Shown here: positions 1 through 64,000 of the stretch, piece after piece | How the letters are laid out: every line of letters starts with the position of its first letter | How positions within the stretch are numbered: the stretch's first letter is position 1 | DNA from: Azoarcus sp. Aa7 | Lineage (GTDB): Bacteria > Pseudomonadota > Gammaproteobacteria > Burkholderiales > Rhodocyclaceae | NCBI RefSeq assembly: GCF_014822185.1 | Contig: NZ_QVLR01000060.1 | Location: forward strand, 62,001 to 126,000 | Length of the DNA stretch: 64,000 bases | Direction: 5' to 3' | The notes under the pieces: generated by a model | The model's input: the letters and a program-made list of their open reading frames with translations, nothing else | What the model was told of the DNA's origin: nothing | Database searches by the model: none | Program-made: the position numbers and the translations under genes

Positions 1-930
1 GATGCGATGCCCGGCACGCCGCAGATCCAGAACATCATCCCCTCCGCCTTCTTCAAGACCAATGCCTGGGCCGCCCCTTGGCTCGGCGTGGTCGGCTCGG
101 TCTTCATCCTGCTGGTGGGTCTCACCTATCTGACTTGGCGGCGCAAGCAGGCGGCGGCGCGGAACGAAGGCTACGGCGAGGGTCACCACAACGAACCCGA
201 GCCCTTCGGCGGCGAGGCGCTGCCCAACCCCTGGATCGCCATCCTGCCCCTGATCGCGGTGGGCGTGCTGAACCGGGTTTTCGGCGCGTGGATTCCGCAG
301 CTGTATGGCAGCACCCACGAAATGGCACTGGCCGCGGGCGGCAAACCCGTCGTCACCGAGGTCTCCAAGGTCGCCGCCATCTGGGCGGTGGAAGCGGCGC
401 TGCTGGTGGGCATTCTCACCGTGCTGGTGTTCGCGTTCAGGACGGTGAAGGCGAAGTTCGCCGAAGGGACCAGGGCGGCGGTGTCCGGTACGCTGCTGGC
501 ATCGATGAACACGGCTTCCGAATATGGTTTCGGTGCCGTGATCGCCATCCTTCCGGGCTTTCTGATTGTCGCCGATGCACTGAAGGCCATCCCCAATCCG
601 CTGGTCAACGAGGCGATCACGGTCACCACGCTGGCGGGTATCACCGGCTCGGCCACTGGCGGCATGAGCATCGCGCTGGCAGCGATGTCGGAGCAGTTCA
701 TCGCTGCGGCCAACGCCGCCGGCATCCCGCTGGAAGTGCTGCACCGGATCGCTTCCATGGCCAGCGGCGGCATGGACACCCTTCCCCATAACGGCGCGAT
801 CATCACGCTGCTGGCGGTCACCGGCCTTACCCACCGCCAGGCCTACGGCGACATTTTCGCCATCACCTGCATCAAGACTTTGGCGGTGTTCGTGGTCATC
901 GCCTTCTTCTACCTGACCGGGCTGTACTGA
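1..930 (+). CDS. GntP-family permease, 3' part only
   Basis: This is the C-terminal part of a GntP-type (gluconate/organic acid:H+ symporter) inner-membrane permease. The frame is open at base 1, so the start lies outside the window and the methionine at base 7 is probably internal. About 307 residues are present, against about 450 for a whole family member. They contain several hydrophobic segments and a Gly/Ala/Ser-rich stretch (TGSATGGMSIAL, then MASGGMDTLPHNGA) typical of the second half of GntP proteins. A hydrophilic charged loop with KQAAARNEG lies near the beginning. The substrate cannot be read from the sequence. A 201-bp gap separates it from the next gene, so they need not be co-transcribed. 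Confidence 0.8.
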   Translation, partial: DAMPGTPQIQNIIPSAFFKTNAWAAPWLGVVGSVFILLVGLTYLTWRRKQAAARNEGYGEGHHNEPEPFGGEALPNPWIAILPLIAVGVLNRVFGAWIPQLYGSTHEMALAAGGKPVVTEVSKVAAIWAVEAALLVGILTVLVFAFRTVKAKFAEGTRAAVSGTLLASMNTASEYGFGAVIAILPGFLIVADALKAIPNPLVNEAITVTTLAGITGSATGGMSIALAAMSEQFIAAANAAGIPLEVLHRIASMASGGMDTLPHNGAIITLLAVTGLTHRQAYGDIFAITCIKTLAVFVVIAFFYLTGLY

Positions 931-1131
931 GCACCGCGTTTGCCGCAACAAGGCAGAGGAAACGGACGCGCGGATCCTCCGCAGCTCGTGTGACGCCGCC
1001 GGCGTTCCACGGGATGCGGAGGGTCCGCGTTGCCGGAGTCGAATTTCCCGCGCATCGCGGCACTCGTAGGGCATCTCTGCGGTCACAGCTTGCGGAGGCC
1101 GTGCTTCGGCCGTTGTGTGGAGGGAGGGGGC

Positions 1132-2097
1132 ATGTCCAGCCCGTCGTCCCCGATGATTCCCGCCTGCTCGATGACGCGAGCGCAGTTCCTGCGGCTTGCG
1201 GCGGGCGCGGCTGCGGCCCTTGTCGTCGGCGGCCGGGCGAAGGCCCAGGCGCCCGGCGAGGCTTCCGGAGGTGCGATGCCGACGCGTCCGATTCCTTCGA
1301 CCCAGGAGCGCTTGCCCGTCGTCGGGCTGGGCACGTACGTGGGGTTCGACGTCCCGCGCGAATCGGCGGAGTATCGGCGCTTGCCCGAGGTGTTGCGGAC
1401 CTTGTTCGAGGCCGGCGGGTCGGTGATCGATACGTCGCCGATGTACGGGCGGGCGGAGGCGGTGACGGGCGAGCTGCTCGCTGCGGCCGGGCTGCGCAGC
1501 AAGGCCTTCGTCGCGACCAAGGTGTGGACGCACGGGCGCGCCGAGGGGATCCGGCAGATGCAGGAGTCGATGCGGCTGCTGCAGATGGAGCGCCTGGACC
1601 TGATGCAGGTGCATAACCTGATCGACTGGCGGGTGCATCTGGCGACGCTGCGCGACTGGAAGGCCGAGGGGCGCGTGCGCTACGTCGGCATCACGCATTA
1701 CACGCACGGCGCCTATGGCGAACTCGAGGCGGTGATGCGCGAGGCGCAGTTCGATTTCGTGCAGGTCAATTATTCGGTCGACGAAGCGGAGGCGGAGCGG
1801 CGCATCCTGCCGCTGGCGGCCGAACGCGGCATGGCGGTGCTGATCAACCGGCCCTTCGGTGGCGGCCGGGTGTTGCGCCGCCTGCGCGACCGGCCGCTGC
1901 CGCCGTGGGCGACGGAGATCGGCGCGACGAGCTGGGCGCAGGTGCTGCTGAAGTTCGTGCTGAGCCATCCGGCGGTGACGTGCGCGATTCCGGGCACCGG
2001 GCGGCCCGAGCATATGGCGGACAACGTGCGCGCGGCGATCGGCACGCTCCCCGACGCGGCGTTCTGGAAGCGCCATGCGGATGCGATCGGCGCTTGA
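1132..2097 (+). CDS. Exported aldo/keto reductase
   Basis: Aldo/keto reductase of 321 residues, predicted to use NADPH on a carbonyl substrate. I chose the ATG at 1132 because a purine-rich GGAGGGAGGGGG stretch sits just upstream; the open frame reaches back to 1030. The tetrad is complete: Asp100 and Tyr105 (IDTSPMY), Lys130 (VATKVW) and His161 (MQVHNL). The N-terminus has SMTRAQFLRLAAGAAAAL followed by an AKAQA-like cleavage site. It resembles a Tat signal but has only one Arg where the twin-Arg pair belongs, so the export route is uncertain. An NADPH enzyme outside the cytoplasm would need Tat export or would remain anchored. The next gene is also a Rossmann protein with a hydrophobic leader. 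The physiological substrate is unknown. Confidence 0.8.
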   Translation: MSSPSSPMIPACSMTRAQFLRLAAGAAAALVVGGRAKAQAPGEASGGAMPTRPIPSTQERLPVVGLGTYVGFDVPRESAEYRRLPEVLRTLFEAGGSVIDTSPMYGRAEAVTGELLAAAGLRSKAFVATKVWTHGRAEGIRQMQESMRLLQMERLDLMQVHNLIDWRVHLATLRDWKAEGRVRYVGITHYTHGAYGELEAVMREAQFDFVQVNYSVDEAEAERRILPLAAERGMAVLINRPFGGGRVLRRLRDRPLPPWATEIGATSWAQVLLKFVLSHPAVTCAIPGTGRPEHMADNVRAAIGTLPDAAFWKRHADAIGA

Positions 2098-2154
2098 GCC
2101 GCGGGGCAGGGCGCTGCGGGCCGTCCGGCCCGGTTTCATGCTGTGGAGGCAAGG

Positions 2155-2916
2155 ATGATTGCGCAAATCCGGTCCCATTTTCAGCCCGCTTTCCCGCCTG
2201 ATCGCCGGCGCCGCGTGCTGATCTTCGCCGCGATGGCGACGGCCGCGCTGGTTGCGTTGCCGCGTGTCGCGATCGGTGCGTCGGACGGTTTCCGTATCGG
2301 CATCATCGGCACCGGGCGGATCGGCGGCGCGCTGGCGGAGTTGTGGGCGAAGGCCGGTCACGAGCTGCTGATCTCCTCGCGCCATCCCGACGACCTGAAG
2401 CCGCTCGCGGCGCGGCTGGGTGCCAACGTGCGGGTGGGAACGCCGCGCGAGGCGGCGGAGTTCGGCGATGTCGTGCTGATAGCGGTGCCGTACGGGGCGC
2501 TGCCGCAGGTGGGGCGCGACTACGCGGGGCTGATGGCGCGGAAGGTGGTGCTGGAAACCGGCAATCCGCGGCGCGAGCGCGACGGGCCGATGGCGACGCC
2601 GGCTTTGGAGCGGGGCACCGGGGTGGCGTCGGCCGAATACCTGCCGGGCGTGCGCCTGGTGCGGGCCTTCACGTCGGTGCCGTATCTGGCGCTGCGCAGC
2701 GAGGCGCATCGCAGCGGCGAGCGCGTCGGCGTGCCGCTGGCGGCGGACGACCACGACGCGCTGGCGGTTGCTGCGCGGTTGGTCGAGGAGGCGGGTTTCG
2801 AGCCGGTGGCGGTCGGCGGGCTGGCGCGCGCCAAGGATTTCGACGTCGGTTCGCCGGTGTTCGGTCGCGCGCTGACGGCGCGCGAGCTGCGGCAGATGCT
2901 GGGCGTGGCGCGCTGA
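2155..2916 (+). CDS. NADP/F420-dependent oxidoreductase-like Rossmann protein with leader
   Basis: About 253 residues. A hydrophobic stretch (residues about 15-35, ending VAIGA) is followed by an N-terminal Rossmann fold with the dinucleotide motif GIIGTGRIGGAL. The family includes F420-dependent NADP reductase and small NADP-binding oxidoreductases. Motifs ISSRHP and VLIAVPYGALP match the NADP-binding half. The ATG at 2155 is preferred over the GTG at 2143 because GGAGG lies 5 bases before it. The gene follows the aldo/keto reductase by 57 bases and may be co-transcribed with it. The leader is unusual for this family, which is normally cytoplasmic. Exact reaction unknown. Confidence 0.7.
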   Translation: MIAQIRSHFQPAFPPDRRRRVLIFAAMATAALVALPRVAIGASDGFRIGIIGTGRIGGALAELWAKAGHELLISSRHPDDLKPLAARLGANVRVGTPREAAEFGDVVLIAVPYGALPQVGRDYAGLMARKVVLETGNPRRERDGPMATPALERGTGVASAEYLPGVRLVRAFTSVPYLALRSEAHRSGERVGVPLAADDHDALAVAARLVEEAGFEPVAVGGLARAKDFDVGSPVFGRALTARELRQMLGVAR

Positions 2917-2978
2917 GGGCGCAGGCGATGCGCCCGCGTGTCGAACGCGCCGTCGGCACCGCCGCGGGCGGCTGAGCG

Positions 2979-4241
2979 ATGCTCGGGGCGCTCGTCCGCC
3001 GGGTGGTGCCGGTGCGTGAGGGCGAGACGCAGCCTCTGCTGCTCGCGACGGCCTACGGCTTCGCGATCCTGTATTCCTATTACCTGCTGCGTCCGGTGCG
3101 CGACGAGATCGGCGCGGCGGACCGCGGCAACCTGCAGATCCTGTGGACTGCGGTATTCGTCGTGATGCTGCTGGCGGTGCCGCTGTATTCGGCGGCCGTG
3201 GCGCGCTGGCCGCGGGCGGTGTTCGTGCCGCTGGCGAACCGCTTCTTCGCGGCCAACCTGCTCGTCTTCTATGCCGCGCTGTATCTGCTGCCCGAGTCCG
3301 CACGCGCCTGGATCGACCGCGTGTTCTACGTGTGGGTGAGCGTGTTCGCGCTGTTCGTCGTCACGGTGTTCTGGGGCTTCGTCGCCGACCTGTTCCGCCA
3401 TGAGCAGGGCAAGCGCCTGTTCGGCTTCATCGCGGTCGGCTCCTCGCTCGGCGGCATCGCGGGGTCGGCGACGACCGCGGCGCTGGCACAGCATGTGCCG
3501 GTGTTCCTGTTGCTGCTGATGGCGGTGCTGCCGCTGGAGGTGGCGTCGTGGTGCGCGCGGGCACTCGACCGCCACGCGCAGCGCGAGCCGGCCACGCTCG
3601 CACGCGAACCGGATGCGCGCATCGGCGGCAGCGCGTGGAGCGGGGCGCGGCTCGTGTTCCGTTCGCCGGCCTTGCTGCGCATTGCGCTGTGGCTGCTGCT
3701 GATGACCTTCGCGTCGACGATCCTGTACTTCGTGCAGGCGCACATGCTGGGCGAGGCATACGCCGACCGGGCGCTGCGGCGGGTCTTCCTGGCGCGTGTG
3801 GACCTCGCCGTGAATGTGCTGACGATCGCGACGCAGATCTTCCTGACGGCCCACATCCTGCGCCGCCTCGGCGTGGGGATGACGCTGGCGCTGCTGCCCT
3901 CGTTCGCGCTCGTCGGCTTTGTGGTGCTCGGCACGGCGCCGGCGCTGGCCGTGCTGGTGGTCGTGCGCGTGCTGTACGACAGCAGCCGCCATGCGCTCGC
4001 AAAGCCCGCACGCGAGGTGCTGTTCACGCTGGTGGGCCGCGAGGAGCGTTACAAGGCCAAGGCCTTCATCGACGCGGTGGTGTATCGCGGCGGCGATCTC
4101 GCCAGCGGCTGGATCTACGCCGGGCTCGCGGCGCTGGGGCTGTCTGTCGGCGCCATCGCCCTCGCGGCGGTGCCCGTCGCAGGGAGCTGGATCCTGGTCG
4201 CGCGCCAGCTGGGGCGCTGGGATGAGCATGATCCGCCCTGA
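2979..4241 (+). CDS. MFS-like transporter related to ATP/ADP-type carriers
   Basis: Integral membrane protein of 420 residues with about twelve hydrophobic helices. The N-terminal part (YGFAILYSYYLLRPVRDEIG) and the FWGFVADLF element match a group of MFS-fold proteins distantly related to the NTP/NDP antiporters of intracellular bacteria but also widespread in free-living proteobacteria. A hydrophilic loop containing REPDARIGGSAWSGARLV divides the two halves. The C-terminal half contains VVRVLYDSSRHALAKPAREVLFTLV, a basic segment typical of this group. The substrate is not known and nucleotide transport should not be assumed. It starts 62 bases after the Rossmann protein on the same strand. 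Confidence 0.65.
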   Translation: MLGALVRRVVPVREGETQPLLLATAYGFAILYSYYLLRPVRDEIGAADRGNLQILWTAVFVVMLLAVPLYSAAVARWPRAVFVPLANRFFAANLLVFYAALYLLPESARAWIDRVFYVWVSVFALFVVTVFWGFVADLFRHEQGKRLFGFIAVGSSLGGIAGSATTAALAQHVPVFLLLLMAVLPLEVASWCARALDRHAQREPATLAREPDARIGGSAWSGARLVFRSPALLRIALWLLLMTFASTILYFVQAHMLGEAYADRALRRVFLARVDLAVNVLTIATQIFLTAHILRRLGVGMTLALLPSFALVGFVVLGTAPALAVLVVVRVLYDSSRHALAKPAREVLFTLVGREERYKAKAFIDAVVYRGGDLASGWIYAGLAALGLSVGAIALAAVPVAGSWILVARQLGRWDEHDPP

Positions 4242-4429
4242 ACCTCGGCTGGCGGGGCTGCAGCGTTGAGGATTTCACCGAGTCGTCGGCCGCGAGATGT
4301 TATTTTCCGTCCGTTAACAATAAAGGCAGTCGTGCCGAAGCGGATCTGTTGCACATGCACTGCCACCGATGTCCCGATTCCCGGCGCCCCCGACAATTTC
4401 CGTCACAGCAGTCATTGCCTGAGTCTTGA

Positions 4430-6499
4430 ATGAATCTGCCTGATTTTCGGTGGCGAACGCTCAATACGCGCATCACCCTTGTAACGCTGTGCATCTTTCT
4501 GGCTAGTATCTGGTCGCTGGCGATCTATGCCAGCAAGATATTGCGCGAGGATATGCAGCGCCTGCTGGGCGAGCAGCAGTTCTCCACGGCGACCATCCTG
4601 GCGGCCGGGGTCAATGACGACCTGGGGCAGCGATTGCGTGCCCTGGACACCTTTGCGGGCGCCAGTGCAGCGGCTGCCGTGCAGGGCGCGTCGGACCCGC
4701 AGACGCTTCTGGAGCGCAACCCGGTTCTCCTCGAACTGTTCAACGGCGGGGTGGCCGTTCTGGATGCCGACGGCACGGCGATCGCCGACATTCCGCGCAC
4801 GGCGGGGCGGATCGGTGTCAATTTCATGGATCGGGAGCATGTCGCCGCCGCGCTGAAGAATGGCTCGGCAATGATCGGTCGGCCGATCATTGGCAAGAAG
4901 CTTCTCGCGCCGGTGTTCGGCATGGCGGTGCCCGTTCGCGACACGCAGGGCCGCGTGGTGGGCGCGGTGTTGGGCGTGACGGACCTGTCGAAACCCAATT
5001 TCATCGACAAGATCGCCGGAAACGTCTATGGCCGCACAGGTGGCTACCTGCTTGTGGCGCCGCAGTATCGGCTGGTGTTCGCCGCCTCCGACAAGCGCCG
5101 GATCATGGAGACCTTGCCCGCCCCCGGCGTCAACGCGGCGATAGACCGCTTTGTCGACGGTTACGAAGGCTCGGCCGTGTTCCGTGCATCGGATGGAGCG
5201 GAGGTGCTTGGCTCTGTGAAGAGCGTTCCGCTGGCGGGCTGGTTTGCAGGGGTCGCTCTGCCGATCAAGGAGGCATTCGCCCCGATTCGTGCCGTGCAGC
5301 AGCGGGTGCTGGCTGCCGCGATTCTGCTCACCCTGTTTGCGGGGGGGCTCACCTGGGCGATGTTGAGACGCCAGCTCGCGCCGATGCTCAACACCGTGAA
5401 GACCCTGGCCGCATTTTCGGATGCGAGGCAGTTTCCGGCCCCCCTGACCGTAGTACGGCACGACGAGGTGGGCGAACTGATCGGCGGGTTCAATCGTCTT
5501 CTGGAAACCCTGTCGCAGCGCGACCGGGCGTTGCGGGAGAACGAGCGGAAGCTCGCCACGATCCTCGAAAGTGTCGACGCCGACATCTACATGAAGGACA
5601 GGGATGGGCGGTATCTGTTCGCCAATCGCAAGGTGCGCGAGCGCTTCGGCTTGGCGGAGGAGGAGATCGTCGGTTACGGAGACGAGAAATTCTTCGATGC
5701 GGCGACCGCGGCACGGATGCGCACAGGCGACGAGCAGGTGCTGAAGGAAGGGCAGTTGCTCAGGACGGAAGAGACCATCCGGAACCGCAAGGACGGCAGC
5801 GCGGCGACCTGCCTGACCGTCAAGCTGCCCCTGCGTGACGAAAACGGCGAGATCTACGCGCTGTGCGGAATCTCGACGGACATCACCGAGCGCAAGAACA
5901 TGGAAGACCAGATACGCCGGCTCGGCTTTTACGATTCCCTGACCAACCTGCCGAATCGCCGGCTGTTCCTCGACCGCACGCAGCAGGCTCTCGCGGCCAG
6001 CAAGCGCACCGGCCGCCCGGGCGCCCTGCTGTTCATCGATCTGGACAATTTCAAGCCGCTGAACGATACCCATGGCCATGACATTGGCGACCAGTTGCTG
6101 GTGGAGGTTGCGCGGCGGTTGCAGAAATGCGTGCGCGAGGTCGATACCGTGGCGCGCTTCGGCGGCGATGAGTTCGTCGTGATGCTCTGCGAACTGCCGT
6201 CCGACAGCGCGGAGGCGCGCCGTCAGGCCGGACTGGTCGCGCAGAAGATCCTGGCGCGCCTGTCCGAGCCTTATGTGCTGGGCATCGAGCCCGCCGCGCC
6301 TGGCGTGCGGAAAATCGAACACCGCTGCTCGGCGAGCATCGGCGTGGCGCTGTTCACGGGGGGCGACGCGAACGAGGACGCCGTCATCAAGCGCGCGGAT
6401 ACCGCGATGTATCAGGCCAAGGAGGCCGGCCGCGGCGGGATACGCTTCGTCGACCCCGACGCGGGACCGTCGCTTCAGGAGGCGGAAGCCGTCGGCTGA
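4430..6499 (+). CDS. Membrane diguanylate cyclase (Cache-HAMP-PAS-GGDEF)
   Basis: Predicted diguanylate cyclase of 689 residues that makes cyclic di-GMP. Order of parts: one transmembrane helix near residues 12-32, a periplasmic double-Cache-like sensor to about 290, a second helix (about 295-315), a HAMP segment, a PAS domain with its DITERK linker, and a C-terminal GGDEF domain. The active-site motif is intact at residues 578-582. An RxxD inhibitory site (REVD) lies five residues before it, so product feedback is likely. DLDNFKPLNDTHGHD is the usual metal-binding region. No EAL domain follows. The Cache sensor suggests that a small extracellular ligand controls the enzyme. A 188-bp gap upstream leaves room for its own promoter. 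Confidence 0.92.
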   Translation: MNLPDFRWRTLNTRITLVTLCIFLASIWSLAIYASKILREDMQRLLGEQQFSTATILAAGVNDDLGQRLRALDTFAGASAAAAVQGASDPQTLLERNPVLLELFNGGVAVLDADGTAIADIPRTAGRIGVNFMDREHVAAALKNGSAMIGRPIIGKKLLAPVFGMAVPVRDTQGRVVGAVLGVTDLSKPNFIDKIAGNVYGRTGGYLLVAPQYRLVFAASDKRRIMETLPAPGVNAAIDRFVDGYEGSAVFRASDGAEVLGSVKSVPLAGWFAGVALPIKEAFAPIRAVQQRVLAAAILLTLFAGGLTWAMLRRQLAPMLNTVKTLAAFSDARQFPAPLTVVRHDEVGELIGGFNRLLETLSQRDRALRENERKLATILESVDADIYMKDRDGRYLFANRKVRERFGLAEEEIVGYGDEKFFDAATAARMRTGDEQVLKEGQLLRTEETIRNRKDGSAATCLTVKLPLRDENGEIYALCGISTDITERKNMEDQIRRLGFYDSLTNLPNRRLFLDRTQQALAASKRTGRPGALLFIDLDNFKPLNDTHGHDIGDQLLVEVARRLQKCVREVDTVARFGGDEFVVMLCELPSDSAEARRQAGLVAQKILARLSEPYVLGIEPAAPGVRKIEHRCSASIGVALFTGGDANEDAVIKRADTAMYQAKEAGRGGIRFVDPDAGPSLQEAEAVG

Positions 6500-6518
6500 G
6501 CGCGAACCGGCGCGGTAG

Positions 6519-6549
6519 CGCCCCCGCGCGCGAAGCAGTCTCGGGGGCG
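6519..6549. terminator. GC-rich hairpin between convergent genes
   Basis: An 8-bp perfect stem (CGCCCCCG with CGGGGGCG) with a 15-base loop lies between the ends of the diguanylate cyclase and the HNH gene. There is no strong T run, so function as an intrinsic terminator is uncertain. Confidence 0.4.
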
Positions 6550-6560
6550 GTCACTTCCCC

Positions 6561-6926
6561 TCACTTCCCCTTCGTGAGCAAGGCCTTCAGGTCGGCGAAC
6601 GGGTTGTGCGTCGACACCGTGCCGTTGTCCGTCTGGATCGAGCTGCCCGCCTGCGCTTCGAGCTGCCGCTGGTGTTCGTTGTCGTGGCAGTAGATGCACA
6701 ACAGCTCCCAGTTGCTGCCGTCGGGCGGGTTGTTGTCGTGATTGTGGTCGCGGTGATGCACCGTCAGCTCGCGCAGGTTGGTCACGGTGAATTCGCGCGC
6801 GCAGCGGCCGCAGATCCACGGGTAGATCTTCAGTGCGCGTTCGCGGTAGCCGTCGCTGCGCGTGTCGGCGGTGCGCCGGGCGTCGGCGACGATGCGGTCG
6901 AGCTTGCCGTGGTCGAATGTCTTCAT
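6561..6926 (-). CDS. YajD-like HNH nuclease family protein
   Basis: Small protein of 121 residues with an HNH endonuclease fold. Visible features are a CGRC zinc knuckle (Cys39, Cys42), the HHRDHNHDN motif around His57-His58 and the CIYCHDNEH motif (Cys77, Cys80, His85). Two CxxC pairs with the HNH core match the YajD family, whose role is not well established; nuclease activity is inferred. The open frame runs further upstream on the minus strand, but the methionine at 6926 gives a protein of normal family length. The C-terminal 30 residues are polar. Confidence 0.8.
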   Translation of the reverse strand: MKTFDHGKLDRIVADARRTADTRSDGYRERALKIYPWICGRCAREFTVTNLRELTVHHRDHNHDNNPPDGSNWELLCIYCHDNEHQRQLEAQAGSSIQTDNGTVSTHNPFADLKALLTKGK

Positions 6927-7018
6927 GGCTGGACGATTAGCGGGTTGTTGGTGGAGGTTTCGATTCCGGCTGGACCTTGCGGGTTCATTGCGGCCAAGGG
7001 CGTGGCTCCGCGCCGCCC

Positions 7019-7501
7019 TCAGAGCAGCGCTTCGATGTCGTCGGCGATGGCTTCCGGCGGGGTCATCGGCGCGTAGCGTTCGATCTGCGTGCCGCTGCGA
7101 TCGACGAGGAACTTCGTGAAGTTCCACTTGATCGCCTCGGTGCCGAGCACGCCTTTCGCGTGCGCCTTCAGCCATGCATAGAGCGGGTGGGCGTGGTCGC
7201 CATTGACCTCGATCTTGGCGAACATCGGGAAGCTGACGCCGTAGTTCGTCTCGCAGAACGCGGCGATTTCGGCGGCGTCGCCCGGTTCCTGCGCGCCGAA
7301 CTGGTTGCACGGAAAGCCCAGCACCACCAGCCCGCGGTCGCGGTACTTCTCGTAGAGCTGTTCCAGCCCGGCATAGTGCGGCGTGAAGCCGCACTGGCTG
7401 GCGGTATTCACGATCAGTAGCACCTTGCCGGCGTATTCGCCGATCGTGGTGTTGCCGCCGGCGAGGCGTTCGACTTCGACGTCCTTGAGTTGAGCATCCA
7501 T
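7019..7501 (-). CDS. Glutathione peroxidase (Cys type)
   Basis: Thiol peroxidase of 160 residues, the usual length for bacterial glutathione peroxidase-like enzymes that reduce hydrogen and organic peroxides. The catalytic residue is Cys37 in NTASQCGFT, not selenocysteine. The FPCNQFG motif supplies the conserved Gln, and KWNFTKFLVD supplies the Trp and Asn. The start at 7501 is preceded by GGAGGA at good spacing; the open frame upstream of it is not supported. No signal peptide is seen, so it should act in the cytoplasm. The reductant is probably thioredoxin or glutathione, which the sequence does not decide. Confidence 0.92.
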   Translation of the reverse strand: MDAQLKDVEVERLAGGNTTIGEYAGKVLLIVNTASQCGFTPHYAGLEQLYEKYRDRGLVVLGFPCNQFGAQEPGDAAEIAAFCETNYGVSFPMFAKIEVNGDHAHPLYAWLKAHAKGVLGTEAIKWNFTKFLVDRSGTQIERYAPMTPPEAIADDIEALL

Positions 7502-7689
7502 GGCCTGTTCCTCCGGATCCCGCCTGCCGCATGGCGGCGATGCCTCCCGGATCGCGTCCGGGGTTCCGCAGAGCCTACGCGCCGGCCGTGCCTGTGGCAA
7601 TCGGATGAGGTGGGTGCCGCGCACGGTTGCCCGCGAAGCGCGGGAGTTTGCGATACTCGCGCCTCCGCAATCACGTCCCGCCGTAACGC

Positions 7690-8868
7690 ATGAATCACCG
7701 CGAGCGCCTTCTCGAACTGCAATCGATGCTGCACGCGCACGAGGCGTTCTGGCGGCCGTCGCCTTTCCAGGTACGGCGGCCCGCCTGGTGCGAGGCGCTG
7801 CCGGCGCTCGCCGATGCGGTGCTCGGTCTCGACGAGGCCACGCTCGAGCGTTTCGTCGTTGATCCCGACGCCTGTCGTGCGTGGCTCGCGCCGCGCCTGC
7901 CCGTCGTCGAAAGGCTGGAAACGCTGTGCACCGTGCGCCAGCTCGCCCCGCGCGACCTGCCGCCGCGCGACCCGCGTGCCGACCTGTTCATCCCCGGCCG
8001 CAAGCTCGCGCAGATCGACGCCTTCGCCGCACACGGGCCGGCCGAAGGGGCGCCGGTGCTGGAGTGGTGCGCGGGCAAGGGGCATCTGGGGCGGCGGCTG
8101 GCGCTCCTCGATCGGGTGCCCGTCCGTCTGCTGGAGATCGATTCCGCGCTGTGCCGGGCCGCGGAGCGGCTCGCCGACGGGAGCGGGGTGGAACAGACCG
8201 TGACTTGCGGCGATGCGCTGGACGAGGGCGCCCGTCGCCATGTGCGCGGCCACGCCGTCGTCGCGCTGCATGCCTGCGGCGAGCTGCATCGCACGCTGGT
8301 CCGTCATGCGGCGCACGATCGTGCGCACAGCTACCGCATCGCGCCGTGCTGCTATCACCTCGGCGCGGGGGACGGCTACCGGCCCCTGAGCCGCGATGCC
8401 ACGCTGGCGCTCGACGAGCGTTCGCTGCGCCTGGCGGTCACCGAGACCGTCACCGCGCCGCGCAACGTGCGTGCGCGCCTGGCGCGCGACCAGGCGTGGA
8501 AGCTGGGTTTCGTCGCGCTGCGCAACGAGATCGAGGGCGACGCCGTGCGCAGCTTCAAGCCCGTGCCTGCATCCTGGCTGGCGCTCGATTTCGCCGGCTA
8601 CTGCGGTGCGCTGGCAGGGCGCGAAGGGGTGCGCCTGCCGGCGGCGGTGGATTGGGAGCACTGGCTCGCCGTCGGCGAACGGCGCCGTGCCGAGGTCCGC
8701 CGCCTCGAAGTGGTCCGCCACGCCTTCCGCCGCGCGCTCGAAGTGTGGTTGGTGATGGACCTCGCGCTCGGGCTGGAGGAGGCGGGCTTCGACGTGCAGG
8801 CGGGCACCTTCTGCGCGCGCTCGCTCACGCCGCGCAACCTGCTGCTGCTTGCGCGGCGGCATGCGTGA
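7690..8868 (+). CDS. SAM-dependent methyltransferase (Methyltransf_32 type)
   Basis: Class I methyltransferase-like protein of 392 residues. The SAM site is visible as VLEWCAGKGHLGRRL, followed by an acidic strand end (LLEID). Downstream are HACGELH and the APCCYH motif, which mark a family shared with eukaryotic METTL25/GSTCD-like proteins. The N-terminal about 110 residues form a separate helical region. The substrate is unknown; RNA or protein methylation are both possible by analogy. It is divergent from the peroxidase gene, with 188 bp between starts that should hold both promoters. Confidence 0.75.
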   Translation: MNHRERLLELQSMLHAHEAFWRPSPFQVRRPAWCEALPALADAVLGLDEATLERFVVDPDACRAWLAPRLPVVERLETLCTVRQLAPRDLPPRDPRADLFIPGRKLAQIDAFAAHGPAEGAPVLEWCAGKGHLGRRLALLDRVPVRLLEIDSALCRAAERLADGSGVEQTVTCGDALDEGARRHVRGHAVVALHACGELHRTLVRHAAHDRAHSYRIAPCCYHLGAGDGYRPLSRDATLALDERSLRLAVTETVTAPRNVRARLARDQAWKLGFVALRNEIEGDAVRSFKPVPASWLALDFAGYCGALAGREGVRLPAAVDWEHWLAVGERRRAEVRRLEVVRHAFRRALEVWLVMDLALGLEEAGFDVQAGTFCARSLTPRNLLLLARRHA

Positions 8869-8995
8869 CGTTTGGAAACGTGCGATCGTTCCGGGCAGGA
8901 GGATAATATTCGGCTGTAATGTTTCGGCTTGCCGGTCCGCCAATCCGACGCAAGCCTCCGGCGATCCGGGGTCCCATCCGCTCGGGAGAATGCAA

Positions 8996-9478
8996 ATGTA
9001 CAAAAAGCTCGCAATCGCGTCGCTCGCGGCCCTCGTGCTCAGTGCGTGCGTCGTGACGCCCCCGCGTGGCGCTGCGGTGGTCGTCGCGCCGGCGCTGCCG
9101 GCCCTCGTCGAATTCGACGTGGAGCCGTATTACTACTACCGCGGCTATTACTACTACTACGACAACGCCCGCTGGCGCTATTCGAGCTCCCGGTCGGGCC
9201 CCTGGGTGGAGTTGCCCCGCAGTCACTATCCGCGGGAAATCCGTTACAAGGGGCGCAGGGAAGAATGGCGCGGCGACCGTGATCGCGACCGCGACGATCG
9301 GCGCTGGGATCGCGACGATCAGCGCCGCTGGGAACGCGAGCGCGATCGTCGCCGCGACCGCGAGGGCGACCGCGACGGCGACCGCCGGGGCGACGACGAT
9401 GACGATCGCCGGCGCGACCGCCGGGGCGATGACGGTGGCGACCGCCCCTGGTGGGATCGCAACGACGAACGGCGCTGA
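8996..9478 (+). CDS. Outer-membrane-type lipoprotein with Tyr-rich and Arg/Asp repeat tail
   Basis: Lipoprotein of about 160 residues. The signal MYKKLAIASLAALVLSAC contains a lipobox ending in Cys. Asp is not at +2 (the residue is Val), which favours outer-membrane sorting. After a hydrophobic stretch come two Tyr clusters (YYYYRGYYYYY), and the last 75 residues are almost wholly Arg and Asp repeats with some Trp and Gly. I chose the ATG at 8996, seven bases after GGGAG, over the ATG at 8990. The repeat tail is a low-complexity expansion whose length may vary between strains. Function unknown; the early part recalls small YXWV-type surface lipoproteins. Confidence 0.75.
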   Translation: MYKKLAIASLAALVLSACVVTPPRGAAVVVAPALPALVEFDVEPYYYYRGYYYYYDNARWRYSSSRSGPWVELPRSHYPREIRYKGRREEWRGDRDRDRDDRRWDRDDQRRWERERDRRRDREGDRDGDRRGDDDDDRRRDRRGDDGGDRPWWDRNDERR

Positions 9479-9568
9479 TTCGGCCGGGCAGGCCGGTGCA
9501 TTCCGCGCAGCGGTCCGATCTGCCTGCGATCCGGAGCGCCCGCCGGACGGAGCGCCGACGGCGCCGGA

Positions 9569-9952
9569 TCAGATGCGCGAATCCTTGTCGGCCTGCGGAT
9601 TCAGTACGAAGGCGTTTTCCGCCGTCTCTTGATACGTCGTCCCGAAGCCCGCAAGGATTTCCTTCGAGCGTGCGTTCGGGTTACCCCAGCACTGACAGGT
9701 GATCTTGTCGCAGGCGTCGATCAGGGTCGCCAGCGGCACCCTGCCTTTTTCATTGGCAAGATGCGCTTCGAACGCCGCGTCGGTCGCGTAGATCTCGGTC
9801 CACTGGCTCACGCGGGGCGAGGGGTAATCGGCGTGGTAGCAGATCACTCCAGGGTGATCGAGCATCACCTTGCACAGCGCCGCCTGATTGGTGCGGAAGT
9901 CGGCCTCGCGTCCGGCCTTGATGTCCCACTGGATCTTGAGCATGAACGGCAT
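9569..9952 (-). CDS. Antibiotic biosynthesis monooxygenase (ABM) fold protein
   Basis: Protein of 127 residues whose first 90 match the dimeric alpha-beta barrel ABM/quinol monooxygenase fold (MLKIQWDIKAGREADF, WTEIYATDAAFEAHL). A C-terminal extension contains two Cys in ITCQCWG. AAGGAGG lies five bases before the ATG at 9952. No signal peptide. The family covers enzymes acting on quinols, small aromatics or haem; nothing here identifies the substrate. It stands alone, facing the response regulator downstream on the same strand across a 207-bp gap. Confidence 0.6.
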   Translation of the reverse strand: MPFMLKIQWDIKAGREADFRTNQAALCKVMLDHPGVICYHADYPSPRVSQWTEIYATDAAFEAHLANEKGRVPLATLIDACDKITCQCWGNPNARSKEILAGFGTTYQETAENAFVLNPQADKDSRI

Positions 9953-10159
9953 GGGCTCCTCCTTGACTGCCTGATGGATGCACGACGTTGTTAGGCACCG
10001 GCGGCGCGCGGCACGATGCGTGATCGGTGTGAAGGCGGGAACGTCGAACTACATATTAGGTCATGAATACGGGATGCGTGGCCGGGCGCATCGCGTTGCG
10101 CGTGAGGTCAGTGCGCATGCCGCGCGTTTAGGGTCGTTTGGACTACGCGCAGCCCAGGC

Positions 10160-10807
10160 TCAGGCTTCGATCAGGCCGGAACGCACCGCGATCAGCGCCA
10201 GCTCGGCGGCATTGGCGGCGTTTAGCTTCTGCTTGATGTGGTAGAGGTGGGTGCCGACCGTGCTGGGGCTGAGCCTGTGGGTGTCGGCGACCTGGGTCAC
10301 GGAACTGCCTTTCGCCAGTTCGAGGAAGACGGCGAATTCCTTGTCGGTGAGCGCGTCGGCGGGGTCGTTGCTGCCGCCGAACTGCGCGAGCGCGAGCTGC
10401 GGTGCGAGCTCGGGGTCGACGTAGCGTTGGCCGCGCGCGACCTGGGCGACGGCGCGCACCAGTTCCTGCGGCTGGGCGCGCTTCGAGAGGTAGCCGGTGG
10501 CGCCGGAGCGCAATGCGCGCATCGGGATCTGGGAGTCCTCGTGCGCCGACAGCATCAGCACGCGGGCGCCGGGGTGGTGCGCGCGCAGGCGGTCCAGCGC
10601 GCACAGGCCGCCCAGCCCGGGCATGGTCACGTCCATCACCAGGGCGTCGGGCTGGTGCTCGCCGAACGCGGCGATCGCGGCCTCGCCGCTGTCGGCCTCG
10701 GCAACGATGGTGGCGCCGGCGCCTTCGAGCAGCATGCGGAAGCCCATGCGGACGATGGCGTGGTCGTCGGCGAGGACGAGGCGGAGGTTTTCAAGACTGC
10801 TGGCCAT
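10160..10807 (-). CDS. NarL/LuxR-type response regulator
   Basis: Response regulator of 215 residues and partner of the histidine kinase encoded just upstream, which it overlaps by 17 bases. The receiver domain has the acidic pair (LADDHA), the phospho-acceptor Asp in VMDVTMPG, the LSAHED element and the Lys in GYLSKRA. The C-terminal helix-turn-helix (DKEFAVFLELAKGSSVTQVADTHRL split by a short linker, then SPSTVGTHLYHIKQKL) is of the LuxR class. It is the last gene of the operon that starts with the SoxYZ-like carrier, so its targets probably include PQQ-dependent oxidation genes, as for MoxX-type regulators. That target assignment is inference. Confidence 0.88.
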   Translation of the reverse strand: MASSLENLRLVLADDHAIVRMGFRMLLEGAGATIVAEADSGEAAIAAFGEHQPDALVMDVTMPGLGGLCALDRLRAHHPGARVLMLSAHEDSQIPMRALRSGATGYLSKRAQPQELVRAVAQVARGQRYVDPELAPQLALAQFGGSNDPADALTDKEFAVFLELAKGSSVTQVADTHRLSPSTVGTHLYHIKQKLNAANAAELALIAVRSGLIEA

Positions 10808-12176
10808 GGAAGCTTTCCTCGGTGGGAATCTCGGTGGGGATGGGGTGCGGCAGGCGGGCGCTGACGCGCAGGCCGCCGCCGGGGGAGGTGTCGAATTCGA
10901 GTTCGCCGTGCAGCTCGGCGACGCGCTCGCGCATGCCGGTGAGGCCGTAGCGGCCCGGGCGGGTGTCGGAAGGAAGGCCGCGGCCGTTGTCGCACACTTC
11001 GAGCGCGACGGCGTCGGGCTGGAAATCGAGCCGCACTTCGACGTGCGTGGCGCCGGAGTGGCGCGCGACGTTGGTCAGGCTTTCCTGCAGCAGGCGCAGC
11101 ACCGTGAGGCCCAGCGCTTCGCCGGTCGGCGCAGTGGCGGGGGCGGTGCGGCACTCGACCCGGATGTCGGGATGGTGGCCGGACCACAGGCGGCAGTAGT
11201 CGGCGACTGCGCGGTCGAGCTGGCCGGTGTCGGCGCCGGCGGGGCGCAGGCGCTGCAGGATCGTGCGCACGCCGTCCTGCATCTGGCCGGTCATCGCGAG
11301 GATGGCCTGGGCGCTGCCGTGGAGCTGCGGCTGGTCGTCGCAGCGCTGCAGGATGGCGCCGGAGATCGCGCGCACCGCGGTGATGGCCTGGCCGAGTTCG
11401 TCGTGCAGTTCGCGCGCGATCACGCGCCGCTCTTCTTCGAGACGGGCGTGCACGGCGCGCGTGAAGGCCTGGTCCTCTTCGAGGCGCAGGTTGTGCGCGC
11501 GGGTGTCGTCCAGCGTGTCGGCGAGGCGGTTGTAGCTGGCGGCGACGCGGTCGAGTTCGGCGACGCGGTAGGCGGGCAGGCGCACGTCGAAGCGGCCGTC
11601 GGCGCCACGGGCGAGGGCGGCGTCGATCTGTGCGAGCGGCGCGAGTGCGCGGTGCAGCGCGAAGCGGGCAGCGAGCGCGACGACCAGCAGCAGTGCGAGG
11701 GCGGTGCCGAGGCCGGCAGTGAGGTCGTCCCAGGCATCGAGCACGGCGCGCGAGGCGTCGGGGCGCAGCACGATCTGGCGGTCGCCGGCGTCGAAGTGGC
11801 GCACCGGCAGCGCGGGCGTCATGCGTTCGGCGAACCAGTCGGGGGCGAAGCGGCCGGGCTTGTAGGTGGATTCGGGTGACACGTAGAGAGGGGCGCCGTC
11901 GGGGGCGTGCACCTCCAGCTGGTTCGCGCGCAGGCGCCCGACCGCGCGCAGGTGCGCCATCAGGCGTTCGGGGCCGTCGGCGCGGTCGCGCAGGGTTTCG
12001 GAGACGAGCACGGCGACCCATTGCTGCGCGACGTGGCTCGCGGCGAGCACTTCCTCGTGGATCGACTTGCGCGTCTCGCGCACCCACCAGCCGGCGCCGA
12101 CGAGCAGGAGCAGCGCAAGCGTGGCGGCGAGCACGAGGCCGACGCGGGTGCCGAGGGTGTTCGATCTAGCGCGCAT
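10791..12176 (-). CDS. MoxY-like membrane sensor histidine kinase
   Basis: Histidine kinase of 461 residues. A transmembrane helix near residues 12-30 and another near 155-175 flank a periplasmic sensor of the LapD/MoxY N-terminal type. A HAMP segment follows, then a HisKA_3 dimerisation helix with the phospho-acceptor His in ARELHDELGQ, and a HATPase domain with CDNGRGLPSD and GLTGMRERV. The start overlaps the end of the metallo-hydrolase gene by 11 bases and its end overlaps the response regulator gene, indicating translational coupling. Known relatives (MoxY, ErcS/ExaD types) control methanol or ethanol oxidation genes. The signal sensed is unknown. Confidence 0.88.
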   Translation of the reverse strand: MRARSNTLGTRVGLVLAATLALLLLVGAGWWVRETRKSIHEEVLAASHVAQQWVAVLVSETLRDRADGPERLMAHLRAVGRLRANQLEVHAPDGAPLYVSPESTYKPGRFAPDWFAERMTPALPVRHFDAGDRQIVLRPDASRAVLDAWDDLTAGLGTALALLLVVALAARFALHRALAPLAQIDAALARGADGRFDVRLPAYRVAELDRVAASYNRLADTLDDTRAHNLRLEEDQAFTRAVHARLEEERRVIARELHDELGQAITAVRAISGAILQRCDDQPQLHGSAQAILAMTGQMQDGVRTILQRLRPAGADTGQLDRAVADYCRLWSGHHPDIRVECRTAPATAPTGEALGLTVLRLLQESLTNVARHSGATHVEVRLDFQPDAVALEVCDNGRGLPSDTRPGRYGLTGMRERVAELHGELEFDTSPGGGLRVSARLPHPIPTEIPTEESFHGQQS

Positions 12177-13152
12177 GGGTTTTCTCCAGTACGGCCTGTT
12201 CCGCGGCCGGATAGAGGTGCACGACCGAGCGGCGGTATTCGCGCTCGACCTCCGCGAGGCCGCGGAACTGCGGCGGGATCGTGCGGGCGAGCATCTCGGT
12301 CATGTCGAGGCCGGACTCGGCGCCGTCGCGCATCGCGCCGGCCAGCCATTCGAGGTAGCCGCGCGTCTGGCGGATAGGCGTGTCGTCGGCCGACGGGGCG
12401 CCGTGGCCGGGCACCCACAGCTTCGCGGGGAGCGCTGCGAGGCGGTTCAATGCGGCGAGCCAGTGCGCGAGGTTCGCGTGCGGCGTCGTCGCGGCGCGGT
12501 CGTGGAAGAGCAGGTCGCCCGCGAAGACGGTGCCGGTCGCGTGGTCGATCACGACGACGTCGGCCGGGGTGTGGCCGTCGAGCGCGACGATCTCGATGTC
12601 GCGCCCGCCGATGCTGCGCCGCCCGGGCGCGAGCGCCCGGGCGGGCGTCACGCGCTCGGTGCCCTTCATCCAGTCGCCGGACATGCGGTAGAGGTTGTCG
12701 TTGAAGGCCTCGCCGTCCTTCTGGATGCCGCGCAGGGTCTCGGGCAGCGCGGCGAGGGTGGCGGCGGGGAAGGCCTGGTTGCCGAGGAAGTGGTCCGGGT
12801 GGTGGTGGGTGTTGATCGTCAGCACCACCGGCAGCGGGGTCACGCGCCGGATCGCTGCGAGCATCTGCTCGCCGTAGCGGCGCGAGGGGCCGGTGTCGAT
12901 GACGACGACGCCGGCCGTGCCGATGAGGAAGCCGGTGTTGACGATGTTGCCGCCGTTGGCGGGCGTGAAGTCTTCGCGCAGGCCGACGAAGACGTGCACG
13001 CCGGGCGCGATTTCGCGCGGGGCCAGGCGGTAGTCGAAGCGCGCCGCGTCGGGGGGAGTGGCGGCAAGGGGAGCCGCGGCGGTCGACGTCAGCGCGGGCG
13101 TCAGTGCGAGCCCGAGGACCAGCAGCGCGAGCGGCAGGGCGGGCGTCCTCAT
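12166..13152 (-). CDS. Quinoprotein relay system zinc metallohydrolase (SoxH-like)
   Basis: Exported metallo-beta-lactamase-fold protein of 328 residues. The signal peptide covers about the first 26 residues. The zinc-binding motif HHHPDH is intact in INTHHHPDHFLGN; other ligands are in LDGHTPADV, FAGDLLFHD and PGHGAPS. Proteins of this SoxH-related group are repeatedly found beside PQQ dehydrogenases and a SoxYZ fusion, as here, and are named quinoprotein relay system hydrolases in protein families; their reaction is not established. The ATG at 13152 overlaps the stop of the SoxYZ-like gene as ATGA, so the two are translationally coupled. Confidence 0.85.
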   Translation of the reverse strand: MRTPALPLALLVLGLALTPALTSTAAAPLAATPPDAARFDYRLAPREIAPGVHVFVGLREDFTPANGGNIVNTGFLIGTAGVVVIDTGPSRRYGEQMLAAIRRVTPLPVVLTINTHHHPDHFLGNQAFPAATLAALPETLRGIQKDGEAFNDNLYRMSGDWMKGTERVTPARALAPGRRSIGGRDIEIVALDGHTPADVVVIDHATGTVFAGDLLFHDRAATTPHANLAHWLAALNRLAALPAKLWVPGHGAPSADDTPIRQTRGYLEWLAGAMRDGAESGLDMTEMLARTIPPQFRGLAEVEREYRRSVVHLYPAAEQAVLEKTHAR

Positions 13153-13940
13153 TGCGTCACCCAGGCGTCGATGCGGTTGCCGTTGTTGTCGCGGCCGCGT
13201 GCATGGATGCGCGTTCCGGCCGCAGCGTCGGCGGGCAGGTCGATGGTGAACAGCGGGTTCTCGGAAACCGGTTCGTAGGCCCGGATGCGCATCAGTTCGG
13301 CGCCGGATTCGTCGGCGAGGCTCAGTTCCTCGATGTGGAATACCGGGATGCCGGGGGCGAGACCGGTGTCCATCGGGTGGATCACGCGCATGCGCAGGCG
13401 CTCGCCGCCATCGCTGCGCGGGAAGATCCGGCCGCTGACCTGGTTCAGGCGCTCCTGCCACTCGGGCGAGCCCGATCCGGTCGACGGCGCCGTGCAGCCG
13501 CCGCCGGTCGCCGTGATCCACACGCCGCCCACGTGCCACACGCCGTCGGCGGTGCGGGCGGCCGCGCGCACCGGCGAGGACTGCTGCAGCTTGAGGCGGA
13601 AGGCGAGGGCGGGGCGTGCCTTCTTCGCCTGGAAGCGCAGCACCGGGAGGATGGGATTGAAGTCGGCGAAGACGAGCACTTCCTCGACGTCGGGCAGTTC
13701 GCCCGCATCGACGGAGACCGGGACGTTGAGCGAATCCTCGGCGATCAGTGGCGCCACGACTTTCACGCGCGCATCGAACACCACGCGGGCGTCGGGGAAG
13801 AAGGTCTTCAGCATGTCGCCCCAGCGCGCCGAGTCGAGCGGATCCGCGCTGGCGGCTGCGGCAGCAGGGGGGGCGGCCGGCGCCTCCGTGAGGGGGCACA
13901 GCCAAAGCATCGCCAGCACGATCAGGGTCGAACTGCGCAT
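13149..13940 (-). CDS. Quinoprotein-associated SoxYZ-like fused carrier
   Basis: Exported protein of 263 residues resembling SoxY fused to SoxZ. A signal peptide occupies about residues 1-22. Residues about 35-155 are SoxY-like and end in ATGGGCTAPS, where Cys149 corresponds to the sulfur-carrying Cys of SoxY, here followed by a longer tail instead of terminal GlyGly. Residues about 165-263 are SoxZ-like (VIHPMDTG, YEPVSENPLFTID). GGAGGAG precedes the ATG at 13940, and a sigma-54-type promoter lies 58 bases upstream. No thiosulfate-oxidising sox genes are nearby, so the carried group is probably linked to the PQQ dehydrogenase encoded on the other strand. That is inference from repeated co-occurrence. 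Confidence 0.85.
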   Translation of the reverse strand: MRSSTLIVLAMLWLCPLTEAPAAPPAAAAASADPLDSARWGDMLKTFFPDARVVFDARVKVVAPLIAEDSLNVPVSVDAGELPDVEEVLVFADFNPILPVLRFQAKKARPALAFRLKLQQSSPVRAAARTADGVWHVGGVWITATGGGCTAPSTGSGSPEWQERLNQVSGRIFPRSDGGERLRMRVIHPMDTGLAPGIPVFHIEELSLADESGAELMRIRAYEPVSENPLFTIDLPADAAAGTRIHARGRDNNGNRIDAWVTQ

Positions 13941-13997
13941 CGGGTCTCCTCCGCGGGGCGGTCGATGCCGCCCTCCTTGTTTGTGCACCGATTCGAG

Positions 13998-14012
13998 CAA
14001 GGGGTGTGCCAC
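13998..14012 (-). promoter_or_regulatory. Sigma-54 promoter of the SoxYZ-like operon
   Basis: On the minus strand the bases read TGGCACACCCCTTGC, which fits the -24/-12 consensus TGGCAC-N5-TTGC exactly. The first gene starts 58 bases downstream. It fires away from the dehydrogenase promoter at 14185, with the paired operator element between the two. Confidence 0.75.
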
Positions 14013-14052
14013 GCGGTGGAGCAGGGCATCTGTGCAGGCTGCGGGGTGCAGT

Positions 14053-14088
14053 TGCTCCAAAACGGAACAGGTGCTGTCAATCAGAGCA
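14053..14088. promoter_or_regulatory. Tandem-dyad activator site between divergent sigma-54 promoters
   Basis: Two 17-bp dyads separated by 2 bp: TGCTCC-AAAAC-GGAACA at 14053-14069 and the weaker TGCTGT-CAATC-AGAGCA at 14072-14088. The first 17 bp recur exactly at 56053-56069. The site lies 97 bp before the dehydrogenase promoter and 41 bp from the opposing SoxYZ promoter. This placement suits an enhancer for a sigma-54 activator. Confidence 0.65.
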
Positions 14089-14184
14089 ATGAAAATCGCT
14101 AGATGTCTCCATATCGCCTTGAAAAACTCGTTCCTTGGGCCATGTTTCAGGAACCGGAAAGGATTTTCGGCGGCCGCGGCCCGG

Positions 14185-14199
14185 TGGCACGCCCTTTGC
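14185..14199 (+). promoter_or_regulatory. Sigma-54 promoter of the PQQ alcohol dehydrogenase
   Basis: TGGCACG-CCCT-TTGC, a full match to the -24/-12 consensus, 81 bases before the start codon. It is the best sigma-54 promoter in the window. Confidence 0.8.
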
Positions 14200-14279
14200 G
14201 AATCCTGTAGTCGAATCCGGTCGCCCGGTCAGGGAGGCGGTTTCCAACAATACGACGAGATTCGAAAAGGAGGATTCAA

Positions 14280-16076
14280 ATGGAGCAGATCCGGAAACGC
14301 GCAGGCTGGTCCGTCGCGGTGTCCGTCCTCGCGCTGTCCCTCGCAGGCATGGGGAGCGTGCAGGCCAAGGAGGTGACCAACGCGGACATCCTCGCGGACG
14401 GCACCAGCAACACCTCGCAGGTCGTCACCCACGGCCTCGGCACCAAGGGTCAGCGTTTCAGCCCGCTGGCGAAGGTCAACCCCCAGACGGTGAAGAACCT
14501 CGTGCCGGTGTGGTCGTTCTCGTTCGGCGGCGAGAAGCAGCGCGGCCAGCAGTCGCAGCCGATCGTGTTCGACGGCAAGATGTACGTGACCGCCTCCTAC
14601 AGTCGCATCTTCGCGCTCGACGTGAAGACCGGCGAGAAGTTGTGGAAGTACGAACACCGCCTGCCCGACGGCATCATGCCCTGCTGTGACGTGATCAACC
14701 GCGGTGCCGCGATCTACGGCAACCTGGTGATCTTCGGCACGCTCGACGCGCAGCTCGTCGCGCTGGACAAGGACACCGGCAAGGTCGTGTGGAAGGAGAA
14801 GATCGAGGACTACAAGGCGGGCTATTCCTTCACCGCCGCGCCCCAGATCGTCAAGGGCATGCTCATCACCGGCAACTCCGGCGGCGAGTTCGGCATCGTC
14901 GGGCGCGTGGATGCGCGCGATCCGAAGACCGGCAAGCTGATCTGGACGCGTCCGGTGGTCGAAGGCCACATGGGCTTCAAGTACGACAAGGACGGCAACC
15001 AGGTCGAGAACGGCATCTCCGGCACGACCAATGCCACCTGGCCGGGCGACCTGTGGAAGACCGGCGGCGCGGCACCGTGGCTGTCGGCCTACTACGATCC
15101 GGACGTGAACCTGATCTTCATCGGCACCGGCAACCCGGCGCCGTGGAACAGCTGGCTGCGTCCGGGCGACAACCTGTACTCGTCCTCGACCGTCGCGATC
15201 GATCCCGACACCGGCAAGATCGTGTGGCACTACCAGACCACGCCGCACGACGGCTGGGACTACGACGGCGTGAACGAATTCGTGTCCTTCGAGTACAAGG
15301 ATCCGAAGTCCGGCAAGATGGTCAAGGCGGGCGGCAAGGCGGACCGCAACGGTTTCTTCTTCGTCAATGACCGCACCAACGGCAAGCTGCTCAACGCCTT
15401 CCCGTTCGTGAAGCAGATCGACTGGGCCAAGGGCATCGACATGAACACCGGCCGTCCGATCTACAACGACGCCAAGCGCCCGGGCAATCCCTTCACCGAA
15501 GGCGGCGGCGACGGCAAGAAGGGCGAGGTGGTGCTGAACGCCCCGTCCTTCCTCGGCGGCAAGAACCAGATGCCGATGGCGTTCAGCCCGAAGACCGGCT
15601 ACTTCTACGTGCCGGCCAACGAGTGGGCGATGGACATCTGGAACGAGCCGGTGTCGTACAAGCGTGGCGCGGCCTACCTCGGCGCGGGCTTCACGATCAA
15701 GCCGCTCAACGAGGATTACATCGGCGCGCTGCGCGCGGTCGATCCGGTCAGCGGCAAGATCGTGTGGGAGGTGAAGAACAACGCGCCGCTGTGGGGCGGT
15801 GTGCTCGCCACCGGTGGCAACCTGGTGTTCTACGGCACCCCCGAGGGCTACCTGAAGGCGATCGACGCGACCAACGGCAAGGAAGTGTGGAAGTTCCAGA
15901 CCGGCTCCGGAATCATCGCGCCCCCGATCACCTGGGAAGACAACGGCGAGCAGTACGTCGCCGTGGTGTCCGGCTGGGGTGGTGCGGTGCCGCTGTGGGG
16001 CGGCGATGTCGCCAAGCGCGTGAACTTCCTCGAGCAGGGCGGTTCCGTGTGGGTGTTCAAGCTGCACAAACCCTGA
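14280..16076 (+). CDS. pedH: PQQ alcohol dehydrogenase, lanthanide-type (ExaF/PedH-like)
   Basis: Periplasmic quinoprotein of 598 residues oxidising alcohols to aldehydes and passing electrons to cytochrome c. A signal peptide ends near VQAKEV. The eight-bladed propeller shows repeated W-type motifs; the disulfide ring Cys135-Cys136 (MPCCDV) is present. Metal ligands are Glu in NSGGEFG, Asn in GTGNPAPWN and the catalytic Asp327 in HDGWDYDG. The residue two positions on is Asp329; calcium enzymes have Ala or Ser there, and known lanthanide enzymes (XoxF, ExaF, PedH) have Asp. Overall sequence is closer to the ExaA/ExaF ethanol dehydrogenases than to XoxF. AAAGGAGG precedes the ATG. No cytochrome domain is fused, so it depends on a separate one, perhaps that at 57000-57461. 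Confidence 0.93.
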
Positions 16077-16369
16077 GAGGCCACGAATAAATCTACTGCG
16101 CGACCCGATTTCGTCCCTGCGATGCTCACCGTACCACTTGTACGGCTGCGCTTCTCGGAACGAACTCGGGCCGCTCGCTACGATTTCTTCGTAACCTCTG
16201 ATTCGAGGGAAAGGCGGCTGGAGTCCAGCCGCGCCCGTCGCCCCGGTTCGCCGGGGTGGCCGGCTGAGCCTGCCTGGGCCTGCCAAATGGCGCCCGGGCG
16301 GGTTCAGCCGGCCATCTCGCCAACGCTTCAACTTCCGATTTTCCGCATCTCGCCAGAGAGGATCCGCAC
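16077..16369. other. Non-coding gap with three perfect inverted repeats
   Basis: No convincing gene. Three inverted repeats are visible: CCGTAC-N5-GTACGG at 16129-16145; an 8-bp stem with 3-base loop at 16214-16232 (GCGGCTGG/CCAGCCGC); and CCCCGG-TTCG-CCGGGG at 16241-16256, which would form a stable UUCG-type hairpin in RNA. They may end transcription after the dehydrogenase, but no T run follows. Confidence 0.4.
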
Positions 16370-17224
16370 GTGAAACGTCTCCCCCTGAAGTCGCTCGCTG
16401 CCGCGACCCTGCTTGCCCTCGCCGCGCAGTCCGCCACGGCCGTGGACCGCAGCACCCCGCGCGAAGCCCGCACGCTGTTCGACCAGGCGGTCAAGTACAT
16501 GGAAGCGAACGGCCCCGACCGCGCCTTCGCCGCCTTCAACGACCGTAGCGGCCAGTTCGTGCGCAAGGACCTGTACGTGTTCGTGATCGACGACAAGGGC
16601 GTCTACCAGGCGAGCGGCGCCGCACCCGAAGCGCTCGTCGGCCTGACCGTGCTGAACACCACCGATGCCGCCGGCAACCCGCTGTTCCGCGAGATGATCG
16701 ACAGCACGCGCGTCACGCCCGAGGCGACGGTGCGCTACATGTGGCTCAACCGCGTGACCAACAAGGTCGAGCCCAAGGTGAGTTACGTGCGCAAGATCGG
16801 CGGCTACGTGCTGGGCGTCGGCTACTCGGCTCCGCGTGCGAGCGCCGACGACGCCCGCGCGATGCTCGACCGCGCCGTCGCACTGGCGCGCAGCGAGGGC
16901 CATGCGAAGGCTGCCGCCGCGTTCAACGACCGCCGCGGCAGCTTCGTGAAGGACGACCTCTACGTGTTCATGGTGAACCTCGACAGCGGCAGGTTCGAGG
17001 CGATGGGCATGAATCCCGCTCTGTCGGACACCGATGCGAGCGGTCTCGCGGACGCCGAAGGCCACAAGATCGTCGCCGAAATGATCGAGAAGCTGAAGTC
17101 GGCCGATGCGGCCACCGTGGACTACGTGTGGCGCAACCCGGTGACCAATCGCGTCGAGAAGAAGCGCTCCTACGTGCGGCGCGAGAGCGGCTCGCTGATC
17201 GGCGTCGGCCACTACGTGGAGTAA
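16370..17224 (+). CDS. Periplasmic double Cache-domain protein
   Basis: Exported protein of 284 residues starting with GTG, preceded by AGAGAGGA. The signal peptide ends near ATAVDR. Two similar single-Cache (Cache_2-like) modules follow: each has an FNDRxGxFVKDDLYVFM-type segment (residues about 58-75 and about 185-200), a NPVTNRVEKKxSYVRR-type segment and a GYxxGVG/GVGHYV ending. There is no transmembrane or signalling domain, so it is a free ligand-binding protein rather than a receptor. It follows the PQQ dehydrogenase by 293 bases. A role in sensing or binding a small organic acid is possible but not shown. Confidence 0.8.
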   Translation: MKRLPLKSLAAATLLALAAQSATAVDRSTPREARTLFDQAVKYMEANGPDRAFAAFNDRSGQFVRKDLYVFVIDDKGVYQASGAAPEALVGLTVLNTTDAAGNPLFREMIDSTRVTPEATVRYMWLNRVTNKVEPKVSYVRKIGGYVLGVGYSAPRASADDARAMLDRAVALARSEGHAKAAAAFNDRRGSFVKDDLYVFMVNLDSGRFEAMGMNPALSDTDASGLADAEGHKIVAEMIEKLKSADAATVDYVWRNPVTNRVEKKRSYVRRESGSLIGVGHYVE

Positions 17225-17273
17225 GGCGCGGAAACATCGGGCGCCGGCAGTTGCGGCGCCGGGGGCGGGGAAA

Positions 17274-18155
17274 ATGGCAAGAACGAGGCAGGCGTTCCGA
17301 TGGATGTTGGTGCAGGCGCTGGTCGCCCTGTGGGCGCTGGCGGCCGTGGTGCCGCACGCGCGCGCAGGGGACGGAGCTGCGCCCATCGCGGGGCTGTCGG
17401 GCCTCACGATTCGCGTGGAAGGCGAGAACTGGGGCAGCGCCGCGCGTGACGAGGTCGAAACCCTGCTCAACGCCGTCGCGGACGAATTGACAGGGGGCGC
17501 TGCGCATGGACTCGTGAGCCCCATCGTTGTCCGCTACGCAGCGGGCGGTCCGGTGGCCCTGTTCGACAAGGGGCATGACGGCGAATACCGCGTGCATCTG
17601 TCCGCCCGCAATCGCGGCTGGGCGCAGTACGCGTACCAGTTCGGCCACGAGCTGTGCCACATCCTGTCGAACTACGACCAGCGTGCGCACGACGCGGCGC
17701 GGCGCACGACGCAGTGGTTCGAGGAGGCGCTATGCGAGGCCGCCGGTCTGTTCGTGCTGCGCAGCATGGCGGCGCGCTGGCGGACCGAGGCGCCGTATCC
17801 CGGGTGGGAGGCGTATGCGCCCAGCCTGGCCTCCTATGCCGAGCGTCTGGTCGCCGAGCCGCACCGGCAGTTGCCGGCGGACGTGTCCGCCGCTTCATGG
17901 CTGAAGACGCGGATGGCGGGGCTCGCCGCGGACCCGTATCGTCGCAACGACAACGAGATCGTCGCCAATCTGCTTCTTCCGCACTTCGAGCGCGACGCGG
18001 CACGCTGGGTCGTGCTGCGCTATCTGAACCTCGAAGCGGCCGGAACTGCCGACGGATTTGCCGCCTACGTCCGCGAGTGGCGCAAGGAAGTGCCCGACGA
18101 ACACCGGGCGTTCATCGACGCCCTCGCGAGTACGCTGGGCCTGGCCGAGGGATAG
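17274..18155 (+). CDS. Exported zincin-like protein with HELCH motif
   Basis: Protein of 293 residues with an N-terminal signal peptide (cleavage near ARAGDG). The sequence FGHELCHILSNY carries an HExxH zinc motif, and a possible third ligand Glu lies downstream in QWFEEALCEAAG, as in gluzincin-type peptidases. This suggests a periplasmic metallopeptidase or an inactive relative. The rest has no motif I recognise. It starts 49 bases after the Cache protein gene on the same strand. Function unknown. Confidence 0.65.
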   Translation: MARTRQAFRWMLVQALVALWALAAVVPHARAGDGAAPIAGLSGLTIRVEGENWGSAARDEVETLLNAVADELTGGAAHGLVSPIVVRYAAGGPVALFDKGHDGEYRVHLSARNRGWAQYAYQFGHELCHILSNYDQRAHDAARRTTQWFEEALCEAAGLFVLRSMAARWRTEAPYPGWEAYAPSLASYAERLVAEPHRQLPADVSAASWLKTRMAGLAADPYRRNDNEIVANLLLPHFERDAARWVVLRYLNLEAAGTADGFAAYVREWRKEVPDEHRAFIDALASTLGLAEG

Positions 18156-18173
18156 GGGCGACGCCGGGCCCGC

Positions 18174-18476
18174 TCAGCGGAATCCGCTCGGATCGCGGTC
18201 CATGATGGCGTTGCGCAGGCGGATCTCGAGCGCCAGGCGCTGCACGTAGCGATCCATCTCGCGGTCGCCGACGGCGCTTGCCCGCGGGCCTTCGTCACCA
18301 CTGAGGCCGGGGCGGCCGAACACGCCCGAGTCTTCCTTCAGCTTCATCCCTTCATCGATTGCCCGGGCCTGCCGGTCGAAGGATGCATCGCTGACCGCGT
18401 CGGCGGCGACGGCGGACGGGAGCGCCAGGATCAGCGCTGCACCGAGCAGGGCCAGTACGGCGGATTTGTGTGTCAT
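18174..18476 (-). CDS. Small exported protein of unknown function
   Basis: 100-residue protein with a signal peptide (MTHKSAVLALLGAALILAL, cleavage near AVAAD). The mature part is charged, with DREMDRYVQRLALEIRLRN likely helical. GGGAGAG lies upstream of the ATG at 18476. The gene converges on the zincin gene with 18 bases between them. No family recognised. Confidence 0.6.
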   Translation of the reverse strand: MTHKSAVLALLGAALILALPSAVAADAVSDASFDRQARAIDEGMKLKEDSGVFGRPGLSGDEGPRASAVGDREMDRYVQRLALEIRLRNAIMDRDPSGFR

Positions 18477-18825
18477 GAGTCTCTCCCGGGTAAGTGGCTC
18501 CCTGATGATCGATTGTGTTTGCGGCATTGCCGTGTCGGGTAAGTCCACTATAGGTGAGCGGTCCCCGGATATCTGTAGAGGGGGCGCCAGCGGTGGGTGA
18601 CATTCATTCCCCACCAGACGTGGGGAAAGGGCGGGGAAAGGGCGGGGGAAAATCCCCGCACCAGATACCTTGAAACCCGTATGTGATCCGCGTTTTTGTA
18701 TGAAAAGCATATAAAAAACAAATAGATAATATCTTGGTACATTTGATGCTCAAGGGTGCTTGCGCACGAGAGCTATTTCACTCGCCAGTCCGGTGAGGTC
18801 TCCCGCGCATCGACAGGAGCACGAA
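18477..18825. other. Divergent intergenic region with AT-rich block and repeats
   Basis: No gene seen. The left part has an 8-bp inverted repeat TTCCCCAC-N5-GTGGGGAA at 18607-18627 followed by repeats of GGGGAAAGGGC up to about 18650. The block from about 18690 to 18745 is much richer in A and T than the rest of the window (for example CATATAAAAAACAAATAG). It is a likely promoter and nucleoid-protein binding region for the large exported protein. Confidence 0.5.
18735..18749 (+). promoter_or_regulatory. Possible sigma-54 promoter
   Basis: TGGTACATTTGATGC keeps the GG and GC elements at the right spacing and matches the -24/-12 consensus at most positions. It lies 77 bases before the start codon at 18826 and next to an AT-rich block. 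Weaker than the sites near the alcohol oxidation genes. Confidence 0.35.
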
Positions 18826-21135
18826 ATGAACAAGTTCAAACGCAGTGCTATTGCCGCAGGCATCCTAGCCCTTACGCTGGAATCCGGGCCGAGTCACGCC
18901 GTTCTCGAACGCGTCGGTCCACCGGACAATGCGCCCGCGATCGGCGGCTATCCTGCCTGGTACCAGGACACCACGGGCCTCGCGCTCGAATTCTGCAATC
19001 CGACGAACCTTGCCGAGGTCGAGGGCGGCTGGTGCCTGTTGCTCCCCGGGGATGTGCTCTCGGTTCCGGAAGTCTTCCCGACCTCCTATTTCGACGAGCA
19101 TTTCTGGTTTGCGGCGGATGCGGGCATGACGCCGGCGAGCGGCGGCCGTGCGCTGCTGACGATGGCCCTGGAGGCCGCCTTCGCTGCGGACGTCGTGCCT
19201 GGCGGTCAGATCGCCTTCGCGCGCGTGCGCCTGGTGCTCAACCCCGTGCCGGTGACGGGCGCTTATCGCTTCATCCACCCGTACGGCGAGAAAACGATCC
19301 AGGCGCAGGCCGGCGACAAGATCTTCTTTACCGACGACGTCGGCATCAATTGCCCTCCCGGACAGTTCGACTGTGCGATGCAAGGCTCGGTCGGCCCCTT
19401 CCTGCTGCCCTCGGACGCCCCCGGCGGTGCGGAACTGCCGCCGGTCGCGGGGCCGGTGCCGGGCAAGCTGTACATCGCCGATCCGGCGCGCGTCGGACCG
19501 GTGACCGGTAGCGCCTTGCCGCCCTTCACCGATTCGGTCGGGCAGTTGCGCAACCACAACGCCTTCCGAATCGAAGGGCCGGCCGGATCCGGGCTCGGCG
19601 TCGACCCGGCGAGCGGCGCGCGTGTCGATTTCCTCGAAACGACGGACTTCTCGCTGATGGGCCGCGTGTTCACCGGCACCCTGCCGGGCCGCGTCGAGGT
19701 CGATCGGGCAAGCTACGAGCGCGACGCCACGGCGATCAAGCTCGACGTGTTCGCGTCGGCCGCCGGCACCTCGTCGGGCAGGTTGCCGGCGCAGCCGCGG
19801 CCGGCACCCATCGTGCCGCAGTTGTCGTTCTTCGACGCCCCGTGCGCGGGGACTATCGACCCGGTAACCGGAGAGATCCTGCCGCCCTTCCTGGCCCCGG
19901 CAACCGCAACGGAAACCCAGATGGTGGCGACCAGCCCCGGCATGTACTGGGCCCAGACGGCGCCGACTGCGCTCCCCTCGTCGGTGTGCGTGAAGGATCT
20001 CACCGCGCGGGATGTAACGGGCAACGTCGTTCCCGTCTATCAGCCCAAGACGGTCAGCGACCAGGTGAGCATCTCGGAGGCGGAGTTCAATCGCGCCACC
20101 GGTACCCTCACCGTGAGCGCGGAGTCGACCGACCGGCTCGCACCCCCCGTCCTGACGCTCGCCTACGGGACAGTCCGTCAGGACATGGCTGCCGGTCAGA
20201 TCAGCGTGCCCAACCTGTTGGCGCCCCCGTCCAGGGTGAGAGTCCTGTCCAGCGCCTTCGGCGCGGACGATCATCTGGTTCGCACCGCCTTTGCCGCCGG
20301 TGCGCCGGTGGGCGTTCCGGTGGCGGTGAACGACACTTTCACGACGAGCGAGGATTCGCCGTCCGCAAGTTTCGACGTGCTCGCCAACGATACCGGCGCC
20401 ACTGACGGAACGGTCGCGCTTAGCGCCCTGCCGCTCTTCGGCACGGCGGTCGTGAATGCCGACGGCACGATAGGCTACACGCCCAACGCGAATGCGAACG
20501 GCACCGACCTGCTCACCTACACGGTGACGGTTGGTGGCCAGGTGTCGAACATCGGCACGGCGACGATCACGATCACGCCGGTGAACGATCCGCCTGCCGC
20601 AGTGAATGACTCGATAGCAGGCGTCGCCAATACGCCTCTTGCGATCGCCGTGACCGCGAACGACACCGATCCGGACGGCGCGGCCGACATCGTCGCGGCG
20701 ACCAACGTCACCCAGCCGACAGGTGCGACCGTGACGGTGAATGGCGGCGTTGTGACCTTCACGGCACCCTCGGGCGGAACCTACTCCTTCACCTATTACG
20801 CGCTCGATGCGGCCGGTACCGCGTCGGCCAATCCGGCAACGGTGACGGTGCAGGTGGCCGCGGCGGAGACGCTCTCGATCACCCGCTCCGAGTACATCAC
20901 CAGCAAGGGGCGCATGCGGGCACAGGGCACGGTCAATCCGGCAGCAGGCCAGACGATCGCCGTCGAGTTCCTCAACGTGAGCGGCGCAGTCATAGGCTTC
21001 GTCGGTACCGGCGCCACCGATGCCGCCGGCAACTGGTCGATCGACGTGGCGACGGCGCTGCCGAGCACCGCGACGCACATCCGTGCGACCTCGTCGAACG
21101 GCACCTCGCGCACGGCGACGATCGCTCGCAAGTAG
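18826..21135 (+). CDS. Large exported protein with C-terminal Ig/cadherin-like repeats
   Basis: Protein of 769 residues. The signal peptide ends near GPSHA. I chose the ATG at 18826 because CAGGAG lies just before it. Residues about 25-480 form a large region I do not recognise, with several Cys (EFCNPT, GGWCLL, INCPPGQFDC) and a beta-rich pattern. Residues about 500-700 hold two tandem domains of the bacterial Ig/cadherin-like type, marked by VLANDTGATDGT, TPNANANGTD, PVNDPPAAVND and TANDTDPDG. A final beta module (about 710-769) follows. It is probably secreted or surface-exposed; no autotransporter, LPXTG or sorting motif is visible. Function unknown. Confidence 0.75.
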   Translation: MNKFKRSAIAAGILALTLESGPSHAVLERVGPPDNAPAIGGYPAWYQDTTGLALEFCNPTNLAEVEGGWCLLLPGDVLSVPEVFPTSYFDEHFWFAADAGMTPASGGRALLTMALEAAFAADVVPGGQIAFARVRLVLNPVPVTGAYRFIHPYGEKTIQAQAGDKIFFTDDVGINCPPGQFDCAMQGSVGPFLLPSDAPGGAELPPVAGPVPGKLYIADPARVGPVTGSALPPFTDSVGQLRNHNAFRIEGPAGSGLGVDPASGARVDFLETTDFSLMGRVFTGTLPGRVEVDRASYERDATAIKLDVFASAAGTSSGRLPAQPRPAPIVPQLSFFDAPCAGTIDPVTGEILPPFLAPATATETQMVATSPGMYWAQTAPTALPSSVCVKDLTARDVTGNVVPVYQPKTVSDQVSISEAEFNRATGTLTVSAESTDRLAPPVLTLAYGTVRQDMAAGQISVPNLLAPPSRVRVLSSAFGADDHLVRTAFAAGAPVGVPVAVNDTFTTSEDSPSASFDVLANDTGATDGTVALSALPLFGTAVVNADGTIGYTPNANANGTDLLTYTVTVGGQVSNIGTATITITPVNDPPAAVNDSIAGVANTPLAIAVTANDTDPDGAADIVAATNVTQPTGATVTVNGGVVTFTAPSGGTYSFTYYALDAAGTASANPATVTVQVAAAETLSITRSEYITSKGRMRAQGTVNPAAGQTIAVEFLNVSGAVIGFVGTGATDAAGNWSIDVATALPSTATHIRATSSNGTSRTATIARK

Positions 21136-21593
21136 TTGCAGCAAAGCGCGGCGGGCTTCCGCTCGCTGCGTATCCACGCGCCGCCCGGGGCAAATCCGGG
21201 CGACGCCCTCTGCCTGCTGCGGGGGCACGCCGCGCCTGACGCCCCCTCCGCACTTTCGCCATCCGGCCGATTGCACGCTGCGCAGGCAGCCCCCGATTAC
21301 AGTTTTGCGACATTTGCTATCAGCTTTGAACCCTTCGACGCGGCACCCCCGGCTGCGGACGAACCGGATTGACAGCAGGTGATCCTTGGCGCTATGTGGG
21401 TTTGCGCGGACTTCGCCGCGGTCCGCGTCGATTTAGTGCGCTGCAAAAACGCGGAGAGCTCGCATTGTTGCGCTGGGGTTTTTTTGCCACTATTCGCAGC
21501 GTTTCCTGTTGTTGACCTTTTGTTGTCATGGTCTTTCGGGCGGCCGGCCTCGCCGGCACGAAAAATCTGCGAAATACTCGTGAGGAATACCGG
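21136..21593. other. Intergenic region before the arginine operon
   Basis: No supported gene. A 7-bp inverted repeat CGCCCGG-N7-CCGGGCG at 21182-21202 may end the upstream transcript. Base composition falls from GC-rich to mixed from about 21290, with a run of seven T at about 21479-21485; the promoter of the aot-like operon should lie in this right half. Confidence 0.4.
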
Positions 21594-22385
21594 ATGAAAA
21601 AGACTGCACTGCTGTTCGCCATGCTCGCCCTGACTGCGGGCAGCGCCTTCGCGAAGGACTGGAAGGAAATCCGCCTGGCTTCGGAGGGCGCCTACCCCCC
21701 GTTCAACATCACCGCTGCCGACGGCTCGCTGCAGGGCTTCGACGTCGATGTCGGCAATGCGCTGTGTGCCGAGATGAAGGCCAAGTGCACCTGGGTCAAG
21801 CAGGAATGGGACGGCATGATCCCGGCGCTGGTCGCGCGCAAGTTCGACGCGATCGTCGCCTCGATGTCGATCACCGAGGAGCGCAAGGCAAAAGTCGATT
21901 TCACCGACAAGTACTACGCTTCGCCGCTCGCGCTGATCGCCAAGAGCGGCTCGCCGCTGCGTCCCGACATGGCCTCGCTGAAGGGCAAGAAGGTGGGCGT
22001 GCAGCGCGGCACCGTTTCCGACAACTACGCCACCAAGTATTGGGAAGGCAAGGGCCCGGAACTCGTCCGCTACGCCAAGCAGGATGAAGCCTACCTCGAC
22101 CTCAAGTCCGGGCGCCTGGATGCGGCCTTCGCCGATTTCCTCGAAGCCTATGGCGGCTTCCTGACCAAGCCCGAAGGCACCGGCTACGATGTTGCCGGTG
22201 ACCGCCTGTTCGGCAAGAACGCCGAGGAGAAGGGCGTCATCGGCGAGGGCATCGGCATCGCCGTGCGCAAGAAGGACAAGGACCTCACCGCGCAGCTGAA
22301 CAAGGCGCTCGCGGCCATCCGCGCCAACGGCAAGTACGAGGAAATCCGCAAGAAATACTTCCCGATGGACATCTACGGCAACTGA
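21594..22385 (+). CDS. aotJ: Arginine/ornithine-type ABC transporter binding protein
   Basis: Periplasmic binding protein of 263 residues for basic amino acids, in the HisJ/ArgT/AotJ family. The signal peptide MKKTALLFAMLALTAGSAFA is clear. The family motifs SEGAYPPFN, GFDVDVGNALC, WDGMIPAL and MSITEERK are present. GAGGAA precedes the ATG at 21594; the longer open frame is not needed. It is first in an order (binding protein, two permeases, ATPase, ArgR-type regulator) matching the Pseudomonas aotJQMOP-argR operon. Arginine and ornithine are therefore the likely ligands, and histidine or lysine are possible. Confidence 0.9.
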   Translation: MKKTALLFAMLALTAGSAFAKDWKEIRLASEGAYPPFNITAADGSLQGFDVDVGNALCAEMKAKCTWVKQEWDGMIPALVARKFDAIVASMSITEERKAKVDFTDKYYASPLALIAKSGSPLRPDMASLKGKKVGVQRGTVSDNYATKYWEGKGPELVRYAKQDEAYLDLKSGRLDAAFADFLEAYGGFLTKPEGTGYDVAGDRLFGKNAEEKGVIGEGIGIAVRKKDKDLTAQLNKALAAIRANGKYEEIRKKYFPMDIYGN

Positions 22386-22399
22386 TCGCCACCTCGAAG

Positions 22400-22436
22400 A
22401 AGCGCCGGATTGCTCCTGCAAGCGGCGCTTTTTCTT
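22400..22436 (+). terminator. Intra-operon hairpin after the binding-protein gene
   Basis: AAGCGCCG and CGGCGCTT form an 8-bp stem with a 15-base loop, followed by TTTCTTTT. A leaky terminator here would let the binding protein be made in excess over the permeases, a common arrangement in ABC operons. Confidence 0.6.
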
Positions 22437-22459
22437 TTCCCGTTTTCCCGGAGTCAGCG

Positions 22460-23152
22460 ATGGATGCCCTGATCGAATACTCCCCCAGCCTGTTCGGCGG
22501 CGCCTGGGTGACCCTCAAGGTGGCGCTGCTGTCGCTCGTGCTGGCGGTCGCGACCGGCCTGCTCGGTGCAGCGTTCAAGCTGTCCGACTTCCTGCCGCTG
22601 CGCCTGTGGACCATGCTCTACACGACGATCGTGCGCGGCGTGCCCGACCTGGTGATGATGCTGCTGGTGTTCTACGGTGGCCAGCTGCTGCTCAACGAGG
22701 TCGTCGACTATTTCGAGTGGGAGTTCATCGAGATCAACCCCTTCGTCGCCGGCGTGCTGACGATCGGCTTCATCTTCGGCGCCTACTTCACCGAAACCTT
22801 CCGCGGCGCTTTCCTCGCCGTGTCCGCGGGGCAGCTCGAAGCCGGACGCGCCTACGGGATGACCGGTTGGCAGGTGTTCTGGCGGATCATGTTTCCCCAG
22901 ATGTTGCGCTTCGCGCTCCCGGGCATCGGCAACAACTGGCTCGTGCTGCTGAAGAGCACGGCGATCGTGTCGATGATCGGCCTGTCCGACATGACCTCGC
23001 TCGCCGACCAGGCGGGACGCTCCACGCACCAGCCTTTCACCTTCTATCTCGCCGTCTGCGCGCTGTACCTGGCAATGACCGCGGTGTCGGGCTACGTCCT
23101 CAACCGGCTGACGACGCGCTACAACGTCGGCGTCCGCGAAGCCAACGTCTGA
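22460..23152 (+). CDS. aotQ: Basic amino acid ABC transporter permease (HisQ/AotQ type)
   Basis: Inner-membrane permease of 230 residues with about five transmembrane helices. The HisMQ-type coupling loop that contacts the ATPase is seen around EAGRAYGMTGWQVFWRIMFP. YTTIVRGVPDLVMMLLVFYG matches HisQ-family proteins. It lies 74 bases after the binding-protein gene, downstream of the hairpin, and 16 bases before the second permease gene. It forms the channel with the next gene's product. Confidence 0.9.
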   Translation: MDALIEYSPSLFGGAWVTLKVALLSLVLAVATGLLGAAFKLSDFLPLRLWTMLYTTIVRGVPDLVMMLLVFYGGQLLLNEVVDYFEWEFIEINPFVAGVLTIGFIFGAYFTETFRGAFLAVSAGQLEAGRAYGMTGWQVFWRIMFPQMLRFALPGIGNNWLVLLKSTAIVSMIGLSDMTSLADQAGRSTHQPFTFYLAVCALYLAMTAVSGYVLNRLTTRYNVGVREANV

Positions 23153-23168
23153 CGGAGCCGGAGTCATC

Positions 23169-23906
23169 ATGGAACTGTTCGATTTCCAGGTCATCACGAG
23201 CAGCCTGCCGGAGTTCTGGCGCGGCCTGCTGATGACGCTGCAGCTCACCGCGCTCTCCCTGCTGGTCGGCTTTGCCGCGGCCGTCCCGCTCGCCGTCGCG
23301 CGCGTGTCGAAGAACCGCTGGGTCAGCGGCCCGGTGTCGGCCTACACCTACTTCTTCCGCGGTACGCCCATGCTCGTGCAACTGCTGCTGATCTACTACG
23401 GCGCGGGGCAGTGGGCGTGGATGCAGGCGGCGTGGGAGGCGGGCCACCCCGTCTGGCTGCTCTTCCGCGAGCCTTTCTTCTGTGCGTTGTTCGCCTTCGG
23501 CCTCAACACCTGCGCCTACACGATCGAGATCATCGCGGGGGCGATGCGCAACACGCCGCACGGCGAGATCGAGGCGGCCAAGGCGATGGGCATGAGCCGC
23601 TTCAAGGCGCTGCAGCGCATCGTGCTGCCGTCCGCGCTGCGGCGCATGCTGCCCTCGTACAGCAACGAGGTCATCCTGATGCTGCAGGGCTCGGCGATCG
23701 CCAGCGCCGTGACGCTGGTCGACATCACGGGTGCCGCGCGCAACGTCTATTCGCGCCACTTCGCGCCCTTCGAGGCCTTCGTCTTCGCGGGCCTCGTCTA
23801 TCTAGTCCTGACCTTCATGCTGGTCGGGTTGTTCAAGTACGCCGAAGGCCGCTGGCTCGCCCATCTCGCACCACGCAAGGCCACGAAACGCACGGAGGCA
23901 GCATAA
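23169..23906 (+). CDS. aotM: Basic amino acid ABC transporter permease (HisM/AotM type)
   Basis: Second permease of the transporter, 245 residues. The EAA-type loop reads [20 protein letters not shown], and [18 protein letters not shown] is a standard HisM-family segment. The stop TAA (23904-23906) overlaps an ATG at 23906 as TAATG, which bears on the start of the next gene. It pairs with the HisQ-type permease in the membrane. Confidence 0.9.
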
Positions 23907-24016
23907 TGAACCACGCCGCGACTTTCGGGCGGATCTGCGTCGATGACCGGCACGACTTCCATACCAGACAAGACGTGCCCAAGGATGCGCTGCCCGCCCT
24001 CAAGCAAGGAACCGCA

Positions 24017-24799
24017 ATGAACCAGACTGCCACCGTCGAACAGGTCCGCGTCGAAGACCTGCACAAGTCCTACGGCAATAACGAGGTGCTGAAGGGCGTG
24101 TCGCTGTCCGCGAGTTCCGGCGACGTGATCAGCATCATCGGCTCCTCGGGCTCGGGCAAGAGCACGTGGCTGCGCTGCATCAACTTCCTCGAGAACCCGA
24201 CATCCGGCCGCATCACGGTCGGCGGCAAGGAAGTGGGGCTGGTACGCAACCGCAAGGGCGATCTCGTCGTCGCGGACCCCAAGCAACTGCAACAGATCCG
24301 CACGCGCCTGTCGATGGTGTTCCAGCACTTCAACCTGTGGAGCCACATGACGGTGCTGGAGAACGTCATCGAGGCGCCCGTGCATGTACTGGGCATTCCG
24401 AAGGCAGAGGCGATGGAGCGCGCCGAGCGTTACCTCGAGCGCGTCGGCGTGTGGAAATTCCGTGACGCCTATCCGGCCCACATGTCCGGCGGCCAGCAGC
24501 AGCGCGTCGCCATCGCTCGCGCATTGGCGATGGAACCGTCGGTGCTGCTGTTCGACGAGCCGACTTCGGCGCTCGACCCCGAGCTGGTCGGCGAGGTGCT
24601 GAAGGTGATGCGCTCACTCGCCGAGGAAGGCCGCACGATGCTCGTCGTCACGCACGAAATGGGCTTCGCGCGCGAGGTCTCCAATCACGTGATCTTCGTC
24701 CATCAGGGCCGCGTGGAAGAGCAGGGCAATCCCAGGGAAGTGCTGGTCCGGCCGCAGAGCGAGCGGCTGCAGCAGTTCCTCTCCGGCAACCTGAAGTAA
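24017..24799 (+). CDS. aotP: Basic amino acid ABC transporter ATPase (HisP/AotP type)
   Basis: ATPase energising the basic amino acid transporter, 260 residues from the ATG at 24017. Walker A is GSSGSGKST, the Q-loop lies in VFQHFNLW, the signature is MSGGQQQR, Walker B is [12 protein letters not shown] and the H-loop is VVTHEM. The start is ambiguous. ATG at 24017 has AAGGA six bases upstream and gives normal HisP length. ATG at 23906 is in frame, has GGAGG seven bases upstream and overlaps the previous stop, and would add 37 residues. I prefer 24017 on length. Same operon as the permeases. Confidence 0.88.
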
Positions 24800-24857
24800 G
24801 CGGGCGGCCGGTCGGAGCCGCGGGCCTTCAGGCGAGTTGGGCGGGGACGGGGCCACG

Positions 24858-25907
24858 ATGCGCTGGGACCGGCCTGTCGACAGCGAACCCGGCGCGCCAC
24901 CGCTCGACGTCGTCGTCCTGCTGCTGCCGCCGGTGTCGCTCGGCACCCTGGGCGCCATCGTCGACCCCTTCGTCGAGGCCAACCGCCTCGGGGGGCGGCG
25001 GTACTACGACGTGCATCTCGTCTCCGCCGACGGCGCCCCGGTTGCGCTGCCTGGCGGTGGGCGCCTGTCGGTCGGCGGTGCGCTGCCCGCGCTGATGCGC
25101 TGCGACGCCCTGGTCGTCGCGTCGGATCAGCGCCAGTCGGTCGGTAACGAAACGGACATCCTCTCGCAGCTCAAGCGCATCGCCCGCGTCGGGGCGGCCT
25201 TCTGCGGCAACCGCGGCGGTACCGCCTGGCTGGCTGCGGCCGGCCTGCTGGACAACCGCCGCGTCGCGGTGCATTGGGAAGAGATGACCTTCTACCGCGA
25301 GCGCCATCCCGAACTCGTGCTGTGCGCGACCCTGTACGAGATGGACGCCGACCGCCTGACGGCGTCGAGCAACCAGGCGACGCTGGACATGATGCTGGGG
25401 GTGATCGCGCAGCAGATCTCGCCGCAACTCGCCGACAACGTTGCGCGCCAGTTCGGGCTGGACCGCATCCGGCCCGGCCACGAGAAGCAGGCCGTGCCGG
25501 CGACGAGCCGCATCTCGCAGCACCCGCCGAAGCTCAGCGAGGCGTTGCTGGTGATGGAGGCGAACCTCGAGGAACCCCTCGGTTCCGACGAGATCGCCGA
25601 ATGCGTGGGCATCTCGCGCCGCCAGCTGGAGCGCCTCTTCAAGCAGAACCTCGACATCCTGCCGTCGCGCTACTACCAGGAACTGCGGCTGGAACGTGCC
25701 CGCCAACTGATCGTGCGCACGCAGCAGTCCATCGTGCAGATCGGCCTGTCCTGCGGTTTTTCGTCGGGTTCGCACTTTGCGACCGCCTACCGCGCCCATT
25801 TCGGCATCACGCCGCGCGAGGACCGTTCGCGCGCGACGCTCACCGGCAGCGGCCAGGGGACTGCCCCCCGCACTGCCGGTACCCCCCCAACGGAGCCTTC
25901 ATGCTGA
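24858..25907 (+). CDS. argR: ArgR-type AraC-family regulator
   Basis: Regulator of 349 residues with an N-terminal DJ-1/PfpI-like ligand domain (residues about 18-190) and a C-terminal AraC helix-turn-helix (about 215-320: CVGISRRQLERLFKQNL and GFSSGSHFATAYRAHFG). This architecture and its place directly after the aot-like transporter match Pseudomonas ArgR, which responds to arginine and controls its uptake and catabolism. It is not the hexameric E. coli-type ArgR. The ATG at 24858 is chosen over an in-frame TTG at 24837. The last 25 residues are low-complexity Pro/Thr-rich. It overlaps the next gene by 7 bases, so regulator and catabolic enzyme are coupled. Confidence 0.85.
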   Translation: MRWDRPVDSEPGAPPLDVVVLLLPPVSLGTLGAIVDPFVEANRLGGRRYYDVHLVSADGAPVALPGGGRLSVGGALPALMRCDALVVASDQRQSVGNETDILSQLKRIARVGAAFCGNRGGTAWLAAAGLLDNRRVAVHWEEMTFYRERHPELVLCATLYEMDADRLTASSNQATLDMMLGVIAQQISPQLADNVARQFGLDRIRPGHEKQAVPATSRISQHPPKLSEALLVMEANLEEPLGSDEIAECVGISRRQLERLFKQNLDILPSRYYQELRLERARQLIVRTQQSIVQIGLSCGFSSGSHFATAYRAHFGITPREDRSRATLTGSGQGTAPRTAGTPPTEPSC

Positions 25908-26914
25908 CGATTCGTCCCGCCCAGCATTCCGACCTGGACGCCCTGGTCGAAACCGCCGCGCGTGTCGCCGCGCCCGACGTTTCGCTGCCCAACGACCCCC
26001 GGCTGCTCGAACGCCTCATCGCGCAGAGCGAGGATGCGCTCGCCGCCGACATCGACTTCCCCGGCGAAGAGCAATACCTGCTCGTCGCGACGGATCGCGG
26101 TGCGCTTGCCGGCGCGATGCTCGTCGTCGCCGCGGCAGGCCATCCGGGCGCGGATTACTCTTTCCGCAACGAGACCATCATTCATGCTTCGCCCGAGCTG
26201 GGTGTCAATCACCGCATGTACGCGCTCACGCTGAGCCACGACCTGTCCGGCTTCACGCTGCTGCGCCCGCCGCTGGTAGTGCACGGCGAGCGGCGGGCAG
26301 CCGTCGAGTGTGCCCTGCTGCAGGCCGCACTCGGCTTCATCGCAGAGCATCCCGAGCGCTTCGCCGAAGACCTGATCGCGCCCTTGCCCGGCATGATCGA
26401 CGAGGACGGCGAGTCGCCCTTCTGGTCCGCGGTCGGCAGCAAGTTCTTCGGCGTCTCGTATCGCGAGGCAGAGCGGCTCGCGCTGGGCAAGGACCGCAGC
26501 TTCATGGCCGAACTGATGCCGCACCACCCCATCTATGTGCCCCTGTTGCCCGAATGCGCCCAGAACGTGCTCGGCCAGACCCGCGCCGGCTATATGCCGA
26601 CCTACGGGCTGCTGATCGACGAGGGCTTCGAGGCCGAACGTTACGTGGACGTGTTCGACGGCGGACCGATCTTCAACGTGAAGCGAGAATTGGTGCACTC
26701 GATCCGCGTTGCGCACAGACTGCCGCTCGCCGTCGATGAGGCGATCGGGCGCAGCGAGCCCGACTGCCTGTTGGCGAACCGTGAGACGAGCCGCTTCCGC
26801 GCGGTGCTCGCACCCGCGCTGCGACGCCCCGACGGCCGTGTCGCGACAACCGCGGAAGCCGCGAACAAACTGGAACTGATCGACGACGACGAGGTGCGCT
26901 GTGTCCTTGCCTGA
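25901..26914 (+). CDS. aruF: Arginine N-succinyltransferase, alpha-type subunit
   Basis: Subunit of 337 residues of the heteromeric arginine/ornithine N-succinyltransferase, first step of the AST pathway (succinyl-CoA plus arginine). Family motifs: MLTIRPAQHSDLDAL at the N-terminus, NHRMYALTLSHDLSGFTLLR, DEDGESPFWSAVGSKFFG, SFMAELMPHHPIYVPLLP and VDVFDGGPI. It begins within the end of the argR gene and overlaps the next gene by 14 bases. Pseudomonas has two such subunits (AruF, AruG), as here. The later AST genes (dihydrolase, aminotransferase, dehydrogenase, desuccinylase) are not in the window. Confidence 0.9.
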   Translation: MLTIRPAQHSDLDALVETAARVAAPDVSLPNDPRLLERLIAQSEDALAADIDFPGEEQYLLVATDRGALAGAMLVVAAAGHPGADYSFRNETIIHASPELGVNHRMYALTLSHDLSGFTLLRPPLVVHGERRAAVECALLQAALGFIAEHPERFAEDLIAPLPGMIDEDGESPFWSAVGSKFFGVSYREAERLALGKDRSFMAELMPHHPIYVPLLPECAQNVLGQTRAGYMPTYGLLIDEGFEAERYVDVFDGGPIFNVKRELVHSIRVAHRLPLAVDEAIGRSEPDCLLANRETSRFRAVLAPALRRPDGRVATTAEAANKLELIDDDEVRCVLA

Positions 26915-27968
26915 GCTTTCGACCCTTTCCCGTGCCGCCAGACGCCCCGACGGCCGCTTCGTCGTGCGCGTGGCGACCGCGCGCGACGTCGACGCCTTTC
27001 ATGCGCTGGTGATCGAGGCCGACGGCGCGCTCGAACGCCACGCCGAATCGCTCGACGCCAACCGCACGACCATCGAACGAACCGAACGCAGCCTCGCCGG
27101 CACGGCCAGCGACGCCGAACGAAGCTACCTGCTGCTGCTGGAGGATGCGGTCAGCGGCGAGGTTGCCGGCTGTGTGCAACTCGTGTGCAGCATCGGCCTC
27201 GACCAGCCGTTCTACGACTACCGCCTGGGCAAGATCGTCCATTCGAGTTCGCGCCTGAAGTCCTACCGCTGCCATGACGTGCTGTACTTGTGCAACGACC
27301 TCACGGGCTGCAGCGAACTGCACAGCCTGTACGTGCGCGGCGGAGCTCGCGGACAGGGTGGCGGGGCGCAGCTGATCAAGGCGGCGCAACTCTTCGTCGC
27401 CGGGCGGCTGCCGGAGTTCGCCCCGCGCACCATCATTGAAATGCACGGCGTGCGCGGCCCGGACGACGCCTCGCCGTTCTGGGAAGCGGTCGGCCGGCAC
27501 TTCTTCAAGGTGGACCAGCGTGGCGCCGAGCGCCTCGTCGCGCAGGGCCGCAAGGCCTTCATCGCCGAGCTGATGCCCAAGCACCCGGTCTATCTGAGCC
27601 TCCTGCCCGAGTCGGCGCAGGCGACGGTCGGCAGCATGCACCCGGACATCGCCGCGCTCGCGCCGCTGCTCGAAAAGGACGGTTTCCACTTCGAAAACCA
27701 CGTCGACATCTTTGATGCCGGCATGGTGCTCGAGGCGCACACGCGCACCTTGAACGGCGTCGCGAACAGCTGCGAAGTCGTCGCGGAGGCCGCTGAACCG
27801 GGCGAGGACGCCCAGTCCTGGTGGCTTGCGGCAGGTGAGGGCGAAGGCTTCCGCGTGACGGCGGCACCCGGCAGGTTCGCCGGAGATCGCCTGATCCTCT
27901 CGCCGGACGTCCTGCGCCGGCTCGGCGCGCCGGCCGGCACCCTGGTGCGCGCGCTGAGCGCAGCGTAA
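26901..27968 (+). CDS. aruG: Arginine N-succinyltransferase, beta-type subunit
   Basis: Second succinyltransferase subunit, 355 residues, starting with GTG inside the end of the first subunit gene. It keeps the GNAT-like acyl-CoA element (ELHSLYVRGGARGQGGGAQL) and the family motifs DDASPFWEAVGRHFF, FIAELMPKHPVYLSLLP and VDIFDAGMV. The two subunits are paralogues of each other. Because this subunit has the clearer glycine-rich CoA loop (RGGARGQGGG), it may carry most of the acetyl/succinyl-CoA contacts, which is inference. It is the last gene of the transport-regulator-enzyme operon. Confidence 0.9.
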   Translation: MSLPELSTLSRAARRPDGRFVVRVATARDVDAFHALVIEADGALERHAESLDANRTTIERTERSLAGTASDAERSYLLLLEDAVSGEVAGCVQLVCSIGLDQPFYDYRLGKIVHSSSRLKSYRCHDVLYLCNDLTGCSELHSLYVRGGARGQGGGAQLIKAAQLFVAGRLPEFAPRTIIEMHGVRGPDDASPFWEAVGRHFFKVDQRGAERLVAQGRKAFIAELMPKHPVYLSLLPESAQATVGSMHPDIAALAPLLEKDGFHFENHVDIFDAGMVLEAHTRTLNGVANSCEVVAEAAEPGEDAQSWWLAAGEGEGFRVTAAPGRFAGDRLILSPDVLRRLGAPAGTLVRALSAA

Positions 27969-28034
27969 AGGCGCGGCGAAACCTTGCCGACGACCGTGAC
28001 CATCGGTCCCCCGGCAGGGGTACACGGACGGACT

Positions 28035-28400
28035 TTAGCCACCCGAACTGACTCCGTTCCCCGGTTGCACTGCCATCAGCGGGCTGCCGGCATCGTAGCC
28101 GGAGCCGGGCGCATGTGGATTGTTCCACCCGCCACGATCGAGCACTTTCCGGCTGTAGTGGGCAACCTGCTCGGCCATGATCGCGTCTGCCGAGCGGGGC
28201 GCCGGCTCGGCGCCAGTCGCCGCCGGGAGCAGCGGATTTTGCCAGGTGCCCCGTACGGACGCGCCTTCCATCATCTGCCGTGCCGCCTCGACCAAGGGAT
28301 CGTCACCGGCCAGGGCAGTGACCGGCACTGCGATCGCGGAAATGGTCGCTAACAACGCTGCAAGAATCGCATGCAGCGAGATCGAACTGGATGTGGTCAT
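28035..28400 (-). CDS. Small exported protein of unknown function
   Basis: 121-residue protein with an N-terminal signal peptide (ISLHAILAALLATISAIAV, cleavage near TALAGDD). The mature part has EAARQMMEGASVRGTWQNP and VLDRGGWNNPHAPGSG, a Trp-Asn-rich repeat-like pattern. It converges with aruG and is divergent from the CadC/TPR regulator, with a 250-bp gap between starts. No family recognised. Confidence 0.55.
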   Translation of the reverse strand: MTTSSSISLHAILAALLATISAIAVPVTALAGDDPLVEAARQMMEGASVRGTWQNPLLPAATGAEPAPRSADAIMAEQVAHYSRKVLDRGGWNNPHAPGSGYDAGSPLMAVQPGNGVSSGG

Positions 28401-28650
28401 GATGTCCCCCTCCGGTTTGCCCGGCCGACGTCATTCGCGGTGCGAAGGCCGGCCATGGTCCTGCTTCACGTCTAGCCGAGGAGGGGCTTCCGGGCCTGAC
28501 GGACCCGTGATGAATGGGTGATTTTTTCCTGCCGGGATCTGACGAACGTGACGCTCCCGGCGGTTTGTCGCCGGCCCGCTCGCCCACTATGATGGAATCG
28601 ATAACGGGCATGCCGCTGATGGCGTCGGCGAGGTCCGAGGGGGGAGCGCG

Positions 28651-30297
28651 ATGGAGGCATTTCGCGTCGCCGATTGTCGCGTGCGGCCATCGGAGCACGT
28701 GATCGAACGCGACGGTGTGCCGCTGCAGGTCGAGCCGCGCACGATGGCCTTGCTCCTCTTGCTCGTCGAGCGCGCCGGTGAGGTGGTGAGCCGGCAGGAG
28801 ATCGAGGAAACAGTCTGGGCGGGGCGCGTCGTGGGTTACGACGCGCTGACACAGACCATCGCCAAGCTGCGTCGGGCGCTGGGCGACGACAGTCATCGCC
28901 CGCGCTATGTGGTCACCGTGCCCAAGGGGGGCTACCAACTCGTTGCACCGGTGATGCCGGACGACGATGCGCTGCCGCAGGCCGAACCACCGGTGCCGAT
29001 CCCGCAACCGTCCCGTGCGCGCTGGCCGGTCGGGCTGGCGGTCGTCGTACTGACGGCGCTCGTGGGAGCCGTTGTCGGGTGGTGGGGGCTGCATCCTGCC
29101 GCCACTGCGCCGACGGACCCGGCGCGCGGTCGTCCGTCGATTGCGGTGCTCCCGTTCGTCAATCACAGCGAGGGCGGCGCGCGACCGCATCTCGCGGAAG
29201 GGCTCACCGAGGATCTCAACCTGTCGCTGACCCGCGTCCCCGAACTCTTCGTCATTGCGAACAACTCCGCACTGGCGTTCCAGGACAGGCCGCTGGACAT
29301 CGCTGCGGTGCGCCGGCAGCTCGGGGTCCGTTACGCCGTGGTCGGCAGCGTTCAATCCGCGGGGAGCGCCATCCGCGTGCAGGCGCAGCTGATCGACGCG
29401 GAAAGCGGCAATCAGTTGTGGGCGCAGCGATACGATCAACCGCAAGGCGATCTGTTCGCCATCCAGGACCAGATCTCCGACGCGATTGCGACCCGCGTCC
29501 TGCCTCAGGTTCAGGAGGCGGAAAAGCGTCGTGCCCGCCATAAGCCGACGGAGAACCTGGATGCCTACGATCTCTTCCAGCGGGCGCGCAGCGAGAAGCA
29601 CAAGCTCAACGCCGAAGGTGAGGCGAAGGCCACCGAACTCCTGCGTCAGGCGATCGTGCTCGATCCGAATTTCGCGGAAGCGCACGTGCTACTGGGCTGG
29701 ACGAGCGGCCTCCTGCGGGTGTTCACGGGAGGGGGTCCGTCGTTCGAGGAGTCGCTGGCGCGCATACACCGCGGGCTGGAGTTGAATTCCAACCTTTCCA
29801 TCGGCTACCAGGCCCTCGCGCAGGTCCTGACCTTCATGAAGCGCCACGAGGAAGCGGCGAAGGCGGGCCTCAAGGCGATAGAAATCAACCCCAACGACGC
29901 CGAAAACCACATCATGTTTTCGCGCGCCGCCTCCACCGCGGGCTGGTACCGGCAGGCCGTCGAATCGGCGCAGAAGGCCATCGAGTTGAATCCGCTGTAT
30001 CCGAAGTGGTATCCCTTCATCTACAGCCGGGCGCTGTACGCGGACGGCCAGGACGCCCGGGCGGTCGATGTCTGTATCGACGGTATGGCACGGCAGGCAT
30101 TCATCGGGACGGCCGCGATGTGCATCGCCGCCCTCGAACGCGTCGGGCGGCATGACGAGGCGGTGCGCATGGTGCAGACCCTGCGCACGATGGCCCCGCA
30201 GATGGGCCTCGAGCTGGTCCTCGAGTCCTACGGTTTCAAGGACGACAAACTGCACCAGCGCTTCGGCCGCGAGCTGGGTGCAGCGGGGCTGGCGTGA
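28651..30297 (+). CDS. CadC-like winged-helix regulator with TolB-like and TPR domains
   Basis: Membrane-bound regulator of 548 residues. The N-terminal OmpR/PhoB winged helix (residues about 1-100, ending VVTVPKGGYQLVAP) is cytoplasmic. A transmembrane helix lies at about 125-148 (WPVGLAVVVLTALVGAVVGW). The periplasmic part begins with a TolB/FlgO-like region (PSIAVLPFVNHSEGG, LTEDLNLSLTRV) and continues with several TPR units. E. coli CadC shares the winged helix and membrane topology and responds to lysine and low pH. This protein is near a lysine operon, but its sensor is different and the ligand unknown. Confidence 0.85.
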   Translation: MEAFRVADCRVRPSEHVIERDGVPLQVEPRTMALLLLLVERAGEVVSRQEIEETVWAGRVVGYDALTQTIAKLRRALGDDSHRPRYVVTVPKGGYQLVAPVMPDDDALPQAEPPVPIPQPSRARWPVGLAVVVLTALVGAVVGWWGLHPAATAPTDPARGRPSIAVLPFVNHSEGGARPHLAEGLTEDLNLSLTRVPELFVIANNSALAFQDRPLDIAAVRRQLGVRYAVVGSVQSAGSAIRVQAQLIDAESGNQLWAQRYDQPQGDLFAIQDQISDAIATRVLPQVQEAEKRRARHKPTENLDAYDLFQRARSEKHKLNAEGEAKATELLRQAIVLDPNFAEAHVLLGWTSGLLRVFTGGGPSFEESLARIHRGLELNSNLSIGYQALAQVLTFMKRHEEAAKAGLKAIEINPNDAENHIMFSRAASTAGWYRQAVESAQKAIELNPLYPKWYPFIYSRALYADGQDARAVDVCIDGMARQAFIGTAAMCIAALERVGRHDEAVRMVQTLRTMAPQMGLELVLESYGFKDDKLHQRFGRELGAAGLA

Positions 30298-30319
30298 TGC
30301 GGCGGGACGGGGATCGCGC

Positions 30320-30751
30320 TCAGCCCGGCCGATCCAGCTTGGTCGACAGCAATATCGTCGAAAACGTATCGACCACGCCCTTGATCGCCCGCAGCCGATC
30401 GATCACCGCATCCAGCTCGTGCGTGGTCTCGGTTTCCAGCATTCCACACAGATCGTAACGGCCGCTGATCGAATACAGCTTGGTGATCTCGTGCCGCTTC
30501 TTCAACGCGCGCACGACGTCGGGTTCGTTCTTCGATTCGATCGAGATCAGCACCATCGCGCGGATCGAGCGCGATGATTGCGGCTTCGACACGCTGACCG
30601 TGTAGCCGCTGATCGTTCCGTTGTCTTCGAGCGCCTTCAGGCGCAACTGCACCGTACTGCGTGCACAGCCGATCGCCTGCGCGAGCTTCACGACAGGCAG
30701 GCGGGCATTCACTTTCAGGAGGTCGACGAGCTGTCGGTCGAGTTCGTCCAT
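30320..30751 (-). CDS. Lrp/AsnC-family regulator
   Basis: Regulator of 143 residues with an N-terminal helix-turn-helix (LVDLLKVNARLPVVKLAQAI, then GCARSTVQLRLKALE) and a C-terminal RAM ligand domain (SGRYDLCGMLETETTHELD). Family members bind amino acids as effectors. It is divergently transcribed from kamA with 169 bp between starts, so it is the obvious candidate regulator of the lysine operon. That link is inference from position. It converges with the TPR regulator gene, 22 bases apart. Confidence 0.88.
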   Translation of the reverse strand: MDELDRQLVDLLKVNARLPVVKLAQAIGCARSTVQLRLKALEDNGTISGYTVSVSKPQSSRSIRAMVLISIESKNEPDVVRALKKRHEITKLYSISGRYDLCGMLETETTHELDAVIDRLRAIKGVVDTFSTILLSTKLDRPG

Positions 30752-30920
30752 GGGGGCTTCCGGAGCAAAAATCAGATTGTCTGAACGTCGGTCATTTTGA
30801 CTGATTTGCGCCCCGTTTCAAAGTCAGTTTGCCTGTTCAGGCTGGCGCACTCCGTCCCTAAACTTTCCTTCGTCGGGCCCCCTGGGCCGCTCATCCAGAC
30901 GAATAAAGAGGGACAGGAAA
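30752..30920. promoter_or_regulatory. Divergent lrp-like / kamA control region
   Basis: This region holds both promoters. It is relatively AT-rich from 30765 to 30830 and contains the short palindrome CAGA-TTG-TCTG at about 30772-30782 and related motifs TTGACTGATTTG and AAGTCAGTTTG within 40 bases of each other. They may be Lrp-type operator half-sites. AGAGGGACAGGAAA before the kamA ATG is its ribosome site. Confidence 0.5.
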
Positions 30921-32102
30921 ATGCTCCAAAAAGTCGTGATTTCCCCGCGCCAACTGCTCACCCGCGCCGAACTCGAAGCCTACGATCCGGCTTCCGAACC
31001 CTGGCAGAAGCAGTTCGCCCGCCGCTACACCCATCACTCCGAGTTGAAAGACGTCCTGAACAGGATGGAGGACGTGAACGAGACCGTGTACGAGAAGTTC
31101 GCGGTGTCGATCACGCCCTACATGGCGCAGCTGATGGACCCGAACGATCCGGACTGCCCGATCCGCCTGCAGTACCTGCCGTCGCACCATGAAGAGAAGA
31201 AGCCCGGCTTCGAGACGATGCTGGACGAACTGGGCGAGGAGGGCGACACCGTCCCCGGCACCAGCGTCGTCCATCGCTATCCGCGCCGCGTGCTGTTCCT
31301 GGTGTCGAACACCTGCTCGACGCTGTGCCGCTTCTGCACCCGCAAGCGCATGGTGTCGCAGCCGAGCGGCTCGGTGCATAAGGACGAGATCGAGCGTTCG
31401 ATCGACTACATCGCGAGCAACAAGGACATCGACGACGTGCTGCTCTCCGGCGGCGATCCGCTGACCTTCGACGACGAGCGCCTCGACTACATCCTCGGTG
31501 CGATCCGCGAACGCGCGCCGCACGTGCGCTTCCTGCGCATCGGCTCGCGCATGGTCGTGCAGCTGCCGACCCGCGTGACGCCCGAGCTGTGCGCGATCCT
31601 CGAGAAGCATCGCGTGCAGATGGTGAACATCCACATCAACCATCCGAAGGAGATCACGCCGCTGCTGCGCGAGCGCGTCAAGATGATCCAGAAGGCCGGC
31701 ATCATGATGGGGCTGCAGACCGTGTGCCTGAAGGGCGTGAACGACGACGTCGCGATCCTGCGCGACCTCTTCATGCAGGCCATCGAGATGGGCGTGCGGC
31801 CGTACTATGTCTATTCGACCGACATGGTCGAGGGCGCGCACCATTTCATCGTGCCGCACCAGCGCATGCTGGAACTGTACGAAGGCGTCCGCGGCTGGAT
31901 CAGCGGTCCGGCGGTGCCGACCTTCGTCGTCGATGGACTCGGCGGGCTCGGCAAGCTGCCGATCATCCCGACCTACGTGTCGGAGGAGCCGCTGCCGGAC
32001 GGCTCCGGTACCACGGTGAAGTGCCGCAACTACAAGGGCATGACGGTCGAGATGCCCGGCCTCGGCCAGCACTTCCGCGTGCCGTCGCAGAGCCGCGCGT
32101 AA
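30921..32102 (+). CDS. kamA: Lysine 2,3-aminomutase
   Basis: Radical-SAM enzyme of 393 residues converting L-lysine to L-beta-lysine, the first step of lysine fermentation. The cluster-binding CxxxCxxC is Cys132, Cys136 and Cys139 in NTCSTLCRFCTRKR. LLSGGDPLTFDD and RIGSRMVVQLPTRV are family motifs, and the PLP-binding Lys region is in PTFVVDGLGGLGKLP. The length fits the family (about 400). It heads a run of seven tightly spaced genes that carry the whole route to acetoacetate and crotonyl-CoA, so this is the catabolic enzyme rather than the EF-P modifying EpmB, which is shorter. Cofactors: iron-sulfur cluster, SAM and PLP. Confidence 0.95.
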   Translation: MLQKVVISPRQLLTRAELEAYDPASEPWQKQFARRYTHHSELKDVLNRMEDVNETVYEKFAVSITPYMAQLMDPNDPDCPIRLQYLPSHHEEKKPGFETMLDELGEEGDTVPGTSVVHRYPRRVLFLVSNTCSTLCRFCTRKRMVSQPSGSVHKDEIERSIDYIASNKDIDDVLLSGGDPLTFDDERLDYILGAIRERAPHVRFLRIGSRMVVQLPTRVTPELCAILEKHRVQMVNIHINHPKEITPLLRERVKMIQKAGIMMGLQTVCLKGVNDDVAILRDLFMQAIEMGVRPYYVYSTDMVEGAHHFIVPHQRMLELYEGVRGWISGPAVPTFVVDGLGGLGKLPIIPTYVSEEPLPDGSGTTVKCRNYKGMTVEMPGLGQHFRVPSQSRA

Positions 32103-32112
32103 GGGGGGCAGC

Positions 32113-33150
32113 ATGAAGCACGGTTCCCCCTACGGCACGCACCGCGTGATCGAGCCCCAAGGCGTGCTGCCGCAAGGCGCGTGGAAGATCGACAACTCGA
32201 TGGAGATTTGCGACAACGAGATCCTCATCGACGTGTCGGCGCTCAACATCGACGCCGCGAGCTTCACGCAGATCAAGCATGAGGCGGGTGGCGACCTCGG
32301 CCGGATTTCCGCGATTGTGCGCGACATCGTCGGCCAGCGCGGCAAGCACCACAATCCGGTGACCGGCTCGGGCGGCATGCTGATCGGGCGTGTCGCGGCG
32401 ATCGGGCCGGCGCTGGTTGGCAAGACGGACCTGAAGGTCGGCGACAAGATCGCGACGCTGGTGTCGCTGTCGCTGACGCCGCTGCGCATCGACGCGATCC
32501 GCAAAGTCCACGTCGACAAGGACCAGATCGAGATCGACGGCCAGGCGATCCTGTTCGAGACCGGCCTGTACGCGAAGCTGCCCGACGACATCCCCGAGAA
32601 GGTCGCGCTCGCGATCCTCGACGTCGCCGGTGCGCCGGCCCAGACTGCGCGCCTTGTGCGTCCCGGCGACACGGTCGTGGTCGTCGGCGGCGGCGGCAAG
32701 TCCGGCACGCTGTGCGTGTACGAGGCGAAGAAGCGTGCGGGGCCTGCGGGTTGTGTGATCGGCGTGTCGCCCTTCGAGAAGGACTGCCGGCGCATGACCG
32801 AGCTTGGCTGGGTCGATCACGCGCTGCGGGCCGACGCGACCGACGCGGTGTCGATGATGGAGGCTGTCTCCGAACTGACCGGCGGCCGCATGGCGGACGT
32901 CGTGATCAACTGCGTGAACATCCCGAACACCGAGATGGGCAGCATCCTGGCGACCCGTGACGGCGGCAAGATCTACTTCTTCTCGATGGCGACGAGCTTC
33001 ACGGCGGCGGCACTCGGTGCCGAAGGCGTCGGCAAGGACGTCGAGATGATCATCGGCAACGGCTACGCGAAGGATCACGCGGTGTTCGCGCTCGAATTGC
33101 TGCGCGAGAGCCCGGCGCTGCGCCGGCTCTTCGAGACGCTGTATGTCTGA
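32113..33150 (+). CDS. kdd: L-erythro-3,5-diaminohexanoate dehydrogenase
   Basis: NAD-dependent dehydrogenase of 345 residues that deaminates 3,5-diaminohexanoate to 3-keto-5-aminohexanoate. The dinucleotide-binding motif VVVVGGGGKSGTLCVYEA sits mid-protein, as in this MDR-like family. NIDAASFTQIKHEAGGDL and NPVTGSGGMLIGRV are typical of Kdd. It starts 10 bases after kamA and overlaps the next gene by 8 bases. In pathway order it acts after the 5,6-aminomutase, although its gene precedes kamD and kamE. Confidence 0.92.
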   Translation: MKHGSPYGTHRVIEPQGVLPQGAWKIDNSMEICDNEILIDVSALNIDAASFTQIKHEAGGDLGRISAIVRDIVGQRGKHHNPVTGSGGMLIGRVAAIGPALVGKTDLKVGDKIATLVSLSLTPLRIDAIRKVHVDKDQIEIDGQAILFETGLYAKLPDDIPEKVALAILDVAGAPAQTARLVRPGDTVVVVGGGGKSGTLCVYEAKKRAGPAGCVIGVSPFEKDCRRMTELGWVDHALRADATDAVSMMEAVSELTGGRMADVVINCVNIPNTEMGSILATRDGGKIYFFSMATSFTAAALGAEGVGKDVEMIIGNGYAKDHAVFALELLRESPALRRLFETLYV

Positions 33151-34228
33151 GGCGCAGGCCATGACCGGGAGCGCGCTGTGGCGCGAGATCCGCGCGGCCG
33201 GCATGACGACGCTGGCGGTGATGGGGATGACGAAGAACACCGGCAAGACGGTGTGCCTGAACCATCTCCTCGCGCAGGCCCACGCCCACGGGGCGAGCGT
33301 CGGCATCACGTCGATCGGCCGCGATGGCGAGGACCGCGACCAGGTGTTCTCGATCCCCAAGCCACCGGTGCTCGTCTGGCCCGGCAGCCTGGTCGCCACC
33401 GCGCGCGATACGCTGCTGCGCGCGAAGGTGCGCTGGAAGCAGATCGGCACGACCGGCATCGAGAGCCCCATGGGTGAGATCCTGATCGTGCGTGCGCTCG
33501 ACCACGGCGAGATGGAGATCGCCGGCGCGTCGCGCAGCTCGGACCAGCAGAAGGTGATCGCGATCCTGAAGGGCTGCGGCTGCGCGCTCGTGCTGCTCGA
33601 CGGCGCGCTGGGGCGCAGCCATCACGCGTCGCCTGCGATTGCGGACGGTGTGGTGCTCGCGACCGGTGCGGCGATCGGCGGCGGCATCCCCGACGTGATC
33701 CGCAAGACGCGCGACCGGCTCGCGATCCTCGGTATTCCTTCCGTGAAAGAGCATCTGGCGACGCGCTGCGGTGGTGTTTTCGCGCACGGCGGCATCGGCG
33801 TATGGAACCGCGATGGCGAGTGCGTGTTCGACGCGCGCATCCCGACGCTCAACGCCGCCTCGACGCTGCTCGGGCTCGCCGAGCCCGCGATCCAGACGGT
33901 GGCCGTCAGCGGCGCGGTCGGCCGCGCGCTGTGGCATGCGCTCGACACGCTGCTCGCGAAGCATCCGGCGCTCACGGTCGTCGTCGCCGACGGCACCAAG
34001 CTCTTCATCGACGCGACCGACGTCGCGACCTTCACGGCGAAGGGCGGGCGGCTCGTGGCCTTCCGCGGCATCCGCATCGCCGGCATCACCCTCAACCCGT
34101 TTTCGCCGCTCGGCGGCAGCTTCGACGCCGGGGACTTCGTCGACGCGGCACGCCGGGCCTTCCCCGATCACGTCGTGGCCGACGTGATGCGCGAGGAACA
34201 CACCATGCAGGAAGGAGTACTCCAATGA
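33143..34228 (+). CDS. kamB: P-loop protein, likely aminomutase reactivase subunit (KamB-like)
   Basis: 361-residue protein with a P-loop-like motif GMTKNTGKT at residues 28-36 and a second acidic strand (LVLLDGALGRSHHAS). The first 180 residues resemble a small nucleotide-binding domain; the rest has repeated beta elements (VVADGTKLFIDATDV, GRLVAFRGIRIAGITLNPF). In clostridial lysine operons a protein of this kind sits beside kamD and kamE and is named KamB, proposed to help reactivate the B12-dependent aminomutase. Its partner KamC (MutS-like) is not found here. It overlaps kdd by 8 bases and kamD as ATGA, so it is firmly in the operon. An internal ATG at 33161 is an alternative start. Confidence 0.7.
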   Translation: MSEAQAMTGSALWREIRAAGMTTLAVMGMTKNTGKTVCLNHLLAQAHAHGASVGITSIGRDGEDRDQVFSIPKPPVLVWPGSLVATARDTLLRAKVRWKQIGTTGIESPMGEILIVRALDHGEMEIAGASRSSDQQKVIAILKGCGCALVLLDGALGRSHHASPAIADGVVLATGAAIGGGIPDVIRKTRDRLAILGIPSVKEHLATRCGGVFAHGGIGVWNRDGECVFDARIPTLNAASTLLGLAEPAIQTVAVSGAVGRALWHALDTLLAKHPALTVVVADGTKLFIDATDVATFTAKGGRLVAFRGIRIAGITLNPFSPLGGSFDAGDFVDAARRAFPDHVVADVMREEHTMQEGVLQ

Positions 34229-35772
34229 CCCAATTGAACCTGGACCAGGGCCAGATCGACCGCGCGCGCGAGTCGGCGCGCCGCATCGCGCACCGCGTGT
34301 TCGACGACATGAGCCAATACACGACGACCACCGTCGAGCGCGCGACGCTGCGCCTGATGGGTGTCGACGGCGTGGACGACAATCAGATCCCGCTGCCGAA
34401 CCGCCTCGTCGCGCATCTGCAGGAGCAGAAGCTCCTGCAGCACGGCGCGGCGGCGATCGTCGCCGGCGCGATGGACGAATACGGCCTGAGCGCCCAGCAG
34501 GTCGCCGAAGCGGTCGCCGCCGGCAAGCTCGTACTCGGTCGCCCGAAGAATGACAAGGCCGCGCGCCAGTCCGCCGAAGCGATCGCCGCGAAGATGTGCG
34601 AGCACATCGCCACCCAGCGCACCGTCCGCGCGCAGCAGATCGAAAAGGTCGGCGAAGCCCGTACGCCCTGGCTGTACCTCATCGTCGCCACCGGCAATAT
34701 TTACGAGGACATCGTCCAGGCCCGCGCCGCCGCGGAGCAGGGGGCCGACATCGTCGCGGTGATCCGCTCGACCGGCCAGAGCCTGCTCGACTACGTGCCC
34801 TACGGCGCGACGACCGAAGGCTTCGGCGGCACCTACGCGACGCAGGAGAACTTCCGCCTGATGCGTGCGGCGCTCGACGAAGTCGGCGCCAAGATCGGCC
34901 GCTACATCCGCCTGACGAACTACTGCTCGGGCCTGTGCATGCCCGAGATCGCAGCGATGGGGGCGATGGAGCGTCTCGACATGATGCTCAACGACTCGAT
35001 GTACGGAATCATCTTCCGCGACATCAACATGAAGCGCACCTTCATCGACCAGTTCTTCTCGCGCATGGTCAACGCCTACGCCGGCATCATCATCAACACC
35101 GGCGAGGACAACTACCTGACGACCGCCGATGCGTTCGATGCCGCGCACACGGTGCTCGCGTCCCAGCTCATAAACGAGCAGTTCGCCTGGATCTCGGGCC
35201 TCAAGCCCGACCAGATGGGCCTCGGCCACGCCTTCGAGATCAACCCGGACCTCGAGAACGGCTTCCTGTGGGAAGTCGCGCACGCCCAACTCGTGCGCCA
35301 AGTCTTCCCCGAGGCCTGCCTGAAGTACATGCCGCCGACGAAACACATGACCGGCAACATCTTCAAGGGGCATGTCCAGGACGCGCTGTTCAACGTCGTC
35401 AGCACGCTCACAGGGCAGAACATCCACCTGCTCGGGATGATGACGGAAGCCATCCACACCCCCTTCATCCAGGACCGCTTCCTCGCAATCCAGAACGCGA
35501 AGTACGTGTTCGGCACGATGCGCGACCTTCATGAAGAAGTCGAATTCAGGGCCGGTGGCCGCATCGAGAGCCGCGCCCAGCAGGTGCTCGCCGAAACCGT
35601 CGGCATCCTTGGCGAGATCGAGAAGATCGGCCTGCCGGCCGCGATCGGCCGTGGCACCTTCGCCGACATCTCGCGCACGATGGACGGCGGCAAGGGCCTC
35701 GACGGCGTGATCGCCAAGTCGCCCGACTACTACAACCCCTTCCCGGACCTGATGCTGGCGGGAGCGAACTGA
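34225..35772 (+). CDS. kamD: Beta-lysine 5,6-aminomutase, large (alpha) subunit
   Basis: Large subunit of 515 residues of the adenosylcobalamin- and PLP-dependent 5,6-aminomutase that moves the terminal amino group of beta-lysine. It forms the TIM barrel holding substrate and PLP. Family sequences include MSQYTTTTVERATLRLMGVDG, VIRSTGQSLLDYVPYGATTEG, RLTNYCSGLCMPE and CLKYMPPTKHMTGNIFKGHV. It begins in the ATGA overlap with the kamB-like gene, and GGAGT lies upstream. The small subunit gene follows after one base. Length is normal for KamD (about 515). Confidence 0.95.
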   Translation: MTQLNLDQGQIDRARESARRIAHRVFDDMSQYTTTTVERATLRLMGVDGVDDNQIPLPNRLVAHLQEQKLLQHGAAAIVAGAMDEYGLSAQQVAEAVAAGKLVLGRPKNDKAARQSAEAIAAKMCEHIATQRTVRAQQIEKVGEARTPWLYLIVATGNIYEDIVQARAAAEQGADIVAVIRSTGQSLLDYVPYGATTEGFGGTYATQENFRLMRAALDEVGAKIGRYIRLTNYCSGLCMPEIAAMGAMERLDMMLNDSMYGIIFRDINMKRTFIDQFFSRMVNAYAGIIINTGEDNYLTTADAFDAAHTVLASQLINEQFAWISGLKPDQMGLGHAFEINPDLENGFLWEVAHAQLVRQVFPEACLKYMPPTKHMTGNIFKGHVQDALFNVVSTLTGQNIHLLGMMTEAIHTPFIQDRFLAIQNAKYVFGTMRDLHEEVEFRAGGRIESRAQQVLAETVGILGEIEKIGLPAAIGRGTFADISRTMDGGKGLDGVIAKSPDYYNPFPDLMLAGAN

Positions 35773-35773
35773 G

Positions 35774-36526
35774 ATGACGCAACAGATCACTGAAAACTGG
35801 GTCAAGCCCTACGGCGACACAATGAACGACGGCCGCGTGCAGCTTTCCTTCACGCTGCCGGTCGCCCTCGACGAGAACGCGAAGGAGGCCGCGCGCCAGC
35901 TCGCGCTGGAGATGGGCCTCGACGAGCCGGCGGTCGTGCACGCGGAGGACATGGGGCAGGGCTTCTCGTTCTACGTGCTGTACGGCCAGTGCAAGCACCG
36001 CGTCGACCTCTCGCGCATCAAGGTCGCGAAGCCCGAGTTCGAGACGCTCGACAAGGACGCGATCAATGCGCTGATCGCCGAGAAGATGGGGCGCAAGATG
36101 GTCGTTCTCGGCGCCTGCATCGAGACCGACGCCCACACCGTCGGCATCGACGCGATCATGAACATGAAGGGCTACAACGGCCACAAGGGGCTGGAGAGCT
36201 ACCACGAGGTGCGTGCGATCAACATGGGTGCGCAGGTCGATTCCGAGGACCTCGTCGCGCGTGCGATCGAAGAGCAGGCCGACGTGATCCTCGTGTCGCA
36301 GGTCGTCACGCAGAAGAACATCCACCTCGACAACCTCACACGCCTGTCGGATCTCCTCGAAGCCGAAGGCATCCGCGACCGCGTGATCCTCGTCGTCGGC
36401 GGCCCGCGCATCTCGCACGAACTCGCCAAGGAACTCGGCTACGACGCCGGTTTCGGCACCAAGTCCTACGCCGAGGACGTCGCGTCCTTCGCGATCCACG
36501 AATGGACCAAGCGGCACGCCGCGTAG
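35774..36526 (+). CDS. kamE: Beta-lysine 5,6-aminomutase, small (beta) subunit
   Basis: Cobalamin-binding subunit of 250 residues. The base-off B12 motif DxHxxG is Asp119-Ala-His121-Thr-Val-Gly124. Lys132, eleven residues after this His, corresponds to the PLP-binding lysine of characterised KamE, so both cofactor anchors are present. The N-terminal about 80 residues form the dimerisation domain. A Rossmann B12-binding fold follows, ending VVGGPRISHELAKELGYDAGFG. It starts one base after kamD. A 178-bp gap with an inverted repeat separates it from kal. Confidence 0.95.
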   Translation: MTQQITENWVKPYGDTMNDGRVQLSFTLPVALDENAKEAARQLALEMGLDEPAVVHAEDMGQGFSFYVLYGQCKHRVDLSRIKVAKPEFETLDKDAINALIAEKMGRKMVVLGACIETDAHTVGIDAIMNMKGYNGHKGLESYHEVRAINMGAQVDSEDLVARAIEEQADVILVSQVVTQKNIHLDNLTRLSDLLEAEGIRDRVILVVGGPRISHELAKELGYDAGFGTKSYAEDVASFAIHEWTKRHAA

Positions 36527-36546
36527 GGCAATGAATCGTAGAACCC

Positions 36547-36632
36547 GTAGGTTGGGTTGAGCGCAGCGAAGCCCAACAACCGTCGCCCACCGAAGCGCCG
36601 AACGTTGGGCTTCCTGCGTCAGCCCAACCTAC
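36547..36632. repeat. REP-like intergenic inverted repeat inside the kam operon
   Basis: GTAGGTTGGG at 36547-36556 pairs with CCCAACCTAC at 36623-36632. Inside are two smaller hairpins built from GTTGGG/CCCAAC arms, with the phrase GAGCGCAGCGAAGCCCAAC. Near-identical motifs are scattered between genes in many proteobacterial genomes. I see only this copy in the window. In the transcript it would fold into a strong cruciform-like structure between kamE and kal. Confidence 0.75.
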
Positions 36633-36704
36633 ACGAGGAAAGAACGTCGGGATGTGGGGATGCAATCCCGAATGACGCTACACACGAATACCGAAGGACA
36701 AGCC

Positions 36705-37103
36705 ATGACCGAAATCACCAGCCTCATCCGCCTACGCATCAGCGCCCACGACGCCCACTACGCCGGCGACCTCGTCGACGGTGCCAAGATGCTGCAACTC
36801 TTCGGCGACGTCGCGACCGAGTTGCTGATCCGCAGCGACGGCGACGAGGGCCTGTTCGTCGCCTACGACAGCGTCGAATTCCTCGCGCCGGTGCGTGCCG
36901 GCGACTTCATCGAGGCGACCGGCCGCATCGTTTCGATGGGCAAGACTTCGCGCAAGATGGTATTCGAGGCACGCAAGGTCATCGTGCCGGCGGGCGTCGC
37001 GGGCCAGCCCTCGGCCTGCGACGTGCTGCCGGAGCCGATCGTCGTCTGCCGCGCGTCCGGCACCTGCGTCGTGCCGGCAGCGTGCCAGCGCAATATCCGC
37101 TGA
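36705..37103 (+). CDS. kal: 3-aminobutyryl-CoA ammonia-lyase
   Basis: Hotdog-fold enzyme of 132 residues that removes ammonia from 3-aminobutyryl-CoA to give crotonyl-CoA, the last dedicated step. Family features: [20 protein letters not shown] near the N-terminus, [18 protein letters not shown], and [16 protein letters not shown] lies upstream of the ATG at 36705; the open frame upstream of it falls in the repeat region and is not supported. The stop overlaps the kce start as TGATG. Confidence 0.9.
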
Positions 37104-37939
37104 TGGCCATGGAAAAGCTGATCATCACCGCCGCGCTGACCGGCGCCGAAGTCACCCGCGAGCAGCAGCCAGCGCTGCCAGTCACGCCCGACGAGATCGC
37201 GCGCGCGGCGGAGCAGTGCGCGCAGGCCGGCGCGTCCATCGTGCATGTGCATGCCCGCCACCCGGACGGCACGCCCACCCAGGACAAGGCGATCTACGCC
37301 GAGATCATCGAGAAGATCCGCGCGCGTTGCGACGTGATCGTGCAGGTCTCGACCGGCGGTGCGGTCGGCATGAGCGCCGCCGAGCGCCTCGCGCCGGTCG
37401 AGCTGCGCCCCGAGATGGCGACGCTGTCGATGGGCTCGGTGAATTTCGGCGACGACGTGTTCCTGAATGCGCCGGCGGACATGGAAGCCTTCCTCGCCGC
37501 GATGAAGGAATTCCGCGTCAAGCCCGAGTTCGAGATCTTCGACGCCGGCATGCTGCACAGCCTGCAGCGCTGGCTGAAGAAGGGCGTCGTCGAGGGACCG
37601 GTGCACGTCGACTTCGTGCTCGGCGTTCCCGGCGCGATGGCCGGCACGCCCGAATCGCTGATGTTCCTGCGCTCGCAGCTGCCACCCGGCGCGACCTGGA
37701 CCGTCGCCGGCATCGGCGCCGCGCAGCTGCCGCTCGCCGCCATGGCGATCTCCCTCGGCGGCCACGTGCGCGTTGGCTTCGAGGACAATGTCTGGTACCG
37801 GAAAGGGGAACTCGCGACGAGCAATGCGCAACTCGTCGCGCGCATCGCCCGCATCGCGTGCGAGATGGAAACGCCGGTCGCGACACCCGCCGAGGCGCGG
37901 GAAATCCTGGGCATGGCCGGACGCGGCCGGTCGGCATAG
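37103..37939 (+). CDS. kce: 3-keto-5-aminohexanoate cleavage enzyme
   Basis: BKACE-family enzyme of 278 residues. With acetyl-CoA it cleaves 3-keto-5-aminohexanoate into acetoacetate and 3-aminobutyryl-CoA. Zinc ligands are expected in VHVHARHPDG (His-x-His) and in the GGHVRVGFEDNVW segment, both intact. QVSTGGAVGMSAAER and GVPGAMAGTPESL are family motifs. The start overlaps the kal stop; a second ATG six bases on is possible. It is the last gene of the operon. A CoA-transferase for acetoacetate is not present nearby. Confidence 0.93.
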   Translation: MAMEKLIITAALTGAEVTREQQPALPVTPDEIARAAEQCAQAGASIVHVHARHPDGTPTQDKAIYAEIIEKIRARCDVIVQVSTGGAVGMSAAERLAPVELRPEMATLSMGSVNFGDDVFLNAPADMEAFLAAMKEFRVKPEFEIFDAGMLHSLQRWLKKGVVEGPVHVDFVLGVPGAMAGTPESLMFLRSQLPPGATWTVAGIGAAQLPLAAMAISLGGHVRVGFEDNVWYRKGELATSNAQLVARIARIACEMETPVATPAEAREILGMAGRGRSA

Positions 37940-38097
37940 TCCAGCCCGTCGCCTTCATCAATACCCGAATTCATCTAGCGCGCCACGCACTCGTACCGAT
38001 TTCTGCGCACATGCCGTCCGTCTATTGTGCAAACCAGGGAAGCGGGATCCGGAAGCGACGGTTCCCTCCTGGATGACCAATCAGGACGGAGGCAACG

Positions 38098-39126
38098 ATG
38101 AGTGCGAAACTGAATGTATTGGTGGTGGCTTTGGCCGCAGCCGCAGGGTCTTCGATTGCAGCCGAACCGGTCCAGCCGGTTCCTGCCGCGCCGGCGCCCG
38201 CAGCGGCCGCGCCTGCCGCACCGGCGGCGTACCCGTGGGTGGTGCCGGACGTCGACAAGCTGTCGAACGACAAGTATGGGCAGATGGTGCGCATGGGCCG
38301 CGACCTCGTGCTGAAGACCTCCCAGTTCATCGGGCCGGAGGTTGCCGATCCCGCCAAGCGCTTCGCGGGCAACAACCTCGCCTGCACGACCTGTCACCTC
38401 GACGGCGGCACGAAAAAGGACGGCAACGGCTTCGTCGGCACCTACGTCGGCTACCCCTCCTACAAGGCGCGCGAGGACTCGGTGCAGACGATCGAGGAAC
38501 GCATCAACGGCTGCATGGAGCGCTCGATGAACGGGCGCCGGCTGCCGCTCGAAAGTGTCGAGATGAAGGCGATGACGACCTACATGCGCTTCATGTCGAC
38601 GAATGTGCCGGTCGGCGCGAACGTGGCCGGCCTCGGGCTGCCGAAGCCGGGCAAGTTTCCGGACCGTCCGGCCGATCCCGTGCAGGGCAAGCAGGTGTAT
38701 GACCAGTTCTGCGTCGCCTGCCACGGCCCGGAAGGCCAGGGCGTGCGCGTGGGACAGGCCGGCGATGCGCAGGGCTACGTGAATCCGCCGCTGTGGGGGG
38801 CGGACAGCTACAACGACGGCGCCGGCATGAACCGCGTGATCATGGCGGCGCGCTTCATCCGCAACAACATGCCCAAGGGCGTGACGGCGGAGGCGCCGGT
38901 CCTCACCGATGAGCAGGCGTTCGACGTGGCGGCCTTCATCAACAGCCAGCCGCGCCCGAAGAAGGCGGGTCTCGATGCAGACTTCCCTGCGCGCATCAAC
39001 AAGGTCGTCGATGCGCACTTCCCGCCGTACCGCGAAGGCTTCACCCCCGAGCAGCACAAGTACGGGCCCTTCAAGCCGATCATCGATGCGATGAACAAGG
39101 AAGTTGCGGCGGCGAAGAAGAAGTGA
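38098..39126 (+). CDS. tsdA: Dihaem cytochrome c, thiosulfate dehydrogenase (TsdA) type
   Basis: Periplasmic cytochrome of 342 residues with a signal peptide (cleavage near SIAAEP) and an Ala/Pro-rich linker to about residue 44. There are two haem sites, CTTCH at 96-100 and CVACH at 205-209. The segment INGCMERSMNGR places Cys139 39 residues after the first haem histidine. In characterised TsdA a Cys at about this distance is the unusual axial ligand of the catalytic haem. This supports a TsdA-like enzyme joining two thiosulfates to tetrathionate, possibly also working in reverse. The second domain (residues about 190-290) is an ordinary cytochrome c fold. It is not part of a sox cluster. Confidence 0.75.
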   Translation: MSAKLNVLVVALAAAAGSSIAAEPVQPVPAAPAPAAAAPAAPAAYPWVVPDVDKLSNDKYGQMVRMGRDLVLKTSQFIGPEVADPAKRFAGNNLACTTCHLDGGTKKDGNGFVGTYVGYPSYKAREDSVQTIEERINGCMERSMNGRRLPLESVEMKAMTTYMRFMSTNVPVGANVAGLGLPKPGKFPDRPADPVQGKQVYDQFCVACHGPEGQGVRVGQAGDAQGYVNPPLWGADSYNDGAGMNRVIMAARFIRNNMPKGVTAEAPVLTDEQAFDVAAFINSQPRPKKAGLDADFPARINKVVDAHFPPYREGFTPEQHKYGPFKPIIDAMNKEVAAAKKK

Positions 39127-39149
39127 CGGCGCGCGCGCGGCGGTGACCT

Positions 39150-39183
39150 GAAAGGACCGGGTGCGGTGGCATCCGGTCCTTTC
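39150..39183 (+). terminator. Intrinsic terminator between convergent tsdA and kup
   Basis: An 11-bp perfect stem (GAAAGGACCGG with CCGGTCCTTTC) with a 12-base loop lies just after the cytochrome stop and before the end of kup on the other strand. It can serve both directions. Confidence 0.7.
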
Positions 39184-39202
39184 ACTTGTGCATCCGGAGA
39201 CG

Positions 39203-41065
39203 CTAGATCACGAGCTGCGTGCCGAGCTCCACGACGCGATTGTTCGGAATGCGGAAGAAGTCCGTCGCGCTGGTCGCATTCTTCGTCATGAACGCGAACA
39301 GGCGCGCGCGCCACGGCGCGATGCGGCTGCGGCTCAGGCGCGGGATCACCGTTTCGCGCGACAGGTAGAAGGTCGTCTCCATCATGTCGAAGGGTTCGCC
39401 GAAGCGGCTGCAGTGGCCCAGCGCGCTCGGGATGTCGGGGTCTTCCATGAAGCCGTAGCGCAGGATCACGCGGATGAAGCCCTGCTTCAGGTGGTGCAGG
39501 TAGATGCGGTCGAGTTCGCTGACGTAGGGCGTGTCGGCGGTCTGCACCGTGACCAGCACGACGCGTTCGTGCAGCACCTGGTTGTGCTTGAGGTTGTGCA
39601 GCAGGGCGGCGGGCACGCCGTCCTTGGCGCTGGTCATGAAAATCGCCGTACCGTGCACGCGGTGCACGCTGCCGATCATCCCCGTGAATTCGTTCATCGA
39701 CAGGCCCTGCCTGGCGATTTCCTCCTGCACGATGCTGCGTCCGCGGCGCCAGGTCGTAAGCACCGTAAAGGACACGAGCCCCATCGCGATCGGGAACCAT
39801 CCGCCCTGCGGGATCTTGATCGCGTTGGCGGCGAAGAAGGCGATGTCGACCGCCAGCAGCGAGCCGGCGACGAGGGCAACGAGCAGCGGATTCCAGCGCC
39901 ACAGCAGGATCATCACGAAGGCGATGAGCACGGTGTCGATCATCATCGTGCCGGTGACCGCGATGCCGTACGCGGCGGCCAGATTCGAGGAACTCTGGAA
40001 GCCCAGTACCAGCGCGATCACGGCGAGGTAGAGCGTCCAGTTGGTGAACGGCACGTAGATCTGCCCCTCTTCCTGGCCCGAGGTGTGCACGATCAGCATG
40101 CGCGGCAGCAGGCCCATCTGCACGGCCTGGCGCGCCACCGAGAAGGCGCCCGAGATGACCGCCTGCGACGCGATCACCGTGGCGAGCGTGGCGAGGATCA
40201 GCATGGGAATCATGGCCCACGTCGGCCCGAGGTGGAAGAAGGGGTTCTCGATGGCGGCCGGCTCGTTCAGCAGCAGCGCGCCCTGGCCGAAGTAGTTGAG
40301 CACCAGGGCCGGCATCACGAAGGCGAACCACGCGAGGCGGATCGGAAAGGGGCCGAAATGACCCATGTCGGTGTAGAGCGCCTCGCCGCCGGTCACCGCG
40401 AGCACGACCGCGCCGAGAGCGAGGAAGGCGAGGGCGGTGTGGCTGCCGATGAAGTGGAACGCGTACATCGGGTTCAGGGCCGCGAGCACTTCCGGATGGC
40501 GGATGATTTCGTTGAGGCCCAGCACCGCCAGCACGGTGAACCAGCCCACCATGACCGGGCCGAAAAACAGGCCGACGGCGCCGGTGCCGCGGCGCTGGAT
40601 CATGAACAGCGCCGTGAGGATGAGCACCGTGATGGGTACGACGAAGGATTGCAGCTCCGGCGCGACGATGCCCAGGCCCTCGACCGCCGACAGCACCGAG
40701 ATGGCCGGCGTGATCATGCTGTCGCCGTAGAACAGCGCCGCCGCGAACACCCCCAGCATCGACACCGCCCAGGTGAGCCGCCGGCTTTTCGCCTTGTCGA
40801 CGATCAGCGCGAGCAGCGCCAGCGAGCCGCCTTCGCCGCGGTTGTCCGCCCGCATGATGATCAGCACGTACTTGAGCGTCACCAGCACCATGATCGACCA
40901 GAACACCATCGACAGGATGCCGAGGATGTTTTCGGGGGTGACCGGGATGGGATGGTGGCCGTTGAAGATTTCCTTCAGGGCGTAGAGTGGACTCGTGCCG
41001 ATGTCGCCGAACACCACGCCGATCGCGCCGACCGTGAGGGTCGGCAAAGCCTTGCGCGAATGCAT
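39203..41065 (-). CDS. kup: Kup-type potassium uptake protein
   Basis: Potassium transporter of 620 residues with about twelve transmembrane helices followed by a hydrophilic C-terminal domain (from about residue 450). The N-terminal signature [20 protein letters not shown] is diagnostic. Other motifs are [35 protein letters not shown] and [13 protein letters not shown]. Length is normal for Kup (about 620-630). It works as a low-affinity K+/H+ symporter in the inner membrane. It stands alone, convergent with the cytochrome and divergent from the TonB receptor. Confidence 0.95.
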
Positions 41066-41332
41066 GCGCTAGTTCCTGTGTTGTTGTTTGGGTGCAGCGG
41101 GGCGCATTGTACGGCGACAACGGGCAGGGCGCCGCACCGCCGACATCCCCGGCGGGGTGCCCGGAAATTCGTCGGATCGCAGTCGCTGGCGGCGCAGGCG
41201 GGCATTCGGTGTGCGGGGCAGCCCGCATCCGTGTGTCGAAATGGGTGCACTGCTGCGGTCGAGATTGACGCACTGCAGCGGCTCCTTCGATACTCATGCA
41301 CTTCGAGTGGCGGCCGCGGGAGTCGTGCGCAG
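41066..41332. other. Divergent kup / TonB-receptor control region
   Basis: No gene. Two near-identical 12-base direct repeats, GCACTGCTGCGG (41247-41258) and GCACTGCAGCGG (41270-41281), are spaced 23 bases apart and could bind a regulator. I do not see a cobalamin riboswitch or a convincing Fur box. Confidence 0.35.
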
Positions 41333-43384
41333 GTGAATACAAGAAAAATCAACAGCGGCGGGGCGTCTGTCCTGGCTGTGGCGGCAGCGCTTGTCGGTGC
41401 GCCGGCGGCGGCGGCGGACGATAATCTCTTCTTCAGCGAATTGCCCGTGGTGGCGAGCGTGAGCCGCTTGCCGCAGCGGCAGGTGGATGCGCCGACCGCG
41501 GTCACCGTGATCGACCGCGAGACGATCAAGGCCGCGGGTGTGCGTGCGCTCAACGACGTGTTCCGCCTCGTGCCGGGTTTCCAGACCTTTCCCCACAACA
41601 CCGATCCGGCGCGGGTGACCTATCACGGCATCACCGACGAGGATTTCTCGCCGCGCGTGCAGGTGCTGGTGGACGGCCGCTCGCTGCATTCGCCGCTCTT
41701 CCGCAGCGGCGTGAACTGGGCGCTGATGCCGGTCGCGCTCGAGGACATCGAGCGCATCGAGGTCGTGCGCGGGTCGAACACCACGTCCTATGGCACGAAT
41801 GCCTTCCTCGGCGTGATCAACATCATCACGGTCGATCCCGCGCTGGTGCGCGGCGTGTCGGTGTCGGCCAACCACGGCAGCCAGGGCGTGCGCGACTACA
41901 CGCTGCGCGGCGGCGCGCGGCTGGGGGAGGACGGCGAGCTGCGCGTGACCTATCAGCAGCTCGACGACGACGGGCTGGAGGACCAGTACGACTGGATCGA
42001 CAGCTTCCGCTCGCGCCTGCTGGACCTGCGCGCGACCTGGCGTCTCGGCGTGCGCGACGAACTGGACCTGCACGCGGGCCGGATCGAGGGCGTGATGACC
42101 GTCGGACGGCTGGACAAGGACTTCGTGAACCGCAACGGCGAGCTGTTCCGCAGCGATCCGGACAATCCGATCCGCGATTTCGATCAGTCGAGCAACTGGC
42201 TGCAGCTTCGCTGGCTGCGGACCTTGTCCGAGGGCTCCGATTTTTCGCTGCGCTACGCCTACTCGGCCGACGAGGCGAGCGATGAATATGTCGATCCGGG
42301 TCTGCCGGCCGGTTTTGCACATATCGACGAGTCCGGTGACCGCGGTCATCGCAGCGAGGTCGAGGCGCAGCACACCTTCTCGCCCTTCGACAAGACGCGG
42401 CTCGTGTGGGGTGCGAGCTGGCGTCAGGACACGCTGCGCTCGAAGAGCATGCTGTACGGGCGGGACAAGGTGTCGCGCGACGTCAGCCGTGCCTTCGCGA
42501 ATGCGGAATGGGTGCCGGTGGCATGGTTTACCGGCAACCTCGGTTTCTCGTCCGAATACGACTCGATCGCCGGCAACAACGTGTCGTCGCGTGCGAGCGG
42601 CAGCTTTCACCTGAACGCCGAGAATACCCTCCGCGCCGGCTACACGCGGGCGTGGCGCACGGCCAGCATCCTCGACTACCGCGCGAACTTGCGCAGCAGC
42701 GCGACACGCGCCGTGATTACGGGCACGCGCGACCTGCCAGCGGAAAGTCTGGACAGTTGGGAGGTCGGATACCTCGGTGACTGGAAGGACTGGCGCATGA
42801 GCCTGGACGTCAGGCGCTTCCATGAACGCGTGGGCGACCGCCTCTTCCTGATCGACCCCAACGTGCGCGACCGGCTGGGCGACCAGGTGATGCCGATCCA
42901 GGATATCCGCATCGACGGCGTCGAATACCAGTGGAAATGGCAGCCGCTGGACGCGACGCGCCTGATGGTGTCGCAGAGCTTCATCCGCATCGACAGCGAA
43001 TACTCGGGTGGTGCGCTCACGCCAACGAGCAACCTCGTGACCCGTCGCGGCCGCAAGGAACTGGTCGATGCGTTCGCCGAGGAATCCGCGCCGCGGCGGG
43101 CGTCTTCGCTGCTGTGGATGCAGAAGCTGCCGTACGGCCTGGAAGGCTCGGTCGCGCGCTACTGGGTCGATCCCATGCGATGGACGCGCAACACCGCGGT
43201 CGGGAGCTATGTGCGCACCGACGCGCGCCTGGGCTACCCGTTCCGCATCGCGGGGCAGGGCGGCGAACTGGCTTACACGGTGCAGTCGCTCGACGGCGAC
43301 CACGGCGAGTTCAAGTCCAACGGCAGCCCGGCCGACCGTGTCGTCGGCCGTCGCCACTGGGTGTCGCTGCGGCTCGACTTCTGA
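41333..43384 (+). CDS. TonB-dependent outer-membrane receptor
   Basis: Outer-membrane receptor of 683 residues starting with GTG at 41333. The signal peptide ends near APAAAADD. The plug domain (about 40-160) has PTAVTVIDRETIKAAGVRALNDV, PRVQVLVDGRSLH and IEVVRGSNTTSYGTNAFLGVINI split over the domain. A 22-strand barrel follows and ends in the aromatic RRHWVSLRLDF, typical of BAM-inserted proteins. Ligand unknown. Lack of a regulatory N-terminal extension rules out FecA-type signalling. The open frame continues far upstream, but that part is antisense to kup and not real coding. Confidence 0.88.
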   Translation: MNTRKINSGGASVLAVAAALVGAPAAAADDNLFFSELPVVASVSRLPQRQVDAPTAVTVIDRETIKAAGVRALNDVFRLVPGFQTFPHNTDPARVTYHGITDEDFSPRVQVLVDGRSLHSPLFRSGVNWALMPVALEDIERIEVVRGSNTTSYGTNAFLGVINIITVDPALVRGVSVSANHGSQGVRDYTLRGGARLGEDGELRVTYQQLDDDGLEDQYDWIDSFRSRLLDLRATWRLGVRDELDLHAGRIEGVMTVGRLDKDFVNRNGELFRSDPDNPIRDFDQSSNWLQLRWLRTLSEGSDFSLRYAYSADEASDEYVDPGLPAGFAHIDESGDRGHRSEVEAQHTFSPFDKTRLVWGASWRQDTLRSKSMLYGRDKVSRDVSRAFANAEWVPVAWFTGNLGFSSEYDSIAGNNVSSRASGSFHLNAENTLRAGYTRAWRTASILDYRANLRSSATRAVITGTRDLPAESLDSWEVGYLGDWKDWRMSLDVRRFHERVGDRLFLIDPNVRDRLGDQVMPIQDIRIDGVEYQWKWQPLDATRLMVSQSFIRIDSEYSGGALTPTSNLVTRRGRKELVDAFAEESAPRRASSLLWMQKLPYGLEGSVARYWVDPMRWTRNTAVGSYVRTDARLGYPFRIAGQGGELAYTVQSLDGDHGEFKSNGSPADRVVGRRHWVSLRLDF

Positions 43385-43417
43385 GCCCGGCCGCGCGCCG
43401 GAGCGTGCCGCCGCGGT

Positions 43418-44359
43418 TCAGCGGTTGCCGCGCGTCTGCCGGTGCATGCGCATCAGCGTGCTCTTGCCGAACAGGCTCTCGACGAGATCGACGGCCAGTT
43501 CGGCGGTCATGTTGCGGTGGTCGAGCGCGGGGTTGAGTTCGACGATGTCGAGCGACGCGAGCTGCTCGGTGTCCGCGATCATCTCCATGCACAGCTCGGC
43601 CTCGCGGTAGGTCGGGCCGCCGCGCACGGTGGTGCCGACGCCCGGCGCGATCGTCGGGTCGAGGAAATCGACGTCGAGGCTTACGTGCAGGTGAGTGTTC
43701 TCGTCCACGCCGGCGAGCGCCTGTTCTATCACCGCGCGCATGCCGACTTCGTCGATGTAGCGCATGTCGAAGACTTCGATCCCGAGTTCGCACAGGAAGC
43801 GCTTTTCGCCTTCGTCCACGCTGCGGATGCCGATCTGGCGGATCTCGGCCGGGAGCATCGCCGGGATGTGGCCGCCGACGCGCGTCAGCACTTCCGGGCC
43901 GTGGCCGCACAGGCAGGCGACGGGCATGCCGTGGATGTTGCCGGAAGGCGTCATCGTCGCGGTGTTGAGATCGGAGTGCGCATCGAACCACAGCACGCGC
44001 AGCTTCTTGCCGACCGTGCGGCAATGGCGCGCGACGGCGCTGATGGAACCGATCGCGATGCAGTGGTCGCCGCCCATCACCACCGGCAGCCGGCCGGCAC
44101 GCAGTTCGGCATACACGGCCTCGTGCAGGACCTCGTTCCACTGTGCGACCTCGTGCAGGTGGCGGAAGCCGCCGACCGCGGGCAGGTCGGGGTTCGCGGG
44201 GCCAACGAGGTTGCCGCAGTCGCGCACGTCGGCGCCGAAGGCCGCGATCGCCGCGTGGATGTCGGCCACGCGCAGGGCCTCGGGGCCCATGCTGGCGCCG
44301 CGCATGCCGGCGCCTACGTCGGTGGGAACGCCAATCAGGCTTACGTTCAGAATCGTCAT
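43418..44359 (-). CDS. rocF: Arginase
   Basis: Arginase of 313 residues, hydrolysing arginine to ornithine and urea. The manganese ligands are in MGGDHC (His), WFDAHSDLN (Asp-His-Asp) and SLDVDFLDP (Asp-Asp). GVPTDVGAGMRGASMGPEAL at the start and ELNPALDHRN near the end match the RocF-type arginases better than agmatinase. With the aot-argR-aruFG operon, the strain has two alternative arginine routes. It is transcribed towards the TonB receptor and preceded by a 12-bp stem hairpin in its leader. Confidence 0.93.
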   Translation of the reverse strand: MTILNVSLIGVPTDVGAGMRGASMGPEALRVADIHAAIAAFGADVRDCGNLVGPANPDLPAVGGFRHLHEVAQWNEVLHEAVYAELRAGRLPVVMGGDHCIAIGSISAVARHCRTVGKKLRVLWFDAHSDLNTATMTPSGNIHGMPVACLCGHGPEVLTRVGGHIPAMLPAEIRQIGIRSVDEGEKRFLCELGIEVFDMRYIDEVGMRAVIEQALAGVDENTHLHVSLDVDFLDPTIAPGVGTTVRGGPTYREAELCMEMIADTEQLASLDIVELNPALDHRNMTAELAVDLVESLFGKSTLMRMHRQTRGNR

Positions 44360-44416
44360 GGTGTCGGTTTACCCTTGTGCGGTCGCCGCAGTCCGCGGTG
44401 CGAGAGTTCGGTTCGA

Positions 44417-44448
44417 CCCGCACGACGAGGTGTGGTTCGTCGTGCGGG
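44417..44448 (-). promoter_or_regulatory. Hairpin in the arginase leader
   Basis: CCCGCACGACGA and TCGTCGTGCGGG form a perfect 12-bp stem with an 8-base loop, 57 bases upstream of the arginase start. It could be an RNA control element or an operator; no T run follows in the arginase direction. Confidence 0.5.
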
Positions 44449-44517
44449 GCGGGTAGCGTCCGGGCACCTGGTCGGTGTCGTTTCGCAGGGCCGAACTTTG
44501 AAGGATGCGTCGCTCAA

Positions 44518-44536
44518 ACAGAATGGTCAATTCTGT
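44518..44536. promoter_or_regulatory. Operator-like dyad upstream of arginase
   Basis: Perfect inverted repeat ACAGAAT-GGTCA-ATTCTGT in the divergent region. The size and symmetry suit an Lrp- or LysR-type regulator. Confidence 0.45.
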
Positions 44537-44787
44537 ATCGGAATGCCATGGCTCTGACGAAATGGCAGGGTCGAGTGGCGATTTGCGCAAAATCCACCGG
44601 GCAGCCCCTCCAGCGACGCCCCTGGCTCGGGTATAAAGGCGCCTCGGCTGGTCCGGGGCGATCTCCCTTGGCCGGAAGTATTGTCGGCGGGCGGGCAGCG
44701 TTCGTCGACCTTTCCAGCATCGGGATCCGCCCGGATGCCGGCGGAACGGATGGCCACGTAGAAATTGATTGCATCGGGAGTCGGTGA

Positions 44788-45693
44788 ATGAAGCGCGCGC
44801 AGGCCAATGGCCTCCTGTTGGTTGCAGCACTGATCTGGGGGACGGCCTTCGTCGCCCAGCAGGCCGGCATGCGTGATGTGGGCCCCTTTACCTTCACCGG
44901 CGTGCGCTTCCTGTTCGGCGCCGTGGTGATCCTGCCGCTGGTCGCGCGCGAGCTGCGCCGGCTCGGGCGGCGTGGCGTGTGGCTGGATGGTCGCGATCTG
45001 GCGGGCGGGCTGCTGCTGGGCGTGGTGCTCTTTCTCGGCGCGGCATTCCAGCAGATCGGCATCGCCGGCACGACCGTGAGCAACGCCGGCTTCCTCACCG
45101 CGTTGTACGTGCCGCTGGTGCCGGTCGCGAGCGCGCTGCTGTTGCGCGAGCGCCTGCACTGGTCGGTGTGGCCGGCGAGCGCGGGCTGCCTCGGCGGCAC
45201 CTTTCTGCTCGGCGGCGGCAGCCTGTCGGCGCTGTCGACGGGCGATCTGTGGGTGATCGCGAGCGCGCTGTTCTGGGCCGCGCACGTGATGATGGTGGGG
45301 CGGGTCGCGGCGCGCCACGGCGCCCCGATCACGATTGCATGCCTGCAGTTCCTGATGTGCGGTGCGCTGGGGATGGCCAGTGGATTCTTCCTGGAGGTCG
45401 TCAGCGTCGATGCGCTGGAGCGCGCGCTGCCGTCGATCGCCTACGCGGGCATCCTCTCGGTGGGCTTGGGCTTCACGCTGCAGGTGGTCGCGCAGCGCCA
45501 TACGCTGGCGGCCGACGCGGCGATCCTGCTGAGCTGCGAGACGTTGTTTGCGGCGCTTGCGGCGCGCATCTTCGTCGGCGAGGTGCTGACGCCGGTGCAG
45601 CTGCTGGGTGGCGGGCTGATCTTCGCGTGTGTGATGGCGATCCAGCTGCTGCCGCTCGTCCGCGCGCGCAGCGAGGCGGTGCAGCCGGCCTGA
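44788..45693 (+). CDS. EamA/DMT-family transporter
   Basis: Inner-membrane protein of 301 residues with ten hydrophobic helices forming two EamA repeats. LLVAALIWGTAFVAQQAGMRDV at the start and LSCETLFAALAARIFVGE in the second repeat are typical of drug/metabolite exporters. The substrate cannot be predicted; the position beside arginase suggests an amino acid or amine, which is weak evidence. The gene ends 12 bases before the end of the convergent regulator-like gene. Confidence 0.85.
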   Translation: MKRAQANGLLLVAALIWGTAFVAQQAGMRDVGPFTFTGVRFLFGAVVILPLVARELRRLGRRGVWLDGRDLAGGLLLGVVLFLGAAFQQIGIAGTTVSNAGFLTALYVPLVPVASALLLRERLHWSVWPASAGCLGGTFLLGGGSLSALSTGDLWVIASALFWAAHVMMVGRVAARHGAPITIACLQFLMCGALGMASGFFLEVVSVDALERALPSIAYAGILSVGLGFTLQVVAQRHTLAADAAILLSCETLFAALAARIFVGEVLTPVQLLGGGLIFACVMAIQLLPLVRARSEAVQPA

Positions 45694-45705
45694 TCCGGCG
45701 AAAGC

Positions 45706-47328
45706 TCAGGCCGCGTTCTCGAACAGTTCCGGCGGGATGTCCTCGGGGCACAACTGGCTGGCCTCGTCCCCCATCAGCGCGAGCATGAGGCGCAGTTGGT
45801 TGCGCAGCTCGCGCAGGTTGCCCGGCCAGCGGTGGCGGTGCAGCAGCGCAAGCGCGTCGGGGCACACGTAGACCGGTCGTCCGGCGGCGGCCTCGCGCAC
45901 GAAATGGCGCACGAGCGCGTCGAAATCGTCGCGCTCGCGCAGCGGCGGCAGGCTGATGATCCGGCCGCCCGCCGCCTCGAAGTTGCGCAAATCGAGTCGT
46001 CCCTCGCGGCGCAGCTCGGCGAGCGGCCGCCGTGCCGCGCCGATCACGCGCGCGCGGCTGCCGTCGTGGGCGTCGAAGAGCCGCGCCTGCAGCGTGGCGG
46101 GCAGTGCGTCGATCTCAACGAGGAACAGGATGCCGTTGGCCGCCTGCATCCAGGCGCGATCCAGTTCCGCCTCCGCAGCCTCCCCGGCGGGCAGGGCGGT
46201 GCAGTCGATGCCGATCAGCGGTGCGTCCGTGGTCGGTTTGTGGTCTTCATGGAACGCGCGCACGAGATGCGCCTTGCCGGTTCCCATCTCGCCTTCGATC
46301 AGCAGCGGCATGTTTTCCGCGGCGCAGTCGCGCAGCGTGTCGACGATGCGCGCCATGCGTTCGTCGCCGTGAGCGATCGCGCCGAGGCGGGAATCGTCGT
46401 CGCGGGCCGTGGCGCTGCGCGGCCCCGTGTCGGCGTGGCGCCGCGACCGCAGCTTGGCGCGGGCGATGAGCGTGCGGCCTTTCAGGTCGTAGAGCGGAAA
46501 GGGCGCGTCGGGCGCCTGCGCTGCCCAGCCGACGAGGCTGCTCCACGGTGTCGCAAAACAGGCTTCATAAGCCGCCGCGGGGCGGCGCGCGTCCAGACCG
46601 AGCAGCCCGCGCGCCTTGCGATTGCTCGCAACGAGCCGGCCGCCTTCGTCGAACACGACGAGCGCGTGCAGGGGATCGGACAGCGCATCGCGGCGCGTGT
46701 GGAAGTGCAGGGTGAGGAAACCGTCGTCGAGCGTTTCCAGCAGGCGGTGTTCGATCAGCTCGGCCGTGGTGCGCAGCAGCGCCTCGGCATGGGTCAGGTT
46801 CTCGTGCGCGTCCGACGACACGTCGAGGATGCCGAGCATGCCGCCCGTGGGGGCGAGGATGGGCGTCGCGACGCAGGTCAGGATGCGGTTGCGCGCGAGG
46901 TAGTGCTGGTCGCCCTGCACGGTGACGACCGTTCCCGTGTGCAGCGCCGTGCCGATCGCGTTCGTGCCCATCGTCGCCTCGCTCCAGTCGACGCCGGGCC
47001 GCAGTGCGACGCGGGTCGCGCGGTCGAGGAAGTCGGTGTGGCCCAGCGCACTGAGGATCATGCCCTGACGGTCGGCCAGCAGCACCGTGGATGAGGGGCT
47101 GCCAATCTGGCGGTACAGGCCTTCGATCATCGGGCGCGAGAACGCGAGCAAGCGGTTGTTCGCGGCGATCCGGTCAGTGAGTTCGCCCGGCGCGAGCGCC
47201 GTGTCGTTGAGCGGTTCGTCCGGACGCAGGCCGTGCTCGCGGCTGCGCTGCCACGATGCGATGAGCGGTTCCGGTCGGGATGTGGGGGGTGAAGCTTCCA
47301 TCATGGGGAGCGATGAAGCATGAATCAT
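45706..47328 (-). CDS. Degenerate AcoR-like regulator lacking sigma-54 loop and DNA-binding domain
   Basis: Protein of about 540 residues from the methionine at 47328 (start uncertain; the frame continues to 47604). The N-terminal GAF-type sensor (RPMIEGLYRQIGSPSSTVLL, ATMGTNAIGTALHTG) and a PAS-like region match AcoR. The AAA domain is eroded. Walker A reads GEMGTGKA; the segment that should hold ELFGY and GAFTGA is absent; Walker B is LFLVEID instead of LFLDEIG. It ends at PPELFENAA without the usual Fis-type helix-turn-helix. It therefore should not bind DNA or activate sigma-54 by itself, but could sense a ligand and modulate another regulator. It is divergent from the aldehyde dehydrogenase. 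Confidence 0.8.
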   Translation of the reverse strand: MIHASSLPMMEASPPTSRPEPLIASWQRSREHGLRPDEPLNDTALAPGELTDRIAANNRLLAFSRPMIEGLYRQIGSPSSTVLLADRQGMILSALGHTDFLDRATRVALRPGVDWSEATMGTNAIGTALHTGTVVTVQGDQHYLARNRILTCVATPILAPTGGMLGILDVSSDAHENLTHAEALLRTTAELIEHRLLETLDDGFLTLHFHTRRDALSDPLHALVVFDEGGRLVASNRKARGLLGLDARRPAAAYEACFATPWSSLVGWAAQAPDAPFPLYDLKGRTLIARAKLRSRRHADTGPRSATARDDDSRLGAIAHGDERMARIVDTLRDCAAENMPLLIEGEMGTGKAHLVRAFHEDHKPTTDAPLIGIDCTALPAGEAAEAELDRAWMQAANGILFLVEIDALPATLQARLFDAHDGSRARVIGAARRPLAELRREGRLDLRNFEAAGGRIISLPPLRERDDFDALVRHFVREAAAGRPVYVCPDALALLHRHRWPGNLRELRNQLRLMLALMGDEASQLCPEDIPPELFENAA

Positions 47329-47397
47329 TCCGTCGGCGTCGAACCGCGCGATCAAAAGGGTTTCTGCGGAAGCGGGGGGTGCGTAGTGCGGCGCCGT

Positions 47398-47433
47398 TGT
47401 CACGCATCGGAACAGGTGTTGCCTTGTTGAACA
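47398..47433. promoter_or_regulatory. Tandem-dyad activator site before the aldehyde dehydrogenase
   Basis: TGTCAC-GCATC-GGAACA (47398-47414), two bases, then TGTTGC-CTTGT-TGAACA (47417-47433). It has the same 36-bp layout as the sites at 14053, 49423 and 56034, and lies 114 bp before the sigma-54 promoter at 47547. Confidence 0.6.
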
Positions 47434-47546
47434 GGCGGGAGCAGGGCAGGGAAGCGGGGTGTCCGGTGGCGAAAATGTGCCGGATTGCGGTGCAAGTGAT
47501 TGTTTGAGATATGAAAGATGTCTCTGGAGAAGGTGGCGGCGCTTGC

Positions 47547-47561
47547 TGGCACGCGCCCTGC
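47547..47561 (+). promoter_or_regulatory. Sigma-54 promoter of the aldehyde dehydrogenase
   Basis: TGGCACG-CGCC-CTGC matches the -24/-12 consensus with one change, 66 bases before the start codon. GG and GC are correctly spaced. Confidence 0.7.
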
Positions 47562-47626
47562 GGAAGGGATGGCGACGCGAGACAGCGTTTCGACTAATCA
47601 ACAACGCACTTCTGGAGACGAGTTCA

Positions 47627-49129
<1,503 letters not shown>

Positions 49130-49147
<18 letters not shown>

Positions 49148-49188
49148 GCGCGTTACCAGGACCGCGCGCTCGGGTTCTTCTGAGCGCG
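49130..49188 (+). repeat. Direct duplication of the aldehyde dehydrogenase 3' end
   Basis: A 23-base block covering the last codons and stop (49130-49152) is repeated at 49166-49188 with one mismatch, 36 bases on. Each copy contains the arms GCGCTC and GAGCGC and can fold into a hairpin. Confidence 0.7.
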
Positions 49189-49273
49189 GAGGCGGCCGGG
49201 CGCAGCATTTCGGCGCCCGCTTGGCTCATGTTGTTCTTCTCTCCCTCTCCTCCGCCTACAGCGGAAGAGCTTC

Positions 49274-49300
49274 ACGGGCGGCTCCGGCCGCCCGTTTTTT
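49274..49300 (+). terminator. Intrinsic terminator after the aldehyde dehydrogenase
   Basis: ACGGGCGG and CCGCCCGT form an 8-bp stem with a 6-base loop, followed by a run of T. It separates the aldehyde dehydrogenase from the ABC operon. Confidence 0.8.
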
Positions 49301-49422
49301 CACCGCATCGCTGCGGCAAGGAGCGAGCGCGCTTCTCGCGAACGCGGGCTGATCGTGCACTATGCTTGAAGCGGGTTTCGGATCTGCCCGACGTGCCCGC
49401 AATGCGTCGTCTTGCCGGCAGG

Positions 49423-49458
49423 TGTTCCGAAATGGAGCAGCTGTTCCGTGGTGGAGCA
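49423..49458. promoter_or_regulatory. Tandem-dyad activator site before the ABC operon
   Basis: TGTTCC-GAAAT-GGAGCA (49423-49439), two bases, then TGTTCC-GTGGT-GGAGCA (49442-49458). These are the most regular copies of the element. It is 42 bp before a weak sigma-54-like site at 49500 and 124 bp before the first start codon. Confidence 0.7.
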
Positions 49459-49499
49459 CCCGATTCCGCAGGCGACGGATTGGCGGAGCCTTCGCCGGC

Positions 49500-49514
49500 T
49501 GGATCGAATCCTGC
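49500..49514 (+). promoter_or_regulatory. Possible sigma-54 promoter of the ABC operon
   Basis: TGGATCG-AATC-CTGC keeps GG and GC at the right spacing but misses three other consensus positions. It lies 68 bases before the ATG at 49582, downstream of the activator site. Confidence 0.4.
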
Positions 49515-49581
49515 ATTGGAAACACGACCGTCCCCGGCTCGATCCGGCGGGCGTTGACACAAGAACGATGGAGACACATCA

Positions 49582-50574
49582 ATGCTGCGACCGTTTGCGC
49601 GCGCGTGCCTTGCCGCGGCTGCGTTCCTTGCCTGCCTGATTGCGCCGGTGCGCGCTGCCGACCCGGCGCCGATCCGCATCGGCGTGCTGCAGTACGGCAC
49701 GGTGAGCTGGGAGCTCGAGGTGATGAAGCGGCAGGGCTACGCCGAACGCGAGGGCGTGCGGATCGAGGTCGTGCCGCTCGCGCAGAAGGACGCCGCGAAC
49801 GTCGCGCTGCAGGGCGGGGCGGTCGATCTCATCGTCAATGACTGGATCTGGGTCGCACGTCAGCGCGCCGAAGGGCGGGATTTCGCCTTCGTGCCCTACT
49901 CGCGCGCGGTGGGCGGCATCATGGTGCGCCCGGACGCCAACGTGCGCACGCTCGCGGATCTGCGCGGGCAACGCCTGGGCGTGGCCGGTGGCGCGCTGGA
50001 CAAGAGCTGGCTGCTGCTGCGGGCGTGGTCGCGCAGGACGGTCGGCGAGGACGCCGCGACCTTCCTGAAGCCCGATTTCGGCGCGCCGCCGCTCCTCAAC
50101 GCCTTGATGCTGAAGGGCGAACTGCCCGCGGTGATGAACTTCTGGCACTTTTCCGCGCGCCTGCGTGCCGCCGGCATGCGCGAGCTGCTCACGCTGGACG
50201 ACATCCTGAAGGGCTTGGGCGTCGACGGCGAGCTGCCGATGATCGGCTGGGTGTTCCGTGAGGACTGGGCGGCGAAGAACCGTGCCGCCTTCGAGGGCTT
50301 CCTGCGCGCCGGCGCGCAGGCGCGCCGCCACATGCAAAGCTCGGATGCGGTGTGGGAGGAGTTGCGTCCGCTCACCCGCGCCGAGGACGACGCGACGCTC
50401 GTGGCGCTGCGCGACGGGTTCCGTGCCGGCATTCCCGGCGAGGACATCGCGCAGGCCGAACGCACCGCGCGGCGCGTGTTCTCGATCCTCGCCGAGGAGG
50501 GCGGCGCCGAACTCGTCGGCAGCGCCACGACCCTGCCCGCGGGCACCTTCTGGCGTGCGGGTGGGGCCCGCTGA
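49582..50574 (+). CDS. NitT/TauT-type ABC substrate-binding protein
   Basis: Periplasmic binding protein of 330 residues, first gene of a seven-gene operon. The signal peptide ends near PVRAADP. RIGVLQYGTVSWELEVMKRQG, GGAVDLIVNDWIWVARQRA and LADLRGQRLGVAGG follow the pattern of sulfonate/nitrate/aliphatic substrate-binding proteins (SsuA/TauA type). The ligand is unknown. Because the operon continues into pedA1A2BC-like genes and has the same activator site as the alcohol oxidation genes, the ligand is probably related to quinoprotein function (metal chelate, cofactor or alcohol). That is inference. The stop overlaps the next start as TGATG. Confidence 0.82.
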   Translation: MLRPFARACLAAAAFLACLIAPVRAADPAPIRIGVLQYGTVSWELEVMKRQGYAEREGVRIEVVPLAQKDAANVALQGGAVDLIVNDWIWVARQRAEGRDFAFVPYSRAVGGIMVRPDANVRTLADLRGQRLGVAGGALDKSWLLLRAWSRRTVGEDAATFLKPDFGAPPLLNALMLKGELPAVMNFWHFSARLRAAGMRELLTLDDILKGLGVDGELPMIGWVFREDWAAKNRAAFEGFLRAGAQARRHMQSSDAVWEELRPLTRAEDDATLVALRDGFRAGIPGEDIAQAERTARRVFSILAEEGGAELVGSATTLPAGTFWRAGGAR

Positions 50575-51395
50575 TGAAGGCAGGCGCCGATGACTCCGCG
50601 CCCTGGCCGGTCGCGCCCATGAGCGCCCGCCCGGCTCTCCGGCGCCTGCGGCCGCAAGGTGACGGCTGGCTGCGCGCGGCCTCGCTCGCCGCCTTCCTCG
50701 CGCTGTGGCAGCTCGCCGCGTGGCTCTTCGCCAGTTCCACCCTGCCTCCGCCGGCCACCGTCTTCACGCGCATCGCCGCCGAGACCGCCTCGCTCGCGCT
50801 GCCCACGCATCTGGCCATCACGCTTGCGCGCGTCGCGGTCGCCTTCGGGCTGGCGATGGCCCTCGGCGCCACGATCGGCATCGCCATGGGGCGCTGGCGC
50901 CGGCTCGATGCGCTCCTCGACGGCTGGCTCGTGCTCGGGCTCAACATCCCCGCGCTCGTCACCATCATCCTGTGCTACGTGTGGTTCGGTCTCAACGACG
51001 CCGCCGCGATCGTCGCCGTCGCGCTGAACAAGATCCCGACCGTCGTCGTCACCGTGCGGGAAGGTGCCCGCGCGGTCGATGCCCGCCTGATGCAGGTCGC
51101 CCACGCCTATCGGCTGCCGCGGCTGCGCACCTTCACCCGCGTCTATCTGCCCCAGCTCGTCCCCTACCTGATGGCCGCGGCGCGCTCGGGGCTGTCGCTG
51201 ATCTGGAAGATCGTGCTCGTCGTCGAGCTCCTCGGGCGCAGCAACGGCGTGGGCTTCCAGCTCAACATGTTCTTCCAGCTCTTCGACATTGCCGGCATCC
51301 TCGCCTATACGCTCGTGTTCGCCGCGGTCGTGCTCGTCGTCGAAGCGGCCGTCCTGCGCCCGCTCGAGCGGCGGCTCACGCGCTGGAGATCCTGA
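50574..51395 (+). CDS. NitT/TauT-type ABC permease
   Basis: Inner-membrane permease of 273 residues with about six transmembrane helices. The EAA-type loop is in RLMQVAHAYRLPRLRTFTRV (with YLPQL after it). LWKIVLVVELLGRSNGVGF and the preceding region match SsuC/TauC permeases. The start at 50574 overlaps the previous stop; an internal ATG at 50619 would still include all helices. The next gene follows immediately. Confidence 0.85.
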   Translation: MKAGADDSAPWPVAPMSARPALRRLRPQGDGWLRAASLAAFLALWQLAAWLFASSTLPPPATVFTRIAAETASLALPTHLAITLARVAVAFGLAMALGATIGIAMGRWRRLDALLDGWLVLGLNIPALVTIILCYVWFGLNDAAAIVAVALNKIPTVVVTVREGARAVDARLMQVAHAYRLPRLRTFTRVYLPQLVPYLMAAARSGLSLIWKIVLVVELLGRSNGVGFQLNMFFQLFDIAGILAYTLVFAAVVLVVEAAVLRPLERRLTRWRS

Positions 51396-52169
51396 ATGCT
51401 CGACATCGCCATCGACCGCAAGACCTACCCCGACCGCGCCGGCGCCCCGCATCTGGCGCTCGCCGGGCTGCACCTCGAGGCCGCCCCGGGCGAGTTCGTG
51501 TGCGTTGTCGGCCCCTCGGGCTGCGGCAAGAGCACGCTGCTCAACGTCGTCGGCGGGCTCGACCGCGACGTCGAAGGACGCGTGCGCCTTGGCGGCGCCC
51601 CGTTCGCCGACTCCACGCACGACATCGGCTTCATGTTCCAGGAGCCGCGCCTGATGCCCTGGCTCACGGTGCTGGAGAACGTGCTCCTCGTCACCGACGC
51701 GAGCGCCGCGGCGCAGCGGCGCGCGCGCGAACTCCTCGCCGCGATGGGGCTCGCCGACGTGCTCGACGCCTACCCCGGGCGGCTCTCCGGCGGCATGCAG
51801 CGGCGTGTCGCGCTCGCACGCGCCTTCGTGATCGAACCGAAGCTCCTCCTCATGGACGAGCCCTTCGTCTCGCTCGATGTGCCCACCGCCAACCGCCTGC
51901 GCGCGATGTTGGTCGAACAGTGGCAGCGCTCGGGCGCGACGGTGCTCTTCGTTACCCACGACCTGCGCGAAGCGCTCGCGCTCGCCGACCGCATCTGCTT
52001 CCTGTCGGCCGCCCCCGGGCGCGTCGTGCTCGAACTCCCCCTCGCGCTCGCGCGCCCGCGCGCCCCCGACGATGCCGCGGTGCAGGCGCTGCACGCCGAG
52101 CTCCTTGCCCGGCACCCCGAGCTCCTCGCCGGGCTCGCCAGCGACCCGGACGGGACCAAGGATGAATGA
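51396..52169 (+). CDS. NitT/TauT-type ABC ATPase
   Basis: ATPase of 257 residues pairing with the preceding permease. Walker A is GPSGCGKST, the Q-loop is in MFQEPRLMPW, the signature LSGGMQRR has Met in place of the more usual Gln, Walker B is LLLMDEPFVSLD and the H-loop is FVTHDL. The start is directly after the permease stop. The end overlaps the next ATPase gene by 8 bases, so two ABC systems are joined in one transcript. Confidence 0.87.
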   Translation: MLDIAIDRKTYPDRAGAPHLALAGLHLEAAPGEFVCVVGPSGCGKSTLLNVVGGLDRDVEGRVRLGGAPFADSTHDIGFMFQEPRLMPWLTVLENVLLVTDASAAAQRRARELLAAMGLADVLDAYPGRLSGGMQRRVALARAFVIEPKLLLMDEPFVSLDVPTANRLRAMLVEQWQRSGATVLFVTHDLREALALADRICFLSAAPGRVVLELPLALARPRAPDDAAVQALHAELLARHPELLAGLASDPDGTKDE

Positions 52170-52962
52170 GCGCATGAACACTGCCGTCGACGCACCCCCC
52201 CTCACCCCCGATTCGGCGCAGGCGGGCGCCGCGCTCGAGCTCGCCGATGTGCGCAAGGCCTACGGCACGCGCGAGGCGCTGCGTGGCGTCACGCTCAAGG
52301 TCGACCGTGGCGAATTCGTCGCGCTGCTGGGGCCCAACGGTGCGGGCAAGAGCACGCTGTTCCAGCTCCTGACCGGGCTCTTCAACGCCGACTCCGGGCG
52401 GCTCGCCGTGTGCGGCCACGACATCCGCAAGGCCCCGGTCGCCGCGCTCGCGCACCTGGGCGTCGTGTTCCAGCAGAGCACGCTCGACCTCGATCTGGGC
52501 GTCGCCGCGAACCTGAAATTCCACGCCGCGCTGCACGGCTTGGGTGGGCGACACGCACGCGAACGCGTCGCCGACGCGCTGGGCCGCCTCGGCCTCACCG
52601 AACGCGCGAACGACCCCGTGCGGGAGCTCTCCGGTGGCAACCGCCGCAAGGTCGAGCTTGCGCGTGCGCTGGTGCACGAGCCGGCCGTGCTGCTGATGGA
52701 CGAGGCAACCGTCGGCCTCGACCCGGCCTCGCGCCGCCAGCTCCTCGACGAGGTGCTGGCGCTGCGTGCGCGCGGCGTCGGCGTGCTTTGGGCGACCCAC
52801 CTTGTCGATGAGGCAGAGGCCGCCGACCGCGTCATCGTGCTGCACCGCGGCCAGATCCTCGCCGAGGGCGCCCCGCAGGCACTCGCCGCGCAGGCCGGCA
52901 CGGCCACCCTCGCCGACGCCTTCCTGCAGATGACCGGCGGCGGCAGCGAGCGCAGCGACTGA
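52162..52962 (+). CDS. pedA1: PQQ-dehydrogenase-associated ABC ATPase (PedA1-like)
   Basis: ATPase of 266 residues. Walker A is GPNGAGKST, the Q-loop is in VVFQQSTLDLDLG, the signature is LSGGNRRK, Walker B is VLLMDEATVGLD and the H-loop is WATHLV. This export-type (DrrA/CcmA-like) ATPase belongs to the group found with PQQ alcohol dehydrogenases. In Pseudomonas putida KT2440 the matching system PedA1A2BC is reported to be needed for growth at low lanthanide. It overlaps the preceding ATPase gene by 8 bases. The permease partner is the pedC-like gene at 55213. Confidence 0.85.
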   Translation: MNERMNTAVDAPPLTPDSAQAGAALELADVRKAYGTREALRGVTLKVDRGEFVALLGPNGAGKSTLFQLLTGLFNADSGRLAVCGHDIRKAPVAALAHLGVVFQQSTLDLDLGVAANLKFHAALHGLGGRHARERVADALGRLGLTERANDPVRELSGGNRRKVELARALVHEPAVLLMDEATVGLDPASRRQLLDEVLALRARGVGVLWATHLVDEAEAADRVIVLHRGQILAEGAPQALAAQAGTATLADAFLQMTGGGSERSD

Positions 52963-53017
52963 ACGCCTACAAACCAAAAAAACCGTCCTGGAAATCCGAC
53001 CCCGAGAGGAGACCCGC

Positions 53018-53995
53018 TTGATTCCCCGCACCCGACTCATCGCCGCCGGCGTCCTCGCGCTCGCTGCCGGCGCCGCCACCGCCAAGGGCACCGGCTACGT
53101 GTTCGTCAGCAGCGAGAACGACCATGCCGTGACCGTGCTCGACAGCAAGACCTGGCAGGTCGTGAAGACCATCGCCACCGGCCAGCGCCCGCGCGACATG
53201 CGCCTGTCGCCCGACGGCAGCCAGATCTATGTGGTCGCGAGCAAGGCCAACCGCGTCGACGTCATCGACATCGCCCAGCTCAAGGTGAGCCACAGCATCC
53301 CCGTCGGCGAGGATCCGGAGATGTTCGACCTCTCGCCCGACGGCAAGCGCCTCTACGTCTCGAACGAGGAGGGCGCGCAGGTGTCCGTGATCGATGTCGC
53401 GACGAAGAAGTCGGTCGCGCGTATCGAGGTCGGCGAGGAGCCCGAAGGGGTGCGCCTGTCGCCCGACGGCAAGCGCGTGTATGCGACCTCCGAGGTCGCG
53501 AACATGGTGCACGTCATCGACACCACGACCCACAAGATCCTCGCCAACGTCGTCGTCGCCAACCGCCCGCGCCGCTTCGCGATGACGCCGGACGGCGCCG
53601 AAGTGTGGGTCACCTCCGAACTCGGCGGCAAGGTCACGGTGCTCGACGGCGCCACGAACGCGGTCAAGGCGACGGTCGCCTTCACGCCCAAGGGCTTCCG
53701 CGCCGACGATGTCACCCCCGTCGGCATCGCGATGACGGGCGACGGCAAGACCGCGTACGTCACGCTCGGGCGCGCCAACCACATTGCCGTCGTCGACGTC
53801 GCCAGCCGCAAGGTCGAGGACTACGTGCTCGTGGGCAACCGCGCGTGGGGCGCGACACTCAACCGCAACGGCAGCCTGCTCTTCGTTGCCAACGGCCTGT
53901 CCGACGACATCTCCATCGTCGACACCAAGACCCGCAAGGTGCTGCGCTCGGTGCCGGTCGGGCGCGTGCCGCACACCGTCGTGATCGACGACTGA
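53018..53995 (+). CDS. pedA2: Exported beta-propeller protein (YVTN repeats, PedA2-like)
   Basis: Exported protein of 325 residues; the signal peptide ends near GAATAKG. Seven YVTN-type repeats follow, each near 42 residues with RLSPDGKRxYV-type strands (DMRLSPDGSQIYVV, MFDLSPDGKRLYVS, GVRLSPDGKRVYAT). This forms a periplasmic seven-bladed propeller. The group is known as PQQ-dependent catabolism-associated propeller proteins. The start ATT-CCC-CGC is reached by TTG at 53018 after GGAGG, an unusual but well-placed start. Its role in the transporter is unknown; it may bind the ligand or the dehydrogenase. Confidence 0.85.
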   Translation: MIPRTRLIAAGVLALAAGAATAKGTGYVFVSSENDHAVTVLDSKTWQVVKTIATGQRPRDMRLSPDGSQIYVVASKANRVDVIDIAQLKVSHSIPVGEDPEMFDLSPDGKRLYVSNEEGAQVSVIDVATKKSVARIEVGEEPEGVRLSPDGKRVYATSEVANMVHVIDTTTHKILANVVVANRPRRFAMTPDGAEVWVTSELGGKVTVLDGATNAVKATVAFTPKGFRADDVTPVGIAMTGDGKTAYVTLGRANHIAVVDVASRKVEDYVLVGNRAWGATLNRNGSLLFVANGLSDDISIVDTKTRKVLRSVPVGRVPHTVVIDD

Positions 53996-54008
53996 GGGCG
54001 GACGACCC

Positions 54009-55196
54009 ATGCGCACCCGCCAGAACCTGCTCCTGCGAGTCGTCCTCGGCAGCCTCGCCGCGCTCGTCGCCGCCTCCGCGTTCGCGGCGACCAGCGTGCG
54101 CCTCGCCCACCTCGAACTCGAAACCGATTCCCGCTACGACGAGACGAAGCTCTTCTTCCGCGGCCTCGCCCAGCCCCTCGGGCGGCCCTTCGCCGGCGCG
54201 GAAGTCGCGCTGCGCGAGGCGCGTTTCGTCGGCCTGGCGGTCGGCGCCGAATTCGCGCTCGAACGCGTCGCCGGCGCCGATGCGAAGGCGCTCCTCGCCG
54301 CGATCGACAAGCTCAACAAGGAAGGGGTGCGCTACTTCCTCCTCGATGCCCCCGGCGCCGTCGTCGCCGAGCTCGCCAAAGCCGTGCGGGGCAAGGAACT
54401 CCTGCTCTTCAACGTCTCCGCCCCCGACGACGCGCTGCGTCAGGCCCTGTGCCAGCCCAACCTGCTGCACACGCTGCCGAACGACGCGATGCGCATGGAT
54501 GCGCTCGCGCAGTACCTGGTGTCGAAGAAGTGGAGGAACGTGCTGATGCTCGAGGGCCCGCGCCCCGAGGACAAGCTCGTCGCCGACGCCTTCGATCGCG
54601 CCGCCAAACGCTTCGGCCTGAAACTCGTCGAGCGCCGCCCCTTCGTGCTCTCCAACGACCCGCGCCAGCGCGACCAAGGCAACGTCGCGCTGCTCACGGC
54701 CGGCTCCGATCACGACGTCGTCTTCGTCGCCGACAGCGACGGCGAGTTCGCCCGCAGCGTTCCCTACCGCACGGTGCGTCCGCGCCCGGTCGTCGGCGGC
54801 GAAGGCCTCGCCGCGGCCGCGTGGTCCTGGGCGTGGGAGCGCCACGGTGCACCGCAATTGAACAGTCGCCTCGAGAAACACGCCGGCCGCAAGATGGCAG
54901 ACCCCGACTGGGCCGCGTGGATGGCGGTGAAGGCGGTCGTCGAGGCGGTCGTGCGCACGCAGAACGGCCCCTTCGGCACCGTCGCGAAATACCTCAAGGG
55001 CGAGGAGATCACGCTCGACGGCTTCAAGGGCAACCGTCTCGGCTTCCGCCCCTGGGACAACCAGCTGCGCCAGCCCATCCTGCTCGCGACCCACAACGCG
55101 GTGATCGAGCGCGCGCCGATCGCGGGCTTCCTGCATCCGACCAACAACCTCGACACCCTCGGCTTCGACCAGCGCGACAGCCGCTGCGCGTTCTGA
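54009..55196 (+). CDS. pedB: PQQ-system ABC periplasmic binding protein (PedB-like)
   Basis: Periplasmic type-I binding-protein-like product of 395 residues with a signal peptide (cleavage near ASAFAAT). It resembles branched-chain amino acid binding folds: VRLAHLELETDSRYDETKLF, KEGVRYFLLDAPGAVVAELA and KKWRNVLMLEGPRPEDKLVA. Members are found only beside PQQ alcohol dehydrogenase genes. It starts 13 bases after the propeller gene. As part of a Ped-type system the ligand may be a lanthanide complex, or the protein may serve an exporter; the sequence does not decide. Confidence 0.83.
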   Translation: MRTRQNLLLRVVLGSLAALVAASAFAATSVRLAHLELETDSRYDETKLFFRGLAQPLGRPFAGAEVALREARFVGLAVGAEFALERVAGADAKALLAAIDKLNKEGVRYFLLDAPGAVVAELAKAVRGKELLLFNVSAPDDALRQALCQPNLLHTLPNDAMRMDALAQYLVSKKWRNVLMLEGPRPEDKLVADAFDRAAKRFGLKLVERRPFVLSNDPRQRDQGNVALLTAGSDHDVVFVADSDGEFARSVPYRTVRPRPVVGGEGLAAAAWSWAWERHGAPQLNSRLEKHAGRKMADPDWAAWMAVKAVVEAVVRTQNGPFGTVAKYLKGEEITLDGFKGNRLGFRPWDNQLRQPILLATHNAVIERAPIAGFLHPTNNLDTLGFDQRDSRCAF

Positions 55197-55212
55197 ACCG
55201 GAATCCCGCCCC

Positions 55213-56025
55213 ATGAGACTCTCCCACGCATGGCTCGCGCTGCAGGCGATCGCCGGCCGCGAGATCGCCAAGTTCGTCCGCCAGGGCGGGCGCTTCGCCT
55301 CGGCGCTGGTGCGGCCGCTGCTGTGGCTGGTCGTCTTCGCGGCGGGCTTCCAGAACGTCTTCGGGGTGTCCATCATCCCGCCCTACGACACCTACATCCC
55401 GTACCAGGTCTACATCGTGCCGGGGCTGCTGGGCATGGTGCTGCTCTTCAACGGCATGCAGTCCTCGCTCGCGATGGTGTACGACCGCGAGATGGGCATG
55501 ATGCGGCTGCTCTTGACTGCGCCGCTGCCGAGGAGTTTTCTCCTCTTCGCCAAGCTCCTCGCCGGCACCCTGCTGTCGGTGCTGCAGGCCTACGTCTTTC
55601 TCGTGATTGCGTGGTTCTTCGGCGTCGAAGTGCCGTGGCGCGGCTGGCTCACCGCGCTGCCGGTCGTGGTCCTCGCCGGCATGATGCTCGGCGCGCTGGG
55701 GCTGCTGCTGTCGGTGCAGGTGCGCCAGCTGGAGAACTTCGCCGGCACCATGAACTTCGTCATCTTCCCGATGTTCTTCGTCTCGCCCGCGCTGTATCCG
55801 CTGTGGAAACTCGAGGAATCCGGCGCCGCCATCGTGCATGCGGTCGCGCAGTGGAACCCCTTCACCCACGCCGTCGAGGCGATCCGCTTCGCGCTCTACG
55901 GCCAGCTCGCCGGCACCTCGCTGGCGATCGTCGCCGTCTGCCTCGCGGTCTTCTTCACGCTCGCCGTGCGCGGCTACGATCCGCAACGCGGCATGCTCAA
56001 GCGTGCGGGTGGCAAGCCGGCCTGA
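55213..56025 (+). CDS. pedC: PQQ-system ABC-2 permease (PedC-like)
   Basis: ABC-2-type permease of 270 residues with six transmembrane helices. YDREMGMMRLLLTAPLPRSFLLFAKLL, divided by its helix ends, and MNFVIFPMFFVSPALYPLW are typical of this family, which usually exports substrates. It completes the PedA1A2BC-like system and is the last gene of the operon. A tandem-dyad site and a strong bidirectional terminator follow at once. Confidence 0.87.
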   Translation: MRLSHAWLALQAIAGREIAKFVRQGGRFASALVRPLLWLVVFAAGFQNVFGVSIIPPYDTYIPYQVYIVPGLLGMVLLFNGMQSSLAMVYDREMGMMRLLLTAPLPRSFLLFAKLLAGTLLSVLQAYVFLVIAWFFGVEVPWRGWLTALPVVVLAGMMLGALGLLLSVQVRQLENFAGTMNFVIFPMFFVSPALYPLWKLEESGAAIVHAVAQWNPFTHAVEAIRFALYGQLAGTSLAIVAVCLAVFFTLAVRGYDPQRGMLKRAGGKPA

Positions 56026-56033
56026 CCTGCTCC

Positions 56034-56069
56034 TGTCACACCGTGGAACAGGTGCTCCAAAACGGAACA
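56034..56069. promoter_or_regulatory. Tandem-dyad activator-like site between convergent genes
   Basis: TGTCAC-ACCGT-GGAACA (56034-56050), two bases, then TGCTCC-AAAAC-GGAACA (56053-56069). The second dyad is identical to the one before the alcohol dehydrogenase and the first half-site TGTCAC equals that before the aldehyde dehydrogenase. No promoter is seen beside it. Confidence 0.6.
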
Positions 56070-56086
56070 ACGGGGTCAAAAAGCAA

Positions 56087-56140
56087 GCCGGATGTTCTGC
56101 AAAACCGTGCATGGGTTTTGCAGAACATCCGGCAATTTTT
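56087..56140. terminator. Strong bidirectional terminator
   Basis: A perfect 20-bp stem (arms 56087-56106 and 56114-56133) with a 7-base loop, followed by AATTTTT and preceded by an A run. It separates the convergent pedC-like and pedG-like genes and can act in both directions. Confidence 0.85.
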
Positions 56141-56167
56141 CGGGGTGCCGAGTACCCCGGACGCCGT

Positions 56168-57010
56168 TCAGGGAACCCTGTGGGTGACCCCGTGGGCCGA
56201 GAAGATCCGTGCGACTTCGCCCGAGCGCTGCAGCTCCGCCAGCGCCTCCGACAGCGCCGCGGCCAGCTCCTTGCTGTCGGCCTTCACGGCCATGCCGAGC
56301 GGCCAGCCCTTCACGCGCAGCTCGGGCATGGTCAACGCGTCGATCGCGAACTGCCTGTGCTCCTTCATTGCCGCTTCCAGCTGGCTGCGCGGGGCCATCA
56401 CGGCGCTCACTTCACCCTTGGCCATCGCCGCAGCCGCTTCGGCAACGCTGCGGAAATGCACGACGTTGTCGCGCAGCCGGCCGTTCAGCACATGCAGCAT
56501 GAAGTCGCTCGCGTGCGTGTCGAGCTCGACGCCGATCTTCTCGCGTGTAAACACTTCGAAGGCCACCGCGGCCGAACCCGACACCGTCGGCACGCGCTCG
56601 GGATTGCGCGCGATCGCCATCGTCTCGAGGTGATAGGGGCCGAAGATCGCCACCTTGTCGTTCTGCGCCGCGAACTGTGCATCCACGGGCACATGCAGCA
56701 TCACGTCGGCCGGGCGGCGGCCGAGGTAGTGCCCTTTCCACACCATGTTGCGCAGGTCGTCGCTCATGTTCTCGTCGGGCGGGAACTCGACGATCTCCGC
56801 GCGCATGCCCAGGCGCTCGGCCAGGGACTGCGCGAGGGCCACGTCTATGCCCTTGCCGCGTGACGAAAAGGGCGCGTAGTCGGCATACACGGCCACCCGC
56901 AGGGTGCCCGCCTGCTGCACTTCGGGTTGCGCGGCCGCGTGGGCCGGGAGCAGGGCGCCTGCCATCATGGCGCCCGCCGCGATCAGGAATGCGCGTCGTT
57001 CATTTTTCAC
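56168..57010 (-). CDS. pedG: Quinoprotein-associated periplasmic binding protein (PedG/XoxJ-like)
   Basis: Periplasmic protein of 280 residues of the solute-binding fold found with PQQ dehydrogenases (MoxJ/XoxJ/PedG group). The leader RRAFLIAAGAMMAGALLPAHA has twin Arg in a Tat-like position. MLHVPVDAQFAAQNDKVAIF and GPYHLETMAIARNP are group motifs. It starts with GTG at 57010 after GGAGA, overlapping the cytochrome gene by 11 bases. XoxJ is thought to help activate the dehydrogenase or deliver electrons to its cytochrome; here the same role is inferred. Confidence 0.83.
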   Translation of the reverse strand: MKNERRAFLIAAGAMMAGALLPAHAAAQPEVQQAGTLRVAVYADYAPFSSRGKGIDVALAQSLAERLGMRAEIVEFPPDENMSDDLRNMVWKGHYLGRRPADVMLHVPVDAQFAAQNDKVAIFGPYHLETMAIARNPERVPTVSGSAAVAFEVFTREKIGVELDTHASDFMLHVLNGRLRDNVVHFRSVAEAAAAMAKGEVSAVMAPRSQLEAAMKEHRQFAIDALTMPELRVKGWPLGMAVKADSKELAAALSEALAELQRSGEVARIFSAHGVTHRVP

Positions 57011-57461
57011 GTACGGTCTCCAGCCAGGCCTTGATTGCCCACATCGCCTCCTGTGACAGCATGCCCTCGAACGGCGGCATATACACCGCGCCGTTGCGGC
57101 TCACGCCATTGCGGATGCGCTGCAGGAAATACTCGTCCGTTTCCGGCGCGATGTCGAGCTTGCGCAGGTCCGGAGCGATGCCGCCCGAGACGGCGCCGAG
57201 GCCGTGGCAGCGCGCGCAGTTCTGGTTGAAGGCCGAATCGCCGACGCGGATCGCCTCCGCGTTGTCGCGATAGGGATTGACGGCGCGCCATTCCTCGCCG
57301 AGCTTGGGTAGCGTCGATACATCCACCGCCTGCGGCGTCACGTCGCCGTGTGCGTGGGCCAGTCCCGCTCCGAGCGCGAGGCCGGCGGCCAGGGCCGCAG
57401 CGCGCAGTTTGCGGGTCAATGTCTCCTTGTCGTTGTACTTGTCCACCTTGTGATTCCTCAT
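57000..57461 (-). CDS. pedF: Cytochrome c, PedF/XoxG-like
   Basis: Single-haem c-type cytochrome of about 153 residues, likely electron acceptor of the PQQ alcohol dehydrogenase. A signal peptide lies at about residues 16-36 (LRAAALAAGLALGAGLAHA). The haem site is CARCH, and the Met ligand is probably in VYMPPFEGMLS. The ATG at 57461 has no good ribosome site; a GTG at 57446 or a TTG shortly after AAGGAG are alternatives, so the first 15 residues are uncertain. A full sigma-54 consensus lies 45 bases upstream. It is co-transcribed with the pedG-like gene. Confidence 0.83.
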   Translation of the reverse strand: MRNHKVDKYNDKETLTRKLRAAALAAGLALGAGLAHAHGDVTPQAVDVSTLPKLGEEWRAVNPYRDNAEAIRVGDSAFNQNCARCHGLGAVSGGIAPDLRKLDIAPETDEYFLQRIRNGVSRNGAVYMPPFEGMLSQEAMWAIKAWLETVREK

Positions 57462-57505
57462 CTCTGATTGACGACGCCCGGGGTGCCGGATCTGCACAGT
57501 CCTTC

Positions 57506-57520
57506 GCAAGCCCTGTGCCA
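57506..57520 (-). promoter_or_regulatory. Sigma-54 promoter of the pedF-pedG-like pair
   Basis: On the minus strand the bases read TGGCACAGGGCTTGC, an exact fit to TGGCAC-N5-TTGC, 45 bases before the cytochrome ATG. Confidence 0.75.
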
Positions 57521-57713
57521 CGTCGGCCGAACAGCCCGGAATCCGGCGTATTCTCTTGGTAAGGCGCTTGAAAGCTGTTGGCAGGAAACTTGCTCCTCTG
57601 TTGTTGCCGGGTTCGAGGACCGATTGCTTCGACCTGGTGCAGGTGCTACTTTCTGACACAAGGGACAAACAAAAAAATAGTCCCAAAAGTGACGCGCAGG
57701 AGAGGAGGAGAAG

Positions 57714-59753
57714 ATGGCCGTATTGCCGCAATTGCGGGATCGCCGCGAGAACACCATTTCGGACGCGCGACGATTTTTCTTCGAGCTTGGCCAGACGCCG
57801 GAGGCCGGGCTCGCCCCTCCTGTGCTGCGTTCCTGGCAGCGCTGTCGCAACGGCGGGCTCGACCACCTGGATGCCTACCTGATCGACCCCGCGGGCCGCG
57901 CCCAGCTTTCCGACGCGCGCGACCGCAGTGCGCGCGTGCTGGAGCACGCGGGCGGGATCATGGAACACGTGTTCGAGCAGATCCGCGCTTCCGGCAGCAT
58001 GGTCATCCTCGCCGACACGCGGGGCATGATCCTGCATTGCCTCGGCGACCCGGATTTCGTCGGCCGTGCGCAACGCGTCGCACTCCAGCCGGGCGCATCG
58101 TGGGATGAAACATTCCGCGGCACCAACGCCATCGGCACCGCGATCCTGGAAGGCGCACCGGTCGAAATCCATGGCGCCGAGCACTACCTGGAACGCAATG
58201 GCTTTTTGACCTGCAGTGCCGCGCCGGTGTTCAACGCACAGGGACGCATCGCCGGGGTGCTGGATATCTCCGGCGACTCGCGCAGCAACCAGCGCCATAC
58301 GCTGGGCCTGGTGCGCCTCTCGGTGCAACTGCTCGAGAAGCGCCTTTTCGAGGCCGAGTTCGCCAAGGAAATCCGCATCGCCTTCCATCCGCGCCCCGAA
58401 TACGTAGGCAGCCTGCAGGAAGCGATGCTCGCGGTCGATGCCGATGGCCGCCTCGTCGGCGCCAACCCCGTCGCGCGCGAATGGCTGGGACTTACGGCCG
58501 GACTCGCCGACGCACCGTCCTTCGGCACGCTCTTCCGCGCCGGCTTCGGCCAGGTGCTCGACCGTGCCGCCAACGCGCCCGACGATCTGCTGCTGCTCGA
58601 AATGCGGCGCGGCGATGCCGTCTACGTCCAGGTGCGCGGCCACCGGCGGACGCGCCCGGAAGTCCAAGCGCCCAGATTGCAGGAAACTGCCCCGGCGTCG
58701 GCGAAGGGGGCAGCGAAAACCTCGGAGGGTTCGAAGGGCCGCATCACCCTCGACTGCCTTGCGACCGGCGACGCGCGCCTGCAGCTCGCGCTCGACCGCG
58801 CCCGCCGCGTGCAGGGCAAGGACATCCCGCTGCTGATCCAGGGCGAATCGGGCGTTGGCAAGGAACTCTTCGCCCGCGCCTTCCACAACAGCGGCGTGCG
58901 CAGCGACGGCCCGTTTGTCGCGCTGAACTGCGCGGCGATTCCCGAAAACCTCATCGAATCGGAACTCTTCGGTTATGTCGGCGGCTCCTTCACCGGCGCG
59001 CGGCGCGAAGGCGCGGTCGGCAAGCTGCAGCAGGCCCACGGCGGCACGCTGTTCCTGGATGAAATCGGCGACATGCCGCTCGGTATGCAGGCGCGCCTGC
59101 TGCGCGTGCTGCAGGAACGCAGCGTGACGCCGATCGGCTCGATGAAGTCCATTCCGGTCGACATCTCGCTGGTGTGCGCGACCCACCGCGTGCTGCGCGA
59201 CGCCGTGAAGCAGGGCGTGTTCCGCGAAGACCTCTACTACCGCGTCAACAGCCTCACCGTCACCCTGCCGCCGCTGCGCGAACGCACCGACGTCCGTCGC
59301 ATCGTGTCGAACCTGCTCGAGATCGAATCGGCCGACCGGCGCAGCGGGCCGATCGGCATCAGCGAAGAGGTGATGGGCTTCTTCGAACGCTACCCCTGGC
59401 CGGGCAACGTCCGCCAGTTGCAGAACGTCCTCCGCGTCGCGGTCGCGCTGCTCGACGACGACGAGGACGAGATCGCCTCGGTGCACTTGCCGGAGGAACT
59501 CTTCGGCATCGACAGTGAGGACGGCGGCGAGAGTTTTTCGCTGGCCGCCGCCGTGGCCCCGGCGTCTGTGTCTTCGCCGCCCATGCCGCTCATCGCACCG
59601 GCTGCGACGGCCGGGCCGCGCAGCCTCGACGAAATCGAACTCGAGGCGATCGCAACGGTCATGCGTGAAGTGGGCGGCAACGTATCCGCCGCCGCACGTC
59701 GCCTCGGCGTCAGCCGCAACACGCTCTATCGCAAGCTCGGACGGATGAGCTGA
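57714..59753 (+). CDS. AcoR-family sigma-54-dependent activator
   Basis: Complete enhancer-binding regulator of 679 residues. The GAF-type sensor (residues about 80-200, with DETFRGTNAIGTAILEG), a PAS-like region, the AAA domain (Walker A GESGVGKE, the sigma-54 loop GSFTGA at 424-429, Walker B LFLDEIGDMP) and the C-terminal Fis-type helix-turn-helix (NVSAAARRLGVSRNTLYRKLG) are all present. GGAGAGGAGGAG precedes the ATG. It lies directly upstream of the sigma-54 promoter of aorABCD and is the only intact sigma-54 activator in the window. It is the candidate activator of aor and perhaps of the alcohol-oxidation promoters. Effector probably an aldehyde or alcohol by analogy. Confidence 0.92.
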   Translation: MAVLPQLRDRRENTISDARRFFFELGQTPEAGLAPPVLRSWQRCRNGGLDHLDAYLIDPAGRAQLSDARDRSARVLEHAGGIMEHVFEQIRASGSMVILADTRGMILHCLGDPDFVGRAQRVALQPGASWDETFRGTNAIGTAILEGAPVEIHGAEHYLERNGFLTCSAAPVFNAQGRIAGVLDISGDSRSNQRHTLGLVRLSVQLLEKRLFEAEFAKEIRIAFHPRPEYVGSLQEAMLAVDADGRLVGANPVAREWLGLTAGLADAPSFGTLFRAGFGQVLDRAANAPDDLLLLEMRRGDAVYVQVRGHRRTRPEVQAPRLQETAPASAKGAAKTSEGSKGRITLDCLATGDARLQLALDRARRVQGKDIPLLIQGESGVGKELFARAFHNSGVRSDGPFVALNCAAIPENLIESELFGYVGGSFTGARREGAVGKLQQAHGGTLFLDEIGDMPLGMQARLLRVLQERSVTPIGSMKSIPVDISLVCATHRVLRDAVKQGVFREDLYYRVNSLTVTLPPLRERTDVRRIVSNLLEIESADRRSGPIGISEEVMGFFERYPWPGNVRQLQNVLRVAVALLDDDEDEIASVHLPEELFGIDSEDGGESFSLAAAVAPASVSSPPMPLIAPAATAGPRSLDEIELEAIATVMREVGGNVSAAARRLGVSRNTLYRKLGRMS

Positions 59754-59782
59754 GATTTCGGTTATGCGATAGGCATTGTCAC

Positions 59783-59797
59783 GGGCATGGTATTTGC
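59783..59797 (+). promoter_or_regulatory. Sigma-54 promoter of aorABCD
   Basis: GGGCATG-GTAT-TTGC keeps GG, GC and the T-T-G-C block of the -24/-12 consensus with two changes. It lies 54 bases before the aorA ATG, in the 97-bp gap after the activator gene. Confidence 0.7.
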
Positions 59798-59850
59798 CTA
59801 AAGTTGTCTGTTGTGTCCCGTAGCGAATCAACCGACGGAGGAGAACATCG

Positions 59851-60327
59851 ATGTGGAAATCCCTCTACATTGACCCCGCGAAGTGTACCGGCTGCCTGCA
59901 ATGCGAAATGGCCTGCTCGTACGAACACACCGGCGTCATCAATCCCAGCAACTCGCTGATCAAGGTCTTCAATTTCGAGCAGGAAGGGCGCAAGGTCCCC
60001 TACACCTGTACCCAGTGCACCGATGCCTGGTGCATGCACTCCTGTCCGGTCGATGCGATCCGGCTCGACCTGACGACCGGCGCGAAGATGGTGTTCGAAG
60101 ACACCTGTGTCGGCTGCAAGGTGTGCACGATCGCCTGTCCGTTCGGCACGATCAATTACAACCAGGCGACCGGCAAGGTGCAGAAATGCGACCTGTGCGA
60201 GGGCGACCCGGCCTGTGCGAAAGCCTGTCCGACCGCCGCAATCACGTACATCGATGCCAACTGGACGGGGCTCGGCCGCATGCAGGCCTGGGCTGCCAAG
60301 GCCAACACCCCTGCATCCGCAGCCTGA
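59851..60327 (+). CDS. aorA: Aldehyde oxidoreductase iron-sulfur subunit
   Basis: Ferredoxin-like subunit of 158 residues that carries electrons from the tungsten subunit. Four cysteine clusters are visible (CTGCLQCEMAC, CTQCTDAWCMHSCP, CVGCKVCTIACP, CDLCEGDPACAKACP), enough for four [4Fe-4S] clusters. In Aromatoleum aromaticum this subunit multiplies along AorAB filaments. GGAGGAG precedes the ATG. It is the first gene of the aor operon and is cytoplasmic, without signal peptide. Confidence 0.93.
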   Translation: MWKSLYIDPAKCTGCLQCEMACSYEHTGVINPSNSLIKVFNFEQEGRKVPYTCTQCTDAWCMHSCPVDAIRLDLTTGAKMVFEDTCVGCKVCTIACPFGTINYNQATGKVQKCDLCEGDPACAKACPTAAITYIDANWTGLGRMQAWAAKANTPASAA

Positions 60328-60342
60328 GAGGAGAGCAAGACC

Positions 60343-62190
60343 ATGGGATGGAATCGCAAAGTCCTGCGGGTGAACCTGACTCAGGGCACGTGCAAGGAAG
60401 AACCGCTCAACATGGAGTGGGCCAACGAATACCTCGGCTCGCGCGGCTTGTCGGCCAAGTATCTGGTCTCGGAAATCGACCCCAAGGTCGATCCGCTGTC
60501 GCCCGACAACAAGCTGATCATGGCCACCGGCCCGCTCACCGGCACGATGGCCTCGACCGGGGGGCGCTACACCGTCACTTGCAAGGGGCCGCTCACCGGC
60601 GCGATCGCCTGTTCGAACTCGGGCGGCTTCTTCGGCGCCGAGATGAAGTTCGCCGGATGGGATATGGTCATCTTCGAGGGCAAGTCGCCGAAGCCCGTCT
60701 ACCTCTTCATCGAGAACGACAAGGCCGAGCTGCGCGACGCCTCGCACCTGTGGGGCACGAGCTGCTGGCACACCGAGGAGCAGATCAAGGCCGACCACCA
60801 GGACCCCCTGATCCGCGTGTCGTCGATCGGCAAGGCGGGCGAGAACCTGGTGCTGTTCGCGGTCGTGATCAATGACCTGCACCGCGCGGCCGGGCGCTCC
60901 GGTGTCGGCGCCGTGATGGGTTCGAAGAACCTCAAGGCGGTGGCGATCCGCGGCACCAAGGGCGTGTCGGGGATCAAGGACTTCCCGGCCTTCCTCAAGG
61001 CCACGACCGACGCGAAGAAGGTGCTCGCCGACAACGCGGTGACCGGTCAGGGTCTGCCGAAATTCGGTACCCAGGTGCTGATGAACGTCATCAACGAGAT
61101 CGGCGCACTGCCGACGCGCAACCACCGCGACGTGCAGTTCGAGGATGCCTCCAAGATCTCCGCCGAGGCGATGCACGAGAAGCGTGAATCCGACGGCAAG
61201 AGCCATCTGGTGACGAATGCTGCGTGCTTCGGCTGCACGATCGCCTGCGGGCGTATCTCGCAGATCGACAAGAACCACTTCACGGTCAAGAACAGCCCGC
61301 AGTACTGGGGTGCGTCCGGGGGCCTGGAATACGAAGCCGCCTGGGCGCTCGGTGCCGCCAACGGCGTCGGCGATCTCGAAGCCCTGCAGTACGCCAACCT
61401 GCTGTGCAACGAACAGGGTTTCGACCCGATCACCTTCGGTGCCACCGTCGCTGCGGCGATGGAGCTGTACGAGATGGGTGTCCTGACCAAGGAGCAACTC
61501 GGCCTCGATGCGCCGTTCGGCTCGGCCCAGGCGCTGGCGAAGCTCGCCGAGATGACCGCGGCCGGCGAAGGCTTCGGCAAGGAACTCGGGCAAGGCTCGG
61601 CACGCATGTGTGCCAAGTACGGCCACCCTGAACTGTCGATGAGCGTCAAGAAGCAGGAATTCCCTGCCTACGACTCTCGCGGCATCCAGGGCATGGGCCT
61701 CGCGTACGCGACCTCGAACCGCGGCGCCTGCCACCTGCGCGGCTACACGGTCGCGTCCGAAGTGCTGGGCATCCCGGTCAAGACCGACCCGCTCGTCACC
61801 GATGGCAAGGCGGAACTCGTCAAGGCCTTCCAGGATGCCACCGCGGTGTTCGACGCGGCCGGCATCTGCGTGTTCACGTCCTTCGCGTGGACGCTTGCCG
61901 ACGTGCAGCCGCAGCTGGCGGCGGCCTGTGGCGACGAATGGACGATGGAGAAGCTCAACGCCGTCGGCGAGCGCATCTGGAACCTCGAGCGCCAGTTCAA
62001 CAATGCGGCCGGCTTCACCAGCAAGGACGACAATCTGCCGCCGCGCCTGCTGACCGAACCGGCCAAGACCGGTCCGGCCAAGGGGCTCGTCAACGGCCTC
62101 GACAAGATGTTGCCCGAGTACTACAAGGTGCGCGGCTGGACGCCGGACGGCGTGCCGACGGCGGAAACGCTGGAGCGACTGGGACTCTGA
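60343..62190 (+). CDS. aorB: Tungsten aldehyde:ferredoxin oxidoreductase, catalytic subunit
   Basis: Catalytic subunit of 615 residues oxidising aldehydes to acids (and able to reduce acids in the reverse direction) at a tungsten bis-pyranopterin. The [4Fe-4S] ligands are Cys295, Cys298, Cys302 (CFGCTIACG) and Cys463 (NRGACHLRG). The N-terminal domain has ATGPLTGTMASTGGRYTVTC, and RSGVGAVMGSKNLKAV is a pterin-binding region. Length matches bacterial AOR (about 610). It starts 15 bases after aorA. This enzyme gives a second route for the aldehydes made by the PQQ dehydrogenase and by amino acid catabolism. Confidence 0.95.
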   Translation: MGWNRKVLRVNLTQGTCKEEPLNMEWANEYLGSRGLSAKYLVSEIDPKVDPLSPDNKLIMATGPLTGTMASTGGRYTVTCKGPLTGAIACSNSGGFFGAEMKFAGWDMVIFEGKSPKPVYLFIENDKAELRDASHLWGTSCWHTEEQIKADHQDPLIRVSSIGKAGENLVLFAVVINDLHRAAGRSGVGAVMGSKNLKAVAIRGTKGVSGIKDFPAFLKATTDAKKVLADNAVTGQGLPKFGTQVLMNVINEIGALPTRNHRDVQFEDASKISAEAMHEKRESDGKSHLVTNAACFGCTIACGRISQIDKNHFTVKNSPQYWGASGGLEYEAAWALGAANGVGDLEALQYANLLCNEQGFDPITFGATVAAAMELYEMGVLTKEQLGLDAPFGSAQALAKLAEMTAAGEGFGKELGQGSARMCAKYGHPELSMSVKKQEFPAYDSRGIQGMGLAYATSNRGACHLRGYTVASEVLGIPVKTDPLVTDGKAELVKAFQDATAVFDAAGICVFTSFAWTLADVQPQLAAACGDEWTMEKLNAVGERIWNLERQFNNAAGFTSKDDNLPPRLLTEPAKTGPAKGLVNGLDKMLPEYYKVRGWTPDGVPTAETLERLGL

Positions 62191-62226
62191 CCGCCGTCTG
62201 AAACGCGGCATCCGAGTCTGGTAGTA

Positions 62227-62260
62227 CCCCTTTCCCGGCGATGCACCGCCGGGAAAGGGG
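62227..62260 (+). promoter_or_regulatory. Perfect hairpin between aorB and aorC
   Basis: CCCCTTTCCCGGCG and CGCCGGGAAAGGGG form a perfect 14-bp stem with a 6-base loop. No T run follows. It may protect the aorAB part of the message from 3' decay or slow transcription, keeping AorC below AorA and AorB. Confidence 0.7.
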
Positions 62261-62288
62261 CGTCATCGCCCAATCGAGGACATTTCCT

Positions 62289-63560
62289 ATGAAACACGTG
62301 ATTCTCGGCAACGGTCCCGCCGGCGTTGTCGCGGCCGAAACGCTGCGCCGCGCGGCCCCCGCCGACGAGATCCTGATGGTCGGCAGCGAGGACGCCCCGC
62401 CGTACTCGCGCATGGCCATCCCCTACCTGCTCGAAGAGAACATCGACGAAACGGGCACTTACCTGCGCAAGGCGCCCGACCATTTCCGCAGGCTGAACAT
62501 CGGCGAACTGCGCGCGCGCGCTGTGTCGCTGGATACCGACAAGCGCCGAATCCTGTTCCACGACGGCCACTTCGAGGACTACGACCGCCTGCTGATCGCG
62601 ACCGGCTCGCATCCGGTGCGTCCGCCCATCCCGGGCGTCGACCTGCCCGAAGTGCAGACCTGCTGGACGCTGGACGACGCCCGCGCGATCGCCAGTCTGG
62701 CGAAGCCCGGCTCGCGCGTGCTGCAGCTCGGCGCCGGCTTCATCGGCTGCATCATCATGCAGGCCCTTGCCGCACGCGGCGTGCAGCTCACCGTCGTTGA
62801 GATGGGCGACCGCATGGTGCCACGCATGATGACACCCAAGGCCGGCGGCATGATCAAAAGCTGGGTCGAACACAAGGGCATCCGCGTCGTCACCAACGCC
62901 GGCGTGCAGCGCATCGACCGCAGCAGCGCCGAGGGCGTCGTGGACGTGACCCTGTCGACCGGCGAAGTGTTGCCGTGCGACCTCGTGATCGTCGCCGCAG
63001 GCGTCGCCCCCAACGTCGCCTTCCTCGACTCCACCCCCGTGCATGTCGCCAAGGGCGTTCTGGTCGACGACAAGCTCGAGACCAGCGTCCCCGGCATCTT
63101 TGCCGCCGGCGACGTCGCCGAGGCCCCGGACCTCTTCACCGGAGCTCACCTCGTCGCCGCGATCCAGCCCAACGCCGCCGATCAGGCCCGCGTCGCCGCG
63201 CTCAACATGGCGGGGCACCACACCAAGCTGAATGGCGTGCTCGCGATCAACGTGCTCGACACGCTCGGGCTGATCTCCGCGTCCTTCGGGCAATGGTGGG
63301 GGGAGGCGGGCGAGACCGGCGGCAGCGGCATCGAACACGTCGATGAAAACCGCTATCGCTACCTGAGCCTGCAGTTCAAGGACGACGTGATGATCGGCGC
63401 GACCTCGATCGGCCTCACGCAGCACGTCGGCGCCCTGCGTGGTCTCATCCACGGCCAGGTCAAGCTCGGTGCGTGGAAGGACCGGCTGCTTGCCAACCCG
63501 CTGCAGTTCGTCGAAGCCTACGTCGCGCGCTCGCAACAGCCGATGGCCCTGGCACGCTGA
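62289..63560 (+). CDS. aorC: Aldehyde oxidoreductase FAD subunit (NAD-linked)
   Basis: FAD-dependent pyridine nucleotide-disulfide oxidoreductase-like subunit of 423 residues. The FAD motif is GNGPAGVVAAE at the N-terminus, the NAD motif LQLGAGFIGC is mid-protein, and the second FAD motif GIFAAGDVAEAPD is near residue 275. It lets the enzyme complex reduce NAD+ as well as ferredoxin. GAGGA precedes the ATG at 62289; the longer frame starts inside the hairpin and is rejected. Third gene of the operon, 98 bases after aorB. Confidence 0.92.
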   Translation: MKHVILGNGPAGVVAAETLRRAAPADEILMVGSEDAPPYSRMAIPYLLEENIDETGTYLRKAPDHFRRLNIGELRARAVSLDTDKRRILFHDGHFEDYDRLLIATGSHPVRPPIPGVDLPEVQTCWTLDDARAIASLAKPGSRVLQLGAGFIGCIIMQALAARGVQLTVVEMGDRMVPRMMTPKAGGMIKSWVEHKGIRVVTNAGVQRIDRSSAEGVVDVTLSTGEVLPCDLVIVAAGVAPNVAFLDSTPVHVAKGVLVDDKLETSVPGIFAAGDVAEAPDLFTGAHLVAAIQPNAADQARVAALNMAGHHTKLNGVLAINVLDTLGLISASFGQWWGEAGETGGSGIEHVDENRYRYLSLQFKDDVMIGATSIGLTQHVGALRGLIHGQVKLGAWKDRLLANPLQFVEAYVARSQQPMALAR

Positions 63561-63582
63561 GACCGCCGGAGATGTCCACGCC

Positions 63583-63834
63583 ATGAAGATCGGCTTCAAG
63601 CTGTTCGCATCGCTCACCGACCACCTCCCGTCCGACCGCAAGGGCAACCGCATCGAACTGGAGGTGGGGGAGGGGACGACCATCTCCGACCTGATCGCGC
63701 GCTTTCACGTGCCTGAGCGCAGCGCGCATCTCGTGCTCGTCAATGGCCACTTCATCCCGCCCGCGCAGCGCGCCTCCCGGCCGCTTGCGGACGGCGACGA
63801 ACTGGCCATCTGGCCACCGATCGCCGGCGGCTAG
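63583..63834 (+). CDS. aorD: MoaD/ThiS-like protein of the aor operon
   Basis: Ubiquitin-fold protein of 83 residues ending in Gly-Gly (PPIAGG), the mark of MoaD/ThiS sulfur carriers. GTTISDLIARFHVPERSAHLV is typical of the fold. It is likely to serve tungsten-pterin cofactor synthesis for AorB. It starts 22 bases after aorC. Its stop TAG overlaps the stop of the opposing reading frame in a CTAG palindrome. Confidence 0.88.
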   Translation: MKIGFKLFASLTDHLPSDRKGNRIELEVGEGTTISDLIARFHVPERSAHLVLVNGHFIPPAQRASRPLADGDELAIWPPIAGG

Positions 63835-64000
63835 AGGAAACTCCCGCCCAGGTGTGGCAGCGTCGCAATGCCGGAACGGGCGATGGTCAGGGCGCGCAAC
63901 GCCCTTTCCTGCCACCCGGCGCGCTGATGCAGGAAGCATCGGTACGCGTCGCGCAGCAGCGCGAACTGCAAATGCCATTCGAGTTCGGATTCCGCCAGCC
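63831..64000 (-). CDS. 3' end of an unidentified gene
   Basis: The minus strand is open from the window edge for 55 codons to a TAG at 63833-63831. The peptide includes ESELEWHLQFALLRDAYR and ends HLGGSFL. Composition looks like real protein (helical, few rare residues). No family is recognised from this fragment. It converges on aorD. Confidence 0.45.
   Translation of the reverse strand, partial: LAESELEWHLQFALLRDAYRCFLHQRAGWQERALRALTIARSGIATLPHLGGSFL

What the first reader, a model, noticed from the sequence alone, without database searches (positions are those of the whole stretch)
14053..56069. Four copies of a 36-bp tandem-dyad element define a scattered alcohol-oxidation regulon
At 14053-14088, 47398-47433, 49423-49458 and 56034-56069 I see the same design: two 17-bp dyads near TGYTCC-N5-GGARCA with exactly 2 bp between them, each element 36 bp. 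A 17-bp dyad is identical at two of the sites 42 kb apart. Three lie before the PQQ dehydrogenase/SoxYZ, aldehyde dehydrogenase and PedABC-type operons. This looks like one enhancer site for one regulator.
Basis: seen in the sequence. Interest (0 to 1): 0.85.

Follow-up and report, generated by a model that had tools for sequence, protein, structure and literature searches.

The report
Enhancer sites of an alcohol-oxidation regulon
Five copies of one 36-base DNA switch site sit in this bacterial gene cluster for alcohol oxidation, and related bacteria carry the same site beside the same regulator gene, so it is most likely the docking site through which that regulator turns the pathway on; one recurrent copy lies where no nearby promoter can be seen and is unexplained.

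Summary
The four elements are real and far beyond chance. Model searches found no other good copy in the 5.39-Mb genome, apparently of the Aromatoleum lineage. Of 30 EBP1-orthologue upstream regions, 21 score >=18/24 at the 19-bp spacing, against at most 5 at any other spacing; 0 of 20 distant paralogues reach 16. Elements recur before pedF, exaC, the PedABC-type operon, PQQ dehydrogenase/SoxYZ and, in two relatives, a tungsten aldehyde oxidoreductase operon, mostly 41-150 bp from a sigma54-type promoter. EBP1 has such a promoter too, with the element about 30 bp downstream of it in 18 of 24 gaps. Correction: 56034 is not before an operon. It belongs to a recurrent class at the pedF operon's 3' end (21 sites, none with a sigma54 site >=13 within 220 bp). 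A second EBP-like protein beside exaC (45706-~47400, minus) has lost its HTH and sigma54-contact loop. A new regulon of a known kind, with two unexplained features.

The parts
14053..14088 (.). Element A, tandem dyad in the divergent gap between SoxYZ-like carrier (-) and PQQ alcohol dehydrogenase (+)
   Evidence: same gap in G044 (L066 3359) and G091 (L072 18697)
14185..14200 (+). sigma54-type -24/-12 site TGGCACGCCCTTTGCG towards PQQ dehydrogenase
13996..14011 (-). sigma54-type -24/-12 site TGGCACACCCCTTGCT towards SoxYZ and metallohydrolase genes
13149..13940 (-). quinoprotein-associated SoxYZ-like carrier
   Evidence: TIGR04557, (read this gene in a wrong frame and are void for it)
12166..13152 (-). 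quinoprotein relay system zinc metallohydrolase
   Evidence: TIGR04558
14280..16076 (+). PQQ-dependent alcohol dehydrogenase; GWDYDG motif
   Evidence: TIGR03075; motif
47398..47433 (.). Element B between EBP2 (-) and exaC (+)
47547..47562 (+). sigma54-type site TGGCACGCGCCCTGCG towards exaC
47627..49147 (+). acetaldehyde dehydrogenase ExaC
   Evidence: NF050026, 952 bits over cut-off 900
45706..47400 (-). EBP2: GAF plus degenerate AAA+, no GAFTGA loop, no canonical Walker B, no HTH (start uncertain)
49423..49458 (.). Element C, perfect 24/24, before the PedABC-type ABC operon
49500..49515 (+). weak sigma54-like site TGGATCGAATCCTGCA (12.2 of 14.9), 41 bp from element C; same spacing in G044 and G095
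49582..56025 (+). PedABC-type operon (NMT1-like SBP, ABC ATPase, PQQ-associated beta-propeller, PQQ_ABC_bind, PedC permease)
56034..56069 (.). Element D, no sigma54 site >=13 within 220 bp, between convergent gene ends
56088..56132 (.). long perfect hairpin flanked by A- and T-runs, terminator-like
   Evidence: sequence; compensatory change in G044
56168..57010 (-). PedG-like periplasmic solute-binding protein
   Evidence: PF00497
57000..57461 (-). cytochrome c550 PedF
   Evidence: TIGR04494, 209 bits over cut-off 122
57505..57520 (-). sigma54-type site TGGCACAGGGCTTGCG towards pedF
57579..57594 (+). sigma54-type site TGGCAGGAAACTTGCT towards EBP1; element E begins 30 bp after it
57625..57660 (.). 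Element E (new here), between pedF and EBP1
57714..59753 (+). EBP1: GAF, sigma54-activator AAA+ (GSFTGA), Fis-type HTH; proposed binder

Best explanation
The 36-bp element is the activating sequence of EBP1, a GAF-AAA+-Fis activator of sigma54 encoded at 57714-59753. Two EBP1 dimers probably sit side by side on the two TGT-N11-ACA dyads and seed the AAA+ oligomer (inferred). On sensing a pathway metabolite, perhaps an alcohol or aldehyde (inferred), EBP1 contacts sigma54-RNA polymerase at a -24/-12 site, mostly 41-150 bp away (sites shown, contact inferred). It thereby turns on PQQ alcohol dehydrogenase/SoxYZ, exaC, the PedABC-type operon and pedF-pedG together. Element E also lies 30 bp downstream of a sigma54-type site that faces EBP1 itself, a layout kept in most relatives, so EBP1 probably controls its own gene, up or down (direction not known).
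For: Five sites at one fixed spacing versus 0.017 expected. No further site below E 0.8 in the genome. EBP1 has the sigma54-activator domain, GSFTGA and HTH_8; rpoN is present. Of 30 EBP1-orthologue upstream regions 21 score >=18 at spacing 19 (27 score >=17, one of them, L043, off register); every other spacing 14-44 gives at most 5; 0 of 20 distant paralogues reach 16. R1 hits go with EBP1: 22 of 27 hit genomes vs 17 of 123; 27 of 41 R1 sites outside the own genome lie within 15 kb of an EBP1 gene. Of 78 elements, 46 have an outward-facing sigma54 site scoring >=13 within 220 bp versus 0.8% of shuffled flanks; 24 of 24 pedF/EBP gaps and 10 of 11 exaC sites do. 19 of 24 gaps also have an EBP1-facing site >=13, 18 of them ending 27-33 bp before the element.
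Against: No binding or expression data. 14 of 41 R1 sites outside the own genome are not within 15 kb of an EBP1 on the same contig. Fourteen of 39 EBP1 genomes gave no R2 hit at the strict cut-off. Some relatives have a second intact EBP beside exaC with its own element, so not every site need be EBP1's. The LuxR-type regulator at 10160 co-occurs too (34 of its 35 genomes are EBP1 genomes). Element D and its kin have no clear promoter nearby. Element C's promoter is weak.
Confidence: 0.85

Rival explanations
1. The elements are bound by the LuxR/NarL-type response regulator (10160-10807) of the neighbouring two-component pair, as AgmR/PedR-type regulators control ped/exa genes in Pseudomonas.
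For: The response regulator is found in 35 of 150 family genomes, 34 of them EBP1 genomes. In Pseudomonas the ped cluster is run by the LuxR-type AgmR (passages of PMC12997753).
Against: Elements lie next to EBP1 in relatives and stand near sigma54-type promoters. Of the 25 R2-positive genomes, G035, G091 and G147 have no response-regulator match at 1e-70 (at most 20 candidates per genome scored), but all 25 have EBP1 (R2 is partly circular). TGT-N10-12-ACA dyads are the form reported for many EBP sites (PMC6615313 passages).
Confidence: 0.06
2. A mixed system: EBP1 and other EBPs (the exaC-adjacent EBP3 of some relatives; EBP2 as a non-DNA-binding partner here) share the same elements.
For: EBP3 proteins with an HTH close to EBP1's stand beside exaC with an element between. 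EBP2 is conserved next to exaC and shares the element gap.
Against: The own genome has no second match to EBP1 at 1e-100 (7 of 48 candidates scored), and EBP2 has no HTH. No direct data.
Confidence: 0.3
3. A mobile or dispersed repeat, or chance similarity among GC-rich intergenic sequence.
For: Two 17-mers 42 kb apart are identical.
Against: 0.017 expected per window; no other good genome copies found; sites in other genera keep dyads and spacing while spacers vary.
Confidence: 0.01

Closest known systems
AcoR operator of Bacillus (about 30-bp palindromic region with paired sites 1/2 and 1'/2'; passages of PMC10018347)
   Same: Activator with HTH, ATP-binding and sigma54-recruiting parts; compact operator of paired parts, where removing part 1 or 2 abolished the response in that paper's mammalian-cell assay
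   Different: Annotated neighbours here are PQQ alcohol oxidation genes, not an aco operon; EBP1 passes no NCBIfam cut-off among the 25 of 29 rows shown. Letters of the AcoR site were not compared
EBP sites TGT-N10-12-ACA in Clostridiales, including AdhR of adhA (passages of PMC6615313 and PMC7017808)
   Same: Dyad form TGT-N11-ACA upstream of a -24/-12 promoter of an alcohol gene
   Different: AdhR promoters have three predicted sites; here two dyads at a fixed 19-bp centre spacing over many genera
BmoR/Pbmo, alcohol-responsive EBP of Thauera butanivorans (passages of PMC8899819)
   Same: Alcohol-linked sigma54 EBP of a betaproteobacterium
   Different: Controls alkane monooxygenase; deleting its putative site left butanol response in that paper; sequence not compared here
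ped/exa regulation in Pseudomonas (AgmR/ErbR; passages of PMC12997753)
   Same: Same kinds of structural genes: PQQ dehydrogenase, pedF, pedG, PedABC, SoxYZ
   Different: LuxR-type and two-component control there; sigma54-EBP control inferred here

Membership tests
bacterial enhancer-binding-protein (sigma54) regulon | AAA+ sigma54-activator domain with GAFTGA-type loop | tested here: met
   PF00158 216 bits; GSFTGA at residue 424
bacterial enhancer-binding-protein (sigma54) regulon | Fis-type C-terminal HTH | tested here: met
   PF02954, residues 638-677
bacterial enhancer-binding-protein (sigma54) regulon | dyad activating sequence near targets | tested here: met
bacterial enhancer-binding-protein (sigma54) regulon | -24/-12 promoter near each element | tested here: inconclusive
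   Window: clear for A (both sides), B, E (both sides); weak for C (12.2 of 14.9); none >=13 within 220 bp for D. Outward-facing, all contexts: 46 of 78 at >=13
bacterial enhancer-binding-protein (sigma54) regulon | rpoN in the genome | tested here: met
   PF04552, E 1.3e-66
bacterial enhancer-binding-protein (sigma54) regulon | EBP binds the element and activates the promoter | not testable with these tools
   needs footprint, shift or reporter assays
AcoR (acetoin regulator) | control of an adjacent acetoin dehydrogenase operon | tested here: not met
   neighbours of EBP1 are pedF and the Fe-S/AOR operon
AcoR (acetoin regulator) | N-terminal GAF sensor with AAA+ and HTH | tested here: met
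   PF01590 residues 82-208; that AcoR has this layout is partly recalled
AcoR (acetoin regulator) | acetoin as effector | not testable with these tools
   ligand unknown

The most novel reading that the evidence does not exclude
The pedF operon is bracketed by an EBP1 element at each end: one between the sigma54-type promoters of pedF and EBP1, one at its 3' end with no clear sigma54 promoter nearby. EBP1 oligomers on the two would pair and close the operon (1.4 kb here, up to about 3 kb in relatives) into a regulatory loop, or use the 3' site as a remote enhancer or roadblock against convergent transcription. EBP2, a conserved EBP that has lost both its DNA-binding domain and its sigma54-contact loop, would tune this by entering mixed rings with EBP1.
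Probability: 0.15. Interest if true: 0.75.

Novelty: new member of a known kind. Interest (0 to 1): 0.55.

Why it matters
PQQ/ped alcohol oxidation is known mainly from Pseudomonas, where LuxR-type and two-component regulators run it (PMC12997753 passages). This points to a separate sigma54 solution in Rhodocyclaceae-type bacteria, joining a dehydrogenase with the DYD motif (lanthanide type by recall), a PedABC-type transporter (PedA1A2BC is called a lanthanide transporter in PMC12997753), ExaC, cytochrome c550 and, in some, a tungsten aldehyde oxidoreductase. It supplies a 36-bp motif and a candidate regulator ready to test. The recurrent sites at the operon's 3' end are a natural case for asking whether sigma54 enhancers act from there.

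Tried and rejected
Dispersed repeat or chance: rejected by the spacing test, whole-genome model search and cross-genus conservation. Helical phasing of the element-to-promoter distance: 51 distances, no significant 10.5-bp periodicity (Rayleigh p 0.36; best of eight periods p 0.04 at 12 bp); dropped. A sigma54 promoter of a small gene or sRNA at the 3'-end sites: 0 of 21 have a site >=13 within 220 bp on either strand; 6 of 21 have one of 12.0-12.7 there, and 12 is reached by 10.9% of shuffled outward flanks, more when both strands are read; 7 of 21 have a site >=13 within 1.6 kb, five of these including the pedF promoter itself by my reading. Spread outside the family: of 300 genomes of the order, 3 had an R2 match at E<=0.003, one outside the family (G213, not followed beyond its score), and 5 an EBP1 match at 1e-180, one outside the family (G239, 52%). 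A weak extra dyad at 14007 overlaps the minus-strand sigma54 site; not pursued. Literature searches for this regulon or motif found no description. That library lacks most subscription journals, so this is no proof of absence. Papers were seen only as search listings or as passages by term search (PMC8899819, PMC10018347, PMC6615313, PMC12997753, PMC7017808, PMC13390443); none was read whole.

First pass on upstream regions mis-oriented minus-strand loci and was replaced. Pfam/NCBIfam results for protein 6 are void (wrong frame), redone. Searches failed on my coordinate errors, on a term, because the paper is not held, because fields were missing.

Limits of the counts: model R2 and the position matrix were built from sites in EBP1 loci, so only R1 (five window sites) tests association without that circularity. 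The EBP1 set of 39 genomes is my own cut's listing (near-full-length, >=54% identity); partial matches (G065, G093) and G032 (52%) were left out, with the effect given above. Genome and site lists were copied by hand. The 40 stretches were chosen because they had an R1 hit or an EBP1 gene, so counts on them are no random sample; among the eight pedF loci fetched for EBP1 alone (L090, L091, L092, L094, L096, L097, L098, L100) seven have the 3'-end element (my reading). Sites of 15-20 bits and one overlapping register in L090 were dropped before the counts on 78. E-values of the models are rough. Genome searches score only the best first-look candidates. The sigma54 consensus and weights and the meaning of the DYD motif are recalled, not from a call.
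Full report
What is there. The four elements are exactly as described. Each is two 17-bp dyads with centres 19 bp apart. Scoring the window against TGYTCC-N5-GGARCA finds a fifth at 57625-57660; five places reach 19/24 or more, against 0.017 per resampled window (60 resamplings), and no other spacing in the scan 12-69 has more than two such places.

Surroundings. Element A (14053) lies in the divergent gap between a SoxYZ-like carrier and a PQQ alcohol dehydrogenase, with a good sigma54 -24/-12 site facing each gene. Element B (47398) lies between exaC (NF050026) and a second EBP-like gene. Element C (49423, perfect) precedes the PedABC-type operon, with a weak -24/-12 site 41 bp on. Element E (57625) lies between pedF (TIGR04494) and EBP1 (57714-59753), with one sigma54 site facing pedF (57505-57520) and one facing EBP1 (57579-57594). 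Element D (56034) lies about 9 bp after the end of the PedC-type permease gene and about 100 bp after the end of the convergent pedG-like gene, beside a long hairpin.

Whole genome. A model built from the five elements in both orientations (R1) finds, in the 5.39-Mb genome, only these five sites with E below 0.8; the next are at E about 1. A broader model (R2) agrees. In both searches only the best 150 first-look candidates were scored. So the regulon, as seen, is local to this cluster.

Comparison. In 150 genomes of the family, R1 hits 27 at E<=0.05, and near-full-length EBP1 of at least 54% identity is present in 39 (my cut, which lists 80 genomes at 1e-100). R1-hit genomes carry EBP1 in 22 of 27 versus 17 of 123 (p 1.6e-11; p 1.4e-10 with three borderline genomes added). 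For R2, which is partly circular, it is 25 of 25 versus 14 of 125. Of 41 R1 sites outside the own genome, 8, 20 and 27 lie within 1, 5 and 15 kb of an EBP1 gene. The other 14 include sites on other contigs of fragmented genomes, more distant cluster parts, sites by 45-49% EBPs and probable false hits (at E<=0.05 per genome, about 7 are expected over 150).

Upstream of the regulator. For 30 EBP1 orthologues (54-100% identity, own included), 460 bp around the match start were scored: 21 reach 18 or more at spacing 19 and 27 reach 17 (L043 off register), while no other spacing from 14 to 44 has more than 5 at 18. For 20 distant paralogues (35-43%) none reaches 16. In one search's loci, Aromatoleum toluclasticum (92%) and five others of at least 54% identity (L127-L130, L136) have an element within about 210 bp before the match; the more distant L131-L205 have none at 18 bits, L131 having almost no upstream sequence.

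Regulon content. Forty stretches were labelled with window proteins. With the five window sites this gives 78 elements of at least 20 bits; a shuffled control of 640 kb peaked at 12.8 bits. Contexts: pedF/EBP gap 24, exaC 11, PedABC-type operon 7, PQQ dehydrogenase/SoxYZ 5, AOR operon 2, EBP with unknown other side 5, one other, and 23 where no labelled gene starts. An outward-facing sigma54 site of 13 or more within 220 bp occurs in 24/24, 10/11, 3/7, 4/5, 2/2, 3/5, 0/1 and 0/23 of these; overall 46 of 78 against 0.8% of shuffled flanks.

The regulator's own promoter. In 19 of 24 pedF/EBP gaps a sigma54 site of 13 or more also faces EBP1; in 18 of them it ends 27-33 bp before the element, so the element lies just downstream of it. 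Three more gaps have such a site at 12.9 and two (L082, L096) have none at 12. The EBP1-facing distance is nearly fixed, the pedF-facing one varies from 66 to 172 bp. An activator site just downstream of its own sigma54 promoter could mean self-activation or self-limitation; the sequence does not say which.

The 3'-end class. Of the 23 elements where no labelled gene starts, 21 (20 loci, the window's element D and its congener G044 among them) lie at the 3' end of the pedF operon, after pedG, a beta-propeller gene or a cytochrome b561-like gene, often facing the end of an exaC - DUF779-like - cytochrome c run (the last three names are my reading of the ORFs). The 23 average 30.4 bits, against 33.3 for pedF/EBP gaps and 26.8 for exaC sites. 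None of the 21 has a sigma54 site of 13 or more within 220 bp on either strand; 7 have one within 1.6 kb, mostly the pedF promoter. Weaker sites (12.0-12.7) occur in 6 of 21, and as element C's site scores 12.2, a weak promoter is not fully excluded. Five of the 24 pedF/EBP loci lack a 3'-end element (L068, L069, L072, L084, L096). In G045 (L105) the site in this place stands before the Fe-S/AOR genes and does have a sigma54 site, so one lineage uses the position as a promoter. In three Aromatoleum-type genomes the second dyad of D is invariant; the first differs in spacer and flank, most in G044, yet stays a dyad. This suggests constraint, but three sequences are few.

EBP2. The protein divergent from exaC (45706 to about 47400, minus) keeps GAF and Walker A but lacks the GAFTGA loop, a canonical Walker B and the HTH. 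The same holds in all nine proteins examined, the window's included (five of the nine aligned). In L071 and L087 GAF-only relatives stand opposite the PedABC-type operon. EBP2 cannot bind the element through a Fis-type HTH, which leaves EBP1 as the only EBP I found in this cluster that can.

Mechanism. Shown: sites, spacing, sigma54-type promoters, regulator domains, rpoN, co-conservation. Inferred: EBP1 dimers on each dyad, oligomer formation, looping to sigma54 polymerase, an alcohol or aldehyde signal, self-control at element E. Not explained: the 3'-end sites and EBP2.

Known or new. The kind (sigma54 EBP with dyad sites of the form TGT-N10-12-ACA) is known (PMC6615313 passages), and a compact paired operator is reported for AcoR (PMC10018347 passages). 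I found no description of this regulon in nine searches that returned lists. I file it as a new member of a known kind; the 3'-end class and EBP2 could make it a variant if shown to work.

Noticed in passing
window 45706-47400 (-); L067 914-2461, L068 2389-4008, L085, L086, L090, L091, L092, L094: A conserved EBP-like protein beside exaC that has lost the GAFTGA loop, canonical Walker B and the HTH in all nine proteins examined, window included: possibly a non-DNA-binding partner of EBP1.
   Followed up: partly
window 56034-56069 and 20 sites in 19 other loci: A recurrent element at the 3' end of the pedF operon with no sigma54 site >=13 within 220 bp, about as strong as promoter-linked ones.
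   Followed up: partly
window 57579-57594 (+): sigma54-type site facing EBP1, 30 bp before element E; 18 of 24 gaps keep this layout.
   Followed up: partly
window 56088-56132: Long perfect hairpin with A- and T-runs on its two sides between convergent genes; G044 has a compensatory pair change. Looks like a two-way terminator.
   Followed up: no
window 14280-16076: PQQ dehydrogenase carries GWDYDG; by recall the DYD aspartate marks lanthanide-dependent enzymes, and the regulon also holds a PedABC-type transporter.
   Followed up: no
window 59783-59798 and 59851-63560: Fe-S/tungsten AOR/FAD reductase operon right after EBP1 with a weak sigma54-like site (GGGCATGGTATTTGCC, 12.2) but no element of its own here; G104 (L075 4397) and G045 (L105 278) do have one before theirs.
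   Followed up: partly
window 10160-12176 (-): Histidine kinase/LuxR-type response regulator pair; the regulator's presence tracks EBP1 (34 of 35 genomes): perhaps a second layer of control.
   Followed up: partly
L071 13202-14176, L087 6510-7037: GAF-only AcoR-like proteins divergent from the PedABC-type operon across an element.
   Followed up: no
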